Shown: piece after piece, positions 1 to 64,000 of the stretch
Layout: every line of letters begins with the position of its first letter
How positions within the stretch are numbered: position 1 is the stretch's first letter
Assembly: GCA_037783545.1 (NCBI GenBank)
Contig: JBBELK010000298.1
Location: 1,612,001-1,676,000 of the forward strand
Direction of reading: 5' to 3'
DNA length: 64,000 nucleotides
Origin: Henricia sp. BOLD:AAB3569
Taxonomy: Eukaryota > Echinodermata > Asteroidea > Spinulosida > Echinasteridae
Translations under genes and position numbers: made by a program
The notes under the pieces: generated by a model
What the model was told of the DNA's origin: nothing
What the model saw: the letters and a program-made list of their open reading frames with translations, nothing else
The model's database searches: none

Positions 1-229
1 TATATAAACAAATAATGAATGTTTTAATTTGTGCAATAGAAGGAATATTTTCATTTGGTGAAAGATGGAATATGTTCCATTCGACTTGGCTTCACCTCGT
101 TGAATGGCACATTCAATCTTTCACCTCATGAAAATACTCCTCCCATTGCACTCATAAACATTCATTATTTGTATACTGTTTACCGTATTATTATTATCCT
201 TGGTAGGGGGCATGTCTGGGAGGAGGGGT
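1..229. other. SBDS intron 1 sequence, nothing recognised
   Basis: AT-rich sequence with no exon match to the expected SBDS N-terminus (the FTPTNQIRLTN region). The open frame beginning at 55 runs into a SINE and is not coding. Confidence 0.5.
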
Positions 230-560
230 GGGAGGTAGTAGAAGCATTTGTGAGTCCGTACGATTGTTATGGTCATGGTGGTATGTGGTTATTTTATGGT
301 ACCTGTGCCCTTGAGCAAGGCACTTGCAAGGCACTTACTTCTCTCCACCCAGGAATAAATGGGTACCTGCGAGTGGGAGGGTACCGAATGTCAATGTATT
401 TGATTAGCCATCGATCGAGTGCCTAAAAGGCAGCTGGGACTGTATACTCCTTAGTGAGCCGAGATATGGAGTGATTTAATGGAGCCCTATGATCAGGGGT
501 AATAATGTAGGTGCCTTGATTGGGGTTTTCTGTGGTACAAGTCAATATCATTATCATTGT
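230..560 (+). repeat. tRNA-derived SINE, 5'-truncated body
   Basis: Shares the body of the full SINE at 42520-42898: a segment on low-numbered cargo of the form 'gggtacctg', then 'tttgattagcc', 'ggagccctatgatcagg' and 'gtaggtgccttgat'. It lacks a clear tRNA-like head. It sits in SBDS intron 1. Confidence 0.7.
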
Positions 561-597
561 ATTAATGAAAAATTAAATTTTTGATTTAAATTTTTAG

Positions 598-727
598 AGA
601 GAAGGATCTTGATGAGGTGCTACAGACTCACACTGTGTTTACGAATGTGTCTAAAGGACAGGGAGCTAAGAGGGAAGATCTGCAGAAAGCCTTCAGCACT
701 GATGACCAGACAGAAATATGCAAACAG
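598..727 (+). CDS. SBDS: SBDS exon 2
   Basis: Acceptor TTTTTAG at 591-597; donor GTGACT at 728. The first base completes a split codon, then 43 codons follow, beginning [11 protein letters not shown] and ending DDQTEICKQ. This is the end of the N-terminal RNA-binding-like FYSH domain. The human gene has the same exon boundary after EICKQ, as I remember it. Confidence 0.95.
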
Positions 728-3092
728 GTGACTGACCCTGAAACTAAACCAGAAAAATTAATATGGTTTCATCGGGATTCGAACCCGAGACCTCTTGACA
801 CACTGGGCAGATGCTCTACCAGCTGAGCTACGAGGCACAGTGGTATACCCCCTTAGGTTTCCCCCAAGACCTCTGACACACCGGGCAGATGCTCCACCAG
901 CTAAGCTATGAGGCACAGTGGTATACTCCATCAGGTTTTCCCTCCCAAGACCTCTGACATACCGAGCAAATTGTGAATGCATTTGTGAAATTTGTTTTTT
1001 ATTTTAACTCTTAAAGATTCTAGCAAAAGGCGAACTTCAAGTCTCTGAGAAAGAACGTCAACAGCAGCACGAGTCCATGTTCCGTGATATTGCTACGATT
1101 GTCGCTGAGAAATGCGTTAATCCCGAGACCAAGCGGCCATATACTGTAGGAATGATTGAACGTGCAATGAAGGATGTGCATATATCGGTCAAGCCAACGA
1201 GAGGAACTAAACAGCAGGTGATGCTAAAACTAATTATCATGGAATTAAGCAAGAAGAAAAAAACAATTATTCAGAATGTTTTTAATTGTCATGAAAAGTC
1301 TCTTAAGATTATAAAGGGAAAAGTGGTGTAGAATCCATACTTTTCCTGACTTTGTGTCCGTGAGCAAGTTACTTTGTCGACGTGATCAGACTCACTCGTG
1401 CAACTGACAGCAACTAGTTGCAAGTACAAGTATTCGACCGCAGCTGGATACAATTAATTGCCAGAAAGTAGAACATGAGCAACTCGCGACAAGTGGAATT
1501 TTTCCAGTTGCCAGTAGTTGCAAGTGCGCGTACATTGACTTTTTTATTAAAGCAACTGATCAATTGCTCCCAGTTGCCGAAGACATTGGGTGCCACTAGT
1601 TGCTTCCAGTTGCAAGGTCGATGTGCACAAGGCTTAAGGCTTTCTGAAATTGGCTGCTGGACTAATTTCATTGTAATAATCAATGTAAAAGGTGTGGCCC
1701 CACATTCCAACCCTAAGGCTGCGTTCGAGCGTGCAGTTCTCGTTACTCGGGAGTAATGCGTGCGCATTGCACTCGGGTCACATCACGCGAACGGCAAGTC
1801 GGCATTCCGCATGCGCGAATGGCAATCAGTGAAGATGGCTGTCTCTTGCCATCACTGCCCAAAAAAAACGCTGTTTTACTGCTCAAAAGAAACTGAGGAA
1901 ATACAGGCCGTAAGTCGTGAGAACCTTTGATGCCGTCCAAAACAAACCTTAGTGAGTTGTTGTTTCAGTTATCGAGTTGACACGTTGAGCAAATTCACCA
2001 AAAATCCAACCTATATCCCGCCATCTTCGCACAAATCACATGGCATTCGTTGGGAGTAAGAGCACACCCCATTTGTTTGGGAGTACCGAGAGCATACTCT
2101 CACTGACCCGAGTGTCGTTATTCTTGCCGTTCGCGCGCGCGCAGGAGTATAACTCGTGTTAACACGAGTACACGCCCGAACGCAGCCTAATAGTCTTTCT
2201 GTATTGACCTTTGACCTGCAGGCTCTTGATGTCATTAAGAAGTTTAAGGAAACCGAGACGATGCCCATCGACCGAGCTCAGATGAGGTTAAGAATCTTGC
2301 TCCCAGTGAAGGAAGGAAAAAGGATTAAAACCAAACTCAAGGCGTTAATCAAGACGTTAGAAAGAGAGGAATTTGGTGACAATCTGGAACTGGTGAGATG
2401 TGGAGGGAATTCTATTGATTCAAATGAGCTTGAATTGTGGTGTGATCTGAAAAAAACATTTAAAATGGGTTACATTTCTTTTTTGAGTTTCACAGCTTCA
2501 AATGTGAAACTAAAATGCTGAAGATGTGGTTAATTAGATTTGTTTAGTGCAAGCTCCATTTCAGTAGTTACAATCTAATCAAACTTGGGGTATAACGCGA
2601 ATCTGCTTTATGAAGAAATGTGTCCACATCACATTTTTTAACCCCCATTATTCCCATGGGTATTGAGATTTTGACATACTTTTCTCAGTACCATTCAGAG
2701 ATTTCGCATTCTCAATCCATATATTTTCAAGCATAACATCAAGAAACCACCAATGTTTTGTAATCTAATTTATCTGGTTCCATAAAGCAGTGTAATAATT
2801 ACACCGACCTTTTTGCTTCCACGTCCAAATTGGAGATTGTTTCTTCCCATGGATAGTATTTGTGGGATGTATTTTATATGATTAGGTTAGAACGAAGTTC
2901 ATTTTTTGGAAAAATCTGGACAAGCTCCTTTATTATTGACCACTTCACCGTTTTCCCACACAGGTGTGTCTTGTTGATCCAGGGTGCTACCGCGAAATGG
3001 AAGAAATAGTACGAACAAGCACCAAAGGGCAGGGAACGGTAGAGGTCTTGGATCTTAAAGACGTGGAGGAAGGAGATGAAATGTTAGAATAA
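598..3092 (+). CDS. SBDS: SBDS ribosome maturation factor, exons 2-5 (5' partial)
   Basis: SBDS works with the EFL1 GTPase to evict the anti-association factor eIF6 from new 60S ribosomal subunits. Four exons (598-727, 1017-1217, 2222-2392, 2964-3092) join in phase to about 210 codons ending in TAA. Read against my memory of human SBDS they match from the end of the N-terminal FYSH domain ([11 protein letters not shown]) through the three-helix middle domain ([19 protein letters not shown]) to the C-terminal ferredoxin-like domain (LVDPGCYRE; end [10 protein letters not shown]). Exon 1, about 43 residues with the start codon, is not seen in 1-597 and should lie to the left. All introns are GT-AG. 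Introns carry SINE heads (intron 2) and a PIF/Harbinger-type MITE (intron 3). SBDS is convergent with the corepressor sequences on the - strand. A second exon 5 lies at 32817-32945. Confidence 0.95.
766..965 (-). repeat. Two tandem tRNA-like SINE heads (family A)
   Basis: On the - strand the first copy reads GCCTCGTAGCTCAGCTGG, then AGAGCATCTGCCC, then GGTTCGAATCCCG. These are pol III A- and B-box sequences, with a good D arm and T arm. The acceptor ends do not pair and the anticodon arm is broken, so it is not a working tRNA. A second, shorter copy follows in tandem to about 965. The same head recurs near 5110, 6560, 35140, 41560 and 52890. Confidence 0.75.
1017..1217 (+). CDS. SBDS: SBDS exon 3
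   Basis: Acceptor CTTAAAG ends at 1016; donor GTGATG at 1218. Exactly 67 codons, phase 0 at both ends, starting [14 protein letters not shown] and ending RGTKQQ. It encodes most of the middle helical domain, with the highly conserved segment [19 protein letters not shown]. Confidence 0.95.
1380..1660. repeat. AGTTGC/GCAACT-rich palindromic repeat in SBDS intron 3
   Basis: The hexamer AGTTGC or its complement GCAACT recurs about ten times, in both orientations, giving long open frames on both strands (1414-1767 and 1475-1756) that are artefacts of the repeat. It is probably a MITE or a degenerate palindrome. Confidence 0.5.
1717..2187. mobile_element. PIF/Harbinger-type MITE, 471 bp, TSD TAA
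   Basis: Ends are GGCTGCGTTCG and CGAACGCAGCC, flanked by TAA on both sides (1714-1716 and 2188-2190). A 3-bp TWA-like duplication is the PIF/Harbinger signature. The interior matches, in inverted orientation, the element at 44650-45062 inside the corepressor gene. It sits in SBDS intron 3. Confidence 0.8.
2222..2392 (+). CDS. SBDS: SBDS exon 4
   Basis: A pyrimidine-rich acceptor ends CAG at 2221; the donor is GTGAGA at 2393. 57 codons, phase 0, from [10 protein letters not shown] to FGDNLEL. It spans the end of the middle domain and the start of the C-terminal domain ([15 protein letters not shown]). This exon is absent from the second copy of the locus: similarity there starts only downstream, at about 2487. 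Confidence 0.95.
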
Positions 3093-3290
3093 GGAGAAAT
3101 ATGGACAGACCTGATAAAGTGTAGGTCTTGATTCTCCTGGAATATGTGCCTTGGAGACATCTGGAACTGTCTTGGGCATAAAATGTATTCACCAATTCAG
3201 CATAGTGTCCGGAGTACCTCGTTTATGAAGACTTTTCTGACATCTTGATGCCTAATTTTTGTTTTCTAAATAGTCAAACCTGTGTATAAA
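2487..3290. repeat. Duplicated segment 1, left copy (SBDS intron 4 to 3' UTR)
   Basis: Collinear with about 32354-33164. The match begins inside intron 4 (GTTTCACAGCTTCAAAT) and runs through exon 5. The left copy has the empty site (GTGTATAAAGACC near 3285) for the Tc1/mariner-derived insertion in the right copy. The middle of intron 4 (about 2610-2890) is also related to a third, more diverged copy at 58795-59110. Confidence 0.85.
2964..3092 (+). CDS. SBDS: SBDS exon 5 (terminal)
   Basis: Acceptor CCCACACAG ends at 2963. 42 codons plus TAA, starting [14 protein letters not shown] and ending EEGDEMLE, the usual SBDS end. No AATAAA follows closely. The first candidates are near 4376 and 4616, inside DNA that is conserved between the two copies of this region, so the 3' UTR may be long. 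Confidence 0.95.
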
Positions 3291-3656
3291 GACCATCGTG
3301 CTTTGCTTCCTTTGACCTCAGTGAACCTTGTTTCTATACCGTTATACCCAGCACGATATGGTACAAAGGGACTGGAAGGAATTCCTTGGATGTATGGGGA
3401 ATAATAGAAGGGAGACGAGTACCCTCTGCCACATATCGTGCTGCATATGAATACCGTACCTCAGCTCCTCCGCGTGCCCTAAGATCGCGTAAACAAATCG
3501 GGGACAACCTATACAATGGTTAGTCGTTTACGGGCACAATCCGTGGATGTATATTATGCACAATCCTACTAGTACCCAGGTATTAAGTTGATGCAGCATT
3601 TTGCACGGAACCAGTTTCCTATCCGAAAGTGTTCACACTTTGTTATTGTGCATATG
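3291..3656. other. Left-copy-specific sequence, no gene seen
   Basis: Not shared with the right copy. It contains a loose inverted repeat around CAGCACGATATGG (3350) and CATATCGTGCTGC (3430). No coding potential recognised. Confidence 0.4.
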
Positions 3657-3867
3657 AATTAGGGGTCCAAACGTGTGACATTTGGTGTCCCCCGTTACAC
3701 CTGATATGTGTTATTTTTCGTAAAAAAATCATTAAAATGGCTTTTAAACCATTTTGTATGACTTGTACTCAATCTTTGAGATTTAAAGAATGTGTCCTGA
3801 ATTTACAAAAACAAGATGTAACGGGGGACACCAACACTGGACCCCTAATTTATAGAAAGACCCATAT
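3657..3867. mobile_element. Short MITE with GGGGTCCA ends
   Basis: Inverted ends AATTAGGGGTCCA and TGGACCCCTAATT, with a second inner pair (GTGTCCCCCGTTACA and TGTAACGGGGGACAC). A relative with the same nested ends lies at 59317-59573. No transposase. The 100-codon frame through it is spurious. Confidence 0.7.
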
Positions 3868-3977
3868 GCAATGTTGTGTGATGCCAGGATGTTTAACCAG
3901 TGCTTATCATAGTGGTGAAATTTTTATGTAGAACATGTTGCTCAAGATTTAAAAATTGGAATTTTTAACATTGATTA

Positions 3978-5157
3978 TTTTGAATGGCCCCTAAAACTAA
4001 CTTCATCTAGCAAATTATCAACAGTGCCATACCTTTAATATATCAGTTGGCTTAATGTTGTCACAAAGGAGCTTCAGAATTTTCTTTCTGTTCCAAAAAT
4101 GAGTTGTGCCTTTACGTTCAGTGCATGAATCATTTTCCTGTGGGAGTCTTCGTCACTGCAAGCCATTTTGGATATGTGGTATTCTGTGAACTTTTATAAA
4201 GAAAAACAGTTTTAAACCTAAAGCTCCAACAGTTCTGCTGTATAAGGGGGCAGAGAAAAAAGAATAATCTTGCACTCGGCTTGTGTTAGTAGGTCAATCA
4301 TTGTACAATGCTTACAAAAGATTTTCTCCCTGCTAGCGCACAGTCACTGCAACTGTTGGCATTAGCACAGCAGAAAAATAAATCGGTGACGAGGTATCTA
4401 CAACAATTTCATTACCTTTAATTACCATCAACAAAAAATCTGTACAGTTTTCATCATAATAACCAAAAAATGTTCAGTCCTTACAAAAGAAAAAGGTCTT
4501 GCTGTACCTTAGGCAGACAAAATACATTCACTTTTTGTATATTTTACAGAAATTCAAGAGCTGCAGTTGAAACCGTTTTCCCCAATGCATTGGTTTTTTT
4601 AAACAAAACACTGGAACAAATAAATGTTCGTTGGGAAATTGTAGGTTAATCATTTTCTATCCACCCTATGAATGTTCAAAATCCTTATTCATGAGATTTT
4701 GTTAAATTCTTTTCCACATTAAACCGAGGGCATTTACGTAAACCAAAATGGTCATTATGCCCTCTCTGCATATTAAAACAAAATGGTTCTTAAAGGCAAG
4801 AGAGCTGTCCTATAGAGTTGCTTTTTTTTCAACCCAACAAAATAAGTTGAGAAATAACTAAAATCTATCAACCTTGTTTGAATGTCTTTGACATTTTGTT
4901 TACTTAAAAAGAACAAACACTTAATTTTTTTTTTATGGAGCAACTTAATACAAAAAAAATATAAAATACCACACCATGATAAATAAAAACCCCTGTGGCA
5001 ATAAATGCTTTGTTAATTTTCCGTAATTCAATCGGCAATGCTTGTGTGAATCTCCAAACTTTAAATGAGAGAAAAATCGTATGGGCCTGATCGGGACCCT
5101 AACTCACCAGGCAGATGCTCTACCAGCTGAGCTATGAGGCACAGTGGTTCACTCTCT
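3978..5157. repeat. Duplicated segment 2, left copy (downstream of SBDS)
   Basis: Nearly identical to 33978-35183 over 1.2 kb, with small indels and few substitutions. It is AT-rich and noncoding, probably SBDS 3' UTR and convergent intergenic DNA. It ends in a family A SINE head (5105-5157) at the edge of a truncated MITE. Confidence 0.85.
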
Positions 5158-5480
5158 TAAGAGCAAGAACAGCGCATTGGTTGCACTTACCTCTGTTGCT
5201 TAACCTTGCTTTATGTTGTTGCACTACATGCACCATGGCTGTTGTATCGATAAAGATAAAAATGTATTTCTTCAGGCTAAAAAAAAGTAGAACCACTTTC
5301 GTTTTTTTACAAGCCGAGTGCATGCTCAATAATTTGAACGTATCGCAACGCGCGCATGTGGCATCTTCGAATGAAAGTACGCTGGTGAGTATATTTTACA
5401 CGTGTCCATGTGCGTCTAGTGGTGCGCGCAACTGTTGACCACTAAACATTCCCGGATGTTCTATGCACGGAAAGCAATCA
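5157..5480. mobile_element. 5'-truncated MITE (GATTGCTTTCC family) at a deletion junction
   Basis: Matches the full element at 8460-8888 from the internal AGAGCAAGAA segment to the end ATTCCCGGATGTTC..GGAAAGCAATCAAT. It has lost the other terminus. In the right copy the same flanks are separated by 5.2 kb holding the last two exons of the corepressor, so this truncated element marks the junction of a deletion. Confidence 0.75.
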
Positions 5481-5930
5481 ATAGTTAATATTTAAATTTG
5501 GCTGGAGACTTGAATGCATAGCCTCATCATTCACATTGGGAAATTATTCACGTCCAGGACTTACATGTAATGCCGAATTGGAGGGTTCATGTATAAGTAT
5601 GCAAAATTTTACTTTATGAGTCGACTGGAAAAAAGTGTTAACACTGGTAACAAACACCACATGATTGTTTTTCTGTCTAAGATGGTACATGTACTGAGAA
5701 ATTAACAACTAAAGGTGTTTTTGAACAAATTGTGTACGCACAAATTTTTTACATTGACAAAAATCATGTATGGATTTTAAATGTTTTCTGAAGCATTGTT
5801 GCATCTACGTAGCTGAAATTTCTGAGGGCTAGTTTACCAATACTCTTCTTTCCTGGACTCCGTAAAAAGTTTTATCTTGAAAATGATACATTGGGCCTTT
5901 AAAAGACAACTGATAAATCGTCCAACCCAC

Positions 5931-6438
5931 CTGAAGTGCTTTCTGGTCGCCCCTTGGGTATCTCATCCCTCAAATCAGGATTCGGCATTCCCATTGAAAT
6001 ACTAGGAGGGGGTCGGATAGGTGTACCCCTCATATTAACCATGGGATGCACCCCGAGATGCCCTGAGTTCAACAAATGGTGACCCGTAGTGATGGTATGC
6101 ACTCCTGTAACAGGGCTTGAACCTCTGGGCGGGTGCTTGAAGCGTACGCCGGACGACGTGGGCCATCTGTGCAAATTCACGGCTTGTTGTTGGGTGTAGT
6201 GTTCAGCGGGCGATGTGACTTCTCGCTGTTGTTGCTGCTGCTGCGATTGCGGTGACGCGGTTCGTCTGTCCGTGTGTCCCGGGTGTTGCGTTGAGGGGTG
6301 TGCCTGGGTGGTGTGGGGACTGATGGAGGGGTGGGGACTGATGGAGGGGTGGGGAGGGTGTGGGGAGGGGATTCCTCCGGGGTTGTGCTGGGGGTGCTGG
6401 CCCTGGGGAAGAAACGGCATGTTCACAATCTGTCCACC
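5931..6438 (-). pseudogene. Copy of corepressor exon 17 (orphan exon, frame open)
   Basis: 508 bp against 637 bp for the partner at 40806-41442. The 129-bp difference is exactly 43 codons and the frame stays open throughout. Both splice sites survive: acceptor TTTGACAG and donor CTTCAG|GTGGGT. The encoded Pro/Ser/His/Gln-rich text ([21 protein letters not shown]) matches the partner. The exons that should follow it are missing here and only an exon 16 copy lies upstream, so it is an orphan piece of a duplicated locus, not a complete gene. It could instead be an allelic fragment. Confidence 0.8.
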
Positions 6439-6524
6439 CTGTCAAATTGAAATGGAAAAAAAATCTTGATTAAATACACACAAGAAAACGATGTTAATCT
6501 AAACGACCAAACATGGAATGTTTG

Positions 6525-6640
6525 AACCTAAAACTTCTGACACACTGGTATACTCCCTCAGGCTTTCCCCAAGACCTCCGGCACACTGGGCAGATGCTCT
6601 ACCAGCTGTGCTATAAGGCACAGTGGTGCACTAGACTGGT
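6525..6640 (-). repeat. tRNA-like SINE head (family A), degraded
   Basis: Same family as 766-965; on the - strand CATAGC-like box A is altered (AGCACAGCTGG). It is shared with the right copy at 41525-41640, so it predates the duplication. Confidence 0.6.
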
Positions 6641-6840
6641 TGCGCACACAACCAGTATGACGCGAGTCATAGAGTGCGTGTGTGTGTGTGTTCACGACCA
6701 ACTGAGAAGGAAGAGACGAATTTAGAATAAGTCGCGAACGATCATTTTGAAACTCCTTGTTAAGACCGGCAAAACAAACATGGATTTTCATGTTTTTGTG
6801 GCGGAACTGAAATGTCTTCAGATATGTTTTTTTATATATA

Positions 6841-7406
6841 TACTGAAACGCAAAAGAAACTTACCACTTGTTTAAAATGTAATGAAATTGTAACAGTTCA
6901 AAATAAAACAAACCAACAATTGCTAATTGAAACATTGGCATTTTATTGATGACATGTCAAGTTTTTGATACACCATCTCATCAGTTTGTTCTACAGTAAA
7001 GAACAGAAGAGGGTGCAATGTCAGTCCCCTTTTAATAGCGTGTGTGGCCACCATTGATTTGGATACAGGCAGTGCATCGTCGGCGCATACTGCCTACTAG
7101 TCTTTGGATGGATTGCTGCTGGATTCTGTCCAATTTTGCACTGGCCTTTTCAAAGCCAACATCAAGACATCACGTGCAGCTCATTACAATCATCCCATAC
7201 CCCTTGGCTAATCACCGACAGTAAAAACGGCTGTTCAACAGCTGTGCCATGAAGTGACCATTGAAGGTTCAAGTGACCTTCAGACACCGTTTGGTCCGAC
7301 AGGGAGGACACTATTGTCCACAAATAAGGTCACACATTATTACACGCAATGTTATTGTTGCTATTTAAAGGTTTAAAAGGTGGTAAGTTTATTTTGCGTT
7401 TCAGTA
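6841..7406 (-). mobile_element. Tc1/mariner-derived element, 566 bp, TA target site
   Basis: Ends TACTGAAACGCAAAA and TTTTGCGTTTCAGTA with TA on both sides. On the - strand near 7030-7130 it keeps a Tc1-type transposase C-terminus (QRLVGSMRRRCTACIQ then INGGHTRY, stop). The rest of the transposase is gone. A 679-bp relative lies at 33165-33843. The right copy of this locus has the empty site near 41840. Confidence 0.85.
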
Positions 7407-7554
7407 TATAAAGGTTTTTTTATGTACTTTTGATTTATAATGGTTTTGTTCCTTTAACCCTGATACTCCTCAATCATCCAAAATCAATATGATTTTACAT
7501 ACACCCTAGGGAGTTAGGGTTAAAGAACTACTCTGAAATTGGCGGCATTCCTAC

Positions 7555-7994
7555 CTGTGGGTGAGCTGCATAGGAGAGCAGCTGGTGGTCAATCATGTGT
7601 TGCTGACCAGGGGGAAAGGGTTTGGGCATGGGTGATTCCCACCGTGGGGACAGCCGAGAGTCATTAGCCGAGGTGGATTGAGGGTACTGCAAGGTACGCT
7701 GTCCCATCTGTTGCTGGGGAGTTAATTGGTGTTGAAGTTGCGGCTGTAGCTGTGGCCGCTGCCACTGCTGTAGCTGCTGCCGCAGCGGCTGCTGCCGCAG
7801 CGGCTGCTGCCGCTGCCGCTGCCGCTGCCGCTGCCGCTGCCGCTGCCGCTGCTGCTGCTGTTGCGGAGTTAATTGGTGTTGAAGTAGCTGCTGTAGCTGT
7901 GGCCACTGCCACTGCTGTAGCTGCTGCCGCAGCAGCTGCTGCTGCCGCTGCTGCTGTTGCTGTTGCTGTTGCTGTTTGGCAGTTGCATAATCAC
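7555..7994 (-). pseudogene. Copy of corepressor exon 16 with expanded Gln/Arg repeat (orphan exon, frame open)
   Basis: 440 bp against 296 bp for the partner at 41985-42280, a difference of 144 bp or 48 codons. Splice sites are kept (acceptor CATTGTAG, donor CCACAG|GTAGG). From DYATAKQ the frame is open to the end (LLSYAAHPQ). The pure CAG run of the partner has here become a Q/R/L/P-rich repeat, with the block around CTACAGCAGTGGCAG..CAACACCAATTAACTCC duplicated internally. The poly-Ala and other long frames here are out-of-frame readings of this repeat. Confidence 0.8.
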
Positions 7995-8104
7995 CTACAA
8001 TGACCGCAAATTACAACAAATATAAGCCAAGTTCAGACAAAAAGTGGTCCAGGTTCGTTTCAACTGAAAATTTGGAAATATGTGGAGAGCGAAATCTCAA
8101 AGGT

Positions 8105-8205
8105 CAAAATCAAGGCAGCCGGGCTGTATACTTCCAAGGGAGTGATTTAATGGAGCCCTGTGATCAGGGGTAATAATGTATGCACCTTGATCTGAGATTC
8201 CCTAT
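8105..8205 (+). repeat. SINE tail fragment
   Basis: A short piece of the SINE body (GGAGCCCTGTGATCAGG, ACCTTGATCTGAGATTC), shared with 42415-42500, so it was present before the duplication. Confidence 0.6.
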
Positions 8206-8346
8206 ATAACCCGATTGTTTCTGTATTAAGATACATGGTTCCATTTCTTCCCAACAATCCACAATCTTACTTTCTGTTGCGATATAAGTCCATAAAGTCC
8301 ATTTTTGTTATTAGTAAATTTACAAGAATGTCATGGATCCACAATT

Positions 8347-8888
8347 GATTGCTTTCCGTGACGTAGAACATCCGGGAATGTTCGGTGGTCAACAATCACT
8401 TTTCGACATGCGTGCACACATCGAATGTAGCCTTTCCGCGTCAAACACTTGGTGGCGCCTGTATTGATTGCTTTCCGGCGACGTCACGCCTTCCATCCAC
8501 CATTTTGGTTGGCATTTTTCATGACGCATGTGGCTCGACTGAAAAAGGGGGAAAAAAGAGCAAGAAAAGCGAATTGGTTGCACTTACCTCCGTTGCTTAA
8601 CCTTGCTTTATGTTGTTGCGCCATGGCTGTTGTATCGATAAAGATAAAAACGTATTTCTTTAGGCTAAAAGTCCTGATCAAGTAGAAGCTCTTTCGGGTT
8701 TACAAGCCGACTGCATGCTCAATATTTTAAACGTATCGCAACGCGCGTGTGTGGCATCTTTGAATCAAAGTACGCTGGTGAGTATTTTTTACGCGTGTTC
8801 ATGTGCGTCTACTAGCGCGCGCGTGTACGCGCGTGATTGTTGACCACCGAACATTCCCGGATGTTCTACGTCACGGAAAGCAATCAAT
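8347..8888. mobile_element. Nested MITE, GATTGCTTTCC family
   Basis: An inner element at about 8460-8888 has ends TATTGATTGCTTTCC and GGAAAGCAATCAAT. An outer stretch from 8347 repeats the terminal region ATTGATTGCTTTCCGTG..ATTCCCGG-like sequence in inverted form. A full inverted relative lies at 21247-21656, a truncated one at 5157-5480 and a solo end at 48085-48131. It sits at the right edge of duplicated segment 3. Confidence 0.75.
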
Positions 8889-9026
8889 TGTGAAATGCTC
8901 GAATTGGCCAAGCAGGCTGTACGTGCAAGAAGAATGACCTTGTGTTATTTCAGATGCTGTGACATACAAATACAACATGGTGTGATGGGAAATAGTATAC
9001 AAATATTGACTGCAATGAGGGGCATG

Positions 9027-9134
9027 CCTAAGATTATAGGCCCTCAGTGATCTCGAAGCCATGACTATGCCCCAAGGTGGAAGCCGAGGGGCATAGTCAT
9101 GGCTTCGAGATCACCGAGGGCCTATAATCTTAAC
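9027..9134. repeat. Near-perfect palindrome, about 45-bp arms
   Basis: The arm AAGATTATAGGCCCTC..ATGACTATGCCCC at 9027-9073 is repeated inverted at 9090-9134 with a loop of about 16 bp. This is a small MITE or hairpin-forming element. Confidence 0.75.
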
Positions 9135-9476
9135 CATGACCCGAATAAACAGCAGTCAATATTTGTTTTATATACCGAATGTGTAGATTTTTGGTAGATC
9201 TGGTTGGTTAAAAGTAACGATACACAGTCACAGTCAAGACAGTGGTCCTTCGATTTCGGAAGCTGGTCAACGGAGGAAAAGTTGTATATTTACAGCAAAA
9301 AAATTGTAGCATAATCACCTGGTTTAATTTATGTATATGTGCTTAAATCACAATGCACTATATAAAAATTAACATGTTGTATAGTGTTATCGGCTTCAGC
9401 GAAACATTGTATTCATGGTTAGAATTGGACGGATGCCTGTAAAACCAAAGGAAATCTAAGATTGTTTCAAACTCAC

Positions 9477-10325
9477 CCGAGTCTGTGCGTCTTTCAATAT
9501 GCTGCAGCCTCTCCAGGACCTCTTGGACGTTCGGTCTTTTCTTATGATCTTGATTCCAACATTCCCCTAGGAGATTTTGCACTCCAGGGGAGCAGTCCTC
9601 CGGAATGTCCGGATGTATTCCATCCAAAACAGCCTTTTGAATTTCTATCCTAGTGCGACCATCATGGGGTTGTTTTCCGGTGTGCAGCTCCCAGAGAACC
9701 GTGGCGAAAGAATAGATATCTGATTTTAGAGAGACTTTCGGTTTTTCCCAATCCCCCTTTCTGGATTCTTTACCCATGGCTTCGGGTGACATCCAAGGGA
9801 AGGATCCTCTTATCGATATTGTGGTGACAGTTCCAATATACTCTCTTGTGGTACCAAAATCACATATCTTCATTGAATCATCGCCAAATATGAGGAAATT
9901 TGGTGACTTTACATCTCCATGACAACAGTTTTGTCCATGAAGGTAGCATAGTGCGTGAGCCCCATCCAGGCTCCACTTCACAAAGTACTTATCTTTATAT
10001 TCTGACCAATCACGTTTGTGTGATCTGATGAAGTCATACAACGAGCCTTTGGACGCATACTCGGTAACGATGAAATGCTGGGACGGGTTTTCTTTGATGA
10101 CAACTCCAAGGATCTTTGTTACATTGTCATGGTTTAGTTTAGACATAATTATAGCTTCGTTTTCCTTGAATTTATAACACACTTTAACAGCAACGTCTGT
10201 CACTTGGCCAGTGGTTGATCTCAATTTGGCTTTGTGCACAATGTTCGCACTATGAAGAACATCTATTTTTTGGTAATCAAAGAGATCGTCGGGATTAATC
10301 ACGTTGTAAGCGGGTGCTTTCAAGC
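9477..10325 (-). CDS. Protein kinase domain exon, MAP3K/TKL-like
   Basis: One exon of 849 bp encodes an almost complete kinase domain of about 280 residues. Visible landmarks are the VAVK lysine, the alpha-C glutamate (ENEAIIM), the catalytic loop HGDVKSPN (HRD changed to HGD), ICDFG, the activation-segment end SPEAM, SDIYSFATVLWEL and KKRPN. The loop and the GSFPWMSPEAM text resemble MLK/ZAK-type MAP3Ks. The acceptor ATCGGAACAG ends at 10326 and the donor GTGAGT lies at 9471-9476, so this is an internal exon (2 nt in, 1 nt out). An ATG at 10377 upstream of the acceptor gives a false hydrophobic N-terminus. I found no partner exons; it lies inside the disrupted left copy and could be a stranded exon. 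Confidence 0.75.
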
Positions 10326-10679
10326 CTGTTCCGATAAAAAACAAAAGAACCAAATGAACCAAATAAACTTGATACAAATGTGGACAATGTCTATGAGTTG
10401 TATCAATGATTGATGTTTCATTTTACGTCCGTGTACATAGGTCCAAGAGACGGAGACCAAACTTAATGCAATTTAGGCCAAACTTTTCACGTTTTGCAGC
10501 ACATACGGAGATCGTGACAGCCCAATTTCTGGCCAATAACTAGAGTAATGTGTACAAGCACAAAACTTTTTAAAAAGCTGGTAAACCTCATTTGAAACAA
10601 AGTCCACAACTTAAGAAAAATCATTCTTGTGCATTTTTGTTTTGGCTTTGAAATGGGTCGAAGAGTGGTAATTAGCTAC

Positions 10680-11015
10680 TTTTGGTAATGCACTGTAAAA
10701 ATTAAGTAGTCATTTTGCACCAAAAATTAGTCAAATTGGAAATAAAAATTAGTCTTTGAACACGCGACTAATTTTGCAATCTAAATAACTAACTGGACAG
10801 TTTTTGACTTGAGAAAATACTAATCTCAGTTTATGCAAAGACTAATGCAGATGTTTGTAAGACTAATTTTTTTGAAAGACTAATGAGATCGCATCCAAAT
10901 TACTAATCATGTTAGTCACCTGAGTTCCGGAAGACGAATTAAATTCCAAATGACTAATTGTATGACTAATTAATTCGTGAAATACTAATTCCTTACAAAA
11001 TTAGTCAGGATTTTG
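10680..11015. repeat. ACTAATT/AATTAGT-rich short-interval repeat
   Basis: The motif ACTAAT or its complement ATTAGT occurs about twenty times in some 330 bp, in both orientations. The outer parts (AAAATTAGTC-type) face each other. Probably a MITE built from subterminal repeats. No coding. Confidence 0.55.
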
Positions 11016-11726
11016 AAGCTTCTAAGGTTTGACCTTCTTCCCTCTGAACACTTACAACAATGTACGTTAAATATGTCTTTCTTTAAGAAAATGAGCACGG
11101 CTCATATATAGGCCAATAATGTAGCGACAACCAGAAGACCAAAAACTGTTCATTTTGTGACAGAAAACAGTCGTCGATGTTCCTGTGACAGGGCTCGTGC
11201 GGTTTGTATTGGGCGTCATACGACATGTGACATTTATGCAAATCGCCAAAAATCTTCACAGAAAATGGCGTCTCGACCATGACAACGTGAGTTGTGAGAG
11301 TTGTTTTCTCCAACTGTTAAAATTCACACCGTCTCAAGCAGTGATCGTAAGTACCAGAAGAAGGCACTAGAATGATCTCTGGGAAGTCTAGAATGCAGGA
11401 AGTGCATTTTCGGCCAGGTTGAAAGTCTGTTTGGTTGTTTTTTGGGGCAGTTTCTGGAACGCATCGTTCGGCAAAAGGCGTGGTAAATTTAAACATGTTA
11501 AAGTTCTGCATACGCGTATATGTATTGCCTGAGTCGTTAGGCCCAAAAACGAAAAAAAAAATTTAAAAAAAAAGGGCCAACGACTCAGTTACTGGGTCTA
11601 ATATATCGTCAGTACTCCTAAATCCACGCGGTCCTACATGTCCTATTTCTACGCACTCGCATTAGGTTTGCCGGCCAATGCGCGCGCGTACATCAGCGTT
11701 AGGTGCGCAGATTATGGAGGATCGAG
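11016..11726. other. Intergenic, no gene recognised
   Basis: Several open frames of 60-76 codons overlap on both strands, without recognisable protein features or consistent splice sites. Confidence 0.4.
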
Positions 11727-11938
11727 GATATATAGATGCTTATCAATGGCGGAGTCAATCAAATCTCTGATGTTATTGCCCTCTTTCCCAAGGAACTGGA
11801 CATGCTGGACCAGGGTCGTGTAAGGTTTGCCCATAGAGCAAGGAACAGACCCGAGCTTGTTGTAGCACTGCCAGGCGATTCCATCCGGGACTGTCTTGGT
11901 TCCTGTTGAGGTGGATGTTGAGTGGAGGAGGATGAGGA
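11727..11938 (-). pseudogene. Decayed copy of corepressor exon 10 (3' part)
   Basis: About 210 bp similar to 48192-48395 (ATGCTTATCAATGG, GAGTCAATCAAATCTCTGATG, CCAGGCGATTCCATCC). Relative to the intact exon it has a 9-bp deletion and a 9-bp insertion, plus a net 23-bp insertion that breaks the frame. It is the leftmost-derived, furthest-upstream piece of the duplicated locus. Confidence 0.75.
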
Positions 11939-11999
11939 AACAAGTTGATAATGTGCGCCCTCTGTTGTCGAAATTTTGCCAGGCTCTGCCGACGTGTCT

Positions 12000-12135
12000 A
12001 TGACGTCACGCCTCTAGTTGCGCGGCGCGTAGATTGGTTCCCGATCCCTATAGATTGGTTCGCTTATTGCGAAACTATTCTCCTGTATGGAATATGTGGA
12101 CGGGAACCAGTCTACGCGGCGCGCGTAATTTTTTT
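12000..12135. repeat. Imperfect inverted repeat (GCGCGGCGCGTAGA arms)
   Basis: GCGCGGCGCGTAGATTGGTTCCCG at 12019 faces CGGGAACCAGTCTACGCGGCGCGCG near 12101, with ATTGGTTC between. A likely MITE end pair. Confidence 0.5.
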
Positions 12136-12247
12136 TTACACCACTGCGAGGGGAGAACAATGGGGTTTGTACCTTTTTAGCGCCTTGAGAGGAGACTATA
12201 TAATAGGTTAGGGTTTAGGGTTGGTTATTTTAAAGGAATTTAGGGTT

Positions 12248-12320
12248 TGCAACCAGCTTCGTGGTCTGGTTAGAAGAGAGCTCGACTTGTAATCATAAGG
12301 TCCCTGGTTCGAATCGATGC
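12248..12320 (+). repeat. tRNA-like SINE head
   Basis: GCTTCGTGGTCTGGTTAGA resembles a tRNA 5' half with an A box, and GGTTCGAATCG is a B box. Stems are imperfect, so I call it a SINE remnant rather than a tRNA gene. Confidence 0.5.
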
Positions 12321-12631
12321 ATGTTTGGGATTTTCCGAAATTTCTCGGTTTCTTCTTTTTCTCTAATAGTGAGAGTATAAGAGTTGTCACTATTTCCAAG
12401 ATTGTCACTCGAGAAGTGTATGTCATTGAAAACTTAGACTCTATTCGGGTTGACAAATTGGGGTGTACCCCTCGCTGCGGTGTAAAAAAAAAACACGCGC
12501 TCGGCGCGGCGCGTTAAAACCGTTAATGCATACGTTTAAAAAAGTCGTAATCTGATTGGTCTGCTTACCGAAATATTCAGAAATACAAAGCAATGAATAT
12601 TAATATTTTTCCTGCCATTATGATGTCATGC

Positions 12632-14351
12632 TAGGAGTCCACTGGGCCAGCTCCAGTTGGTGCCAGTTCGCGCCAAAGATTATGTGATTGGCGCGTAGTG
12701 GCTCGCTGTGGCGCCGAATTAATGTCCGCTCGGCATGTGTCGCCAAGTGGAATAAACTGGGTGCCATATGGCGTGCGCCAAATGCAACCCGGCTGGCTCC
12801 AAAATGTTGCGCCAGTTTGCGCCATTACACGGCCATTTGATTCAAAAATTCACCCTGTTGGCGACATTCGCGCCAATAGACGGCTACTTTGCGCCACTTG
12901 GTGATTAGTTTGTGCCAAAGGTCGCCAAATTGGTTTGAACTTGCCGCCGCTTGGCGCTACTTGCCGACTATATAGATTAATACCGGCCATCGGCTACCTG
13001 GTTCAGACCGGTATGAACAACATCTCTACTAAATATTTACAATTTTGATATGTCTGAGGCTTTTGATAATGTTGGAGTGATGATGCTGCTCCATCAGAAG
13101 ATGATGAGAGATGCTGAGGTGGCCACTGCCTATCAACTTATGCTGGCCAATCCTGAAGAAGAAGAGCCTCCTAAGATGAAAAGGAAGCACAACTGGTGGT
13201 TTAGACCCATGCCCCACCCACAGTTGAGGGCCGAACGTGGACAGTACCACACTTTGATGGAAGAGCTGAGGGAGAATGACAGGAGGAAGTTCAAAAACTA
13301 CACCAGGGTGTCCCCAGAGATGTTTGATGACCTGTTGGTCGACTTACACCCCACTTGCAGAAGAAGGACACCCACTTCAGGAAGGCCATTCCCCCTGGTC
13401 TCAAGTTGTCCGTCTTCCTGCGCCATCTCGCCACTGCTGGGGCCACCTATGCCGAGCTGTCTTACAACTTCCGAGTGGGCAAGGAAACCATCCAGAAGTT
13501 TGTCCCTGATGTAGCCAGAGCGATAGTGGATGAGTATGCTGCAGAAGTCATCTCCCTCCCCACAACCAATGAAGGCTGGCTTGAGGTTGCAGGTGCATGA
13601 TTTTGAAGCCAGATGGAATCTTCCTCACTGTCTGGGAGCCTATGATGGAAAGCACATCCGTCTCTAGAAGCCCAACAAATCAGGCAGCCTTTACTTCAAC
13701 TACAAGCAGTTCTTCTCGGTTGTCCTGATGGCTCATGGTATATATTCAAAGTACCAGTTCCTGTGGATCGATGTGGGTGCCGGGGTTGGCCATCAGTCTG
13801 ATGCCCAGATCTACAACAACAGTGAACTGAAAGAGTGCATTGAAGCTGGCACTTTAGGCATCCCAGATCCAGCTCCTCTTCCCCATGATGACGAAGAGCA
13901 CCATATGCCGTACTTCTTCGTGGGAGACGATGCCTTCGCCATGAGGACGTGCATGATGAAGCCCTATGGCCGTCGTATAACATGGACCAACAGCAGAAGA
14001 TCTTCAACTGTATACAGGCTGTCCAGGGCAAGGCGTGTGGTTGAAAATGCCTTTGGTATTCTGGCTCTGCGGTTCCAGTGCTTCCTTGGCCAGATGAGAC
14101 AGGAACCAGACACAGTCCGCCTGCTCGTTGAAGCTGCCGTCATGCTGCACAACCTCATCAATGGCGCGCGCCATTACATTCCAGTGGATTCCAATAGGCG
14201 GATTGTTTGCGCCAAAGGGCGATATGTTCGCGCCATTTGGTGCCACGGCACTTGGCGGACAATTGGCGCTGATTGCTCAATGCAAGTGGCGCGACGAAAA
14301 TTTCAAACATTTTGAAATTTTCTTGCCGCCACATTCAAATTTGGTGCCGTT
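12632..14351 (+). mobile_element. PIF/Harbinger element 1 (defective)
   Basis: Starts TGCTAGGAGTCCACTGGGCC and carries a GGCGCC/GCGCCA-rich subterminal region (12640-12960), then a transposase-derived region (13050-14160), then a second GGCGC-rich region. It is immediately followed by an inverted relative. The family assignment rests on the HARBI1-like DDE transposase text. Confidence 0.75.
13050..14160 (+). pseudogene. HARBI1-like DDE transposase, broken
   Basis: The frame starts at 13050 (SEAFDNVGVMM) and shifts at about 13350, near 13600, and again later, with an in-frame TAG at about 13666 where the sister copy has CTCCAG. Joined pieces read as a PIF/Harbinger nuclease: an N-terminal HNWWFRPMPHPQ segment, RVSPEMFDDLL, then IDVGAGVGHQSDAQIY, VGDDAFAMRTC and [15 protein letters not shown], the DDE_Tnp_4 signature blocks. 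The cut-and-paste function is lost. Confidence 0.8.
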
Positions 14352-16281
14352 ATGCTAGGAGTCCACTGGGCCAGCGCCAGTTGGTGCCAGTTTGCGCCAA
14401 TGCAATTTGCTGTGGCGCCTAGTGTCGCCAATAAGGTGCCTAGTGGCGTGTAGTGGCTCAAACTGCCTCCCAACTGGCTCGTGGTGGCCCGTAACGGCAC
14501 CAAATTTGAATGTGGCGGCAAGAAAATTTCAAAATGTTTGAAATTTTCGTCGCGCCACTTGCATCGAGCAATCAGCGCCAAGTGTCCGCCAAGTGGCACC
14601 AAATGGCGCGAACATATCGCCCTTTGGCGCAAACAATCCGCCTATTGGAATCCACTGGAATGTAATGGCGCGCGCCAAGTTGAGCCAAGGAAGCACTGGA
14701 ACCGCAGAGCCAGAATACCAAAGGCATTTTCAACCACACGCCTTGCCCTGGACAGCCTGTAGTTGAAGATCTTCTACTGTTGGTCCATGTTACGACGGCC
14801 ATAGGGCTTCATCATGTACGTCCTCATGGCGCAGGCATCGTCTCCCACGAAGAAGTACGGCATAGGGTGCTCTTCATCATCATGGGGAAGAGGAGCTGGA
14901 TCTGGGATGCACTCCTTCAGTTCACTGTTGTTGTAGATCTGGGCATCAGACTGATGGCCAACCCCACCCACATCGATCCACAGGAACTGGTACTTTGAAT
15001 CTACCAGAGCCATCAGGACAACCGAGAAGAACTGCTTGTAGTTGAAGTAAAGGCTGCCTGATTTGTTGGGCTTCTGGAGACGGATGTGCTTTCCATCATA
15101 GGCTCCCAGACAGTGAGGAAGATTCCATCTGGCTTCAAAATCACCTGCAACCTCAAGCCAGCCTTCATTGGTTGTGGGGAGGGAGATGACTTCTGCAGCA
15201 TACTCATCCACTATCGCTCTGGCTACATCAGGGACAAACTTCTGGATGGTTTCCTTGCCCACTCGGAAGTTGTAAGACAGCTCGGCATAGGTGGCCCCAG
15301 TGGCGAGATGGCGCAGGAAGACGGACAACTTGAGACCAGGGGGGAATGGCCTTCCTGAAGTGGGTGTCCTTCTTCTGCAAGTGGGGTGTAAGCCTGACCA
15401 ACAGGTCATCAAACATCTCTGGGGACACCCTGGTGTAGTTCTTGAACTTCCTCCTGTCATTCTCCCTCAGCTCTTCCATCAAAGTGTGGTACTGTCCACG
15501 TTCGGCCCTCAACTGTGGGTGGGGCATGGGTCTAAACCACCAGTTGTGCTTCCTTTTCTTCTTAGGAGTCTCTTCTTCCTCAGGATTGGCCAGCATAAGT
15601 TGATAGCAGTGGCCACCTCAGCATCTCTCATCATCTTCTGATGGAGCAGCATCATCACTCCAACATTATCAAAAGCCTCAGACATATCAAAATTGTAAAT
15701 ATTTAGTAGAGATGTTGTTCATACAGCAGCTGAGGAGGGTCTGAACCAGGTAGCCGATGGCCGGTATTTATATAGTCGGCAAGTAGCGCCAAGCGGCGGC
15801 AAGTTCAAACCAATTTGGCGACCTTTGGCACAAACTAATCACCAAGTGGCGCAAAGTAACCGTCTATTGGCGCGAATGGCGCCAACAGGGTGAATTTTGG
15901 AATCAAATGGCCGTGTAATGGCGCGAACTGGCGCGAACTGGCGCAACATTTTGGAGCAAGCCGGGTGGCATTTGGCGCACGCCATATGGCACCCAGTTTA
16001 TTCCACTTGGCGACACATGCCGAGCGGACATTAAATCGGCGCCACAGCGAGCCACTACGCGCCAATCACATAATCTTTGGCGCGAACTGGCACCAACTGG
16101 CGCTGGCCCAGTGGACTCCTAGCATTACGGGCCACCACGAGCCACCACGAGCCAGTTGGGAGGCAGTTTGAGCCACTACACGCCACTAGGCACCTTTAAT
16201 TGGCGACACTAAGGCGCCACAGCAAATTGCATTGGCGCAAACTGGCACCAACTGGCGCTGGCCCAGTGGACTCCTAGCATC
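14351..16281. mobile_element. Nested PIF/Harbinger elements 2 and 3 (inverted)
   Basis: Arms of about 140 bp (14351-14491 and 16125-16281) are inverted repeats of each other, starting TGCTAGGAGTCCACTGGGCC. They form a MITE into whose palindromic centre (CCCGTAA / TTACGGG) a second, transposase-bearing element (about 14492-16124) is inserted. That inner element is an inverted copy of element 1, so 12632-16281 is a large interrupted palindrome. Confidence 0.7.
14690..15690 (-). pseudogene. HARBI1-like DDE transposase, inverted copy, one frameshift and 3' truncated
   Basis: Two - strand frames overlap: 15228-15596 holds the N-terminal half (HNWWFRPMPHPQ, RRKFKNYTRVSPEMF) and 14774-15460 the C-terminal half (NLPHCLGAYDGKHIRLQ, IDVGGVGHQSDAQIY, VGDDACAMRTY). 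A 1-nt shift near 15300-15360 separates them. The last part (NAFGIL-like) is out of frame after about 14775. It is better preserved than the + strand copy. Confidence 0.8.
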
Positions 16282-16294
16282 ATACAAAGAGCTG

Positions 16295-16432
16295 GGCTGC
16301 GTTCCAAACACGCGAACATTGCAAACGTTTTTATCATTCGCCAACAACCGGTACCCGGCTTTCCATAGACGAGTGCACAAAAGCATTGTAACCAGTGGCG
16401 AACGTTGGCAACGTTCGCGTGTTTGGAACGCA
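16295..16432. mobile_element. Small MITE, GGCTGCGTTCCAAAC ends
   Basis: GGCTGCGTTCCAAACACGCGAAC faces GTTCGCGTGTTTGGAACGCAG, with internal GCAAACGTTT and CGTTGCCAACG-like repeats. A close relative at 63761-63902 shares interior text (TTCGCCAACAAC, GTAACCA-TGGCGAA). Confidence 0.7.
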
Positions 16433-16602
16433 GTAGGTGTCATTTTGTTAAAATTGGCGGCTGCATGATAGTGGAGCGTTCGTGCTTGCAACGTGACAAA
16501 CGACGGCACCGAAAACCAGCAAAAACAGAACGTTTTTCGATGTGAAAATCGGCTAGCAAGCATTTGTCCAGTTCGGTATAGATGCATCACCCAGCAAACA
16601 CA

Positions 16603-17340
16603 ATAACATTGTAATAACATTTTTAAAATGTTTCCGAAAATGTTATAGCAATGTTTCCAAAAAATGTTTTTTTAACATTAAAATGTGTGGTTTTAGAAAC
16701 GTTATAATAACATTTGGACACAACATCGTGAAAATGTTTTTATAACGTTTTATTAACAGTTTCAAAACATCATGGAAATGTTTTTAAAATGTTTATCAAA
16801 CGTCGTAAGAACGTTTTAACAATGTTATAGCAATGTTTCCAAAAAAATGTTTTTTTAACATTAAAATGTGTGGTTTTAAAAACGTTGTAATAACATTTGG
16901 ACACAACATCGTGAAAATGTTTTTATAACGTTTTATTAACATTGTCAAAACATCACGGAAATGTTTTTGAAATGTTTATCAAACGTCGTAAGAACGTTTT
17001 AACAATGTTATAGCAATGTTTTCGAATAATGTTTTTTTAACATTAAAATGTGTGGTTTTAAAAACGTTGCAATAACATTTGGACACAACATCGCGAAAAT
17101 GTTTTTATAACGTTTTATTAACATTGTCAACACATCACGGAAATGTTTTTGAAATGTTTATCAAACGCCGTAAGAACGTTTTAACAATGTTATAGCAATG
17201 TTTCCGAAAAATGTTTTTTTAACATTAAAATGTGTAGTTTTAAAAACGTTGTAATAACATTTGGACACAACATCGTGAAAATGTTTTTATAACGTTTTAT
17301 TAACATTGTCAAAACATCACGGAAATGTTGTTAAAATGTC
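16603..17340. repeat. 182-bp tandem repeat block 1, about 4 units
   Basis: The marker AAAATGTGTGG(T/A)TTTA recurs at 16680, 16863, 17045 and 17227, a spacing of 182-183 bp. Units are nearly identical. Confidence 0.85.
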
Positions 17341-17500
17341 AAAAGACGTAATTTCAAAGACGTCGTTTCCTGACGCCTCATACATTACTCATACATTACT
17401 TAACATTACATGACTCATACACTACTCATACATTACACATACATTACACTACTCATACATTACATACACTACTCATACATTAGCTTTATGTGCGACTTCT
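17340..17500. repeat. CATACATTACT simple-repeat stretch
   Basis: Irregular repeats of CTCATACATTAC and CATACACTACT interrupting the 182-bp array. From here to 17765 the sequence is otherwise unrelated to the array. Confidence 0.6.
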
Positions 17501-17769
17501 ATTTATGCTCCACAAAAACCTGCACCCTGTAACCATGGTTGGCACACACCTACTAACCGAATACCAAATGTAATTATAATCTCTCGCCACTTTGAGTTTG
17601 TTCATCCCCGACAATTGCCAATTTGTCTATTATCAAGCAAAAACCCATTTACAAACATCAAAACAACTGCCAAAACTGAAGCCAATTAGCCTTTTTACAC
17701 GGTAAATCTGTTGAGTTACATGTAATCCCACAATGCATTGCATTTTTTAACAGCTAGAAAAAGACGTTT

Positions 17770-18118
17770 ATAAGACGTCATTAAAATGTTTTTATAACGT
17801 TTTATTAACATTGTCAAAACATCACGGAAATGTTTTTGAAATGTTTATCAAACGTCGTAAGAACGTTTTAACAATGTTATAGCAATGTTTTCGAATAATG
17901 TTTTTTCAACATTAAAATGTGTGGTTTTAAAAACGTTGCAATAACATTTAGACACAACATCGCGAAAATGTTTTTATAACGTTTTATTAGCATTGTCAAA
18001 ACATCACGGAAATGTTTTTGAAATGTTTATCAAACGCCGTAAGAACGTTTTAACAATGTTATAGCAATGTTTCCGAAAAATGTTTTTTTAACATTAAAAT
18101 GTGTGGTTTTAAAAAGTC
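17770..18118. repeat. 182-bp tandem repeat block 2, about 2 units
   Basis: Continues the 182-bp family, with the marker at 17914 and 18096. It resumes after a 420-bp interruption. Confidence 0.8.
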
Positions 18119-18144
18119 ATTTAACGTTGTAAAAACATTTGGAC

Positions 18145-18245
18145 ACAACCTCGTAAAGGGATTAAGTGCCTTGCCCAGGGACACAGACACGTTGGTCGAA
18201 GTGGGGCTCGAACCCCCACTTCGTACCCACTAGACCACACACGCT
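18145..18245 (-). repeat. tRNA-like SINE head within the arrayed element
   Basis: On the - strand the sequence GTGTGTGGTCTAGTGG followed by GGGTTCGAGCCCC forms A- and B-box-like motifs, and the tail carries GGGCAAGGCACTTAATCC, the typical SINE body. It separates the 182-bp and 232-bp arrays. Confidence 0.65.
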
Positions 18246-18395
18246 CCCACGTTGAAAGGATTAAAAAAATTAATTTACACAAGCGAACGAATTTAGAAAG
18301 CTTACGTGTCTCTGTAACGAAAAATATCAAAAACTTAAATTTCCGACGTCGTGAATTGGAGATACAAGCCTTTTTCTTGAAACGTGCTTCACATG

Positions 18396-18466
18396 TTGTA
18401 CATGTGCGCGTACGCTCATATGTACATAGTATGTGTACAATGTACACATGTACGCGCACATGTACA
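18396..18466. repeat. GTACATGTGCGCGTAC palindrome
   Basis: ACATGTGCGCGTACG near 18397 is repeated inverted as GTACGCGCACATGT near 18449, with TATGTACATAGTATGTGTACA between them. Confidence 0.7.
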
Positions 18467-18689
18467 TTTACGTCATAACCCTGTCGATTAAATGACCTGC
18501 CAGCCTTTTAATCATTTCTTGTTTTTAATCGGCTGGCATTAATCCTTGACGGATTTTTACGTTCTTGGTACCAAATGAAAGCTGATAACTTTTTCTATTC
18601 TAGAAAAATACCTATTTAACTTTTAAAAAAAAATTGTACGCCCAAATCGGCCCAAACACGGGCAGTGCAACTTTAACGTTTTAAGAACG

Positions 18690-20940
18690 TTATTTTAACG
18701 CTATACGCAAAACGTTTTCAGTGACCACGAAGTAAAACATTTTGATAACGTTTCTTTTACGCTATTTAAAAAATGTTTTGTATATTACTTTTTAAGAATG
18801 TTTTTAAAATGTTATCAATATAACGTCTTCAGACTGCACAGTTTTAACATTTTCACAACATTATAAAAATGTTATAGAGAAAATGTTTTCAATTAGATTT
18901 CAGTTTAACGTTTTAATAACGTTATTTTCATGCTATACGCAAAACGTTTTCAGTGACCACGAAGTAAAACATTTTGATAACGTTTCTTTTACGCTATTTA
19001 AAAAAAGTTTGGTATATTACTTTTTAAGAAAATGTTTATAATTAGACTTCATTTTAACGTTTTAAGAACGTTGTTTTACTGCTATACGCAAAACGTTTTC
19101 AGTGACCACGAAGTAAAACATTTTGACGTTTCTTTTACGATATTTAAAAAATGTTTGGTATATTACTTTTTAGGAAAATGTTTATAATTAGACTTCATTT
19201 TAACGTTTTAAGAACGTTGTTTTACTGCTATACGCAAAACGTTTTCAATATAACGTCTTTAACATGCACAGTTTTAACATTTTCACAACATTATAAAAAT
19301 GTTACAGAGAAATTTTTTTCAATTAGACTTCAGTTTAACGTTTTAAGAACGTTATTTGAATGCTATACGCAAAACGTTTTCAGTGACCACGAAGTAAAAC
19401 ATTTTGATAACGTTTCTTTTACGCTATTTAAAAAATGTTTTGTATATTACTTTTAAGAATGTTTTTAAAATTTTATCAAAATAACGTCTTTAGCCTGCAC
19501 AGTTTTAACATTTTCACAACATTATACAAATGTTATAGAGAAAATGTTTTCAATTAGACTTCAGTTTAACGTTTTAAGAACGTTATTTTAACGCTATACG
19601 CAAAACGTTTTCAGTGACCACGAAGTAAAACATTTTGATAACGTTTCCTTTACGCAATTTAAAAAATGTTTTGTATACTACTTTTTAAGAATGTTTTTAA
19701 AATGTTACCAATATAACGTCTTCAGACTGCACAGTTTTAACATTTTCACAACATTATAACAATGTTATAGAGAAAATGTTTTCAATTAGATTTCAGTTTA
19801 ACGTTTTAATAACGTTATTTTCATGCTATACGCAAAACGTTTTCAGTGACCACGAAGTAAAACATTTTGATAACGTTTCTTTTACGCTATTTAAAAAATG
19901 TTTTGTATATTACTTTTAAGAATGTTTTTAAAATGTTATCAAAATAACGTCTTTAGCCTGGACAGTTTGAACATTTTCACAACATTATACAAATGTTATA
20001 GAGAAAATGTTTGCAATTAGACTTCAGTTTAACGTTTTAAGAACGTTATTTTAACGCTATACGCAAAACGTTTTCAGTGACCACGAAGTAAAACATTTTG
20101 ATAACGTTTCCTTTACGCCATTTAAAAAATGTTTTGTATACTACTTTTTAAGAATGTTTTAAAAATGTTATCAATATAACGTCTTCAGACTGCACAGTTT
20201 TAACATTTTCACAACATTATAAAAATGTTATAGAGAAAATGTTTTCAGTTATATTTCAGTTTAACGTTTTAATAACGTTATTTTCATGCTATACGCAAAA
20301 CGTTTTCAGTGACCACGAAGTAAAACATTTTGATAACGTTTCTTTTACGCTATTTAAAAAATGTTTGATATATTACTTTTTAAGAATGTTTTACAAAGGT
20401 TATCAATATAACGTCTTTAACATGCACAGTTTTAACATTTTCACAACATTATAAAAATGTTATAGAGAGAATGTTTTCAATTAGACTTCAGTTTAACGTT
20501 TTAAGAACGTTTTTTTAATGCTATACGCAAAACGTTTTCAGTGACCACGAAGTAAAACATTTTGATAACGTTTCTTTTACGCTATTTAAAAAATGTTTGA
20601 TATATTACTTTTTAAGAATGTTTTACAAAGGTTATCAATATAACGTCTTTAACATGCACAGTTTTAACATTTTCACAACATTATAAAAATGTTATAGAGA
20701 GAATGTTTTCAATTAGACTTCAGTTTAACGTTTTAAGAACGTTTTTTTAATGCTATACGCAAAACGTTTTCAGTGACCACGAAGTAAAACATTTTGATAA
20801 AGTTTCTTTTACGCTATTTAAAAAATGTTTTGTATATTACTTTTTAAGAATGTTTTTAAAATGTTATCAATATAACGTCTTTAGACTGCACAGTTTTAAC
20901 ATTTTCACAACATTATAAAAATGTTATAGAGAAAATGTTT
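18690..20940. repeat. 232-bp tandem repeat array, about 10 units
   Basis: The marker GTGACCACGAAGTAAAACATTTTG starts at 18721, 18953, 19102, 19383, 19614, 19846, 20077, 20309, 20541 and 20773. The spacing is 231-232 bp except for two irregular steps of 149 and 281. The open frames of 70-100 codons in it are by-products of the repeat. Confidence 0.9.
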
Positions 20941-21246
20941 TCAATTACACGACATTTTAACGTTTTAATAATGTTATTTTATGTTAGTTTCACAATGTTT
21001 TGCTTACAACCTTTCAACAATGTTTTTAAAATGTTATGTGTTTGCTGGGCAGAAGCTGTTTTACAAGGGTATGTAACCGAAAACTGTAGGACATTTTGTT
21101 TGACGAAGGTTAAACTGCCCAAAATTTGTTTGTTAATTTTGTCCCGCGTTGTAACTTCACCCCATTTTCTTGTCTAACGCAGTGATAAATATCGAGGGCG
21201 AAGTGACTCAAGTCGTAACATGTGTGCAATGCACCTTTGTTCCTCG

Positions 21247-21656
21247 GTATTGATTGCTTTCGATGACGTAGAACATCCGGGAATGTGTGGTGGGCAACAG
21301 TCACGCGCGTACACGCGCGCGCCAATGGACGCACATGAACACGCGTAAAAAATACTCACCAGCGTAATTTCATTCGAAGATGCCACACACGCGCGTTGCG
21401 ATACGTTCAATTTATTGAGCATGCACTCGGCTTGTAAAAACGAAAGTACTTTTAGTTGATCGCGATTTTTAGCCTGAAGAAATGCGTTTTTATCTTTCTC
21501 GATACAACAGCCATGGCGCAACAACGTAAAGCAACGTCAAGCAACATTGCGCTTTTCTTGCTCTTTTTGTCGGTTATTACTCGAGCCACGTGGGTCATGA
21601 AAAATGCCCACCAAAATGGTGGATGGAAGGGGTGACGTCATCGGAAAGCAATCAAT
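21247..21656. mobile_element. MITE, GATTGCTTTCC family, full-length
   Basis: Ends TATTGATTGCTTTCGATGACG and TCGGAAAGCAATCAATA. It is inverted relative to 8460-8888 and shares its interior (GTTGCGATACG, CACACACGCGCGTTG, TGAAAAATGCCCACC). Confidence 0.8.
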
Positions 21657-21839
21657 ATTGCATGCATAAATCAAATAGGCCTTTCTCCGACTTATTTTAT
21701 TTTTTTTGGTAAGAGGTGAGAAGTTGATCATATTTTTTTTAAAGACTCATCAAGCATTTTAGGAGTGAGAAATTGCAAGATTTTGTAATGAAACATTAAC
21801 AAAAAAAAACCAAACAAACAAACTTTGCTTGAGAACATG

Positions 21840-23460
21840 ATTTCAGAACATTTCGAACTTCGTCGCGAGAGGGCGCCCTTAAAAGTGATGACGTAATTTA
21901 CATTTTGTGAATGCCATTTCGTCCGATCGGTGGATGTTGTACAATAAAAATAAAAAAAGGTCAATTTAAGTGCACTTCGGGTTTCTACATGTTCTAGTGG
22001 AAGTGATGAAAATTAAAGGAAATTTAGATCTCGGTTAGCTGTGAGTGTTACTGCAAGAGTTAGGGTCATATGTTAAAGTGCCGATTTCGTATTGATTTTT
22101 GATTATTTCAACCATACATTTTCAATTTATTGTAATATGACACTTGATGACGTCATCGTGATAATAGTTTTATATGTCACAGATATCGTAGCAGGCAAAA
22201 TGAACTTCATCAATACTCCAAAAGCAAGCAAATTAAAGTCAAGTTAAAAAAACACTGAATGCCCCACATTTAAAGGATCGATGACGTCACTGAAGTTTTG
22301 ACCATACAAAGTTGTTTGGCGCTTATTTAGCTCTACAATCACTAATATTGAGCTAATTTGCACAAACGTAGCCATAGAAGTAAATATTTTGACATTTTTA
22401 ACTTTGTCGCCAGAGGGTGCCCTTCCAAGTGATGACGTCATCACTTACATTTTTAGAAAGCCCATTCACCCTGGACACTAATACTACAAACCCGATTCCT
22501 GCATCGTTTACCATTTTCAACAATTAATTAATTACGTTAATTTACGTGAACTTCCGGTTTCTACCGGAAGTCAACAAAATCAAAGGTCATTGTCTGTGTA
22601 CGAAACTTAGATCATTGCTAGCTGTGACTGTTACCGCAATAAACGTGGTCATATGTTAAAGTGCTGATTTTTTATTGATTATTGAAAATTCGTACCTTTA
22701 ATTTTCAATGCATTGTAATTTGACGCACGATGACGTCATCATGACGTCATTACAACATGTCACTAAGCTAACCACAGACAACATACCTGTGAAGTTTTAT
22801 TTGTATCCGATGTTGGGTTCTTCGAATATAGGTCATCAAAGCTTTACAATTCAAATGCATGTAAAATTCCACTTGATGACGTCATCGAAGTATGACACCA
22901 CAGGCATGTGTACTGACCCAAGGTCTTGTTATATACCAAGTTTGACAATTTTTAGAAAAACTTCCCCACAGACATCTGTTTAAAATACGTTTGGAAGAAT
23001 GTTAATCTTGTTGCTAGAGGGCGCTATTACGTACGATGACGTAATAACTTTTATTTTTGGTAAGCCTGATGGGCTGTGACACTAACACCGTTGATTCCGT
23101 CTCAATACCTCTGACCATTTTTAAACTAGGGGGCACTTCCGGAAGTGAGCAAGGTCAAATGTCAACGCCACATTTTTTTGATAGCCTACCCTTGTTGAAC
23201 CATAACACAGTTTACCACATCCCTCTACCCCTTAATACAAGGCAAAGTCTGTTTGACCAATAGGGAATGATGTCAAAGGTCAAGGCATGTGGGCATCTCA
23301 AAGACAATTATCAGTGATCGTATATGCCGAAGGAATCAAGATCGTAGGTCAAACGGTTGATTTTTTATGAATGTTTGAATATGGAAAACATTAAATTTCA
23401 TGCCCCTTTAACCCGACACCTGATGACATCATAATGACGTATTTGTTTTAGGACCGTCCT
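21840..23460. repeat. Three diverged repeats of about 550-600 bp with TGACGTCA sites
   Basis: Matching blocks recur at about 21858, 22408 and 23008: a GAGAGGGCGCCC-like stretch followed by GTGATGACGT. GGTCATATGTTAAAGTGC recurs at about 22065 and 22645. The palindrome TGACGTCA, or a one-base variant, occurs repeatedly (22148, 22270, 22430, 22729, 22740, 22876, 23036 among them). No coding seen. Confidence 0.65.
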
Positions 23461-23469
23461 TACAATTAA

Positions 23470-24375
23470 AAGTTTCATTGTTATCAGAATTTAGGAACAT
23501 ATTGAAAAAGTGAGCCGAACGGTTTATGTGCATTGTTAATGGTACTTCCGGGTTAGAAGATGGAAAGAAAAAAAATCCGGACAAAAACAATACCTTTTCC
23601 GCAGGATTTGCGGAAAAGCTAAAAAAAACATATTCAAATTTTTCAGCCCGTCTTAATTTATGTTTTGTACACAAGTGACGTTTTAATGCCAGTAGGAAAC
23701 AAGGCCTACTCAATTCTTTCTACCCACAATGAGTTGGCGTGGATGTGAACACTGGCTGGCTGGTGAATTGTTGTCTTGTTCCCAACGAAAAGAATTGAGG
23801 AGTTGATCATGGATTCAGACCTGCAGTGTACAATATGAGACGGGCTTATAATGAGTTGTTAAAAAAATTATCAACTTTCCAACTCTTAACCCCTGTCGCA
23901 ACCCATCGGCCTACAACTTAAGTACAACATGTAAATGATTTCAGGCTTTACTTAGTGCCAATTAAAATTATCTTGCGCTATATTCGAACACCACAGATAT
24001 CCGTTAAAAGATAGATAAGAAACGGAGGACGTACGCGCATAACCGCGCCATCTCATTACCATAGCTTTGGGCACATTAATTTTTATAGTTTTTGGCACCA
24101 TTTGCATAAGTTTGGACACCTCATTGCATGGTTTGGGGCACTTCCCTATTGAATTACATGTACACGTAAAACCGCATGCGCACTTTCTCAATTTTTGTGA
24201 CGATCGCGCGTACGTGTTATGTTCAAACACAAAACGCGCTACACGCGCACGCGTTCCAAACCGCCTGAAACCGGTACATGAGCGGAAATTTTCCAGACGA
24301 AATTAAAGTCATACGGCTATTAATTTAAATAAAAACGATTAAAAGTGTGCGGAAAATCACAATACACAAGTGCGT
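23470..24375. other. Intergenic, no gene recognised
   Basis: Mixed AT-rich sequence with a GCGCGTACGTGTTATGTTCAAACACAAAACGCGC stretch at about 24207 that resembles one near 52203. A block at 23790-23880 weakly resembles 31670-31860. No supported gene. Confidence 0.4.
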
Positions 24376-24379
24376 TTTC

Positions 24380-24545
24380 AGGTGTTTTCCGGTATTTGGT
24401 ATGTTTTCCGGTATTTAGTATATTTTCCGGTATTTAGTATGTTTTCCGGTATTTAGTATGTTTTCCGGTATTTAGTATGTTTTCCGGTGTTTTCCGGTAT
24501 TTAGTATGTTTTCCGGTGTTTTCCGGTGTTTTCCGGTATATAGTA
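24380..24545. repeat. Minisatellite TTTTCCGGTATTTAGTATG
   Basis: About eight units of 19 bp, some shortened to TTTTCCGGTG. Perfect copies lie side by side in the middle. Confidence 0.9.
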
Positions 24546-24721
24546 CTACCGGACGTGGGTTATTTTTAGGAAAAATTCGAAGTTTTCCCATGACCAAATC
24601 TTTCGGGGCGCTTATAAAATAAACTTAAGGATATTCTTCTAACGTTACCGTTAATCGTCCGGTACAATAAGCCAGTTCGGAGTCTCGACTGCGCATGCGT
24701 CTCCCGACTTTGGTTTGAGAT

Positions 24722-25420
24722 TAGTCTTGGCCCAAGACTACTCTAGTCGATATTGGTTTGTGTACGCGTTGGCCATTCCCAGTAGTGGGCCCTCTTGCAG
24801 CACTAACTGGCCAACCCTTTGCTCACTAGAGTAGTCTTGGGAATTTCTCCCGGAAGTTCAGCATTGGGGGCGGTACCGTTTTATGTAAATAGCTGCAGAG
24901 GGTTTTATGATGGCACACAAGGGACATGGCATACCACAGATATCTTTGCAAATATTTGCAATGTCGCAATTATCTTCATAAACAAATGTATTTTGCGATG
25001 TAATACGCCTTTGCAAACATGTTTGTAAATATATTCGCAAACATTGGCCAAGAAACTTATGCCACCGAAAATATTAGCAACGATAAAACGGTCATGTTCG
25101 ATGATTCTTGTAAGCCGCCTTATATTTTTCAAACCATTCGAAGCGCGTGCACGCGGTGTATTTGGGTCACGCTCTGCGGTCGACGCGCTGTATTTGGGTC
25201 ACTCGCTGCATTCCGACGCGCTGCTCTATTTGGGTCACTCGCCGATTGGCTCCCTAGGAAAGCCTAGGCAAAAACAAAGAAAAAGTTAAAACTTCCGGGA
25301 GAAATTCCCAAGACTACTCTAGTGAGCAAAGACTGGTCCGTTAGTGGTGCAAGAGGGCGCACTATATGGCCAACGCGTACACAAACCAATATCGACTAGA
25401 GTAGTCTTGGGCCAAGACTA
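24722..25420. mobile_element. 699-bp MULE-like element, perfect 9-bp TSD
   Basis: Inverted ends of about 140 bp begin TAGTCTTGGCCCAAGACTAC. They are flanked by the identical 9-mer GTTTGAGAT at 24713-24721 and 25421-25429. Long terminal inverted repeats with a 9-bp duplication point to the Mutator (MULE) superfamily. The short interior (24860-25284) has only spurious frames, so it is non-autonomous. Confidence 0.8.
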
Positions 25421-25654
25421 GTTTGAGATAAACAAAGCGGTAGGCATTGTGTATCTCATCTCAGCCCCGATGTACTGTAACATCAAGTCAAACAACGTGA
25501 CACCATGACTATGTTATCTTGTTTTATTCTGGGATAGCTGCAGTCACATACGCCCACTTTAAGTACAATGTCATGTGATTTGTACTACATAATATACATT
25601 ACAAAAATCTGGCTCTGGAAAAGTGCCATCACAACTTGTTAAACCAGTTGAATC

Positions 25655-26500
25655 AACATGATATTGGATATTTAGAAAATTTAGCTCAAAATACGTACCC
25701 CGAGATATAGGCGAAAAAACAGATTAAAACTTAAAAGTAGAAAAATTACTCTGGATAATTCCTATCTGACCCCCTCTGGCGATCGAGCAGCCAGAATCGT
25801 ACTGGCCGACTCCAGAGTAATATCTCTCAAGGAAAATACTAACAAACAAGGAAGTTGTTCGTTTATAGCCATGTTTTATAATAAAAGTGCTATAGACCAC
25901 CTCGTTATATTTCAGTGTTTAAACATTGTATACATACCAATATTTAAAACGCACCCTAACAAAATACAACCAAGTGCACACGAGTTTCGCGACTCGACGT
26001 TGAAATCATTTGTTCAACATGGCTACCACAGGACAATTAACTCTGGCCATCGCCTTGTCCAATGCGAAAGTGGATTTTTTGGAATATTTAGCTCGAAATA
26101 CGTACCCTGAGATAGGCGAAAAAAACAGAGATTAAAACTGAAACAGAAAAATACTCTGGGAAAATTCCTATCTGACCCCCTCCGGCGATCGAACAGCCAG
26201 AATCGTACTGGCTGACTCCAGGGTAACATCTCTCGAGGAAAATACGAGCAAACAAAGTATAATATTAGTAAGTTATTCGTTTATAACACTATAGTTCAGA
26301 GCGAAAGTGCTATGGACCACCTTATTATAATTCAGTATTTAAACATTGTATAGATACACGAGTATTGCAATTGCACCCTAATTATATACCAGCATGTGCA
26401 CACGAGTTTCACGACGTTGAAATCCTTTGTTCAACATGGCTACCACTGGACCACTCTGGCCATCAACATTGTCAAATGCCTTGTACTTAATACTGAAATA
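25655..26500 (+). repeat. Two tandem repeats of about 410 bp with gene-fragment character
   Basis: CCTATCTGACCCCCTC recurs at 25761 and 26167, and CAACATGGCTACCAC at 26015 and 26432. Between them both copies keep an open frame: one reads LDNSYLTPSGDR then AARIVLADSRV, the other LWENSYLTPSGDR then TARIVLADSRV. A short frame from 26019 (MATTGQLTLAIALSNAK, then FLEYLARNTYPEIGE) ends at 26135. I do not recognise the protein; it may be a captured gene fragment. Confidence 0.45.
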
Positions 26501-26509
26501 TTGTCAAAC

Positions 26510-26512
<3 letters not shown>

Positions 26513-26550
<38 letters not shown>
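26513..26550. repeat. (AT)n microsatellite
   Basis: About 19 uninterrupted AT dinucleotides. Confidence 0.95.
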
Positions 26551-27167
26551 GTGTTTGTAAACCGATTCAACTCCTGACATAAATTTATATATACTTCTCC
26601 CCGGTACGAAAGTCGGGATTTAGTGCAGAATTACAGACACACGATTAAAATGTTTCGATTAAGATAAAAGACATAAAAGTGATGTGTCCGCCTTTGGGGA
26701 AAATGCTCAATGAAATTATATAAGAACGAAGACCATTTTTCTTGAAAAAAATGAACTGTGTGTGACGCTGTGACTGCCTGCGAATGACTTGCAACCGGCC
26801 ATGCAAGTGTACCACATTACACGGCGCATTCTACGCACCAGTACACCACAATCAAACCTTTAGACCTTACGTAACACCCACCAACAGGTGCTCTCACACT
26901 TACGATGAGATAACAATTCTCTTCTTATTGCATGCCGAAGAGAATTTATAAATCTCATCTCAGCCCCGATGTACTGTAACATCAAGTCAAACAACGTGAC
27001 ACCATGACTATGTTATCTTGTTTTATTCTGGGATAGCTGCAGTCACATACGCCCACTTTAAGTACAATGTCATGTGATTTGTACTATAATGCGAGGACAA
27101 AGTTTGCATTGAAAACGAAGAAAAGTGACATAATTATACTTTAGCCGCGATGGCTCTATGTAGCACC

Positions 27168-27605
27168 TTAAAGATTCATAGCAAAGGATAAATGATAATT
27201 TGTTAAAATAATAGTTTTCTGTGCATGTCCCCGGTTGCAACCGGTTCTCCTTCTCCCGCAGGTGATACAGAACCCGCTTCCGATGCCTCTCCGATCTATA
27301 CGTGCTTGTCCTAGGAAAAGGTGCGTATCGCAACTGACACGTACTAAAATGTCAATCAGCTTTCTGTAGGTCGTATAGTGCACGGGATTCGTTAATAGCT
27401 GTGGCATATGCAGCTTAAAGGCCTGTTCGCAATAGTGAACTCCTATAGTGGCCGGGTAACGCATGCGGAGTGCCCATCCTGTGAAAATTGTCCTTGTCCG
27501 AGATAATGGAGATTCCTTTAACAGAACGTGATGCGATAAAGTCGGCAAAATAATGAAAAAGACATGCAGACGAATGTCAGGTGTATGATGATTCATGTTG
27601 GCCAC
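27168..27605 (-). CDS. Unrecognised 145-codon frame inside Helentron-like unit 2
   Basis: An open frame starting MANMNHHTPDIRLHVFF, with mixed composition (GVHYCEQAFKLHMPQ, RVSCDTHLFLGQ) and no domain I know. It could be cargo carried by the element, or a chance frame. No splice or promoter support seen. Confidence 0.2.
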   Translation of the reverse strand: MANMNHHTPDIRLHVFFIILPTLSHHVLLKESPLSRTRTIFTGWALRMRYPATIGVHYCEQAFKLHMPQLLTNPVHYTTYRKLIDILVRVSCDTHLFLGQARIDRRGIGSGFCITCGRRRTGCNRGHAQKTIILTNYHLSFAMNL

Positions 27606-28069
27606 TTTCGACGAGGATTAGTCTAATATTTGACAGCTTCTCACCCAAAAGGAGTATTGAGAACTTTATGATTATTGATGGTTTGGTGCGTGCTGTCCAG
27701 GACTGATTCAATGAAGCTTAATTGGTAAGGGAACCAACATATACTGGCCGACTTGTGTCCATCTGATGGTGCGGATTTCAAGGCTAGTCTGGTGGATGAA
27801 ACCTGAAGACGCGGCGAATGCCGTTTTCACTCCGTTGGTTTCGCTGCGAAAACTCGAAGCCTGATGACTTCCTGCGCGGATTGCGTGCGGCTTACAGGCT
27901 AAGGGAAATCACCAGCCCGTGCGCTTCGATAATCGTCTACTTTTCAGGTGCTTTCAAATGACATTTTTCAAAATGCTCTGAAAGTAAAAAACAAAACTTT
28001 AGGGAAGGAACAAATTAAGTTTTCATACTGGCGTGTACGAACAGTAGCACGTACAAACGCTGCCTAACT

Positions 28070-28520
28070 GGCTTGATCGACTGGTCATAGACACTCGTGG
28101 TCTGCAGATATCACTCGTGGGCATCGACTGCCTAACCGACTGGTGATAGACACTCGTGGTCTGAATATGTCACTCGTGGACATCCACAGCCTAAAAGCTA
28201 TAACTGGCTTGATTATTGACTAGTCATAGACACTCATGGTCTGCGGCTATCACTCGTGGACAAAACTAAACACTTTATCATACTAGCATGTCCGCTATTG
28301 TCGTTTAAAATCACTCACTCAAGACTGCATGTTTCGCAGATGACCATTACAGACAGCTGTTGCGGAAATGTCAAAGTTTTTTGTTTGTTTTGTTTTTTGT
28401 TTTTTTTTATTGTTTTTATTTTGACGAACACCCACACGTGCAAACATGCTAACAGCCTTGCTTTGTCGACTCACCATAGACACTCGTGGTCTGCGGATGT
28501 CACTCGTGGACATGGCGATT
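28070..28520. repeat. Interspersed 50-60-bp repeat (CATAGACACTCGTGGTCTG)
   Basis: The phrase ATAGACACTCGTGGTCTG followed by TCACTCGTGGACAT occurs at about 28087, 28148, 28227 and 28477. The first three are near-tandem; the fourth lies 240 bp further on. Confidence 0.75.
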
Positions 28521-28914
28521 ATACACAAAGCAAACCCGTCATCAAGAGCTTGCAGTTCGTTACATTTCCGAAAACAAATCCGTGACCGTTACCTCCAACA
28601 AGTTCAAAGTTTCGGTAGCTTTGCAGCTTATTTACTTGCGTAACCAAAAAACTCAAAACATAAAGAGAGGCGGCGCGCCCAAATGTTTTGTATGCTCAAT
28701 TTACAATAAAAAGTGCAAATGCCGACTTCACAGCCGGGGTACAAAACATTTAGTCGGGAAGGTCTCCTACGATTTGAATGCATGTATTCTGTGCAATAAA
28801 GAATTAGAGGGAAAAAATCTCCATGTCTCTTGGCCAAATAAACCCCATGTGTTATGGAGCACGACAAAAATCCTAATTTTTTCAAACAAGCACGTTAAAT
28901 CGTTTCACAACTAA
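28486..28914 (+). CDS. Unrecognised 142-codon Cys-rich frame inside Helentron-like unit 2
   Basis: The frame contains paired cysteines (CFVC..CKC..CILC) between residues of about 75 and 110. I recognise no family. The first third overlaps the 28.4-kb repeat, so if real it would start later. It may be a chance frame. Confidence 0.2.
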   Translation: MVCGCHSWTWRLYTKQTRHQELAVRYISENKSVTVTSNKFKVSVALQLIYLRNQKTQNIKRGGAPKCFVCSIYNKKCKCRLHSRGTKHLVGKVSYDLNACILCNKELEGKNLHVSWPNKPHVLWSTTKILIFSNKHVKSFHN

Positions 28915-28929
28915 AGGCAGGTTTCCTTG

Positions 28930-30540
28930 CCAAATTTATCCTCTCTGAAACAGTGTCATATAATCCAAACCGCGCATACGCTGCGCTCACACGAAATATA
29001 TAGACACTCGGATTTTATGGTAAACACAAGGCAGAGCAACCGGCCCCCAATCATAAGCTCAATGCAAATGGTTCAGTAACAATAGAGAAATCACCAGGCA
29101 AACCTGAACCCTGACCCTGCGTACGGCCACCCTCACATCCAGCTGCGCCACACGTCCCCCAATTGCCCAACCTCTAATGACACCTCGCAAAACTGTGGAT
29201 GCGATTAATGCAATTGTACTCTTAAATTGCGTAATTCGAAATTCATATTCTGGAGCTGTCCGAGTGTGCCCGTTGATTCGGGCCTAAATGCTACAGCATG
29301 ATGTAAACTATATTTCAGTTAACGACTTATAGTCTTAATTAGCACGAGTTTGTCCTCTAGATCTGTGCATACATTAATATGCTCGAGGATATACACAACT
29401 GCAATGTGACAATTCTCAGAATGGTCGGTATTTGAATAAATGTCAGTACAGTACTGCAGTTGCAAGGTGTAAAGGGCTTACCCTTCATACATGTATCCAG
29501 GCTGTGTTGCTCGAAGCGCAACTGGGCAAAGTTAACCGAACAGAAAGAATGTTCGCGTGAACATGCTCCGCGAGATTCAATCTGCCTATACATATATATA
29601 CTTGCTAAAGGTTTGGGAAACATTCCGAAGCACTCTGAAGAGTGTAATGAAAATGTAATTGTTTTCTTTCGTCCGACTCAATAACCACTAAAAGGTGTTC
29701 AAATTTTTAATGGAAAATCAATTTAGGAGTGGAAGACAATATCTCGGTCTCGACCAGAGTACGGAATTCGTGCAGAAAACATGAGGGAAAACAGTCTCTG
29801 TAATATAGCATTATAAAGGTTCAGACGTTCGGAATAAGAAAAATAGCACTGTCGAGGCTTCATGTTTGGAGACTCAGACGTTACTAATTAGCACGCTCAT
29901 GGTCGAAGACCAGCCGTTTTGGATATCAAGAACCACTATACTTACGTTAACAGCACAGATGTTTTGTATTTATTTATTTGTTTTCATTATAGACGTTTTC
30001 AAAAATAGACAAGCCGTATTTTGTATAGATTGGTTTCATAGTAATAATGCACCGAAAGCGGAGCTAAAACTGTACGGCGGCCATGTAGTTTCGTTCTCAT
30101 AACATGCGTACAAAGTCATGTACATACATGCATGTATGCCTAGGCCCCTCACAAATACAAATAATGCCTGGACTCAAATTGATAAATTCATATTCGTATT
30201 CATTTTCTGCCAATGACACATGCAAAGTCTCAGTATAGCTTCAAATAGGTAGTTTAAACTAAACGGGTACTTATCTTAGATTATTGCTGACGTCCTTTTA
30301 AGTTCGCGCAAGTAGATTGAAGTGTCCAGCAAGAATTCAGTAGTTGACCTCGGAGTGAAATACCCCTGCTCTATTTGGCCACGCGTTTGACCAGATTTCG
30401 TTGACTCGGTTTACTGCGACCCCATTAGCTGGCAACTTGCGTGTTCCCCCGCAGTGAAGGCTTGAAATTAGCAAATTTTTCTGGTTGTTTAGTATCGAAG
30501 CAAACGACATAGAAAATACGGGGAAGAGAGAAATCTAAAA
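28930..30540. other. Interior of Helentron-like unit 2, no gene recognised
   Basis: No convincing coding signal. The 78-codon frame at 29866-30102 has a hydrophobic middle (FCIYLFVFIIDVF) but no other support. Confidence 0.4.
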
Positions 30541-30904
30541 TGAACTGTGTGTGACGCTGTGACTGCCTGCGAATGACTTGCAACCGGCCATGCAAGTGTA
30601 CCACATTACACGGCGCATTCTACGCACCAGTACACCACAATCAAACCTTTAGACCTTACGTAACACCCACCAACAGGTGCTCTCACACTTACGATGAGAT
30701 AACAATTCTCTTCTTATTGCATGCCGAAGAGAATTTATAATTATCTTACGGCTTATACAACTCTATGGTTTATCTATATCTCAAATGACCTGTGTTTATC
30801 TCAAATGACCTGTGTTTATCTCAAATGACCTTGACACAAATAGACGTTCATTGCGCGCGCGAGATTCCGACGTCATTGTTTTGTTAAAAAAGGTTGGTTA
30901 AAGG

Positions 30905-32193
30905 CATGGAGCTATATATAAGAACTAGAGTGCGCACTTATCACGTGACCCCGTGCCTGTGCGCGGTACCCGGGCGTGCCGCCCTGGGACCGCGTCCGCC
31001 ATTTTGTTAGTGGTCAAAATAATTGATAAATACCCGGATGTATCCACTGCAGTCAACGGCGCGGCAGCTATAAATGGGTTTTTAAATGATTTATTCGCTG
31101 TTTAACGCCAGTCATGAGTGACCCTTTTCTACTGTACCTAGGAAGGTATAAACGTACACCTCTGCCACTAATTATGGCATAATAATGTTACAAAAAGTGC
31201 GAATTTTGTTAGAAACGTGATTTTAGAAATGAAAAAAAATACAGTTTTTCTCTTGAAAATGCTAGGTTATGCTATGTACTTAATGCATGGTGAACGGTAG
31301 AACGGTAGTTCTTCCCTCAGGCAGTCGGTTTCACCGGGAAATCCTGCACCTTACGGTCGCGCTGAACTAAATTATCCCAGAAATTTGAATTAAGTTCGAC
31401 GTATGAAACAATTTGGAGCGACTTGGTTCGCCAGAAGTCGAAAGATCGACTGTTCCAGTCAGTCAGAACGACTGAACAGCGACTTGGTTTCAGACGTCGA
31501 TCTTAAGTGTGCGCGCGGCTCGCATACGCCTGTCTGAAACAAAATTTTAATCGGAACGATCGTGCGCCTGTATGAAACGGGTGTTACTTTCCCCCAAGTT
31601 AATGGCTGAGGTACTAGTATACCCGAATGCTCTACCTACACACGCAAAAAGCAGTGGGGGACGTAGCAGGAAAGAACTAGGAAGTTGATCGTGGCTTCAG
31701 ACCTTGTGTGCAAAATAGATGAGGCATGCTGAAAAATAAAATCCGGTGTTTCCTCACAAAATCTTAAACTTTCCCACTCCAAATTTAGAGTTTTTCCATC
31801 AAATCTGCACATTCTAATGCTAGATAAGTCATTAAAAAAAATTCTGATCAACTCCCCAAATCTTGTACACTACCCGGGCGACGATTTTGAATGTTGTTTG
31901 GCCCATGGAGAAAGAAAAGTGTTTGGCCTAACTAAAGTTTCAATCTTTTAAAGTAAAATATAAAATATAAACAATGATCCGACAGTCAGGATGATTGTAG
32001 TTAGCAACCACATCTTTCTGCACCCCTATTGCTGAAAGCATTAATCTTAAAATAAAATTAAAGCTGAAAATACGCATGTCGTCAATACATTAGCACGTAC
32101 TTTTTGCCCACTAACAAAATGGCGTCCACGCACCCTTGAGGGCACGGGGTCACGTGATAAGTGCTCACTCTAGTTCCTATATATAGCTCTGTG
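30905..32193. mobile_element. 1289-bp hAT-like element, perfect 8-bp TSD
   Basis: Ends CATGGAGCTATATATA and TATATATAGCTCTGTG, extended by about 100 bp of imperfect inverted repeat (AACTAGAGTG, CACTTATCACGTGACCCCGTG, CAAAATGGCG/CGCCATTTTG). Identical GTTAAAGG lies at 30897-30904 and 32194-32201. The 8-bp duplication and CA..TG ends fit the hAT superfamily. No transposase frame, so it is non-autonomous. Confidence 0.8.
31380..31590. repeat. Inverted motifs (GTATGAAAC / CTGTCTGAAAC, GACTTGGTT) inside the hAT-like element
   Basis: Several short inverted and direct repeats built from CGACTTGGTT, AAGTCGAAAGATCGAC and TATGAAAC suggest a small second insertion within the element. Confidence 0.35.
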
Positions 32194-32353
32194 GTTAAAG
32201 GTCGTTTGGAGCCACGTTTTTTATAGGAAAAAAAATGGTTATACTAAAAGTATAGGCTTTTTAATCATATCATTTTAGTAAACAACAAGCCTAACCTACT
32301 TTCAACTATTGTTAATAATAATAATTAATAACTTATACATTGTGTATTGCGTT

Positions 32354-33164
32354 TCACAGCTTCAAATATGAAACTAAAGTGCTGAAGATGTGGTAAATGA
32401 TCTTGTTTTAGTGCAAGCTCCATTTCAGTAGTTACAATCTGATCAAACTTGGGGTATAAAGCGAATCTGCTTTCTGGACAAATTAAAGGAGGGTGTCCAA
32501 ATCACATTTTATGACCCCCTTTTTCCCATACTGTACCGGTAGGTATTGAGATTTTGACATACTTTCTCAGTACCATTCAGAGATTTCGCGTTCTCAATCC
32601 ATATATTTTCAAGGATAACATCAAGAAACCACTAATGTTTTGTAATCTAACTTTTCTGGTTCCATAAAGCAGTGTAGTACATGTAACTACACCGGCCTTT
32701 TTGTTTCCATGTCCAAATTGGAGATTGTTTCTTCCCATGGATAGTATTTTTGGGATGTATTTTAGGTTAGAACGAAATCCATTATTATTGACCACTTCAC
32801 CGTTTTTCCCACACAGGTGTGCCTTGTTGATCCAGGGTGCTACCGTGAAATGGAAGAAATAGTACGAACAAGCACCAAGGGGCAGGGAACGGTAGAGGTC
32901 TTAGATCTTAAAGACGTGGAGGAAGGCGATGAAATGTTAGAATGAGGACAGACCTGGTGGAGTGGAGGTCTTGATTCTGCTGGAGTATGTGCCTGGAGAC
33001 ATCTGGAACTGTCTTGGGCATCAAATGTATTCAGCATGGTGTCCAGAGTTGCGATGCTGGCCGAACAACTTGTTTTTGAAAACTTTTCTGGCATCTTGAT
33101 GTCTTGCTGTTTTTTAGACATACTGCCTAATTTTTTTTTCTTCCATTACAGTCAAACCTATGTA
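32354..33164. repeat. Duplicated segment 1, right copy (SBDS intron 4 to 3' UTR)
   Basis: Collinear with 2487-3290. It starts inside intron 4, so exons 1-4 are not included. It ends where a Tc1/mariner-derived element was inserted in this copy only. Confidence 0.85.
32817..32945 (+). pseudogene. SBDS: Orphan second copy of SBDS exon 5
   Basis: 129 bp: acceptor CACACAG kept, 42 codons open, same protein sequence as 2964-3092, stop TGA instead of TAA. All visible changes are silent (for example GTCTTA for GTCTTG). No other SBDS exons precede it within the duplicated block, so it cannot make SBDS alone. It is either a relic of a segmental duplication or an allelic fragment. Confidence 0.85.
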
Positions 33165-33843
33165 TACTGAAACGCAAAAGAAACTTACCACTTGTTAAAA
33201 ATGTAATGAAATTGTAACAGTTCAAAATAAAACAAACCAACAATTGCTAATTGAAACATTGGCATTTTATTGATGACATGTCAAGTTTTTGACCAAGATA
33301 CACCATCTCATCAGTTTGTTCTACAGTAACGAACGGAAGAGGGTGCAATGTCAGTCCCCTTTCAATAGCGTGTGTGGCCACCATTGATTTGGATACGGGC
33401 AGTGCATCGTCGGTGCATACTGCCTACCAGTCTTTGATCCCCGACAATGTTGCTTCAAATGCCCATTTTGCACTGGCCTTTTTAAAGCCAACATCAAGAC
33501 AAGCTCGATACAATCATCCCATACCCCTTGGCTAATCACTGACAGTCAAAACAGCTGTGCCATGAAGTGACCATTTGGTCTGACAGTGAGGACACTATTG
33601 TCCACAAATAAGTTCACGTGTCTGTGTACACAGGGGTTTATGGGGTACATGCATTGTTGTCCTATTCTTTAGAATTCCTCTGTGGGGTACCACTGTTCCT
33701 TTTGAATTTCTTTATGGGGTACCATTGTACCATTGTTCCATTGTGTTTGGTACCCCACAAGTGTGTCTGTGTTAGACCACACATTACTACACGCAGTGTT
33801 ATTGTTGCTAAAGGTTTAAACAAGGTTCTTTTGCGTTTCAGTA
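33165..33843 (-). mobile_element. Tc1/mariner-derived element, 679 bp, TA target site
   Basis: Same ends as 6841-7406 (TACTGAAACGCAAAA / TTTTGCGTTTCAGTA) with flanking TA. It keeps the transposase C-terminal relic on the - strand and has about 110 bp of extra GGGGTACC-containing sequence near 33610-33775. The empty site is seen in the left copy near 3285. Confidence 0.85.
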
Positions 33844-33977
33844 TATTAAGACCACTCATTGGAGATGGGGGGGAGGGGGGGTGAAGGTTCTTGGAGGCAA
33901 CTTTAAATTTGTAAGCCTATGACCTGCACATGTGCTTCATTTTAATGTACAAGGATCTGAAAGCTCATGAGTACAAC

Positions 33978-35183
33978 TTAAATGGCCCCTAAAACTAACT
34001 TCATCTAGCAAATTATCAACAGTGCCATACCCTTGATATAATCAGTTGGCTTAATGTTGTCACAAAGGAGCTTCGGAATTGTCTTTCTGTTCCAAAAATG
34101 AGTTGTGCCTTTACGTTCAGTGCATGAATCATTTTCCTGTGGGAGTCTTTGGGGCTAAGTCACTGCACTGCAAGCGTGGCATTTGGTTAACTTTTGCACC
34201 TAAAGCTCCAACAGTTCTGCTGTATAAGGGGGGCAGAGAAAAAAAAGAATCATCTTGCACTCGTGTTGCATTAGTAGGTCAATCATAGTACAATGCTTAC
34301 AAAAGATTTTCTCCCTGCATTTAAAAAACTTGACAAAATTTCGCTACCACAGTCACTGCAACTGTCGGCATTAGCACAGCAGAAAAATAAATCGGTGACG
34401 AGGTATCTACAACAATTTCATTACCTTTAATTACCATCAACAAAAAATCTGTACAGCTTTTTTTATTTTATTAATCAACAGTTTTCATCATAATAACCAA
34501 AAAAATTTCAGTCCTTACAAAAGAAAAAGGTCTTGCTGTTTACACCTTAGGCAGACAAAATACATTCACTTTTTGTATATTTTACAGAAATTCAAGAGCT
34601 GCAGTTGAAACTGTTTTCCCCAATGCATTGGTTTTTTTTAAACAAAACACTGGAACAAATAAATTTTCGGTCAATCATTTTCTATCCACCCTATGAATGT
34701 TCAAAATCCTTATTCATGAGATTTTGTTAAATTCTTTTGCACATTAAACCCAGGGCATTTACGTAAACCAAAATGGTCATTATGCCCTCTCTGCATATTA
34801 AAACAAAATGGTTCTTAAAGGCAAGAGAGCTGTCCAATAAAGTTGCTTTTTTTTCAACCCAACAAAATAAGTTGGGAAATAACTAAAATCTATCAACCTT
34901 GTTTGAATGTCTTTGACATTTTGTTTACTTAAAAAGAACAAACACTTAATTTTTTTTTTTATGGAGCAACTTAATACAAAAAATATATAAAATACCACAC
35001 ATTGATAAATAAAAACCCCTGTGGCAATAAATGTTTTGTCAATTTTCTGTAATTCCGTAATCAAGCCAATCGGCAATGCTTGTGTGAATCTCCAAACTGT
35101 AAATGAGAAAAATCGTATGGGCCTGATCGGGACAGGCAGATGCTCTACCAGCTGAGCTATGAGGCACAGTGGTTCACTCTCTT
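33978..35183. repeat. Duplicated segment 2, right copy
   Basis: Partner of 3978-5157. Small indels only (for example an extra TTTTTTATTTTATTAATC stretch near 34460). It ends with a family A SINE head at 35130-35183. No gene. Confidence 0.85.
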
Positions 35184-35336
35184 AGGTTTTTCCCCCCCCC
35201 CAGGACCTCTGGTTTACCAGCTGAGGCACAGTAGTATAATCCCTAAAGTTTTCCCTACGAACCCAAGATTGGTCGTTTCAATAGTGATTAGGCACCATAC
35301 CAAATAATGCGTGCATGAATCTCTAAAAAGAACCTG

Positions 35337-36020
35337 GGGCGGTATTCACAAAACTCAATCTAAGCGGGGTACTTAAGTCTGTCTTAAATCTAAGCACCCC
35401 GCTAAGATAAGTGGGGCACTCAACTTCGTATTCACAAAAGATTTAAGCGCCCCGCTTACCTTAGTGGTGTACTTAATCAATCAGTGCACGCTTAACTCTG
35501 TCACATCATAATGTCTCTGCAATCAAAGCAGACCACGCGCGGACGTTTCAAAAACATTCGATTACTACGCGCGTGCATCATACGCGCACATAACACGCGT
35601 GTCGTGCACACATACGCGTGCACGTACCACAAGTAGACGACATATGTTGTGCTATGCGGTAGTCAATGGTCAGTGGCGAACAAAGACGGAAAACGAAGGC
35701 TTTTTAAGGTCAGTAAGAATAGAAATTGAAATTTGTTGTAATCTTCCAAAGTCTAAATTGTTTAGCATTCTCTAATCAATCATATAGCCGTTTTTAGATA
35801 ACACACTGGGAAGAAAAACAATGCAATTGCAGACGGTTGACCCAGCGTTAAATGCACTTAAAACAGGTCAGACCACACTTAAGTTTAGTCTCAAAAATAA
35901 GCGGGGCACTAAAAGAAAATGCGCTGTGAATACCACTTAACTTTATGATTTGACTTAAGTCTAGAATTTAAGCGGGGCGCTTAAATTTCATGACTTAAGT
36001 CGTTTTGTGAATACGGGCCC
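35337..36020. mobile_element. MITE with GGGC(G)GTATTCACAAAAC ends
   Basis: GGGGCGGTATTCACAAAAC faces GTTTTGTGAATACGGGCCC. Inner inverted repeats built from CTTAAGTC and AAGCGGGGC(A/G)CTTA continue for over 100 bp. No coding. It lies 0.7 kb downstream of the corepressor stop codon. Confidence 0.75.
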
Positions 36021-36500
36021 TGAAGAATAATTCAGAATCTGTTGATTCAGAAGGCATGTCAAATAAATTACACCCCAACAATATTATAATTTTAAGCAGG
36101 GGCCGTATGGGTTGTGTAGTTCTAGAGTTAGGTCAATTTGAACCAAGCCCCGTCGGTTGTACTGAGTCGATCAAAAAGCTTAGAAATACTGCATTCAATA
36201 CTTTGGTTAATTTCAACCAATCGGGGACAAACTATGACTTATGCTACAGCTACAGCCAATAAAAAGGGCGCTCTCAAATGTGAAACATGGAACGAAAGAA
36301 CTGTGAAAGTACCTTGCTGGAGTCATTGTTTCAACCATTTTCATAAGCTTTTTGCCCAATAAATGTAAGCTTATTGGACGAGTTTTCGAAATAAAGAAAA
36401 ATTGTATTTTTAACATTGTAGTAGGTGACATTTTTACTTTCGTTTTGATGAATATGCATGCTGCAGGTTTACCCCAATTTAAGTGATGGTCAAAATTTTC

Positions 36501-36506
36501 TTTATT
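36501..36506 (-). promoter_or_regulatory. Candidate polyadenylation signal AATAAA for the corepressor gene
   Basis: TTTATT on the + strand is AATAAA on the - strand, 240 bp past the stop codon. It is the nearest perfect hexamer seen. It predicts a short 3' UTR. Confidence 0.4.
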
Positions 36507-36745
36507 TCCTCGAAAGTCCTTGGCATACAGATTGCTTTCGGAACCTTTCTGACTTTAGATGTAAATTGTATCAGTATTTTCAGTACATTTGCCATCTTAA
36601 ATTGCTCATATTAATCAGCTGTGACACACTAAAATCTGTCAAAAAGAATTTTGTATAAAAAACTTAAAATGAAATGATTAGTTTCACTCAATGCAGTTTC
36701 TCATACAACTACAAACTTAAACCACACTACTATACATGATTTATG

Positions 36746-39342
36746 TTAATCACTATCCGAAAGGGTCTCGTACTGTGAGGAGAGCAACGGGGCCGTTTCC
36801 CGTTCGCGTAAGCTGGACATTCCTGGTCCAGGAACAGGGGAAGGGTTCCGGGCGGGTCCAACATGAGGCGAGGGGACCCTGAGATGGGGGTTGGTCAGGT
36901 GATTTGGGGCGGTGGTTGGGGTGGAGGAGGAGCAGGCCGCAGCTGATGATCGAAAGGGAAGTGCTGAAAAGCTCACAGAGCCGGGGCCTGATGTTGGGAA
37001 ACTCTGCTGGGCAGTTGAGGAGGCGGTCGTAGGTACTGATTGAGAGGGTTGGGTGGAGGGGTCAGGTAGGGACTGTCCGGGGAGGCTTGGAGAAGGTACT
37101 CCCAAGGATCGGTTGCTTCCAACTCCACTTGAAGAGCCAACACCGAGCCTAGCAGCCTCCACTGGTGTCGAGCTTGGGGTAGCATCTCCTACCCTGGTGT
37201 CTTGGCCCAGAAGCCTGGGGCTTGTTCCTCTTGGACGCTGTTGGGAGGAATTTGGCTGCTGGGCCGACTCTGCTTCGTGGTTATCTAAGTCAGAGACATC
37301 AGATAACCTGCTCTCATCTACTTCCAGACCGCCGGATTCCGCAGTGCTGGTGCTCTCTCGGCTGTCACAACGTTGCGGCGAAGACCGCGAGCTGGACATC
37401 TCGGCTTCGACGAGCCGTGTCACATAATCGTCCATTCTCACCCGGGTGTCCATTCTTAATGGAGTCTCCATTCGGACTTGGGATTCGATCATGCGATCGA
37501 TGGACTTCTGCAGGTCAAATCGGAAGACACCAGAGTCTTTTCTCTGTGACTGTCTTCCAAAACTGCTGCTTGGAAACACGCTCGGTTGACCGTGTTTAGG
37601 GGACCTGTTACTCAGAGATTGGGCTGTGCCAAGGAGACACTGTCTCATCTGAGACATGCTGTCGGCCGGTTGCAGGGACCCGTCGGAACTATAATCGTGA
37701 GAGGTACTTTGGGGAACTGGGTTGTTGTTACGTGAGCTTTCTGCTTCGGAACGGGACTTAATGTCCGACTGGTTGCTGCTGCCCGAGGCCGAGGCATATG
37801 CAGTCCTGTCTTCGCTGCTCGAAGCAGCATCGAGTATGGAAGAGCTTGACCCTGGTTCTGCAACATTCGGGGTCAAATCCCTTCTTCTGGCACGTGAGGG
37901 GGGTCGGTTTGAATCAGCCATGGCCCAGTTTTCTGGTCGATGCGGGGATGCAGATTGTGAACTATGGACCCTGAACCTCGACTGGGAGCCTCTGGAGACA
38001 TTCTCACTACTGTCAGCTCCGTTTCCATCCTGTTGATACTTTCGCTGCCACGAAGCCACGGACGTGTCGCCAACAGTGACTGGGGAAGCTTCGCGACTCT
38101 GTTCCGAAGAGCTTCTAGAAATCCTTCCTGCAGAAGTGGCTTCCAGGTCCTTATGCGAACCCCAGTGGGAGGATAACCTGTTGGAGTAGCTGTCTGGTCT
38201 GGCGCTTCCCGGAGAAGCCGATGCACTTGATATATCGGACACGGTGGATGCAGCACGACTTCGCGGACTGCCTTCTTTAGAACTGTTGACGTTTGACTCT
38301 GCATTCCTCATTCGGGAGTCAGCAATGCTACTACGACCTCCGTGAATGCTTTGCAGCGAAGAGGCCACAGGGCTGTTTCTTCTAGAAGCATCATTGGTGG
38401 ATCCCACTTCGCTGTCTGGGGTCCGGTACCGAGCACGAGGGGAGCTTGAGGAAGGTCCTTGCTCACAACTCTCCGAGGTATCCGGTCCCGATGTCTTGCT
38501 CCTTTCACGCTTCCCTAAAGCTGAACTTACAGGAATTGACGAGGCTGGCGACGCTGCAACTTGGCTTGACTGATCCGTTTTATTGTAGTCCATCGAGATG
38601 ATAGTGTCAATATGCTCAGCTAAGGTGATGGGCAACGAACACTGGGAAGTGACTGGTACCATGCTTTCATTCGTTGCATCTGATCTTTCTACCACTGCCT
38701 CATTGTCTTGTTTTTGTTCCTTCGCAAAACCTGAATGCTCAGTCGAGGACGATGGCACGGCATTTCTTTCGCCATTCTCTGGCTGTGCCGAGTCCGTATC
38801 AGAAACATTCTTGCTTGATTTGTCCTTGTTTGTCGATTCCGAGCTCCGTCCCACAGGCATACCGTCCCCACTATCAGAGTCCGTGCCTTGGTCTTGGCTT
38901 TCCAGCATGGGTTGGTTTATAGAGCGTGTAATGATCACGTCGATCAAGTTTGCGGCCGTTATTGGCCGACTGTTAGTTTCCGATTCATCGTCCGGCAAAA
39001 CACGAGACTGAGGATCCTTTTCGAAAAGAGCAGCGAAGATTGCTGAGGCTTTTTGCTCCATGTCTTGTCCGCTGAGATGCTCCCTCGGTCTTGCTTCTTC
39101 GTTCCTTTCTTTAGTCTCCGTCTCGCGCCCCTTGGAGTTGGACCGACTCGCCCCGGATGATGACCCTGGGTCCCGATGGCCTTGCTGGTTCTCTGATGAT
39201 GTTGAGATGCGTCGTTCCTGGCTTGGACCAGAGTGGCTGGAACCGGCGGAGTACGGCCGGCGTGGGTAGCTTTGAGATTCACTGGAGGAGCTTGCACTGC
39301 GTTCCCGGACCTCCTGACTAGACTGCTGCAGTCTTCTTGATT
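36746..39342 (-). CDS. NCOR1: Corepressor exon 19 (terminal): receptor-interaction region
   Basis: Acceptor TTTGTTTCAG ends at 39343; stop at 36746-36748. 2,597 bp. CoRNR-type motifs are seen as [15 protein letters not shown] (38922-38970) and [15 protein letters not shown] (38582-38635), matching vertebrate ITAANFIDVIITR and ITLADHICQIITQ. A weaker third, [11 protein letters not shown] (about 37485-37525), sits where the LEDII box would be. The rest is Ser-rich. The end [16 protein letters not shown] is the family terminus. An upstream ATG at 39460 reads through the intron and is not used. Confidence 0.95.
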
Positions 39343-42201
39343 CTGAAACAAAAACAACACAAATTTCAAGATGTGCGAGCGAGCCATCGGACAGCATTCT
39401 TTTAACCAGTTTATGCCAAAAAATACCAATGTTTTCAAAAAGGCAAATGTGATTGGCCAAAAGTTAAGACCAGGTCAAGTACCACCAATACTGACTTTTG
39501 AGAGTCATTTCTACATTCATTTTATGAATCTTCTCACCAAAAGATCATACTTCGCAACACTCCGAGGCGGACACCACGAAGCAAGATTTGCTACACTGAC
39601 AGGATATCCACACACAGCCGTCAAGTTCAAGATAAAAACACGGTGTGTACAAATGAATAGTGGACAATGAACGTGTTTACACGTCAACCATGGAAGACAG
39701 CGGTAAAGCTGATGTTTTAACTCATTAAACCCCCTGTGACTATACATTGCCAGAATGTGTTTACACGTCCTCCGGCAACAAGTGGTTAAAGGCACATTGT
39801 ATCATTTGCAGATAAAAATTTTGCAATTTCCTGGGGGGAAAAAACTTGTTCATAAATGTCTGACCTTTCTCTTGAGAAGAGCCAAGATTTTCCGTAGCCA
39901 CATGGACTAGGGTCCTAAAAGCATCAGAGCCACTGGATGCACCAGGTGACTTGCTGCATGCAGAGCCTGTCAAATCAAGACACAAGACCAGGGGCCAATT
40001 TCATGAAGCTGTTTAGCAGAAATTTTTGCTTAATCAAAAATTCGTTTGCTTTATAAAAATGGGTCAATAGTCAAAATTGCATGTCAATTTGTGTTTTTCA
40101 CATAAAATAAAATGTTGACTATTTGACCCATTTTTTAGTGATAACAAATTTTTGATTAAGCAAATTTTTTTGCTAAACAGCTTTATGAAATTGGCCCCAA
40201 GACATTCACATGGGTTTATCCATGGTATGGGGGTACAATTCTGTTTGCTGCTCATATTAAAACCAGCTAGTCACCTGAATGCAACCCACTCTGCAAGTAC
40301 TGCCAAGAATTACTGTTTTATTGAATAGCACAGCAGCATATCAAGAGAAGAAGCTGTACCACTATTTCGTTTATAGTTAATATTTAAATTTGGCCGGAGA
40401 CTTGAATGCATAGCCTCATTATTCACATTGGGATATTATTCACGTCCCGGACTTTAAGCCGAATTGGAGGGTTTATGCAAAAGAATGCAAAATTTTACTT
40501 TACGAGTTGACTGGAAAAAAGTGTTGAAAGCACTGGCAACAAACAGCATGATTTTTTTTGTCTAAGATGGTATTGAGAAATTAACAACTAAAGGTGTTTT
40601 TAAAAAAGAAAATTGTGTGTGCACACACATTTTTAACCTTTCACTAGGATTTTAAATGTTTTCTGAAGCATTGTTGCATCTACGTAGCTGTAATTTCTGC
40701 AGGCTAGTTCACCAATACTCTTCTTTCCTGAACTCCGTAAAAAGTTTTATCTTGAAAACGATACATTGGGCCTTTAAAAGACAACTGATAAATCGCCCAA
40801 CCCACCTGAAGTGCTTTCTGGTCGCCCCTTGGGTATCTCATCCCTCAAATCAGGATTCGGTGTTCCCATGGTGATACTAGGAGGGGGTCGGATAGGCGTA
40901 CCCCTCATGATACTCCCAACCATGGGACCTTGGATAGCAGCCATGTGATGCACCCCGAGATGCCCTGAGCTCAACAAATGTGCAGGATACGTCAGGTGAC
41001 CCGTAGTGATGGTATGCGCTCCTGTAACAGGGTGCGTTGAGCCCGGATGGGCAGATGGGTGCACTCCTGCCCCCGGATGGACGCCTGGGCTTGAACCTCT
41101 GGGCGGTTGCTTGAAGCGTACGCCGGGCGGCGTGGGCCATCTGTGCGACAAATTCACGGCTTGTTGTTGGGTGTAGTGTTCAGCGGGCGATGTGACTTCT
41201 CGCTGTTGTTGCTGCTGCTGCTGCGATTGCGGTGGTTGTTGGGGTGACGCGGTTCGTCTGTCCGTGTGTCCCGGGTGTTGCATTGAGGGGTGTGCCTGGG
41301 TGGTGTGGGGACTGATGGAGGGGTGGGGACTGATGGAGGGGTGGGGAGGGTGTGGGGAGGGGATTCCCCCGGGGTAGTGCTGGGGTACGAGGTGGGGGTG
41401 CTGGCCCTGGGGAAGAAAGGGCATGTACACAATCTGTCCACCCTGTCAAATTGAAATGGAAAAAAAATCTTGATTAAATACACACAAGAAAAGGATGTTA
41501 ATCTAAACAACCAAACATGGAATGTTTGAACCTAAAACCTCTGACACACTGGTATACTCCCTCAGGTTTTCCCCAAGACCTCCGGCACACTGGGCAGATG
41601 CTCTACCAGCTGTGCTATGAAGCACAGTGGTGCACTAGACTGGTTGCGCACACAACCTGTATGATGCGAGTTATAGAGTGCGTGCGTGTGTGTTCACGAC
41701 TAACTGAGAACGAAAAAACGAATTTAGAATAAGTCGCGAACGATCATTTTGAAACCCCTTGTTAAGATCGGCAAAACACACATGGATTTTCATGTTTTTG
41801 TGGCGGAGCTAAAATGTCTTCAGATATTTTTTTTTTTGTATAGGTTTTTTTTATGTACTTTTGATTTATAATGGTTTGTTCCTTTAACCCTAACACTCCT
41901 CAATCCTCCAAAATCAATATGATTTTACATACACCCTACGGAGTTAGGGTTGAAAAACTATTTTGAAATTGGCAGCATTCCTACCTGTGGGTGAGCTGCA
42001 TAGGAGAGCAGCTGTGGGTCAATCATGTTTTGCTGACCAGGGGGAAAGTTCTTGGGCATGGGTGATTCCCGCCGTGGGGACAGCCGAGAGTCATTAGCCG
42101 AGGTGGATTGAGGGTACTGCAAGGTACGCTGTCCCATCTGTTGACTCATCTGTTGGGCTATGAGTTGCTGTGGGGTTAATTGGTGTTGAAGTTGTTGAAG
42201 T

Positions 42202-42246
<45 letters not shown>

Positions 42247-45200
42247 TGGTGACCCATCTGTTTGGCAGTTGCATAATCACCTACAATGACCGCAAATTAC
42301 AACAAATATAAGCTAAGTTCAGACAAAAAAGGGGTCCAGGTTCGTTTCAACTGAAAATGCTCTATCAACAGATATATGTAGAGCGAAATCTCAAAAGGTC
42401 AAAATCAAGGCAGCCGGGGCTGTATACTCCCAAGGGAGTGATTTAATGGAGCCCTGTGATCAGGGGTAATAATGTAGGCACCTTGACCTGAGATTCCCCA
42501 TATTCTTGGGTTTCACTTTTTGTGGTGTACTGTGGCAGAGCGGTCTAGTGGATCGTATTCAAAACCTGGGCTAGTTCCAAAGGTAGTGGGTTCGAATCTG
42601 GTCCGGTCCATCCATGGTGCGTGTACCCTTTGGCAAGGTACTTTGCCGCACATTGCTTCTCTCCACCCAGGAGCAAAATGGGTACCTGAGAGGGTAGCGA
42701 AAGTCGATGTGTTTGATTAGCCGTTGAGCGCCTAAGGCAGCCGGGGCTATATACTCCCCGGGGAGCTGAGATGGTATATGGAGTTATTTAATGGAGCCAT
42801 TTAATGGAGCCCTATGATCAGGGTGATGATAATGTAGGCGCCTTGATCGGGATTTCCCCGGATAAGTGCGCGGTATAAATCCATATCATTATCATTATTC
42901 TTGACAACCGGTTGCTATCCGCCATTACTGTGTCCATACTATGGCACGGCAAAGCAAAAATAATTCAACACTGAAAATTTTGCAATCAACCCTGAAAAAC
43001 AAGACTCAACATTTTTTTAAAAATTTGCCAACAAAAGCACGGTATGCCAGTTTCAAACAGTCTATCAACATTTAAAAGTCGTGCCAACTTTGTTTTTCTT
43101 GCGCAACATTTGCGAAAATATGCGTCTACGTTAAATTATCAGTGTTGAATTATTTTTGCTTTGGCGTGCCATAGTATGGACACAGTAATGGCGGATAGCA
43201 ACCGGTTGTCAAGAAAGTGAAACCCAAGAATAACCTGACTGTTAATGTATTAGGATACATGGTTCTATTTCTTCCCAACAATCCACAATCTTACTTTCTG
43301 TTAAGTATAAAGCGATATAAGTCCATATTATTATTGTTATTAGTATCAACAAAAATGTTAATGATCCCCTATTCACAAGTGGTTTTTCTGAATACATACC
43401 AGCAATGGTGGATGTTCGCATGCTCATCTGCTTGGCTGTGGCGAAATCACCTGAGGATGACACGGATAAAGGGTTAAAAGTTAAAAAAAATCAAGTACCA
43501 GGATTCATAGAAAGCCCATTATCCTATATAAGTTTTTTTTTATTATACAGTTCAAAAAAGAATTATACAACGGACCGAAAAATCCAGCTGGAGAGATGCA
43601 ACGATCTATAACGTGTGTGACCACCTCTTGTGGCAAGGCTGAATGCACCAACCTCTAAAGAGCTGCTGAGGCAGGGTGTGCCACTGTGCCTGAAATGCTT
43701 GCCCGAGCTCCTGCACTTCTAGGGCTGTTTGGGAGATGTGTGGCTCCAGAGGTATCAGCTCATTCCATGCAGGTTTAATCAAGTTGATAACCCAACGAAA
43801 TGAGTTTTGTGAGAGCCCTTAATTACAGGATTCTCCCAGACACAACAAATATTACATTTCATTGCTGCGAGAACAGGGGCCAATTTCATAAAGCTGTTTA
43901 GCAGAAAAATGTGCTTAATAAAAAATTTGTCAATTTTATGTCAACTTGTGTTCTTAGCAAGAATAGCAGATATTCTTGTGAAAAACACAAGTTGACATGC
44001 AATTTTGACTATTGACTCATTTTTATAAAGCAAACAAATTTTTGATTAAGCAAATTTTTCTGCTGAACAGCTTTATGAAATTGGCCCCAGGTCTACTTGG
44101 ACCTGATTGAAATCACTGAAGCAGAACAGTCTTGAAAGTGATTGGTCAATCAGTGCCTTGTTATCCACAAGGTCACTGCATTCAACAAACTTCTGTTCTG
44201 ATCAAGAATCGATTTTTAAAAAAAAATTGCTCTTCTTTTTTGGGCGAGTATACTGTTGTCTTATGCTTTGGCAATGGCTGTTTGTCAGCACTACAAGTCT
44301 TTCCTTAAAAGTTTACAACTGTATACTTCTCCTGTAACTGTGTCTGTCTAAAATCTTTGGTGCCGAACCGAATGTTGACCTTTTCTCGTGAAAGTTTCAA
44401 GAGAGGGCTGGATGGTTCCATATTCCTGGGCTTTCTGCGAGGGTTTCCTTTGAGCTGTGCAACGACATCATGTACTCACGGTGTTGATGCGCGAGGTATA
44501 GTGCTGTGTTACGATCTACGTACTGAACACGCTCTAGCAGAACAGACCGTGAAAACATCCCCTTGGATTTAGAGAGTTAATGGTTCCATATTCCTGGGCT
44601 TACCTGCGAGGGTTTCCTGTGAGCTGTACAACGACATAATGTACTCTTGGGCTGCGTTCGTGTCAGTCGGGTCAGTGAGAGTATGCTCTCGGTACTCCCC
44701 GACAAATGGGGAGTGTGCTCTTACTCCTGACGAATGCCATGTGATTTGTACGATGATGGCGGGATATAGGTTGGATTTTTGGTGAATTTGCTCAACGTGT
44801 CAACTGGATAACTGAAACAACAACCCACTAAGGTTTGTTTTACACGGTATCAAAGGTTCTCACGACTTACGGTCTGTATTTTCTTCAATTTCTTGTGAGC
44901 AGTGGAACAGCGTTTTTTGTGTAGTCATGGCAAGAGATTGCCATCTTGACTGATGGCCATTCGCGCATGCGGACTGTGCACTTGCCGTTTGCGTAATGTG
45001 ACCCGTGTGCAATGCGCACGCATTACTCCGGAGTAGCGAGAACTGCACGCCCGAACGCAGCTTTGGTGTTGATGCGCGAGGTATAGTGCTGTGTTATGAT
45101 CTACGTACTGAACACGCTCTAGCAGAACAGACCGTGAAAACATCCCCTTAGATTTAGAGAGTTAATGGTTCCATATTCCTGGGCTTACCTGCGAGGGTTT

Positions 45201-48200
45201 CTTTTGAGCTGTGCAACGACGTCGTGTCGGGTTGATTGGCTCGCGCCATCATCATATACTCACGGTGTTGATGCGCAAGGTATAGTGCTGTGTTAGGATC
45301 CATGTACTGAACACGCTCTAACGGGATGGACAATGAAAAAGTCAAGCGATATTGGTCAACAGTGTACATATCTATCAGAACACATTATCAATTGCCTATT
45401 TTAGGAATTTATGTTTGCACTGATTTTAGACAAAGCACTAAAATGGATCACTAGGTCACAAAAGCCATTAATATACCTCATAAATATTTATCAGGCAACC
45501 ATGCTATTTCATTGGTCCATTCCAACTCAGCCGTGTGATAGTTTTTATTATATACCTCATGCGTAGATTCCCGTCATCTGACAGAAACACTTGGTGGCGC
45601 TCTTATTGTGAAACGCCCGAATTAGGATAATTCTGTGTAAGGAGTGAAATGGCAACAGTCAGATGTCTCCATTCCTTCTATCCCGCTGTTGCAAAAAGGA
45701 GGGAAAAAACGACCAACTTGGCACAAGTAGACAAAACAATACGAATGTTTACACAAACTGCAGTACCTCGCCCAGAACCCGCAATGGTATCCACAAAAAC
45801 CGGCGATCCTCGAGCCAACGGGTTCTCGTAGATGCTGACGCGGTGCATGACGGGTTCGTGCCGGGATACCGACTGGCTCACACGAGGGCGTTCTCCCTCG
45901 TAGGACACTGGCGTACCCCTGGAGGCTCCCGATTCGTAAGCACTGGGCGTTGAGCGCTGGTTCTCGTGGTTCACGACTTGAAGATCAAGAACAAGTTTGC
46001 TTTGTTTCAATAAAACTGCTGTTTTACATACTTAGATACTTACATACGTATCAAGCAAATTTCACCTGCTAAACAGCTCCATCAAAATGGCCCATGGTCT
46101 ATGATTATGATTATGACATGAGCATTTTATTGGCTGCATGCCTTTTAGGGGCTGTGCCAATTATTCAAATATTCAAACATTCAAACGAAAACCAAATATT
46201 CAAATAATGATTTTCTTATTCAAATATTTGAAAAGGTTGATCAGTAATAAGGTGATTACTAAATTGGCAGAGAAAGGACATTTTTTTTCTACTAGAGTGG
46301 TATTTTGTCTAAGTGGCTCTAACAAAGGAGCTCCAAATGCATGCAGTGGACTTAATTTTGGCATTTCTAGATTGATCATACTGCATTAAAATTTACTCTA
46401 CGGTATACATGTACATGTAGGCCAATTCGGGAATTTACACCTAATAAATCGAGACTTAATCAGGCTAAACCAAAATTTGATATTTGATCGAACACTTAAA
46501 TATTCAAATAGGGAACTATTCAAATTGACCCAGCCCTATACCTTTCAATCCTGGTTGGTCATGTGACGTGGGTGGCATGGGAGTACCCCTCATAATTGAG
46601 CCAACGGGTACATCACGTCCCCCTCTGCTGATGGGTGTTCCCTGGGTTATCGAGCCCCCTCCACCTCCTCCTTCCTGGCGAGGTGAAGTAACTGTAGGTT
46701 GGCCTTTGACAAGCAAGCCGTCGTAGCCAGTTGGGGTTCTCTCATAGCGACTAAGGAAAGGATATGGCATTTGTACACAAATCAATGGGGATGGGCTTGA
46801 GGCCAAGATTCCCCAGGGTGGACTTGACCGGTAAGTGATCTCAACATTAAAGGTGATTACAAGGGCACAGAGTAGGGTAATCAGGATTGCATGAAGTTTG
46901 AGCGAAATGGCTTTTACTAAGTAAAAAAGTAAAACGTGTCTTTTGGAAGCTCCCCTTTGCAGCTCCGAGGGTTAGGAAAGTTGAAAATCTCTTTGAGTAA
47001 TTTGAGTTGGATAACATTTTTCAATGGTAGAAGATCTTCAACAAGTTATTGGTTAATTTTCTGATTACAAAATGACAAATTTGATAATGGCATAGTCAAA
47101 AAGAACTAATGCAATACTTGACATTAATTTGTAATTCGGCAAGATAGCTACCTTGACGGTGGATTGCCAGCACTTGAGAAGTTGATCGGAGTTCCTTGAG
47201 TAATAGATCCACTGTGAGGCTGACCCAGCGGCGACGGCTTCTCGCTCTTGACTGGTTTAGGAGACGACTTGTTAATAAGCGGAGGAGGTGGCACCGTGAC
47301 CTTGGTGGACCGGGGTAAGGGTATTGGACGATGCTGCTGGGATTGGGATACCCTGTCCATGGGAACCAGGGCGAAAGGGGAACCGGAGGGGGGCGGTCGA
47401 GCGGCCGAAGGTATGCCCGGCGGGGAGGATACGTGGGGGTGCTGGTCGCGATCCGAATAAACGTCCCCGTGAGCATCTCGTGGATAGCGCGATCCTGGAT
47501 GGTACGCCCGTCCGATAGCGCCACTTGGATACCTAATAGGCGGCATATCGGGATGGCTACTGCCGACTTCGTAAACGTCACGTTCTAACATTTTCTGTTT
47601 TTGCAGTTGTTGGTTTCGCGGAAGCACTTGTGAGGTGTGAGAGATGTGGGGGGAGACGTAAGCCATGGCTGGTTCACGAGTTACAGGGGGACGACGATCT
47701 TTACTATCGCTGGAATCCACCCACTGAGCTGTGCGGCTGGAGTACAGGTCCCTGTACATGGGCTCGGAGGAGCGCCGGCCGTCTTGGGGGTCCCTGGTGT
47801 CCTTTGCAGAGGCTGGGCTTCTTCTAGCATCGGAATGGAATTGGGTGTTTGATGGTTGGTCTTGTTGGCTGGGTGAGCTAGTACTTGAAGCCTTGCCTGG
47901 AGAGGAAAAGTACAGACTTAGAATCAAAGAAGAAAAGAAAGATTCATTTGGACGATAAAAAGGAAGATTCATTTCTCTATTTTTTTATGGAAGTCAAACC
48001 TGTGTATAGTGGCCACCTAAGACACCGACAAAATGGCCACTCTATAAAGGTTTGGCAAGCAAAGTACATCCTAAAAGATATTGCAACACCAAACATTCCC
48101 GGATGTTCTACGTCACGGAAAGCAATCAATATTAGTTTTTACGTTCTGGGGAAAACATTTTCTTCAATATATCAACAACAACAAAATATTTACCTAGATG

Positions 48201-51200
48201 CTTATCAATGGCCGAGTCAATCAAATCTCTGATGTTATTGACTCCTTTGCCCTCTTTCCCAAGGAACTCGACCAGGGTCGTGTTGGGTTTGCCCGAGCTT
48301 GTAGCACTGCCAGGCGATTCCATCCGGGACTGTCTTGGTTCCTGTTGAGGTGGATGTTGCGCGGAGGAGGATGAGGAAAGATCTCCGGATTGCTCCCTGT
48401 TGGGCAGATTCTGCAGACCGTGGAAGTATCGTTTTTCATCACTGGAGGTCACTTTATCAGCAACTGGTTGGGTTTTATTGTCCAGCGTGCGTCGCGCCAT
48501 TGGTATCACAGAGGAGTTAGGTTCCTGGATTACGATGGCTTCTACGTCGTCGTGCGGGTGCCCCTCGTCGGCACTGCATGTCGCGCTCGAATCGTCGTCT
48601 TCGCGAGGACGAGACGAGGTTGATGGGTCTGCGGGAGGCAGTTCTGGACGCGGCATTGGTATGGCCGAGTTTGGAGTTGACCGGTCGGGATGAGAGGGAG
48701 ATCGCGGCGGTTCTTGTTGATCTGAGATCATTTTCGCAGCATCTGTGTCTTTTTGGACGTGCGATTGCTCAGTTTTTGCTCCGTCGTTACTAACTCCCTC
48801 TAGTTTTTCGCTTGCCCTACCACCACCCGTGTCGTTTCCCGACTGGTTTTTGTCGTGTCCGGTATCTGGTAAACTTTGGTTCTCCGCGTTCACGCCGTCG
48901 CTGCTGGTCGCCGGAGTGCACGACACAGCACTTCCGACGGCAGCATCTTTGGGCTCCACTCCGCTAACGCTTGCCGACTCTCTCGGACTAACTTTCTTGG
49001 GTTTTCTCGACAGACTGTCGCCTTCGTTTTCGCTAGCGCTGTCCGTGTCTGAGCTTCCCATATCGTTGTCTGCATCGTTTTCGTCGTCGCTAAACATCAT
49101 GGAATCGTCGTCATCTGACATGGCGGTGATTGTAGAGGCCGTACTTTCGGCCGTGGAGGTTCTATGCTCTCGCTCAGACTGCAAGATTCAAAATGTAACA
49201 ACAATTTCAGAGCATCCTCATTTTATTGTTTTTACCGTATCCTAATAAAGAAACAGACCCAGACATTTGATTTCCGACATAACATTTGTACAGAAGTAGT
49301 TTTGATAGTACATTTTTATTGCACAATTTTGCAAAATGCATTTTACAGTCATTTTAACTAACTTTGTTTTCTTTAACTGTTTTCAAGGACTGTGCTAGAT
49401 TTTATGTTTCCATCGAGTTACTGGCAATGGCTCTGCGGCCTGAAATAGATTTTTATTTTTTATTTTATTTACCACATCCAACAGCGGAGGGACCGCCAAT
49501 TACAGGAATGGGAGCAAGTGTGGTTGAGTGCCTTGCTCAAGGGCACAGGTGCCACAACCCGTCACGGCCAGGAATCGAACCTACATTCTAGTACTAGCAC
49601 AGGAACTTAAGTTCGACGCACTAGACCGCTCGGCCATAACACCCCACAATGAGATATTTCTCATAGCGGGTGTAGTGGAGTTAAGTCAAGTCTAATGGCC
49701 AACAACAAGCCCACAGACTATAACTAAAGCATTTCAAACACAGCCAATTTTAAGTCAGTCAATCTTGGATAAATTAAAAATTATGCTCATGCAAAGAAAT
49801 CATAACAGAAAAGTATGAATGTCGAAAAGTAGGACAACGGAGTTTACTACATACATGAATGTTCAACTTAAAAACCCGGCTTAAATTTTAGCTTATTTCC
49901 TTCAGACTTAGATAAAAAAATTGATTGAATATTTTTATTCAATATTTTTATTGCAAGGGCAAAACAAGATTCAGTGAGTTATGCAGAAACTAGAACTTTA
50001 AGGTCTCTTTTAGTAAACTCCTTTTACTGCGAAGTTTCATTTTTTTTTACCAACTACACGTTTCATAATAATTACCAAAATAGCCAATTAGAGATCAGCT
50101 TACCTTGGATTTCTTGTTGTGCTCCTCCAGAATCTGCTCCAAATTAAATTTCCGCTTGTAGTTGAAGTAAAAGTTCTTACATTGGGCTTCCGTCTTGGTT
50201 CCGACCAATTTGGAGATTGACAGCCAATCACGACCGTGCTTCAACAGACCTTTGTGAAAAGAATGTCAGAGTAAAACATGAAGAAGTATAATTGTTTTTT
50301 TTCAAATTTGAGCATTGGGAAGTTAATTTTTTACTTATCTCGGACAATAATTGTTTGGGAAGCGGTTTGATTACTGATGTTTTTCTCACTTTAAATCCTC
50401 TCTTATAACGTCACATCACGTAGATCGGATTTGTTCAAATCCTTTTTGTTTTATCCCATTTAGGAATTTTCGAAATTCTAAATTTTTATAAGTACATGTA
50501 CATGCAGTGGAAAAATACAATGGCTGTATTAGACATAAATACTTCTTTGCTTAAGTCAGATTTTCGCGTAATTCGAACAAGTCAGTCAGTCCAGTTGGAT
50601 CTGACTTATCCGAGGTTCACTGTACATGTATATCACATAGCTGCCAACTCTTTTTTTTAAAATTGTTAAGATCAGTCATTTTCGCAAAATCTGATGCAAA
50701 ATCTTGGAGGGTTGACAAGTTCTGATTATTAGACCAACCTTCTTTGGCTATTTCCATCTCGTCTTCAGTCCATCGCGATGTTTCATTTATCACTGAAATA
50801 AAAAGGCAAACAAATGAGATTTAATAGCAACAATGACCCCGTTCTCACTAGAGAAATCGCTTCGTTCGGCGGTGATTCAACGAGGAAGTTTTTCTGATGT
50901 GAACGCACACATTTTGTACAAACTTTATACATCATTGAAAAGCTTGTTTAGTGACCTTTTAGGAGAGCTCACTCTTTGTAAAAAAATTACCCATGTAATT
51001 GATTTTTGTGCTGGAGTGTCGCATTTGTGACTGACACGCCTAACAATCTAATGACGAGTCAGAAAATATCACCCCAAAATTTCTGGTAACAAAACGTTTG
51101 TTTTTGCTATTCACCTGGCTCCTGCCCCTCTGGTGGTGGTGTGGTTCCTGGGGCTTCCAGTTCAGCTCCATCAGTACCAAGTTTCCTTGCAATACGGTTG

Positions 51201-54200
51201 AAGCAAGCTGCACAACACTTGCTGGTGACTTGGTCTACTGGTAGACCTAAATTGAGACATCAGCGAGGGGTTAGGAAAGACACACAAATCTAACCGCCCG
51301 TACCGACAGCGGTACCACTGTGGTACCGCTGCGGTATCGCTCGAGAACAGCTTACTTAGTGCAGGTGGTTAGATTTATGTGTCTTCCCGTATGAAAATGG
51401 CAAAATTTAGCACAAGGCCCGTCTACACGAGCCAAAATATTTGGCCAACGAAGACCAACATTTGTCCGACGATGTCGGCTGACCGAAAGTTGGATGGTCT
51501 GGACGCCACTCCAGACAACGCCCAACATCATCCGGCAAGTTGGTCCCTCGAATTTTTTACTTTATGATGAAGGTGCAGTTTACAAGATCCACATAATATG
51601 CTGTTGTTGCTATGTAGTGCACCAATGCCTCCTAGCAATCAACAGTCAGGATGCTTTATGCCATTCTCTCCGATTCACGTCACGTCAGTGTAACAAGGTC
51701 ATATCTCAACAAATTGAGTGCAATTTAAGTTACAACATTGTTGAACTGACGCGACGTTCTGTACTTCACACCCGTCACATGCATCTGGTCGCATTACATA
51801 GCAACAAGTACTTAGTCTGGTCATCTGGGGTTCATTTCACAAAAATAGGACTTAGTGGAAAGGTCTTAGCGATGGGAGTAGACTGTGCTTAAGTCCTACA
51901 ATAAGACTTAAGAACCCCTAAGATGGATCTTAGGATGTTTGTGAAACGAACCCCAGGATTCTAAGTGTGCACGTAAAAAGAAGAAGTCAGAACAACAGAT
52001 GGTGTTCATGTGAAACACACGGAAGGCTAAATAAGACCCAGGGACTTGTGAAGGCTTGCAAGGCCTTGTGATGACCTGTGATAGAGTCAGCTACAACTCT
52101 GCACTATATCACCATGCTATTTGCCTCACAAGTTCCCACAACCCTCCCCTATAGGCCGTATTCCTGAACATGTGAGGGCGCTGTCAAGTTGTCCACGCCC
52201 ATCGCGCGTTATGTTCGAACACAAAACGCGCTACGCACGCACGCCTTCCAAACATTGTTTTTGAATGGAAATGTGTGCGCACGCCACGGGCCTGCGAGCT
52301 CCGCGTACGTGACCTTTTCCCACGTACGTATGCACGTACCCCCACTTTTCTACTGTCATCTAGGGACATTTTCCCCCAAATCACTGTGTTCGAGTGCCCT
52401 CACGCGTTCAGAAATACTGTCTGTTGTACTTGTCTTGGTCCTGCTACTCACCCAATTCCTCACAGATGCCTTTCTTCTGATCGTGAGGTAACTCCGCCCA
52501 CTTGGCTGGTAGGCTCTTAAGACGTCTCACCCTTCTTCTAGGAGTCTTACAGAAAGGCATTGGGCACCTGAAAGATATAACACAAAACTCAACATGAACT
52601 GATCAGAATCATTTGCCCACTTGGGCAAACATCAGTTATACAACATGTACAAGATGTTCACAATGCTCATATTCAATGATTACAAAAACAATACAGTAAA
52701 ATAATGGTTACAGGTCATTACCATTTGACACATTATTTCAGCCTGAAAATTTGGTAGATTTGGATTTGGATTTTTAAAAATTTGTTTTAATGTGATTACG
52801 AAAAATGTTAACTTTTTCTTATATAACATGAAGTAACCAAATGTGGGAAGAGAGAAAAATCATTTGGTCTTCATCTCAGGTTTTCCCCAATAGCTCAATA
52901 GCTCAGCTGGTAGAACATCCCGCATGAATCCCACATTTTGTCGTTTTTTTTCCAAGGTAATTACATATTAGCTAAATATGAAATATGAAGTTTTTCTTGC
53001 AAATAGCTTTTAGGCACACATGAAATTTTTTTTTTTCATTCTTGAAAATTATTAAGATGTCAAATCCAAAAAAATTACATGGAATAACCACCGTCACAGA
53101 TTTTCTAAAAAATCACCAAACTATTATTAAAACGGGCATGGGTGTTTTGGCATATTTCTGCACACCTTCCCCAAATTTAGGAGCGACAACTCCCACCCAC
53201 TCTTATTTTTAATAGATCGACAACTTTCACACAGCCCTGACCCAACATCAACAGTGATTCGGTTGATGTTTGAAAGCCCTGCTAAAAACAGATGACCTAA
53301 TAAACCCTGGCTAACGCAGGTTGCCGCCAGTCCACATGTTTTGGCACTTGGTTGTTAGCAACAGACTTCATACTGGTTAGATTAACATCGTACTTGACCA
53401 GGGCGGGTATTCCTCGGAAGGGAAAGAAGTCGTGAGTCAGCTCCAGGTCACTTCCCGTTTGCGTGCCGTGGGAAAGGCCAGGGTACTTTTTCTCTTTTTC
53501 TAACAGTCGCTCGTTTCATTACGCATTCAGTTTCACACGCGGACTCGGTTATGTCAACATATATGCGTGACAGGGTTAGATAAAGTTTAATTCAGATGTA
53601 GTCGCTGATCGAGAAGGTCCAAATTTGCACGCATGTATAATAGGTTGCTACTCGTCTGGCACGCATATGCGTATTTACAGTGCTGGTAATTGAATTATTG
53701 ATGGTGGTTTCATGGAATGGATGCAGGATGGGGACAAGGTTACGGTACTTCTTAAAGGGCCACGACAAAGGAAAATTCAATTCCAAGAAATAAAAAGCAG
53801 TGAAATGAACTACTAATTTATGTAGTCAACAGTGCATGCCAGCCTTTAGCCTTTTCTAGACAAGTCAAATAAAAACAGAGAATGACATTTTGGAAGAAAA
53901 CTGTATAGTCTAATCTTATAGGCATCCTACTATGGCACGACAGAAAGAGGAAATTGCCAACAAATGCAGACTTTCTATAACAAAAGAAACGCCAAAATGT
54001 TCTCGACTTACTAATTGAAAAAAGCAGTCAATCTGAGAACGGGAATGTTTGGCACACACAGGCTTTATGCAGTCACGCATAATGAACCTGTTATATGAAT
54101 ATTTCAATGTCAACTTAACACACAAACAATTTAATTGAAAATTTGCATTTCTTTTGTTGCCCTGTGTAGAATTATGCCATTTTGGAAGCCATTTAATTAT

Positions 54201-57200
54201 GCCATGACAGAAAGAGGAAACTGCCAACAAACAGGAACTTTCTACAATTTATTTCTTCTATTTGCAATGACACTGAGAAACCAAAACAGCTGAAAAGATG
54301 CATGCCTGATCTCATCACTGGAAATAAGACTGTGATTTAACGCTGTCAGAAATTTGACCATGTTGCCCTAAATTTGAACGTCTCTGACAAAACATCCAGG
54401 AAACCACCTCTGCTCCATAATTTGTGCCAGAGTTGGACCCCTGGTTATGTGTTCTCAATGATGACACAGTTTTAATTTTAAAAATAACTCCTATAAACAA
54501 AATACCCCTGCCCATGCACAGGCCTTGACTTTAACCAAGGCCACCGAGGCCAATGGCCTCATGCACTGCTGAGTTGGCCCTGATGCCCCTTCAAGATACA
54601 CACTTTCTAAGGCCATCTTGGCCAGCATGCTCTATTTTTATGAGACTTATATACACTTATAACCAGGGGCCAATTTCATAGAGCTGCTTAAGCATGAAAA
54701 ATTGCTTAAGCATGAAAAACTTTGCTTGATAAAATTAGGTTACCAGCAAAAAATTCAGGAGATTGTCATGGTACTGAAACAGTCCTTTAACACTGGTCAT
54801 ACACTACTTCTATCACATGAGGATTTCATTGGTAAACAAGAGTTTTTTGTGCTTAAACACCTATGAAATTGGCCCCTGTACACATTTGGAACAAAGTGGT
54901 GCCCCTCCAGTTGGCCTCAGTGCCCTTTGATATCTGACAAAATCAACGTCAGAGTGGCTGCCCCTTATATTCATAAGGAGGCCTGCAGGAGAGTTGCATG
55001 AAGGTACGATTATCTCGAAAACCACAAAGGAAGACCCAATTACTGATGTAGGCTTCATGATTGATCGACAGCCAACTTCCGGCAAAGTTACATTACGTCT
55101 GGAACTTCACAAAGAGATGATTGTCTTTGAACTTTAAACACACAATCCATTGTAAAAGGTTTCACAGACCTTGTCACAGGAATAGGTGAAAACAGTCATT
55201 TGAAAAAAAGAAAATTAAAAATTGACAACATACCAATATTCCTAACTTATTGCAAATAGTGTACTTTTGTTTGCCCCAGGCATTCGGAGCAAGGAGCAAT
55301 ATTGACTCTCAGGGATTAAAGAAAGTATTTCTAAAGAAAATCTTCTTGGTCACCTTTAAGAAGTCCCTATTTTCAAGGCTGCCAGGATGCTTCCCCAATC
55401 GGGAATTTCCTGAGAAACCCTTGTGACATATGCAAGGAGACATCCAGAGCTTTTAACAATCTGCAGGAATTTGGGGAAATTTGCGAGTGAGACGAGACTT
55501 CCCCCGAAATTTGTCCTGACGCTAGTCATTCTAGAATGAGCCCAATATCCTGGCTGGAGACGCATTCATTAGCCGCGAGATGCAAATAAACAACGCTGAT
55601 TAATGTTGATGTATGACATTGGGGGCACTCTGCTCCAAGACAGATTTTTCTTCAACAGTTGGCAAATTTTTTTAAAAAAAATCAGACTTTCCTTCATGAT
55701 TACTGCAACAGGAAAAAGGTTAATTCATGCACATACCTTGCCAACATTGGCAAGTAAAAAAAATCGGACTGTAGTGAAACTTGCAATGGTCGAGTTGGTA
55801 CAACGGATAAGTTGACCTAGTACTGCACGTGTTTTCATGTAAACAACACATGCCGCGCGCGGGGAGTCAGGTCAAGTCGACCAATTGTTCCGATTTTTAA
55901 CACTTTAAACACTAGTTGGCAGGTATGCTATTTGGGTCATTGCATATGACATCATGGGCCTTTAATACTGTTTTCTTTGTAAACACACTGACCTGCGTTT
56001 GATTGAGCGACAACGGCAGCGACTGCACACTCTCATGTTGGGCGTAACCTCCGTTTTATTGACCCCAAATAAGTCACAATTGCTCTCGTTGACCGGTCGA
56101 CTCAAGCTGTAGGTGTCCAGTTGATTCTTGCAGAGGGAACACGTATTAGGGGAGGCTGCGGGGGTGAGAAAAGAGTGCATTTAGTGGGAGAACTTTTAGG
56201 TGCAGAAGAATGGACTGAAAAATAAATTGAGTTTGTTCATTCAATCTTTTAATTTTCATTCAGCTTGTTATTCCCACATTTTCATGTTGCTGTGATACTC
56301 CAGAAGTAAAAATGTTCATTTTTTTAAAAATTTGTGTTGATAAATACCTTAGACACTTTACGCATCCCTATTGGCCGAGATTATGTTACGTGGCCAGTCT
56401 TAAACGGACAATAAAACCGGCCGGCCAGTCTCAAACACTTTCTTGCCTAGCCCGCGCCTTAGTCATCGAGTATGTAACACACACACGCACACAGAAACTG
56501 CAAAATGTGCACTGTGACAAAAATACTACCCCTTCGTGTGCGTGCGCGTACAACACGCCTACATTACGTGTAATGCGTGCGATCGAACAAAAACAACTAG
56601 CAGTTTGAACGAACGCGATGCATGTAGGAAAGTACAATGCAAAACGGCAAGGTAATTTTGGTGAATTTTACTGATTTACACAAAAAGGTATTTATGAATG
56701 GGAATAAAAGTGGGTTTGGCCAGTATTAAACAATACATTTAAAACTTTCTGGATTAATACGAACGAAAGCTAGATTTAGGTTGAATAATAAGCCGAGTAA
56801 AACAGAACTAACCACATTTTCTTAGTATTACGACTTTCCACTTTTATCTTATAACAGTAGAATTTCGTTCTATGCAACTTTACAAGCAAACTACTCATGA
56901 TTTCTCTTCATGAAGAATTAGCCATTTCTGAGATTTGAGAGAAAAGAAACTTGGTTGTATATATATATATCAGAATTGTATGTATTCTTTCAATACAACC
57001 AATGACAAAATTGACAAACAGTCTTACAATCTGAGCCTGAAGCCTCTCCTTTCGGCGGCGTGCTTGTCGTTCTGTCCTTGTCGCCGCTGCCACTTTCAGG
57101 TTTCACCATCGGCATCATTGTTTTTTTCTTGTCTTTGGTCTCCGTTTCCATCTTATCACCGTCACCTTCTTCAACTTTCTCCTTTTTTGTCTCCAATTTT

Positions 57201-60200
57201 TCCTCCTTGGGTTCCTCCTTAATCTTGTCTTTGGAGGATTTGTCTTTATCCTTGGATCTGTCACGATAAAATCAAACATGACATATAAATAGTGCACCGC
57301 AGTATACATGATTGGTACCTCGAAAATCAGAAATGTTCACAGATTTACGCCTAACATACACAATATAAACATGATGACCGTAGAAAACGTCCCCTGAAAT
57401 GGTTTTGTCTGAAGTGCTATAGTCTTTGAGAAATGAGTAAAACAATTAGTTTTCGTCTCATGAGACGAAAATTCAATTCGCCCCAAAACCATTTTGCCCA
57501 AGTGCCATTTCGCCCCCAAACTACTTCGCCCGAGTGCCATTTCGCCCCTAATCACTTCGTCCAAACACTACATCACCCAAATGCTACTTCGCCCCAAAAC
57601 CACTTCATGCACAGGCCGTGGTTCAGGGCTAAATGGTTTTGGGGCGAAATGACTGCAAACCCTTTTTTGACTGTTTTCTCAAAAGTTAAACGAAGTACGG
57701 AGCTTGCTTTTGCTCAGGTTGGTTTTAATCATGCATATCTTCAATCACACAGGGGGATAAAACTAAATTTGTAACAGTTTACCAATCATGTATACTATCT
57801 TTAAGTCTGGTTAATATGGTTCAATCACAAATCAAAGTTGCTTTCTTATGCACTGCTCACAAAAAGAAACAAACAAATATTTTTCCCCCAAAATTATTAT
57901 TTTTGTTTTTACATTTTTCTTAAATAAGGAATGTCAGTATATCTGATGATTGACAAACTCATCAGATACACCTAATCAATTACTATTAAAAAAAATTAAT
58001 TTGAGTCAAATTTTTTCACCTTCTTGGGGTAAAAAAAAGAAGAAAAAAGCTGTTTGTCAGAATCAGACAAGAATGAAGCTTTAACATAAAAGACACATAG
58101 TAGAGTAAGGAGATCAGTCATTTACTGTAATGTTAGTATTTCCTTGTAACGCCATAAAGTTAAATGATCAATGTGATTTAGCCCTTTGCGTGTTCCGCAT
58201 AAATATCATCCGATATAGTGACGTCCTTCCTTTCACATGCACACTTAGTATTCAGATAACCAGACCAAGTGTTTTTTGCTATGTAATGTGAATGCGGCAG
58301 GTGTGAAGTACAGAATCAATACTGTGCTCACGGTGGGAGAGACTGGCATAAGGCAACCAGATCGTTGGTTGTTAGGCATCGGCGTGCACCACATAGCAAC
58401 AACAGCTTAGTACATGTGGACTTTCTAAACTGTACCTCCATTTGACATGCATTTGAAGTGAAGAATTCAAAAGTGAAGAATTCAAAAGTGAAGAATTCAA
58501 AAAGGCTAATTCTGCAAGACTTTGTTCTCTGTAGGGGTGACCTCAATGCCCAAAGGTCCATGTCTTAAAAAAGACCGGCTTCTTAGGGGAATTCTGACTA
58601 GCAAGCTATAAATAGCCATTATTGGCAAGGCGCCAAAGAGCTTACAAGAGAGACTGATTAATATAAAAAGACAGGTTTTTTCTTCTTTTTTTCGGGCTAA
58701 CTGCCTGAGGGGCGGATATCATGCTAACCAGATTCCACTTCACTGCTGACACCATTTGAGTCAATGTCTTAATGGTTAAAGCTTTAACATGGATTAATAA
58801 CTTAAAGGTGCTACCCATCACATTTTTGACCTCCCCTTTTTCCCCATGGGTGTTGGGATTTTGAAACCATATCATTTGTCATATTTTTCTCAAAACCATT
58901 CTGAAATTTTGCGCCCTCAATCCGTACATTTTCAGGGATACCGTAAAAAATCCACCAAAGTTTAGTAAACTAATTTATTCGGTTATGATAAAGCAGTGCA
59001 GTGATTACACCAACTTTTTTTGCTTCCTCATCCAAATTCAAGATTGCAATTTTCCTGGGTTTTTTTTCCCACGGAGAGTATTTTGGGGAGGATTGCAGTG
59101 TTGCTTTGTAGTATGGGTGGTGCCATTTTGTCCGATAACTGGGCCAAAAATTACGTTTTTTTTTTACAACTTTTCTGTGCATTGTCATACATGTAGGAAT
59201 GCATGAAGGACTTGTAGTCAAAAGGATATTTTATTTTTGGGGTGGACAAAATGGCGGCGCCAATACTACAAGGCATCACTGCAGTTGCCTTATTTTTTAT
59301 TGCCGAGTTAGTATCTGGGTCATTCTATAAATTTGGGGTCCACTTTTTCTGTCCCCGTTACATCTGACATCTTGTAAAATGTTGTATTTTGTAAATTCAG
59401 GACATATTCTTTAAATGCCTTCTATTTCAAAGAGTGATTACATAAAATACAATTCATAAAAATATGGTTTGAAGGCATTTTTAATGATACTTGTATGGCA
59501 AATAGCAGTATGTCAGGTGTAACGGGGACCGAAAAATGTCACACGTTGGACCCCAAATTTATAGAATGACCCATCTGCTTTTCAGTTGGTCATATTTCTT
59601 TTTCTTTGTACATCATAAATGCATTCAAGGTTTTGCTGATCTAATCTTGTCAGCGAACTGTTAGCCGACAGCTCATGCCTCGTGATAACTTGGCTTGTGA
59701 TGCAATTCAATTTGTCACAGGCTTTCTCGGATGACATTTGATTGACAGTATATACATCTGCAACTCTCAAATTTAGATTCTTGGCCACAGGCCTTTTCTT
59801 AGGCAACCTTGGCCCTTTAAAGATAGTATACATAATTGGTAAACTGTTACAAATAGTTTTATCCCCCTGTGTGATTGAAGATATGCATAATTAAAACCAA
59901 CCTGAGCAAAAACCAGCTCCGTACTTCGTCTAACTTTTGAGAAAACAGTCAAAAAAGGGTTTGCAGTCATTTCGCCCCAAAACCACTTCACCCTGAACCA
60001 CGGCCTGTGCAAGAAGTGGTTTTGGGGCGAAGTGGCATTTGGGCGATGTAGTGTTTGGACGAAGTAATTTGGAGCGAAATGGCACTCGGGCGAAGTGGTT
60101 TGGGGCGAAATGAATTTTCGTCTCATGAGACGAAAACTAATTGTTAGACTCATTTCTCAAAGACTAGCACTTCAGACAAAACCATTTCAGGGGATGTTTT

Positions 60201-63200
60201 CTACGGTCATCATGTTTATATTGTGTAAGTTAGGCGTAAATCTATGAACATTTCTGATTTTCGAGATTACCAATGATGTATACTGCCTTTAAGCAACCGT
60301 GGCCCTTTAAACTTGACTACTACATTCACTTTTTTATTTTATAGTTCAACATTTCTGCCTCGACATGATTCAACAGAATACGACGGAAGGTTCTTGGAAG
60401 TCTCCAATTTGCTCCTGGAATGAGAGCAGTCTGACCGTAATCTTGATTTCCCCCATCGGTTAACCAATGTCGTCTAACTAATATCCTTCCCCCAGTTTAA
60501 CCAAACAAAAATTCCCTCCAAGTACTAGGTCATCAATGTAGTTATATCCAGGGATGTCCCCAAAGAGTTGCGGTGCAATTTAAAAAATTGTCGCTACCCT
60601 TGCACATTCAGAGCTTCCAGCAATATTCTGAAAGAATATTACTTTTAGAGCACTCACATCTTCAAATTGATACAAATGGGCAATAAAACTGATGATTGTA
60701 CGATAAATAACCCAGATATCCACTGTTTACATGGCAATACCACAATATCTGATGACGAATGCGAACAGACCTTCGATACAACGTACCTCTCACCTTGAAT
60801 GCCTTTTAACAACGCTTCAAATTTTTTTGAGTAAAATACTGCTATCTTAGTAAAAAACAGCAACTTTCTCTCTTTGGGGGAATGATGGTTTCAAATCTTA
60901 GTGCAAGTGTTTTCTTTCTTCCGAGTTTGAATGGAATTGAAGGAGTTTCCTTTTGGGGGGGGGAGGTGCGTTTTGGTTTAATCAGAGGTAAGGGTAGCCT
61001 TGGGTATAAGGATGCGCACGGCGCCATAGTCCCCTTTAGTCATCTAGGTTTAACAATGAAAGAGTTAAAATTTGTTTCAAAAAAATTTAAAAAACTGTTT
61101 AGCGTAAGTTGAAGTCTTCTAAAATGACGCGGTGATTTTTTTTCTTCGCTTTTGTTTTTTTTGGTAAGTGGATTCCAAGCAATAAAGTCAAGTTGACATG
61201 AAGCCAACAGGCATGTTTTTAATTTTAACTATATATTTTGTTTTGTGTTTTTGAAAAAAAATACTTTGCCACTTTTTAAAACAGGTAAGAAGCAGCAGAT
61301 AAAGATTTTTTGTGAACACATTCCTTCGAATTTTCAAGACTGCCTTTTGTGACGTTCAACATTCAGGAAAAACTCTGTCTAATCGGTGTATTAGCACAAA
61401 GATCAAGCTAACATCCAGCATAAAACAAGACACAACAAAAATAAACAAGAAATGGAACTGACTGTTCTGAGACGTCATCGGGGAATTTGTCTTTTTCTTC
61501 CTTCACTTCTTTCACTTCAATCTCCGCTTGTTGATTACGACTGACCGAAGCTTTCGGCGGGTAGCCCTTCTTCCGTTTGCTGACGTGGCTCTTACGCAGA
61601 ATCTGTTTGTAACTTTCGTTCTTCTTAGTCTGGTAATAGTACAGGACGCAATCTGCGATGCTCTAAAATTACAAAGAAACGAGAAGAAAAGTTGATGCAG
61701 TGTTACCATCCTTAATAGACCGTATCGAATAGCTGCCATCTTGTAGGGCAGTTTCTTTGTTCCGTGAGGACATGCATGGTTGCGCATTTTGATGAATTGA
61801 AATGTAATAATGTAATGGTGGACACTTGTATAGCGCACATGTCTACCCAAGGGTACTCCTGGCGCTGTTGCCATTAACATCATCGCTGCCGTCAGGAAAT
61901 CACCAGAACCATTTCGCTTCAACTAGGTGGCTACCTGGCCAAAATAAACTGCTAAAAATAAGCTGAATTTTCTGAATGCTGGAAATTATGCAAGATGTTG
62001 TTTTGTAATTTGTTTTCTTGCATAAGAGGCCAATAAACATAGTTGCCTTATAGATTATTAATTACTACTCTTCACCGTATATAACGTCAGTGATCCTCAG
62101 ATAAATTGTATTAGTATATTTACAAATGTCTTTGGGAACACAACCTACATGTACACTGCTGTGGGAACTTGCACGAGAAAGAACGAATATAAGTCTGTCT
62201 GCAGTACTGGAGAGACTTTTATACAGTAAAAGAAATACCTTTAGGTTGTTCTATAAAGGAGATAACTTCAGCCCAAGAACGGCAACATATTTTCTTTAAA
62301 ACCCTGTGGACAAATATTACAATGTTTTTTTCTTTTCTAACCAACAAATCGATTAAACAGTTAATGAGTCTGTTAGTCAGTACCTTTCTTTCCAAGAAAG
62401 AAGCGACCAGCTGGAAATTCTTTGGATGTAGAATAAACTTATCTCGGAATATTTCCTTCTCTTCGTCATCCCAGATGTTCACCCGGTGACGATTCTTGTG
62501 CTGCTTAAGAGGGTCCTCTACAAGTCCTTGAATGATTAAAAAATAAACTAATAAAGTTAAATTCTGCATTAAGCAGTAATGCCGTTTCAGATAGGCATAA
62601 TAAAGTCACACCGTGGCCGAGTGGTTAGGGCCATTGACTCGCAATCATGGGTGAAAACTTTGGGTTGCGGGTTCGAATCCGGCTGCGGTACCTGTGCCCT
62701 TGGGCAAGGCACTCAACCACACTTGCTCCATCCTTCGGAAGGGATGTAAAGCCGTTGGTCCAGTGTGTTAGGTAATAGTAACGCACTCTAAAGATCCCAG
62801 AGCATTCTTTCGTGAAGAGCAAGAGGATTCCCCGGTGTCTCTGGCCACTTGTAATTCTAATTCTTCATGGGTTTCCTCACGCTTACGAGTGACAGTGCAA
62901 TGAGCACTATTGAGGAATCCTTGGTATGAATACCAGAAAGAAATAATAATAATAATAATAGTATTTTGGAGTGACTTTAAGTCGACCCTAATGAAGCTTG
63001 GTCATAGGCATAGGAGGCAGAGGAGCAAGGGGTGCTGGTGCCACCCACTTTCAAAAGTGGGGGGCGCAAAGATGTCAGTTCGCCACGGTATGTCCATACA
63101 AGCCGTTGCGTGAGGGCGCTCACCAACAGGTTAGCTGACGGATGGTCCCGTCTGCAGGCAAAAACGAGCTGCACGGCTTTGTTCTGAAGACGCTGCAAGT

Positions 63201-63628
63201 CAGATTCACAAGCGCCGAACAGTGAATTAGCATAGTTGAGGCACGACAAGACAAGTGCTCTGACGGCATGATGACAGGCGCCATGGCACACATCCTATCA
63301 GCACTTAGATTGTAACATTCTGCCCAACAGCTCTCCAAATTATCACTTGTGTCGACGAGGCAATTCTCAATAGACAACGCGCCCGTGCAAAGGCACTAAA
63401 TCATGGCGAGTTAAACAAATGTGGTAAAATAAAACTGCGATTGTTTTGTTACCATTCTTGCTGATGAATTTGACTCTTCTCTGCTCGGCATCAAACAGCA
63501 GAGGGGGAACCACAGCTAAACTACGGATGTGTCTATCGTTAGCTTCTTGTTCATTCAGACCATCGACAATCTCGGCTAACTCAGCGTCGCTACGTGCGAT
63601 GTTACCCCAACTGCTTCTCGTTCCGGCT
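36746..63628 (-). CDS. NCOR1: NCoR/SMRT-type nuclear receptor corepressor, 19 exons (5' partial)
   Basis: This protein would scaffold histone deacetylase 3 and repress genes bound by unliganded nuclear receptors. The exons join to 7,321 nt: one base of a split codon, then 2,439 codons and a stop, with every splice phase compatible. In order they encode: end of the deacetylase-activating region ([25 protein letters not shown]), SANT1 (exons 2-3), an acidic Lys/Glu linker, a Cys-rich block (exons 5-7), SANT2 (exons 8-9), low-complexity regions, ITQGTP/RGTP repeats, an alanine/leucine-rich LDP-like exon, a Gln-rich exon, and a Ser-rich last exon with CoRNR boxes. The end ([19 protein letters not shown]) matches the vertebrate NCoR/SMRT C-terminus. 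Roughly 400 N-terminal residues must lie past 64000. The gene is the invertebrate single-type homologue, so NCOR1 versus NCOR2 is a nominal choice. Confidence 0.93.
39865..39966 (-). CDS. NCOR1: Corepressor exon 18: ordered short segment
   Basis: 102 bp; acceptor GATTTGACAG, donor [26 protein letters not shown] fits the vertebrate ADALAALVDAAAS segment. 2 nt in, 1 nt out. Confidence 0.88.
39991..40198. mobile_element. Palindromic MITE, GGGGCCAATTTCAT family, copy 1
   Basis: GGGGCCAATTTCATGAAGCTG faces CAGCTTTATGAAATTGGCCCC; the arms continue (TTTAGCA, TTGATTAAGCAAA) to make a near-complete hairpin of 208 bp. Other copies: 43876-44088, 54666-54876 and 63904 to the window end. Confidence 0.85.
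40806..41442 (-). CDS. NCOR1: Corepressor exon 17: Pro/His-rich exon with RGTP repeat
   Basis: Acceptor TTTGACAG, donor [27 protein letters not shown] recalls the vertebrate ITYIPGTQITFPP segment. Tandem [11 protein letters not shown], a 6-8 Gln run, and [12 protein letters not shown] follow. The copy at 5931-6438 is 43 codons shorter. Confidence 0.9.
41985..42280 (-). CDS. NCOR1: Corepressor exon 16: polyglutamine exon
   Basis: Acceptor CATTGTAG, donor [22 protein letters not shown], then about 17 Gln from a CAG/CAA run, then [25 protein letters not shown] and LLSYAAHPQ. The repeat is likely length-polymorphic. A divergent copy is at 7555-7994. Confidence 0.88.
42503..43230. mobile_element. 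MITE with TTCTTGGGTTTCAC ends, TA target site, split by a SINE
   Basis: TTCTTGGGTTTCACTTT at 42503 faces AAAGTGAAACCCAAGAA at 43214-43230, with TA on both sides. The arms go on as CTTGACAACCGGTTGC / GCAACCGGTTGTCAAG. The left arm is interrupted by a SINE after its first 17 bp. The left copy of the locus (near 8205) lacks the whole insert. Confidence 0.85.
42520..42898 (+). repeat. Full-length tRNA-derived SINE (family B)
   Basis: The head has GGCAGAGCGGTCTAGTGG (A box) and GTGGGTTCGAATCTGG (B box); the body carries GGCAGCCGGGGCTATATAC and GGAGCCCTATGATCAGG; the tail is TATCATTATCATTATT. It is nested in a MITE, so it inserted after that element. Confidence 0.85.
43400..43450 (-). CDS. NCOR1: Corepressor exon 15: 17-codon micro-exon
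   Basis: 51 bp; acceptor CATCCTCAG, donor [27 protein letters not shown]. Its start closely resembles the start of exon 16 (DYATAKQM), down to the split GGT codon, which suggests an old exon duplication. Confidence 0.75.
43595..43820 (-). mobile_element. Tc1/mariner transposase C-terminal relic
   Basis: On the - strand a broken frame reads [18 protein letters not shown], then [19 protein letters not shown] and [11 protein letters not shown], the typical last 60 residues of a Tc1-type transposase after its final catalytic residue. Stops and shifts are present and no terminal repeats were identified. Confidence 0.7.
43876..44088. mobile_element. Palindromic MITE, GGGGCCAATTTCAT family, copy 2
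   Basis: GGGGCCAATTTCATAAAGCTG faces CAGCTTTATGAAATTGGCCCC with a central AACACAAGTTGACAT / ATGTCAACTTGTGTT inverted repeat. Lies in the intron between exons 15 and 14. Confidence 0.85.
44435..44533 (-). pseudogene. NCOR1: Third copy of corepressor exon 14, donor site lost
   Basis: Acceptor TTCTGCTAG kept, 99 bp in frame ([18 protein letters not shown], then [14 protein letters not shown]), but the donor CGCAG|GTAAGC of the other copies is here CGCAG|AAAGC. Without GT it should not be spliced at this point. Confidence 0.8.
44604..45118 (-). pseudogene. NCOR1: Second copy of corepressor exon 14, split by a MITE
   Basis: The splice acceptor (TTCTGCTAG) and donor (CGCAG|GTAAGC) are both intact and the sequence starts [17 protein letters not shown], but a 413-bp MITE (44650-45062) interrupts it after QHQ. 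As read, it would insert noncoding text, so it is probably skipped or lost. Confidence 0.8.
44650..45062. mobile_element. PIF/Harbinger-type MITE inside a duplicate exon, TSD TTG
   Basis: Ends GGCTGCGTTCG and CGAACGCAGCT; TTG flanks both sides (44647-44649, 45063-45065). The interior matches 1717-2187 inverted (GAGTAATGCGTGCGCATTG, CGAATGCCATGTGATTTG). Confidence 0.8.
45189..45317 (-). CDS. NCOR1: Corepressor exon 14: intact copy of a triplicated exon
   Basis: Acceptor CATCCCGTTAG, donor CGCAG|GTAAGC. 129 bp, 2 nt in and 1 nt out. [18 protein letters not shown] fits the vertebrate LDPAAAYLFQRQL segment. It has ten extra codons (ARANQPD region) relative to the two broken copies downstream at 44604-45118 and 44435-44533. 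Confidence 0.85.
45767..45976 (-). CDS. NCOR1: Corepressor exon 13: RGTPVSYE region
   Basis: Acceptor GATCTTCAAG, donor [23 protein letters not shown] and [10 protein letters not shown] correspond to the vertebrate RRTPVSYQ..SRGSP stretch. 2 nt in, 1 nt out. Confidence 0.9.
45977..46541. other. Corepressor intron between exons 12 and 13
   Basis: AT-rich with TATTCAAATA repeats (46165-46240 and 46490-46520) and a fragment of a GGGGCCAATTTC-family end near 46070. No exon seen. Confidence 0.5.
46542..46750 (-). CDS. NCOR1: Corepressor exon 12: ITQGTP and RGTP repeats
   Basis: Acceptor TTTCCTTAG, donor [43 protein letters not shown] and [13 protein letters not shown] show three repeat units that also typify vertebrate NCoR. 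Confidence 0.92.
46751..47151. other. Corepressor intron between exons 11 and 12
   Basis: No repeat or exon recognised. Confidence 0.5.
47152..47896 (-). CDS. NCOR1: Corepressor exon 11: Pro-rich region with first ITQGTP repeat
   Basis: Acceptor TTTCCTCTCCAG, donor TCAAG|GTAGCT. Pro/Ser/Arg-rich coding with [15 protein letters not shown] and, near its end, [11 protein letters not shown], a signature repeat of NCoR/SMRT middle regions. Confidence 0.92.
48085..48133. mobile_element. Solo end of the GATTGCTTTCC-family MITE
   Basis: CATTCCCGGATGTTCTACG followed by TCACGGAAAGCAATCAAT, identical to the right end of 8347-8888. The rest of the element is absent. It lies 60 bp past exon 10's donor site. 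Confidence 0.8.
48194..49178 (-). CDS. NCOR1: Corepressor exon 10: acidic/Ser-rich region
   Basis: Acceptor AATCTTGCAG, donor CTAG|GTAAAT. 985 bp of low-complexity coding: [12 protein letters not shown] (as in vertebrate SVASTVSA after SANT2), an Asp/Ser-rich run, long Ser/Pro/Gln text, and an ordered end [17 protein letters not shown] decayed copy of the end lies at 11727-11938. Confidence 0.9.
49179..50103. other. Corepressor intron between exons 9 and 10, with a SINE
   Basis: Contains a - strand SINE head and body at about 49490-49650; otherwise AT-rich, no exon seen. Confidence 0.5.
49490..49650 (-). repeat. tRNA-derived SINE, - strand
   Basis: On the - strand: TGGCCGAGCGGTCTAGTGCG (Ser/Leu-tRNA-like A box), then GGTTCGATTCCTGGCCG (B box), then GCACCTGTGCCCTTGAGC. 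Related to 62607-62970. Confidence 0.75.
50104..50249 (-). CDS. NCOR1: Corepressor exon 9: SANT2, helices 2-3
   Basis: Acceptor TTCACAAAG, donor [29 protein letters not shown], then [19 protein letters not shown], the histone-tail-interacting SANT2 helices, nearly identical to vertebrate NCoR. Confidence 0.97.
50250..51114. other. Corepressor introns around exon 8
   Basis: No repeats identified apart from AT-rich stretches. Confidence 0.5.
50739..50792 (-). CDS. NCOR1: Corepressor exon 8: SANT2, first helix
   Basis: 54-bp micro-exon; acceptor TTTATTTCAG, donor GAAG|GTTGGT. Reads [17 protein letters not shown], the start of SANT2 (vertebrate ETSRWTEEEMEVAKK). Confidence 0.95.
51115..51246 (-). 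CDS. NCOR1: Corepressor exon 7: Cys-rich block, part 3
   Basis: Acceptor CAATTTAG, donor [28 protein letters not shown] then [10 protein letters not shown] and a Pro/Glu-rich end. The CCxxC completes the Cys-rich block. Confidence 0.88.
51266..51392. repeat. Small palindrome (AAGACACACAAATCTAACC arms)
   Basis: GAAAGACACACAAATCTAACC faces GGTTAGATTTATGTGTCTTC with a GGTACCAC..GTGGTACC centre; a likely MITE of about 125 bp. Confidence 0.7.
51827..51954. mobile_element. Small MITE, GGGGTTCATTTCAC ends
   Basis: GGGGTTCATTTCACAAAAATAGG faces TTGTGAAACGAACCCC with inner AGGACTTAGT / ACTTAAG inverted motifs. Confidence 0.75.
51955..52451. other. Corepressor intron between exons 6 and 7, rest
   Basis: Has a GCGCGTTATGTTCGAACACAAAACGCGC stretch near 52203, resembling 24207-24240, so a dispersed repeat. 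No exon. Confidence 0.45.
52452..52567 (-). CDS. NCOR1: Corepressor exon 6: Cys-rich block, part 2
   Basis: Acceptor ATCTTTCAG, donor [29 protein letters not shown], then [12 protein letters not shown] and GICEELG. The basic stretch could contact nucleic acid or act as a nuclear signal (inference). Confidence 0.88.
52568..55992. other. Corepressor intron between exons 5 and 6 (3.4 kb)
   Basis: Holds a degraded family A SINE head at about 52890-52950, two direct repeats at 53930-53990 and 54190-54250 (GACAGAAAGAGGAAA(T/C)TGCCAACAAA), and a MITE at 54666-54876. No exon recognised. Confidence 0.5.
54666..54876. mobile_element. Palindromic MITE, GGGGCCAATTTCAT family, copy 3
   Basis: GGGGCCAATTTCATAGAGCTG faces CACCTATGAAATTGGCCCC. 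More diverged than the other copies; the interior is not a clean hairpin. Confidence 0.75.
55993..56155 (-). CDS. NCOR1: Corepressor exon 5: Cys-rich block, part 1
   Basis: Acceptor CCCCCGCAG, donor [30 protein letters not shown] and [14 protein letters not shown] contain CxxC pairs likely to bind zinc. As I recall, vertebrate NCOR1/2 lack this block while invertebrate homologues keep it. Confidence 0.88.
56156..57027. other. Corepressor intron between exons 4 and 5
   Basis: No supported exon. A short (AT)n-like run (TATATATATAT) lies near 56958. Confidence 0.5.
57028..57257 (-). CDS. NCOR1: Corepressor exon 4: charged linker
   Basis: Acceptor CGTGACAG, donor GATT|GTAAGA. Low-complexity Lys/Glu text ([15 protein letters not shown]) ending [13 protein letters not shown]. 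Vertebrate NCoR has a similar acidic-basic linker here. Phases fit exons 3 and 5. Confidence 0.85.
57298..57808. mobile_element. MITE with (C/A)AGTATACAT ends, copy A
   Basis: About 510 bp with ends GCAGTATACATGATTGGTA and ACCAATCATGTATACTATC. The interior repeats CATTTCGCCC and AAACCACTTCGCCC-like phrases, giving spurious frames ([11 protein letters not shown]). It lies in intron 3 of the corepressor and is inverted relative to 59815-60292. Confidence 0.75.
58440..58503. repeat. Three-unit tandem repeat AGTGAAGAATTCAAA
   Basis: Units of 15 bp at about 58458, 58473 and 58488. Confidence 0.85.
58795..59110. repeat. Third, diverged copy of the SBDS intron 4 repeat
   Basis: Shares ordered phrases with 2610-2890 and 32490-32765: ATCACATTTTT.ACC, CCATGGGTGTTGGGATTTTGA, CTCAATCCGTACATTTTCA, ATAAAGCAGTG and ATTACACC.AC. 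Hence that intronic block is itself a dispersed repeat. Confidence 0.7.
59317..59573. mobile_element. MITE with TGGGTCATTCTATAAATTTGGGGTCCA ends
   Basis: The 27-bp ends are almost perfect inverses, followed by CCCCGTTACA / TGTAACGGGG. It is the longer relative of 3657-3867. Confidence 0.85.
59815..60292. mobile_element. MITE with (C/A)AGTATACAT ends, copy B (inverted)
   Basis: Mirror image of 57298-57808 with ends GATAGTATACATAATTGGTAA and TTACCAATGATGTATACTGC. The pair forms an inverted repeat with arms of about 480 bp and a 2-kb loop, inside one intron. Confidence 0.8.
60293..61462. other. Corepressor intron 3, remainder
   Basis: No exon or repeat recognised; G-rich run at 60955-60965. 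Confidence 0.45.
61463..61662 (-). CDS. NCOR1: Corepressor exon 3: SANT1 third helix and basic linker
   Basis: Acceptor AATTTTAG, donor GAACA|GTCAGT. 66 codons plus two bases, starting [19 protein letters not shown] (SANT1 recognition helix), then [10 protein letters not shown] and a Glu/Lys-rich tail. Confidence 0.95.
61663..62383. other. Corepressor intron between exons 2 and 3
   Basis: No exon or repeat recognised. The 136-codon frame covering 61512-61922 reads partly through exon 3 in another frame. Confidence 0.5.
62384..62526 (-). CDS. NCOR1: Corepressor exon 2: SANT1, first part
   Basis: Acceptor ATTCAAG, donor AAAG|GTACTG. Two bases then 47 codons. [18 protein letters not shown], then [16 protein letters not shown] and ASFLERK, are the first two helices of SANT1. 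Confidence 0.95.
62607..62970 (+). repeat. tRNA-derived SINE with (AAT)n tail
   Basis: Head ACCGTGGCCGAGTGGTTAGG with B box GGGTTCGAATCCGG, body GTGCCCTTGGGCAAGGCAC, and a tail of AATAATAATAAT. It lies in the intron between exons 1 and 2. Confidence 0.85.
62971..63452. other. Corepressor intron 1, possible retroelement scrap
   Basis: The - strand frames 62977-63291 ([19 protein letters not shown]) recall the C-terminal part of a non-LTR reverse transcriptase (the LVLSRLDYCNSLL motif). A short, 5'-truncated relic at best. Confidence 0.5.
63453..63628 (-). CDS. NCOR1: Corepressor exon 1 in window: deacetylase-activating region
   Basis: Acceptor TTATCCAG, donor G|GTAACA. One base, 58 codons, one base. 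[16 protein letters not shown] and [15 protein letters not shown] match the conserved stretch that precedes SANT1 in NCoR/SMRT and that helps bind and activate HDAC3 with inositol phosphate. Confidence 0.93.
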
Positions 63629-63684
63629 CTGGATAATAAATACAAAGAGCAACAGTGGTCGCATGAGTCCCTGCAAGTTGTGGG

Positions 63685-63760
63685 GTACCGTGGCCCAGTG
63701 GTTTGGGTCGTTTACTCGCAAAATTCAGGTGAAAACTTGGTGTTGCAGATTCGATACCCG
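63685..63760 (+). repeat. SINE head fragment
   Basis: GGTACCGTGGCCCAGTGGTTTGGG with a decayed B box GCAGATTCGATACCC. Joined directly to the next MITE. Confidence 0.65.
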
Positions 63761-63902
63761 GGCTGCGCTCCAAATACGCGACTATTGCAAATGTTTGCAG
63801 TGTTCGCCAACAACTGGTACGCTGATTTCAATAAACTATTGCACAAAAGCACTGTAACCATTGGCGAATGTTGGCAACGTTTGCGTAAGTGGAACGCAGC
63901 CC
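63761..63902. mobile_element. Small MITE, GGCTGCG(C/T)TCCAAA ends, second copy
   Basis: GGCTGCGCTCCAAATACGCGAC faces TTTGCGTAAGTGGAACGCAGCC; interior close to 16295-16432. Confidence 0.75.
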
Positions 63903-63903
63903 T

Positions 63904-64000
63904 GGGGCCAATTTCATGGAGCTGCTAAGCACAAAAATTTGCTTAGCACAGGATTTATTTGCCTTATAAAATGGATTACGAGCCAAAAATATTCGCCAAC
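63904..64000. mobile_element. GGGGCCAATTTCAT-family MITE, copy 4, cut by the window edge
   Basis: Starts GGGGCCAATTTCATGGAGCTG; the other terminus lies beyond the window. Confidence 0.7.

Follow-up and report, generated by a model that had tools for sequence, protein, structure and literature searches.

Partial-gene tandem duplications, in which the breakpoints of the duplicated segment lie inside genes, are of a common kind. The locus described here, in which the end of an SBDS gene and the end of an NCoR-like gene are each present twice on one contig of Henricia sp., resembles such duplications in having one whole copy of each gene, truncated extra copies and decaying pieces. It departs from the usual partial-gene case in that both ends of the shared unit lie in oppositely oriented genes, and remnants of SBDS and NCoR flank a transposon-rich spacer. 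The most likely reading is nonetheless an ordinary partial-gene tandem duplication of this well-known kind, which has since decayed and been filled with transposons.

Two described systems come close to this arrangement. The human SBDS/SBDSP1 duplicon has two copies with 97% identity, which stand in inverted orientation at a distance of about 5.8 Mb and undergo gene conversion (PMC4057820). The sea star locus shares with this published description the presence of an extra SBDS copy, but that copy is restricted to the exon 5 region, is in direct orientation, lies 30 kb away and differs from its partner at positions spread through the exon. The second system is the heterotype false duplication, an assembly artefact in which diverged collinear copies stand near each other in one sequence, as they do here. 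In contrast to the form described (PMC8081667), the present copies are separated by 20 kb with no gap, the extra pieces are incomplete, and no second copy of the flanks was found. Heterozygosity matters to this comparison, and genome-wide values from reports on other echinoderms are 1.59% for Stichopus, 2.11% for Diadema, 3.22% for a brittle star, 3.47-4.40% for Arbacia and about 3-5% for two other urchins (PMC11310861, PMC11066563, PMC11310086, PMC10213396).

Convergent genes and the shared unit

The window is the whole stretch of DNA that was analysed, 64,000 nucleotides long, at 1612001-1676000 of contig C298 in an assembly of 740.7 Mb in 2104 contigs. SBDS on the forward strand and NCoR on the reverse strand are convergent and lie tail to tail. 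SBDS was identified by its match to human SBDS (E 4e-92, residues 44-250). Its exons 2-5 (601-3092, forward strand) all lie within the window and are bordered by GT and AG, and exon 1 is found just outside, about 475-570 bp beyond the left edge. The left SBDS therefore looks intact, as the earlier note had stated. The SBDS_N profile matches this gene only (both candidates, n = 2, were checked), which makes it the only SBDS found. The opposing gene is marked as NCoR-like by a SANT-domain exon (50095-50260, reverse strand), whose best match is Nuclear receptor corepressor 2 (NCOR2; PDB 2ltp, E 3e-18) and whose next-best matches are REST corepressors (E 2e-13). An open frame of 905 codons (36749-39463, reverse strand), which has no counterpart in the left copy, is interpreted as the last coding exon of NCoR. 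No tRNA genes were found.

Self-BLAST recovered all four block pairs that had been proposed, in identical order and direct orientation on the one contig, together with one extra, non-collinear match discussed below. The first pair (2483-3253/32347-33104; E 0.0) joins the end of SBDS intron 4, exon 5 (2964-3092) and the 3′ flank on the left (2483-3284, forward strand) to an intron-4 end and an orphan exon 5 (32817-32945) with an AG acceptor on the right (32347-33163, forward strand). The second pair (3980-5159/33978-35184; E 0.0) covers the NCoR 3′ end on the reverse strand in both copies; on the left it includes a stretch that is 3′UTR-like, a status suggested by its position. The third pair begins with 5481-6840/40373-41842 (E 0.0) and is extended by 7415-7795, 7916-8207 and 8206-8346, which match up to 43373 within 41846-43373 (weakest E 2e-29). 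In both copies it holds two NCoR exons with introns on the reverse strand, at about 5927-6439 and 7555-8004 on the left (5481-8346) and at about 40802-41443 and 41985-42290 on the right (40373-43373). The fourth pair (11733-11940/48195-48379; E 3e-51) aligns an NCoR exon relic on the left (reverse strand) with part of an open NCoR exon on the right (48195-49187, reverse strand).

The shared unit starts at 2483, within SBDS intron 4 and about 90 bp past exon 4 (whose end is at about 2392), and it ends at 48379, inside the open NCoR exon. It measures 16,033 bp on the right, and its remnant on the left measures 9,458 bp. As had been claimed, the right copy contains NCoR and, of SBDS, exon 5 only, and the left NCoR is partial. 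The left copy has no equivalents of right 35185-40372 and 43374-48194. Two genome-wide repeats, one inside SBDS intron 4 (about 2620-2932) and one inside an NCoR intron (about 40488-40784), occupy the same place in both copies.

Sequence outside the unit is present once, as judged from the best 40 places per search and from SBDS_N in both candidates. The terminal NCoR exon of 905 codons has no other copy among the best 40 places, save for a repeat at its upstream boundary (39410-39520). For 48400-56400 the best 40 comprise one full-length place, the other rows being short interspersed repeats. Inside the unit, 40373-41470 has two places, namely the two copies described here, and the other 38 of the best 40 rows are matches of 69-84% to its repeat part. 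No third or allelic copy was found elsewhere for 40373-41470, for the terminal NCoR exon or for 48400-56400 among the best 40 places, nor with SBDS_N for SBDS. Two RPB2-like genes also have no second copy; because these genes and SBDS are single, a retained haplotig is seen in none of the three loci checked.

Divergence and constraint between the copies

The copies were realigned outside the codon-repeat tract (7691-7973/42125-42262) and the block at 11733-11940. Substitutions amount to 32/443 (7.2%) in SBDS intron 4, 15/169 (8.9%) in the SBDS 3′ flank and 84/1268 (6.6%) in the NCoR introns, compared with 39/1122 (3.5%) in the NCoR 3′UTR stretch, 18/513 (3.5%) in NCoR exon D1, 7/174 (4.0%) in the part of NCoR exon D2 outside the codon repeat and 6/129 (4.7%) in SBDS exon 5. 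The divergence of a few percent given in the earlier note therefore holds for the exons and the UTR stretch (3.5-4.7%) and is too low for the introns and the SBDS 3′ flank (6.6-8.9%). A first alignment had given 5.3-14.6% per block, the upper value belonging to block 11733-11940, which was measured there only; these figures differ from the realigned ones because gaps were placed differently. The realignment counted 66 indels, including one artefact of a block cut (4 bp at 7690, one of the 10 coding indels).

Relative to the intron rate, divergence is 0.51 in the 3′UTR stretch (p = 0.0001) and 0.52 in exon D1 (p = 0.006); the ratio of 0.59 in the D2 part is not significant (p = 0.20). The half-rate of D1 and of the 3′UTR stretch is expected if the right NCoR is constrained and the left one free. 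Exon D1 has dN 0.032 and dS 0.056, or dS 0.054 and dN 0.041 when the alignment is guided by the protein; the protein-guided values for exon D2 (dS 0.258, dN 0.100) include the codon repeat and were set aside.

Two patterns in the spare pieces are less readily expected of freely evolving sequence. Between the orphan SBDS exon 5 and the working one there are six synonymous changes, among them TAA/TGA, and no amino-acid difference, so that both encode an identical protein of 42 residues. If the left exon were constrained and the right one neutral throughout, that all six should be synonymous would have p ~0.002, in a comparison made post hoc on one exon. The amino-acid changes expected in exon 5 would be 2.5, 3.5 and 5.0 at 5, 7 and 10% divergence, and finding zero would have p 0.08, 0.03 and 0.007, respectively. 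The neutral substitution pattern of a pseudogene is thus absent from the right SBDS exon 5. In the left exon D1, 8/8 indels are multiples of three and always shorter on the left, as against 11/56 of the non-coding indels (p = 2e-5) or, when only indels of at least 3 bp are counted, 11/29 of the non-coding ones (p = 0.002); both the exon 5 and the D1 indel tests were chosen post hoc, and codon repeats favour indel lengths that are multiples of three.

The exon 5 and D1 patterns suggest that some of the differences date from a time when neither copy was free of constraint. A simple reconciliation with a tandem duplication is that it occurred by unequal exchange between already diverged alleles, in which case part of the differences would be older than the event itself; maintained function of the spare exon would be a bolder alternative to such an exchange. 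Gene conversion was also considered for the identical exon 5 proteins, and was ruled out by the six differences being spread across the exon.

Copy-specific insertions, losses and the spacer

Each copy carries its own insertions. The extra self-BLAST match, which breaks collinearity, pairs 6835-7413 with 33159-33617 and 33778-33850. It is a TIR transposon that was inserted at a TA in a different place in each copy. The left insertion (6841-7413) is specific to that copy, the right copy having an empty site at about 41840-41846; the insertion on the right (33164-33850) corresponds to an empty site near 3283 on the left. The left element has at least 39 other copies that are 92-96% identical, and the right one is absent from those listed. 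Copies at 92-96% indicate that the time since the two SBDS-NCoR segments became separate is comparable to that implied by their own divergence. One further insertion with inverted ends, at about 42504-43229, is found on the right only.

Clear decay is confined to the left NCoR tail. This tail is without the 905-codon terminal exon, and a 5′-truncated MITE (5159-5485, strand unassigned), which matches 8556-8894, sits at the junction where the equivalent of 35185-40372 is missing. The second loss, that of the equivalent of 43374-48194, adjoins another copy of the same family, a MITE with perfect terminal inverted repeats of 60 bp (8340-8892) at its edge. The exon relic at 11733-11940 has lost its splice donor and is frameshifted, at 208 bp versus 185 bp on the right. 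The left NCoR tail therefore bears the disabling lesions of a pseudogene, with two exons, those of the third block, still in open frame and with splice-site sequence like that of the right copy.

The MITE family is represented by five pieces near the locus (5159-5485, 8340-8892, 21248-21657, 48087-48141 and one 8.6-8.2 kb left of the window), two of which sit at edges of the left NCoR losses. Between the pieces of the left NCoR tail there is also an open frame of 354 codons (9361-10422, reverse strand) with a PF07714 protein kinase domain (E 2e-46); this part found no match among the best 40 other places listed for 8900-12600.

The spacer at the duplication junction (11941-32346) is made mostly of transposons and satellites. 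It is 20,406 bases long (20.4 kb), and its repeat intervals, assigned from several comparisons and with the middle of an inverted pair counted in, sum to 16,873 bases (about 16.9 kb). The repeats extend to about 42 bp from the right unit. The spacer is gap-free, and the surrounding 104 kb are without a single N. Between the unit's two ends, 20.4 kb of mostly repeats thus take the place of a directly readable junction. When the interval 11.9-32.3 kb was compared with 22.5 kb of the SBDS side and 40.6 kb of the NCoR side, using blastn (word 7) and tblastx, no relics of SBDS exons 1-4 or of 5′ NCoR exons were recognised, all matches in the spacer being short or repeats.

Several elements can be distinguished in the spacer. 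An inverted transposon pair (12625-16128) is 94% identical, one member having a DDE_Tnp_4 match, and tandem-repeat arrays occupy 16639-18157 and 18672-21037, with units of 182 and 232 bp. An interspersed element of 5.3 kb recurs elsewhere at 92-98%, twice at near full length and several times in part; within it, direct repeats 135 and 204 bp long, perfectly identical and with their inner copies adjoining, lie at 25453-25587, 26748-27086 and 30537-30740. A 1.3-kb spacer element has at least 39 copies at 99-100%.

Origin of the arrangement

Altogether, it is probable that the locus is a real tandem segmental duplication with breakpoints inside genes, now partly decayed. From an ancestral order in which SBDS (forward strand) faced NCoR (reverse strand), a unit of about 16 kb, with one end in SBDS intron 4 and the other midway through an NCoR exon, would have been duplicated head to tail. 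The left side would then have held a whole SBDS and an NCoR 3′ tail without its 5′ half, and the right side a whole NCoR and an orphan SBDS exon 5. Because both breakpoints lie inside genes, the reciprocal pattern would have been present at birth. The spare ends, presumably without function, would then have been free to decay, the left tail losing the terminal exon and the equivalent of 43.4-48.2 kb and gaining a frameshift and MITEs, and about 20 kb of sequence, mostly repeats, would have accumulated at the junction. One tandem event with both ends in convergent genes could in this way give a seemingly reciprocal pattern without reciprocal decay. Of the two alternatives put forward in the earlier note, a real duplication is better supported than misplaced haplotypes; reciprocal decay is mostly unneeded, since the breakpoints suffice and the spacer yielded no relics. 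Gene annotation may also be misled at this locus into reporting a second SBDS or NCoR gene.

The other explanation raised there, that the assembler set two haplotypes of one locus in tandem, is less likely, and we hold it to be improbable. It gains from the heterozygosity of 1.6-5% in other echinoderms in the reports cited above, a genome mean that single loci may exceed; from assemblers being set to allow haplotypes up to 10% apart (PMC8081667); and from the exon-level constraint, since zero amino-acid changes in exon 5 and in-frame indels are allele-like. Although the intron divergence of 6.6-7.2% lies above those genome means, which come from other species, divergence alone is not decisive, and structure is the better argument against haplotypes. 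Homologous ends of misplaced haplotypes would be expected to abut or to meet at a gap, whereas 20.4 kb of gap-free spacer lie between them here. One haplotype would, moreover, have to be without SBDS exons 1-4 and the other without the NCoR terminal exon and a working NCoR, and no haplotig of the flanks appears among the best 40 places, in keeping with the single-copy state of the three conserved loci. Should the copies be alleles, the locus would instead illustrate how the assembly of a heterozygous animal can acquire a false duplication; on the duplication reading, both copies would be physically present in the animal.

Slightly less probable again is that the duplication was longer and took in SBDS and NCoR in full, both of which would have worked for a time before reciprocal loss. 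The orphan SBDS exon 5 and the left exon D1, with their signs of constraint, speak for this reading, but such a history would place SBDS exons 1-4 and 5′ NCoR exons in the spacer, where the blastn and tblastx searches recognised none, and the amount of NCoR exon and UTR divergence fits one free lineage. Least probable of all is an alternative last exon, in which SBDS exon 4 would be spliced to the distant exon 5 copy and selection would maintain this second last exon 30 kb downstream, beyond the transposon-rich spacer: the AG acceptor, the identical protein and the synonymous changes extending to the stop codon are consistent with it, and it would let a ribosome-maturation gene use either of two equivalent 3′ ends, each with its own untranslated region, but transcription would have to run on beyond the end of SBDS for about 30 kb, most of it transposons, and its constraint signal comes from one small exon.

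Elsewhere in the assembly, mitochondrial COX1 occurs three times in contig C955 (at 7592, 23813 and 40034, in steps of 16.2 kb) and once in contig C2104 (at 6427). Of five mitochondrial codes applied to COX1, table 9 (AAA Asn, AGA Ser), the code of echinoderm and also of flatworm mitochondria, yields the motif FSTNHKDIG expected of this protein and so fits an echinoderm; other tables likewise left the frame open. The triple occurrence in C955 is probably an assembly concatemer, and it suggests that the assembly was built from long reads.
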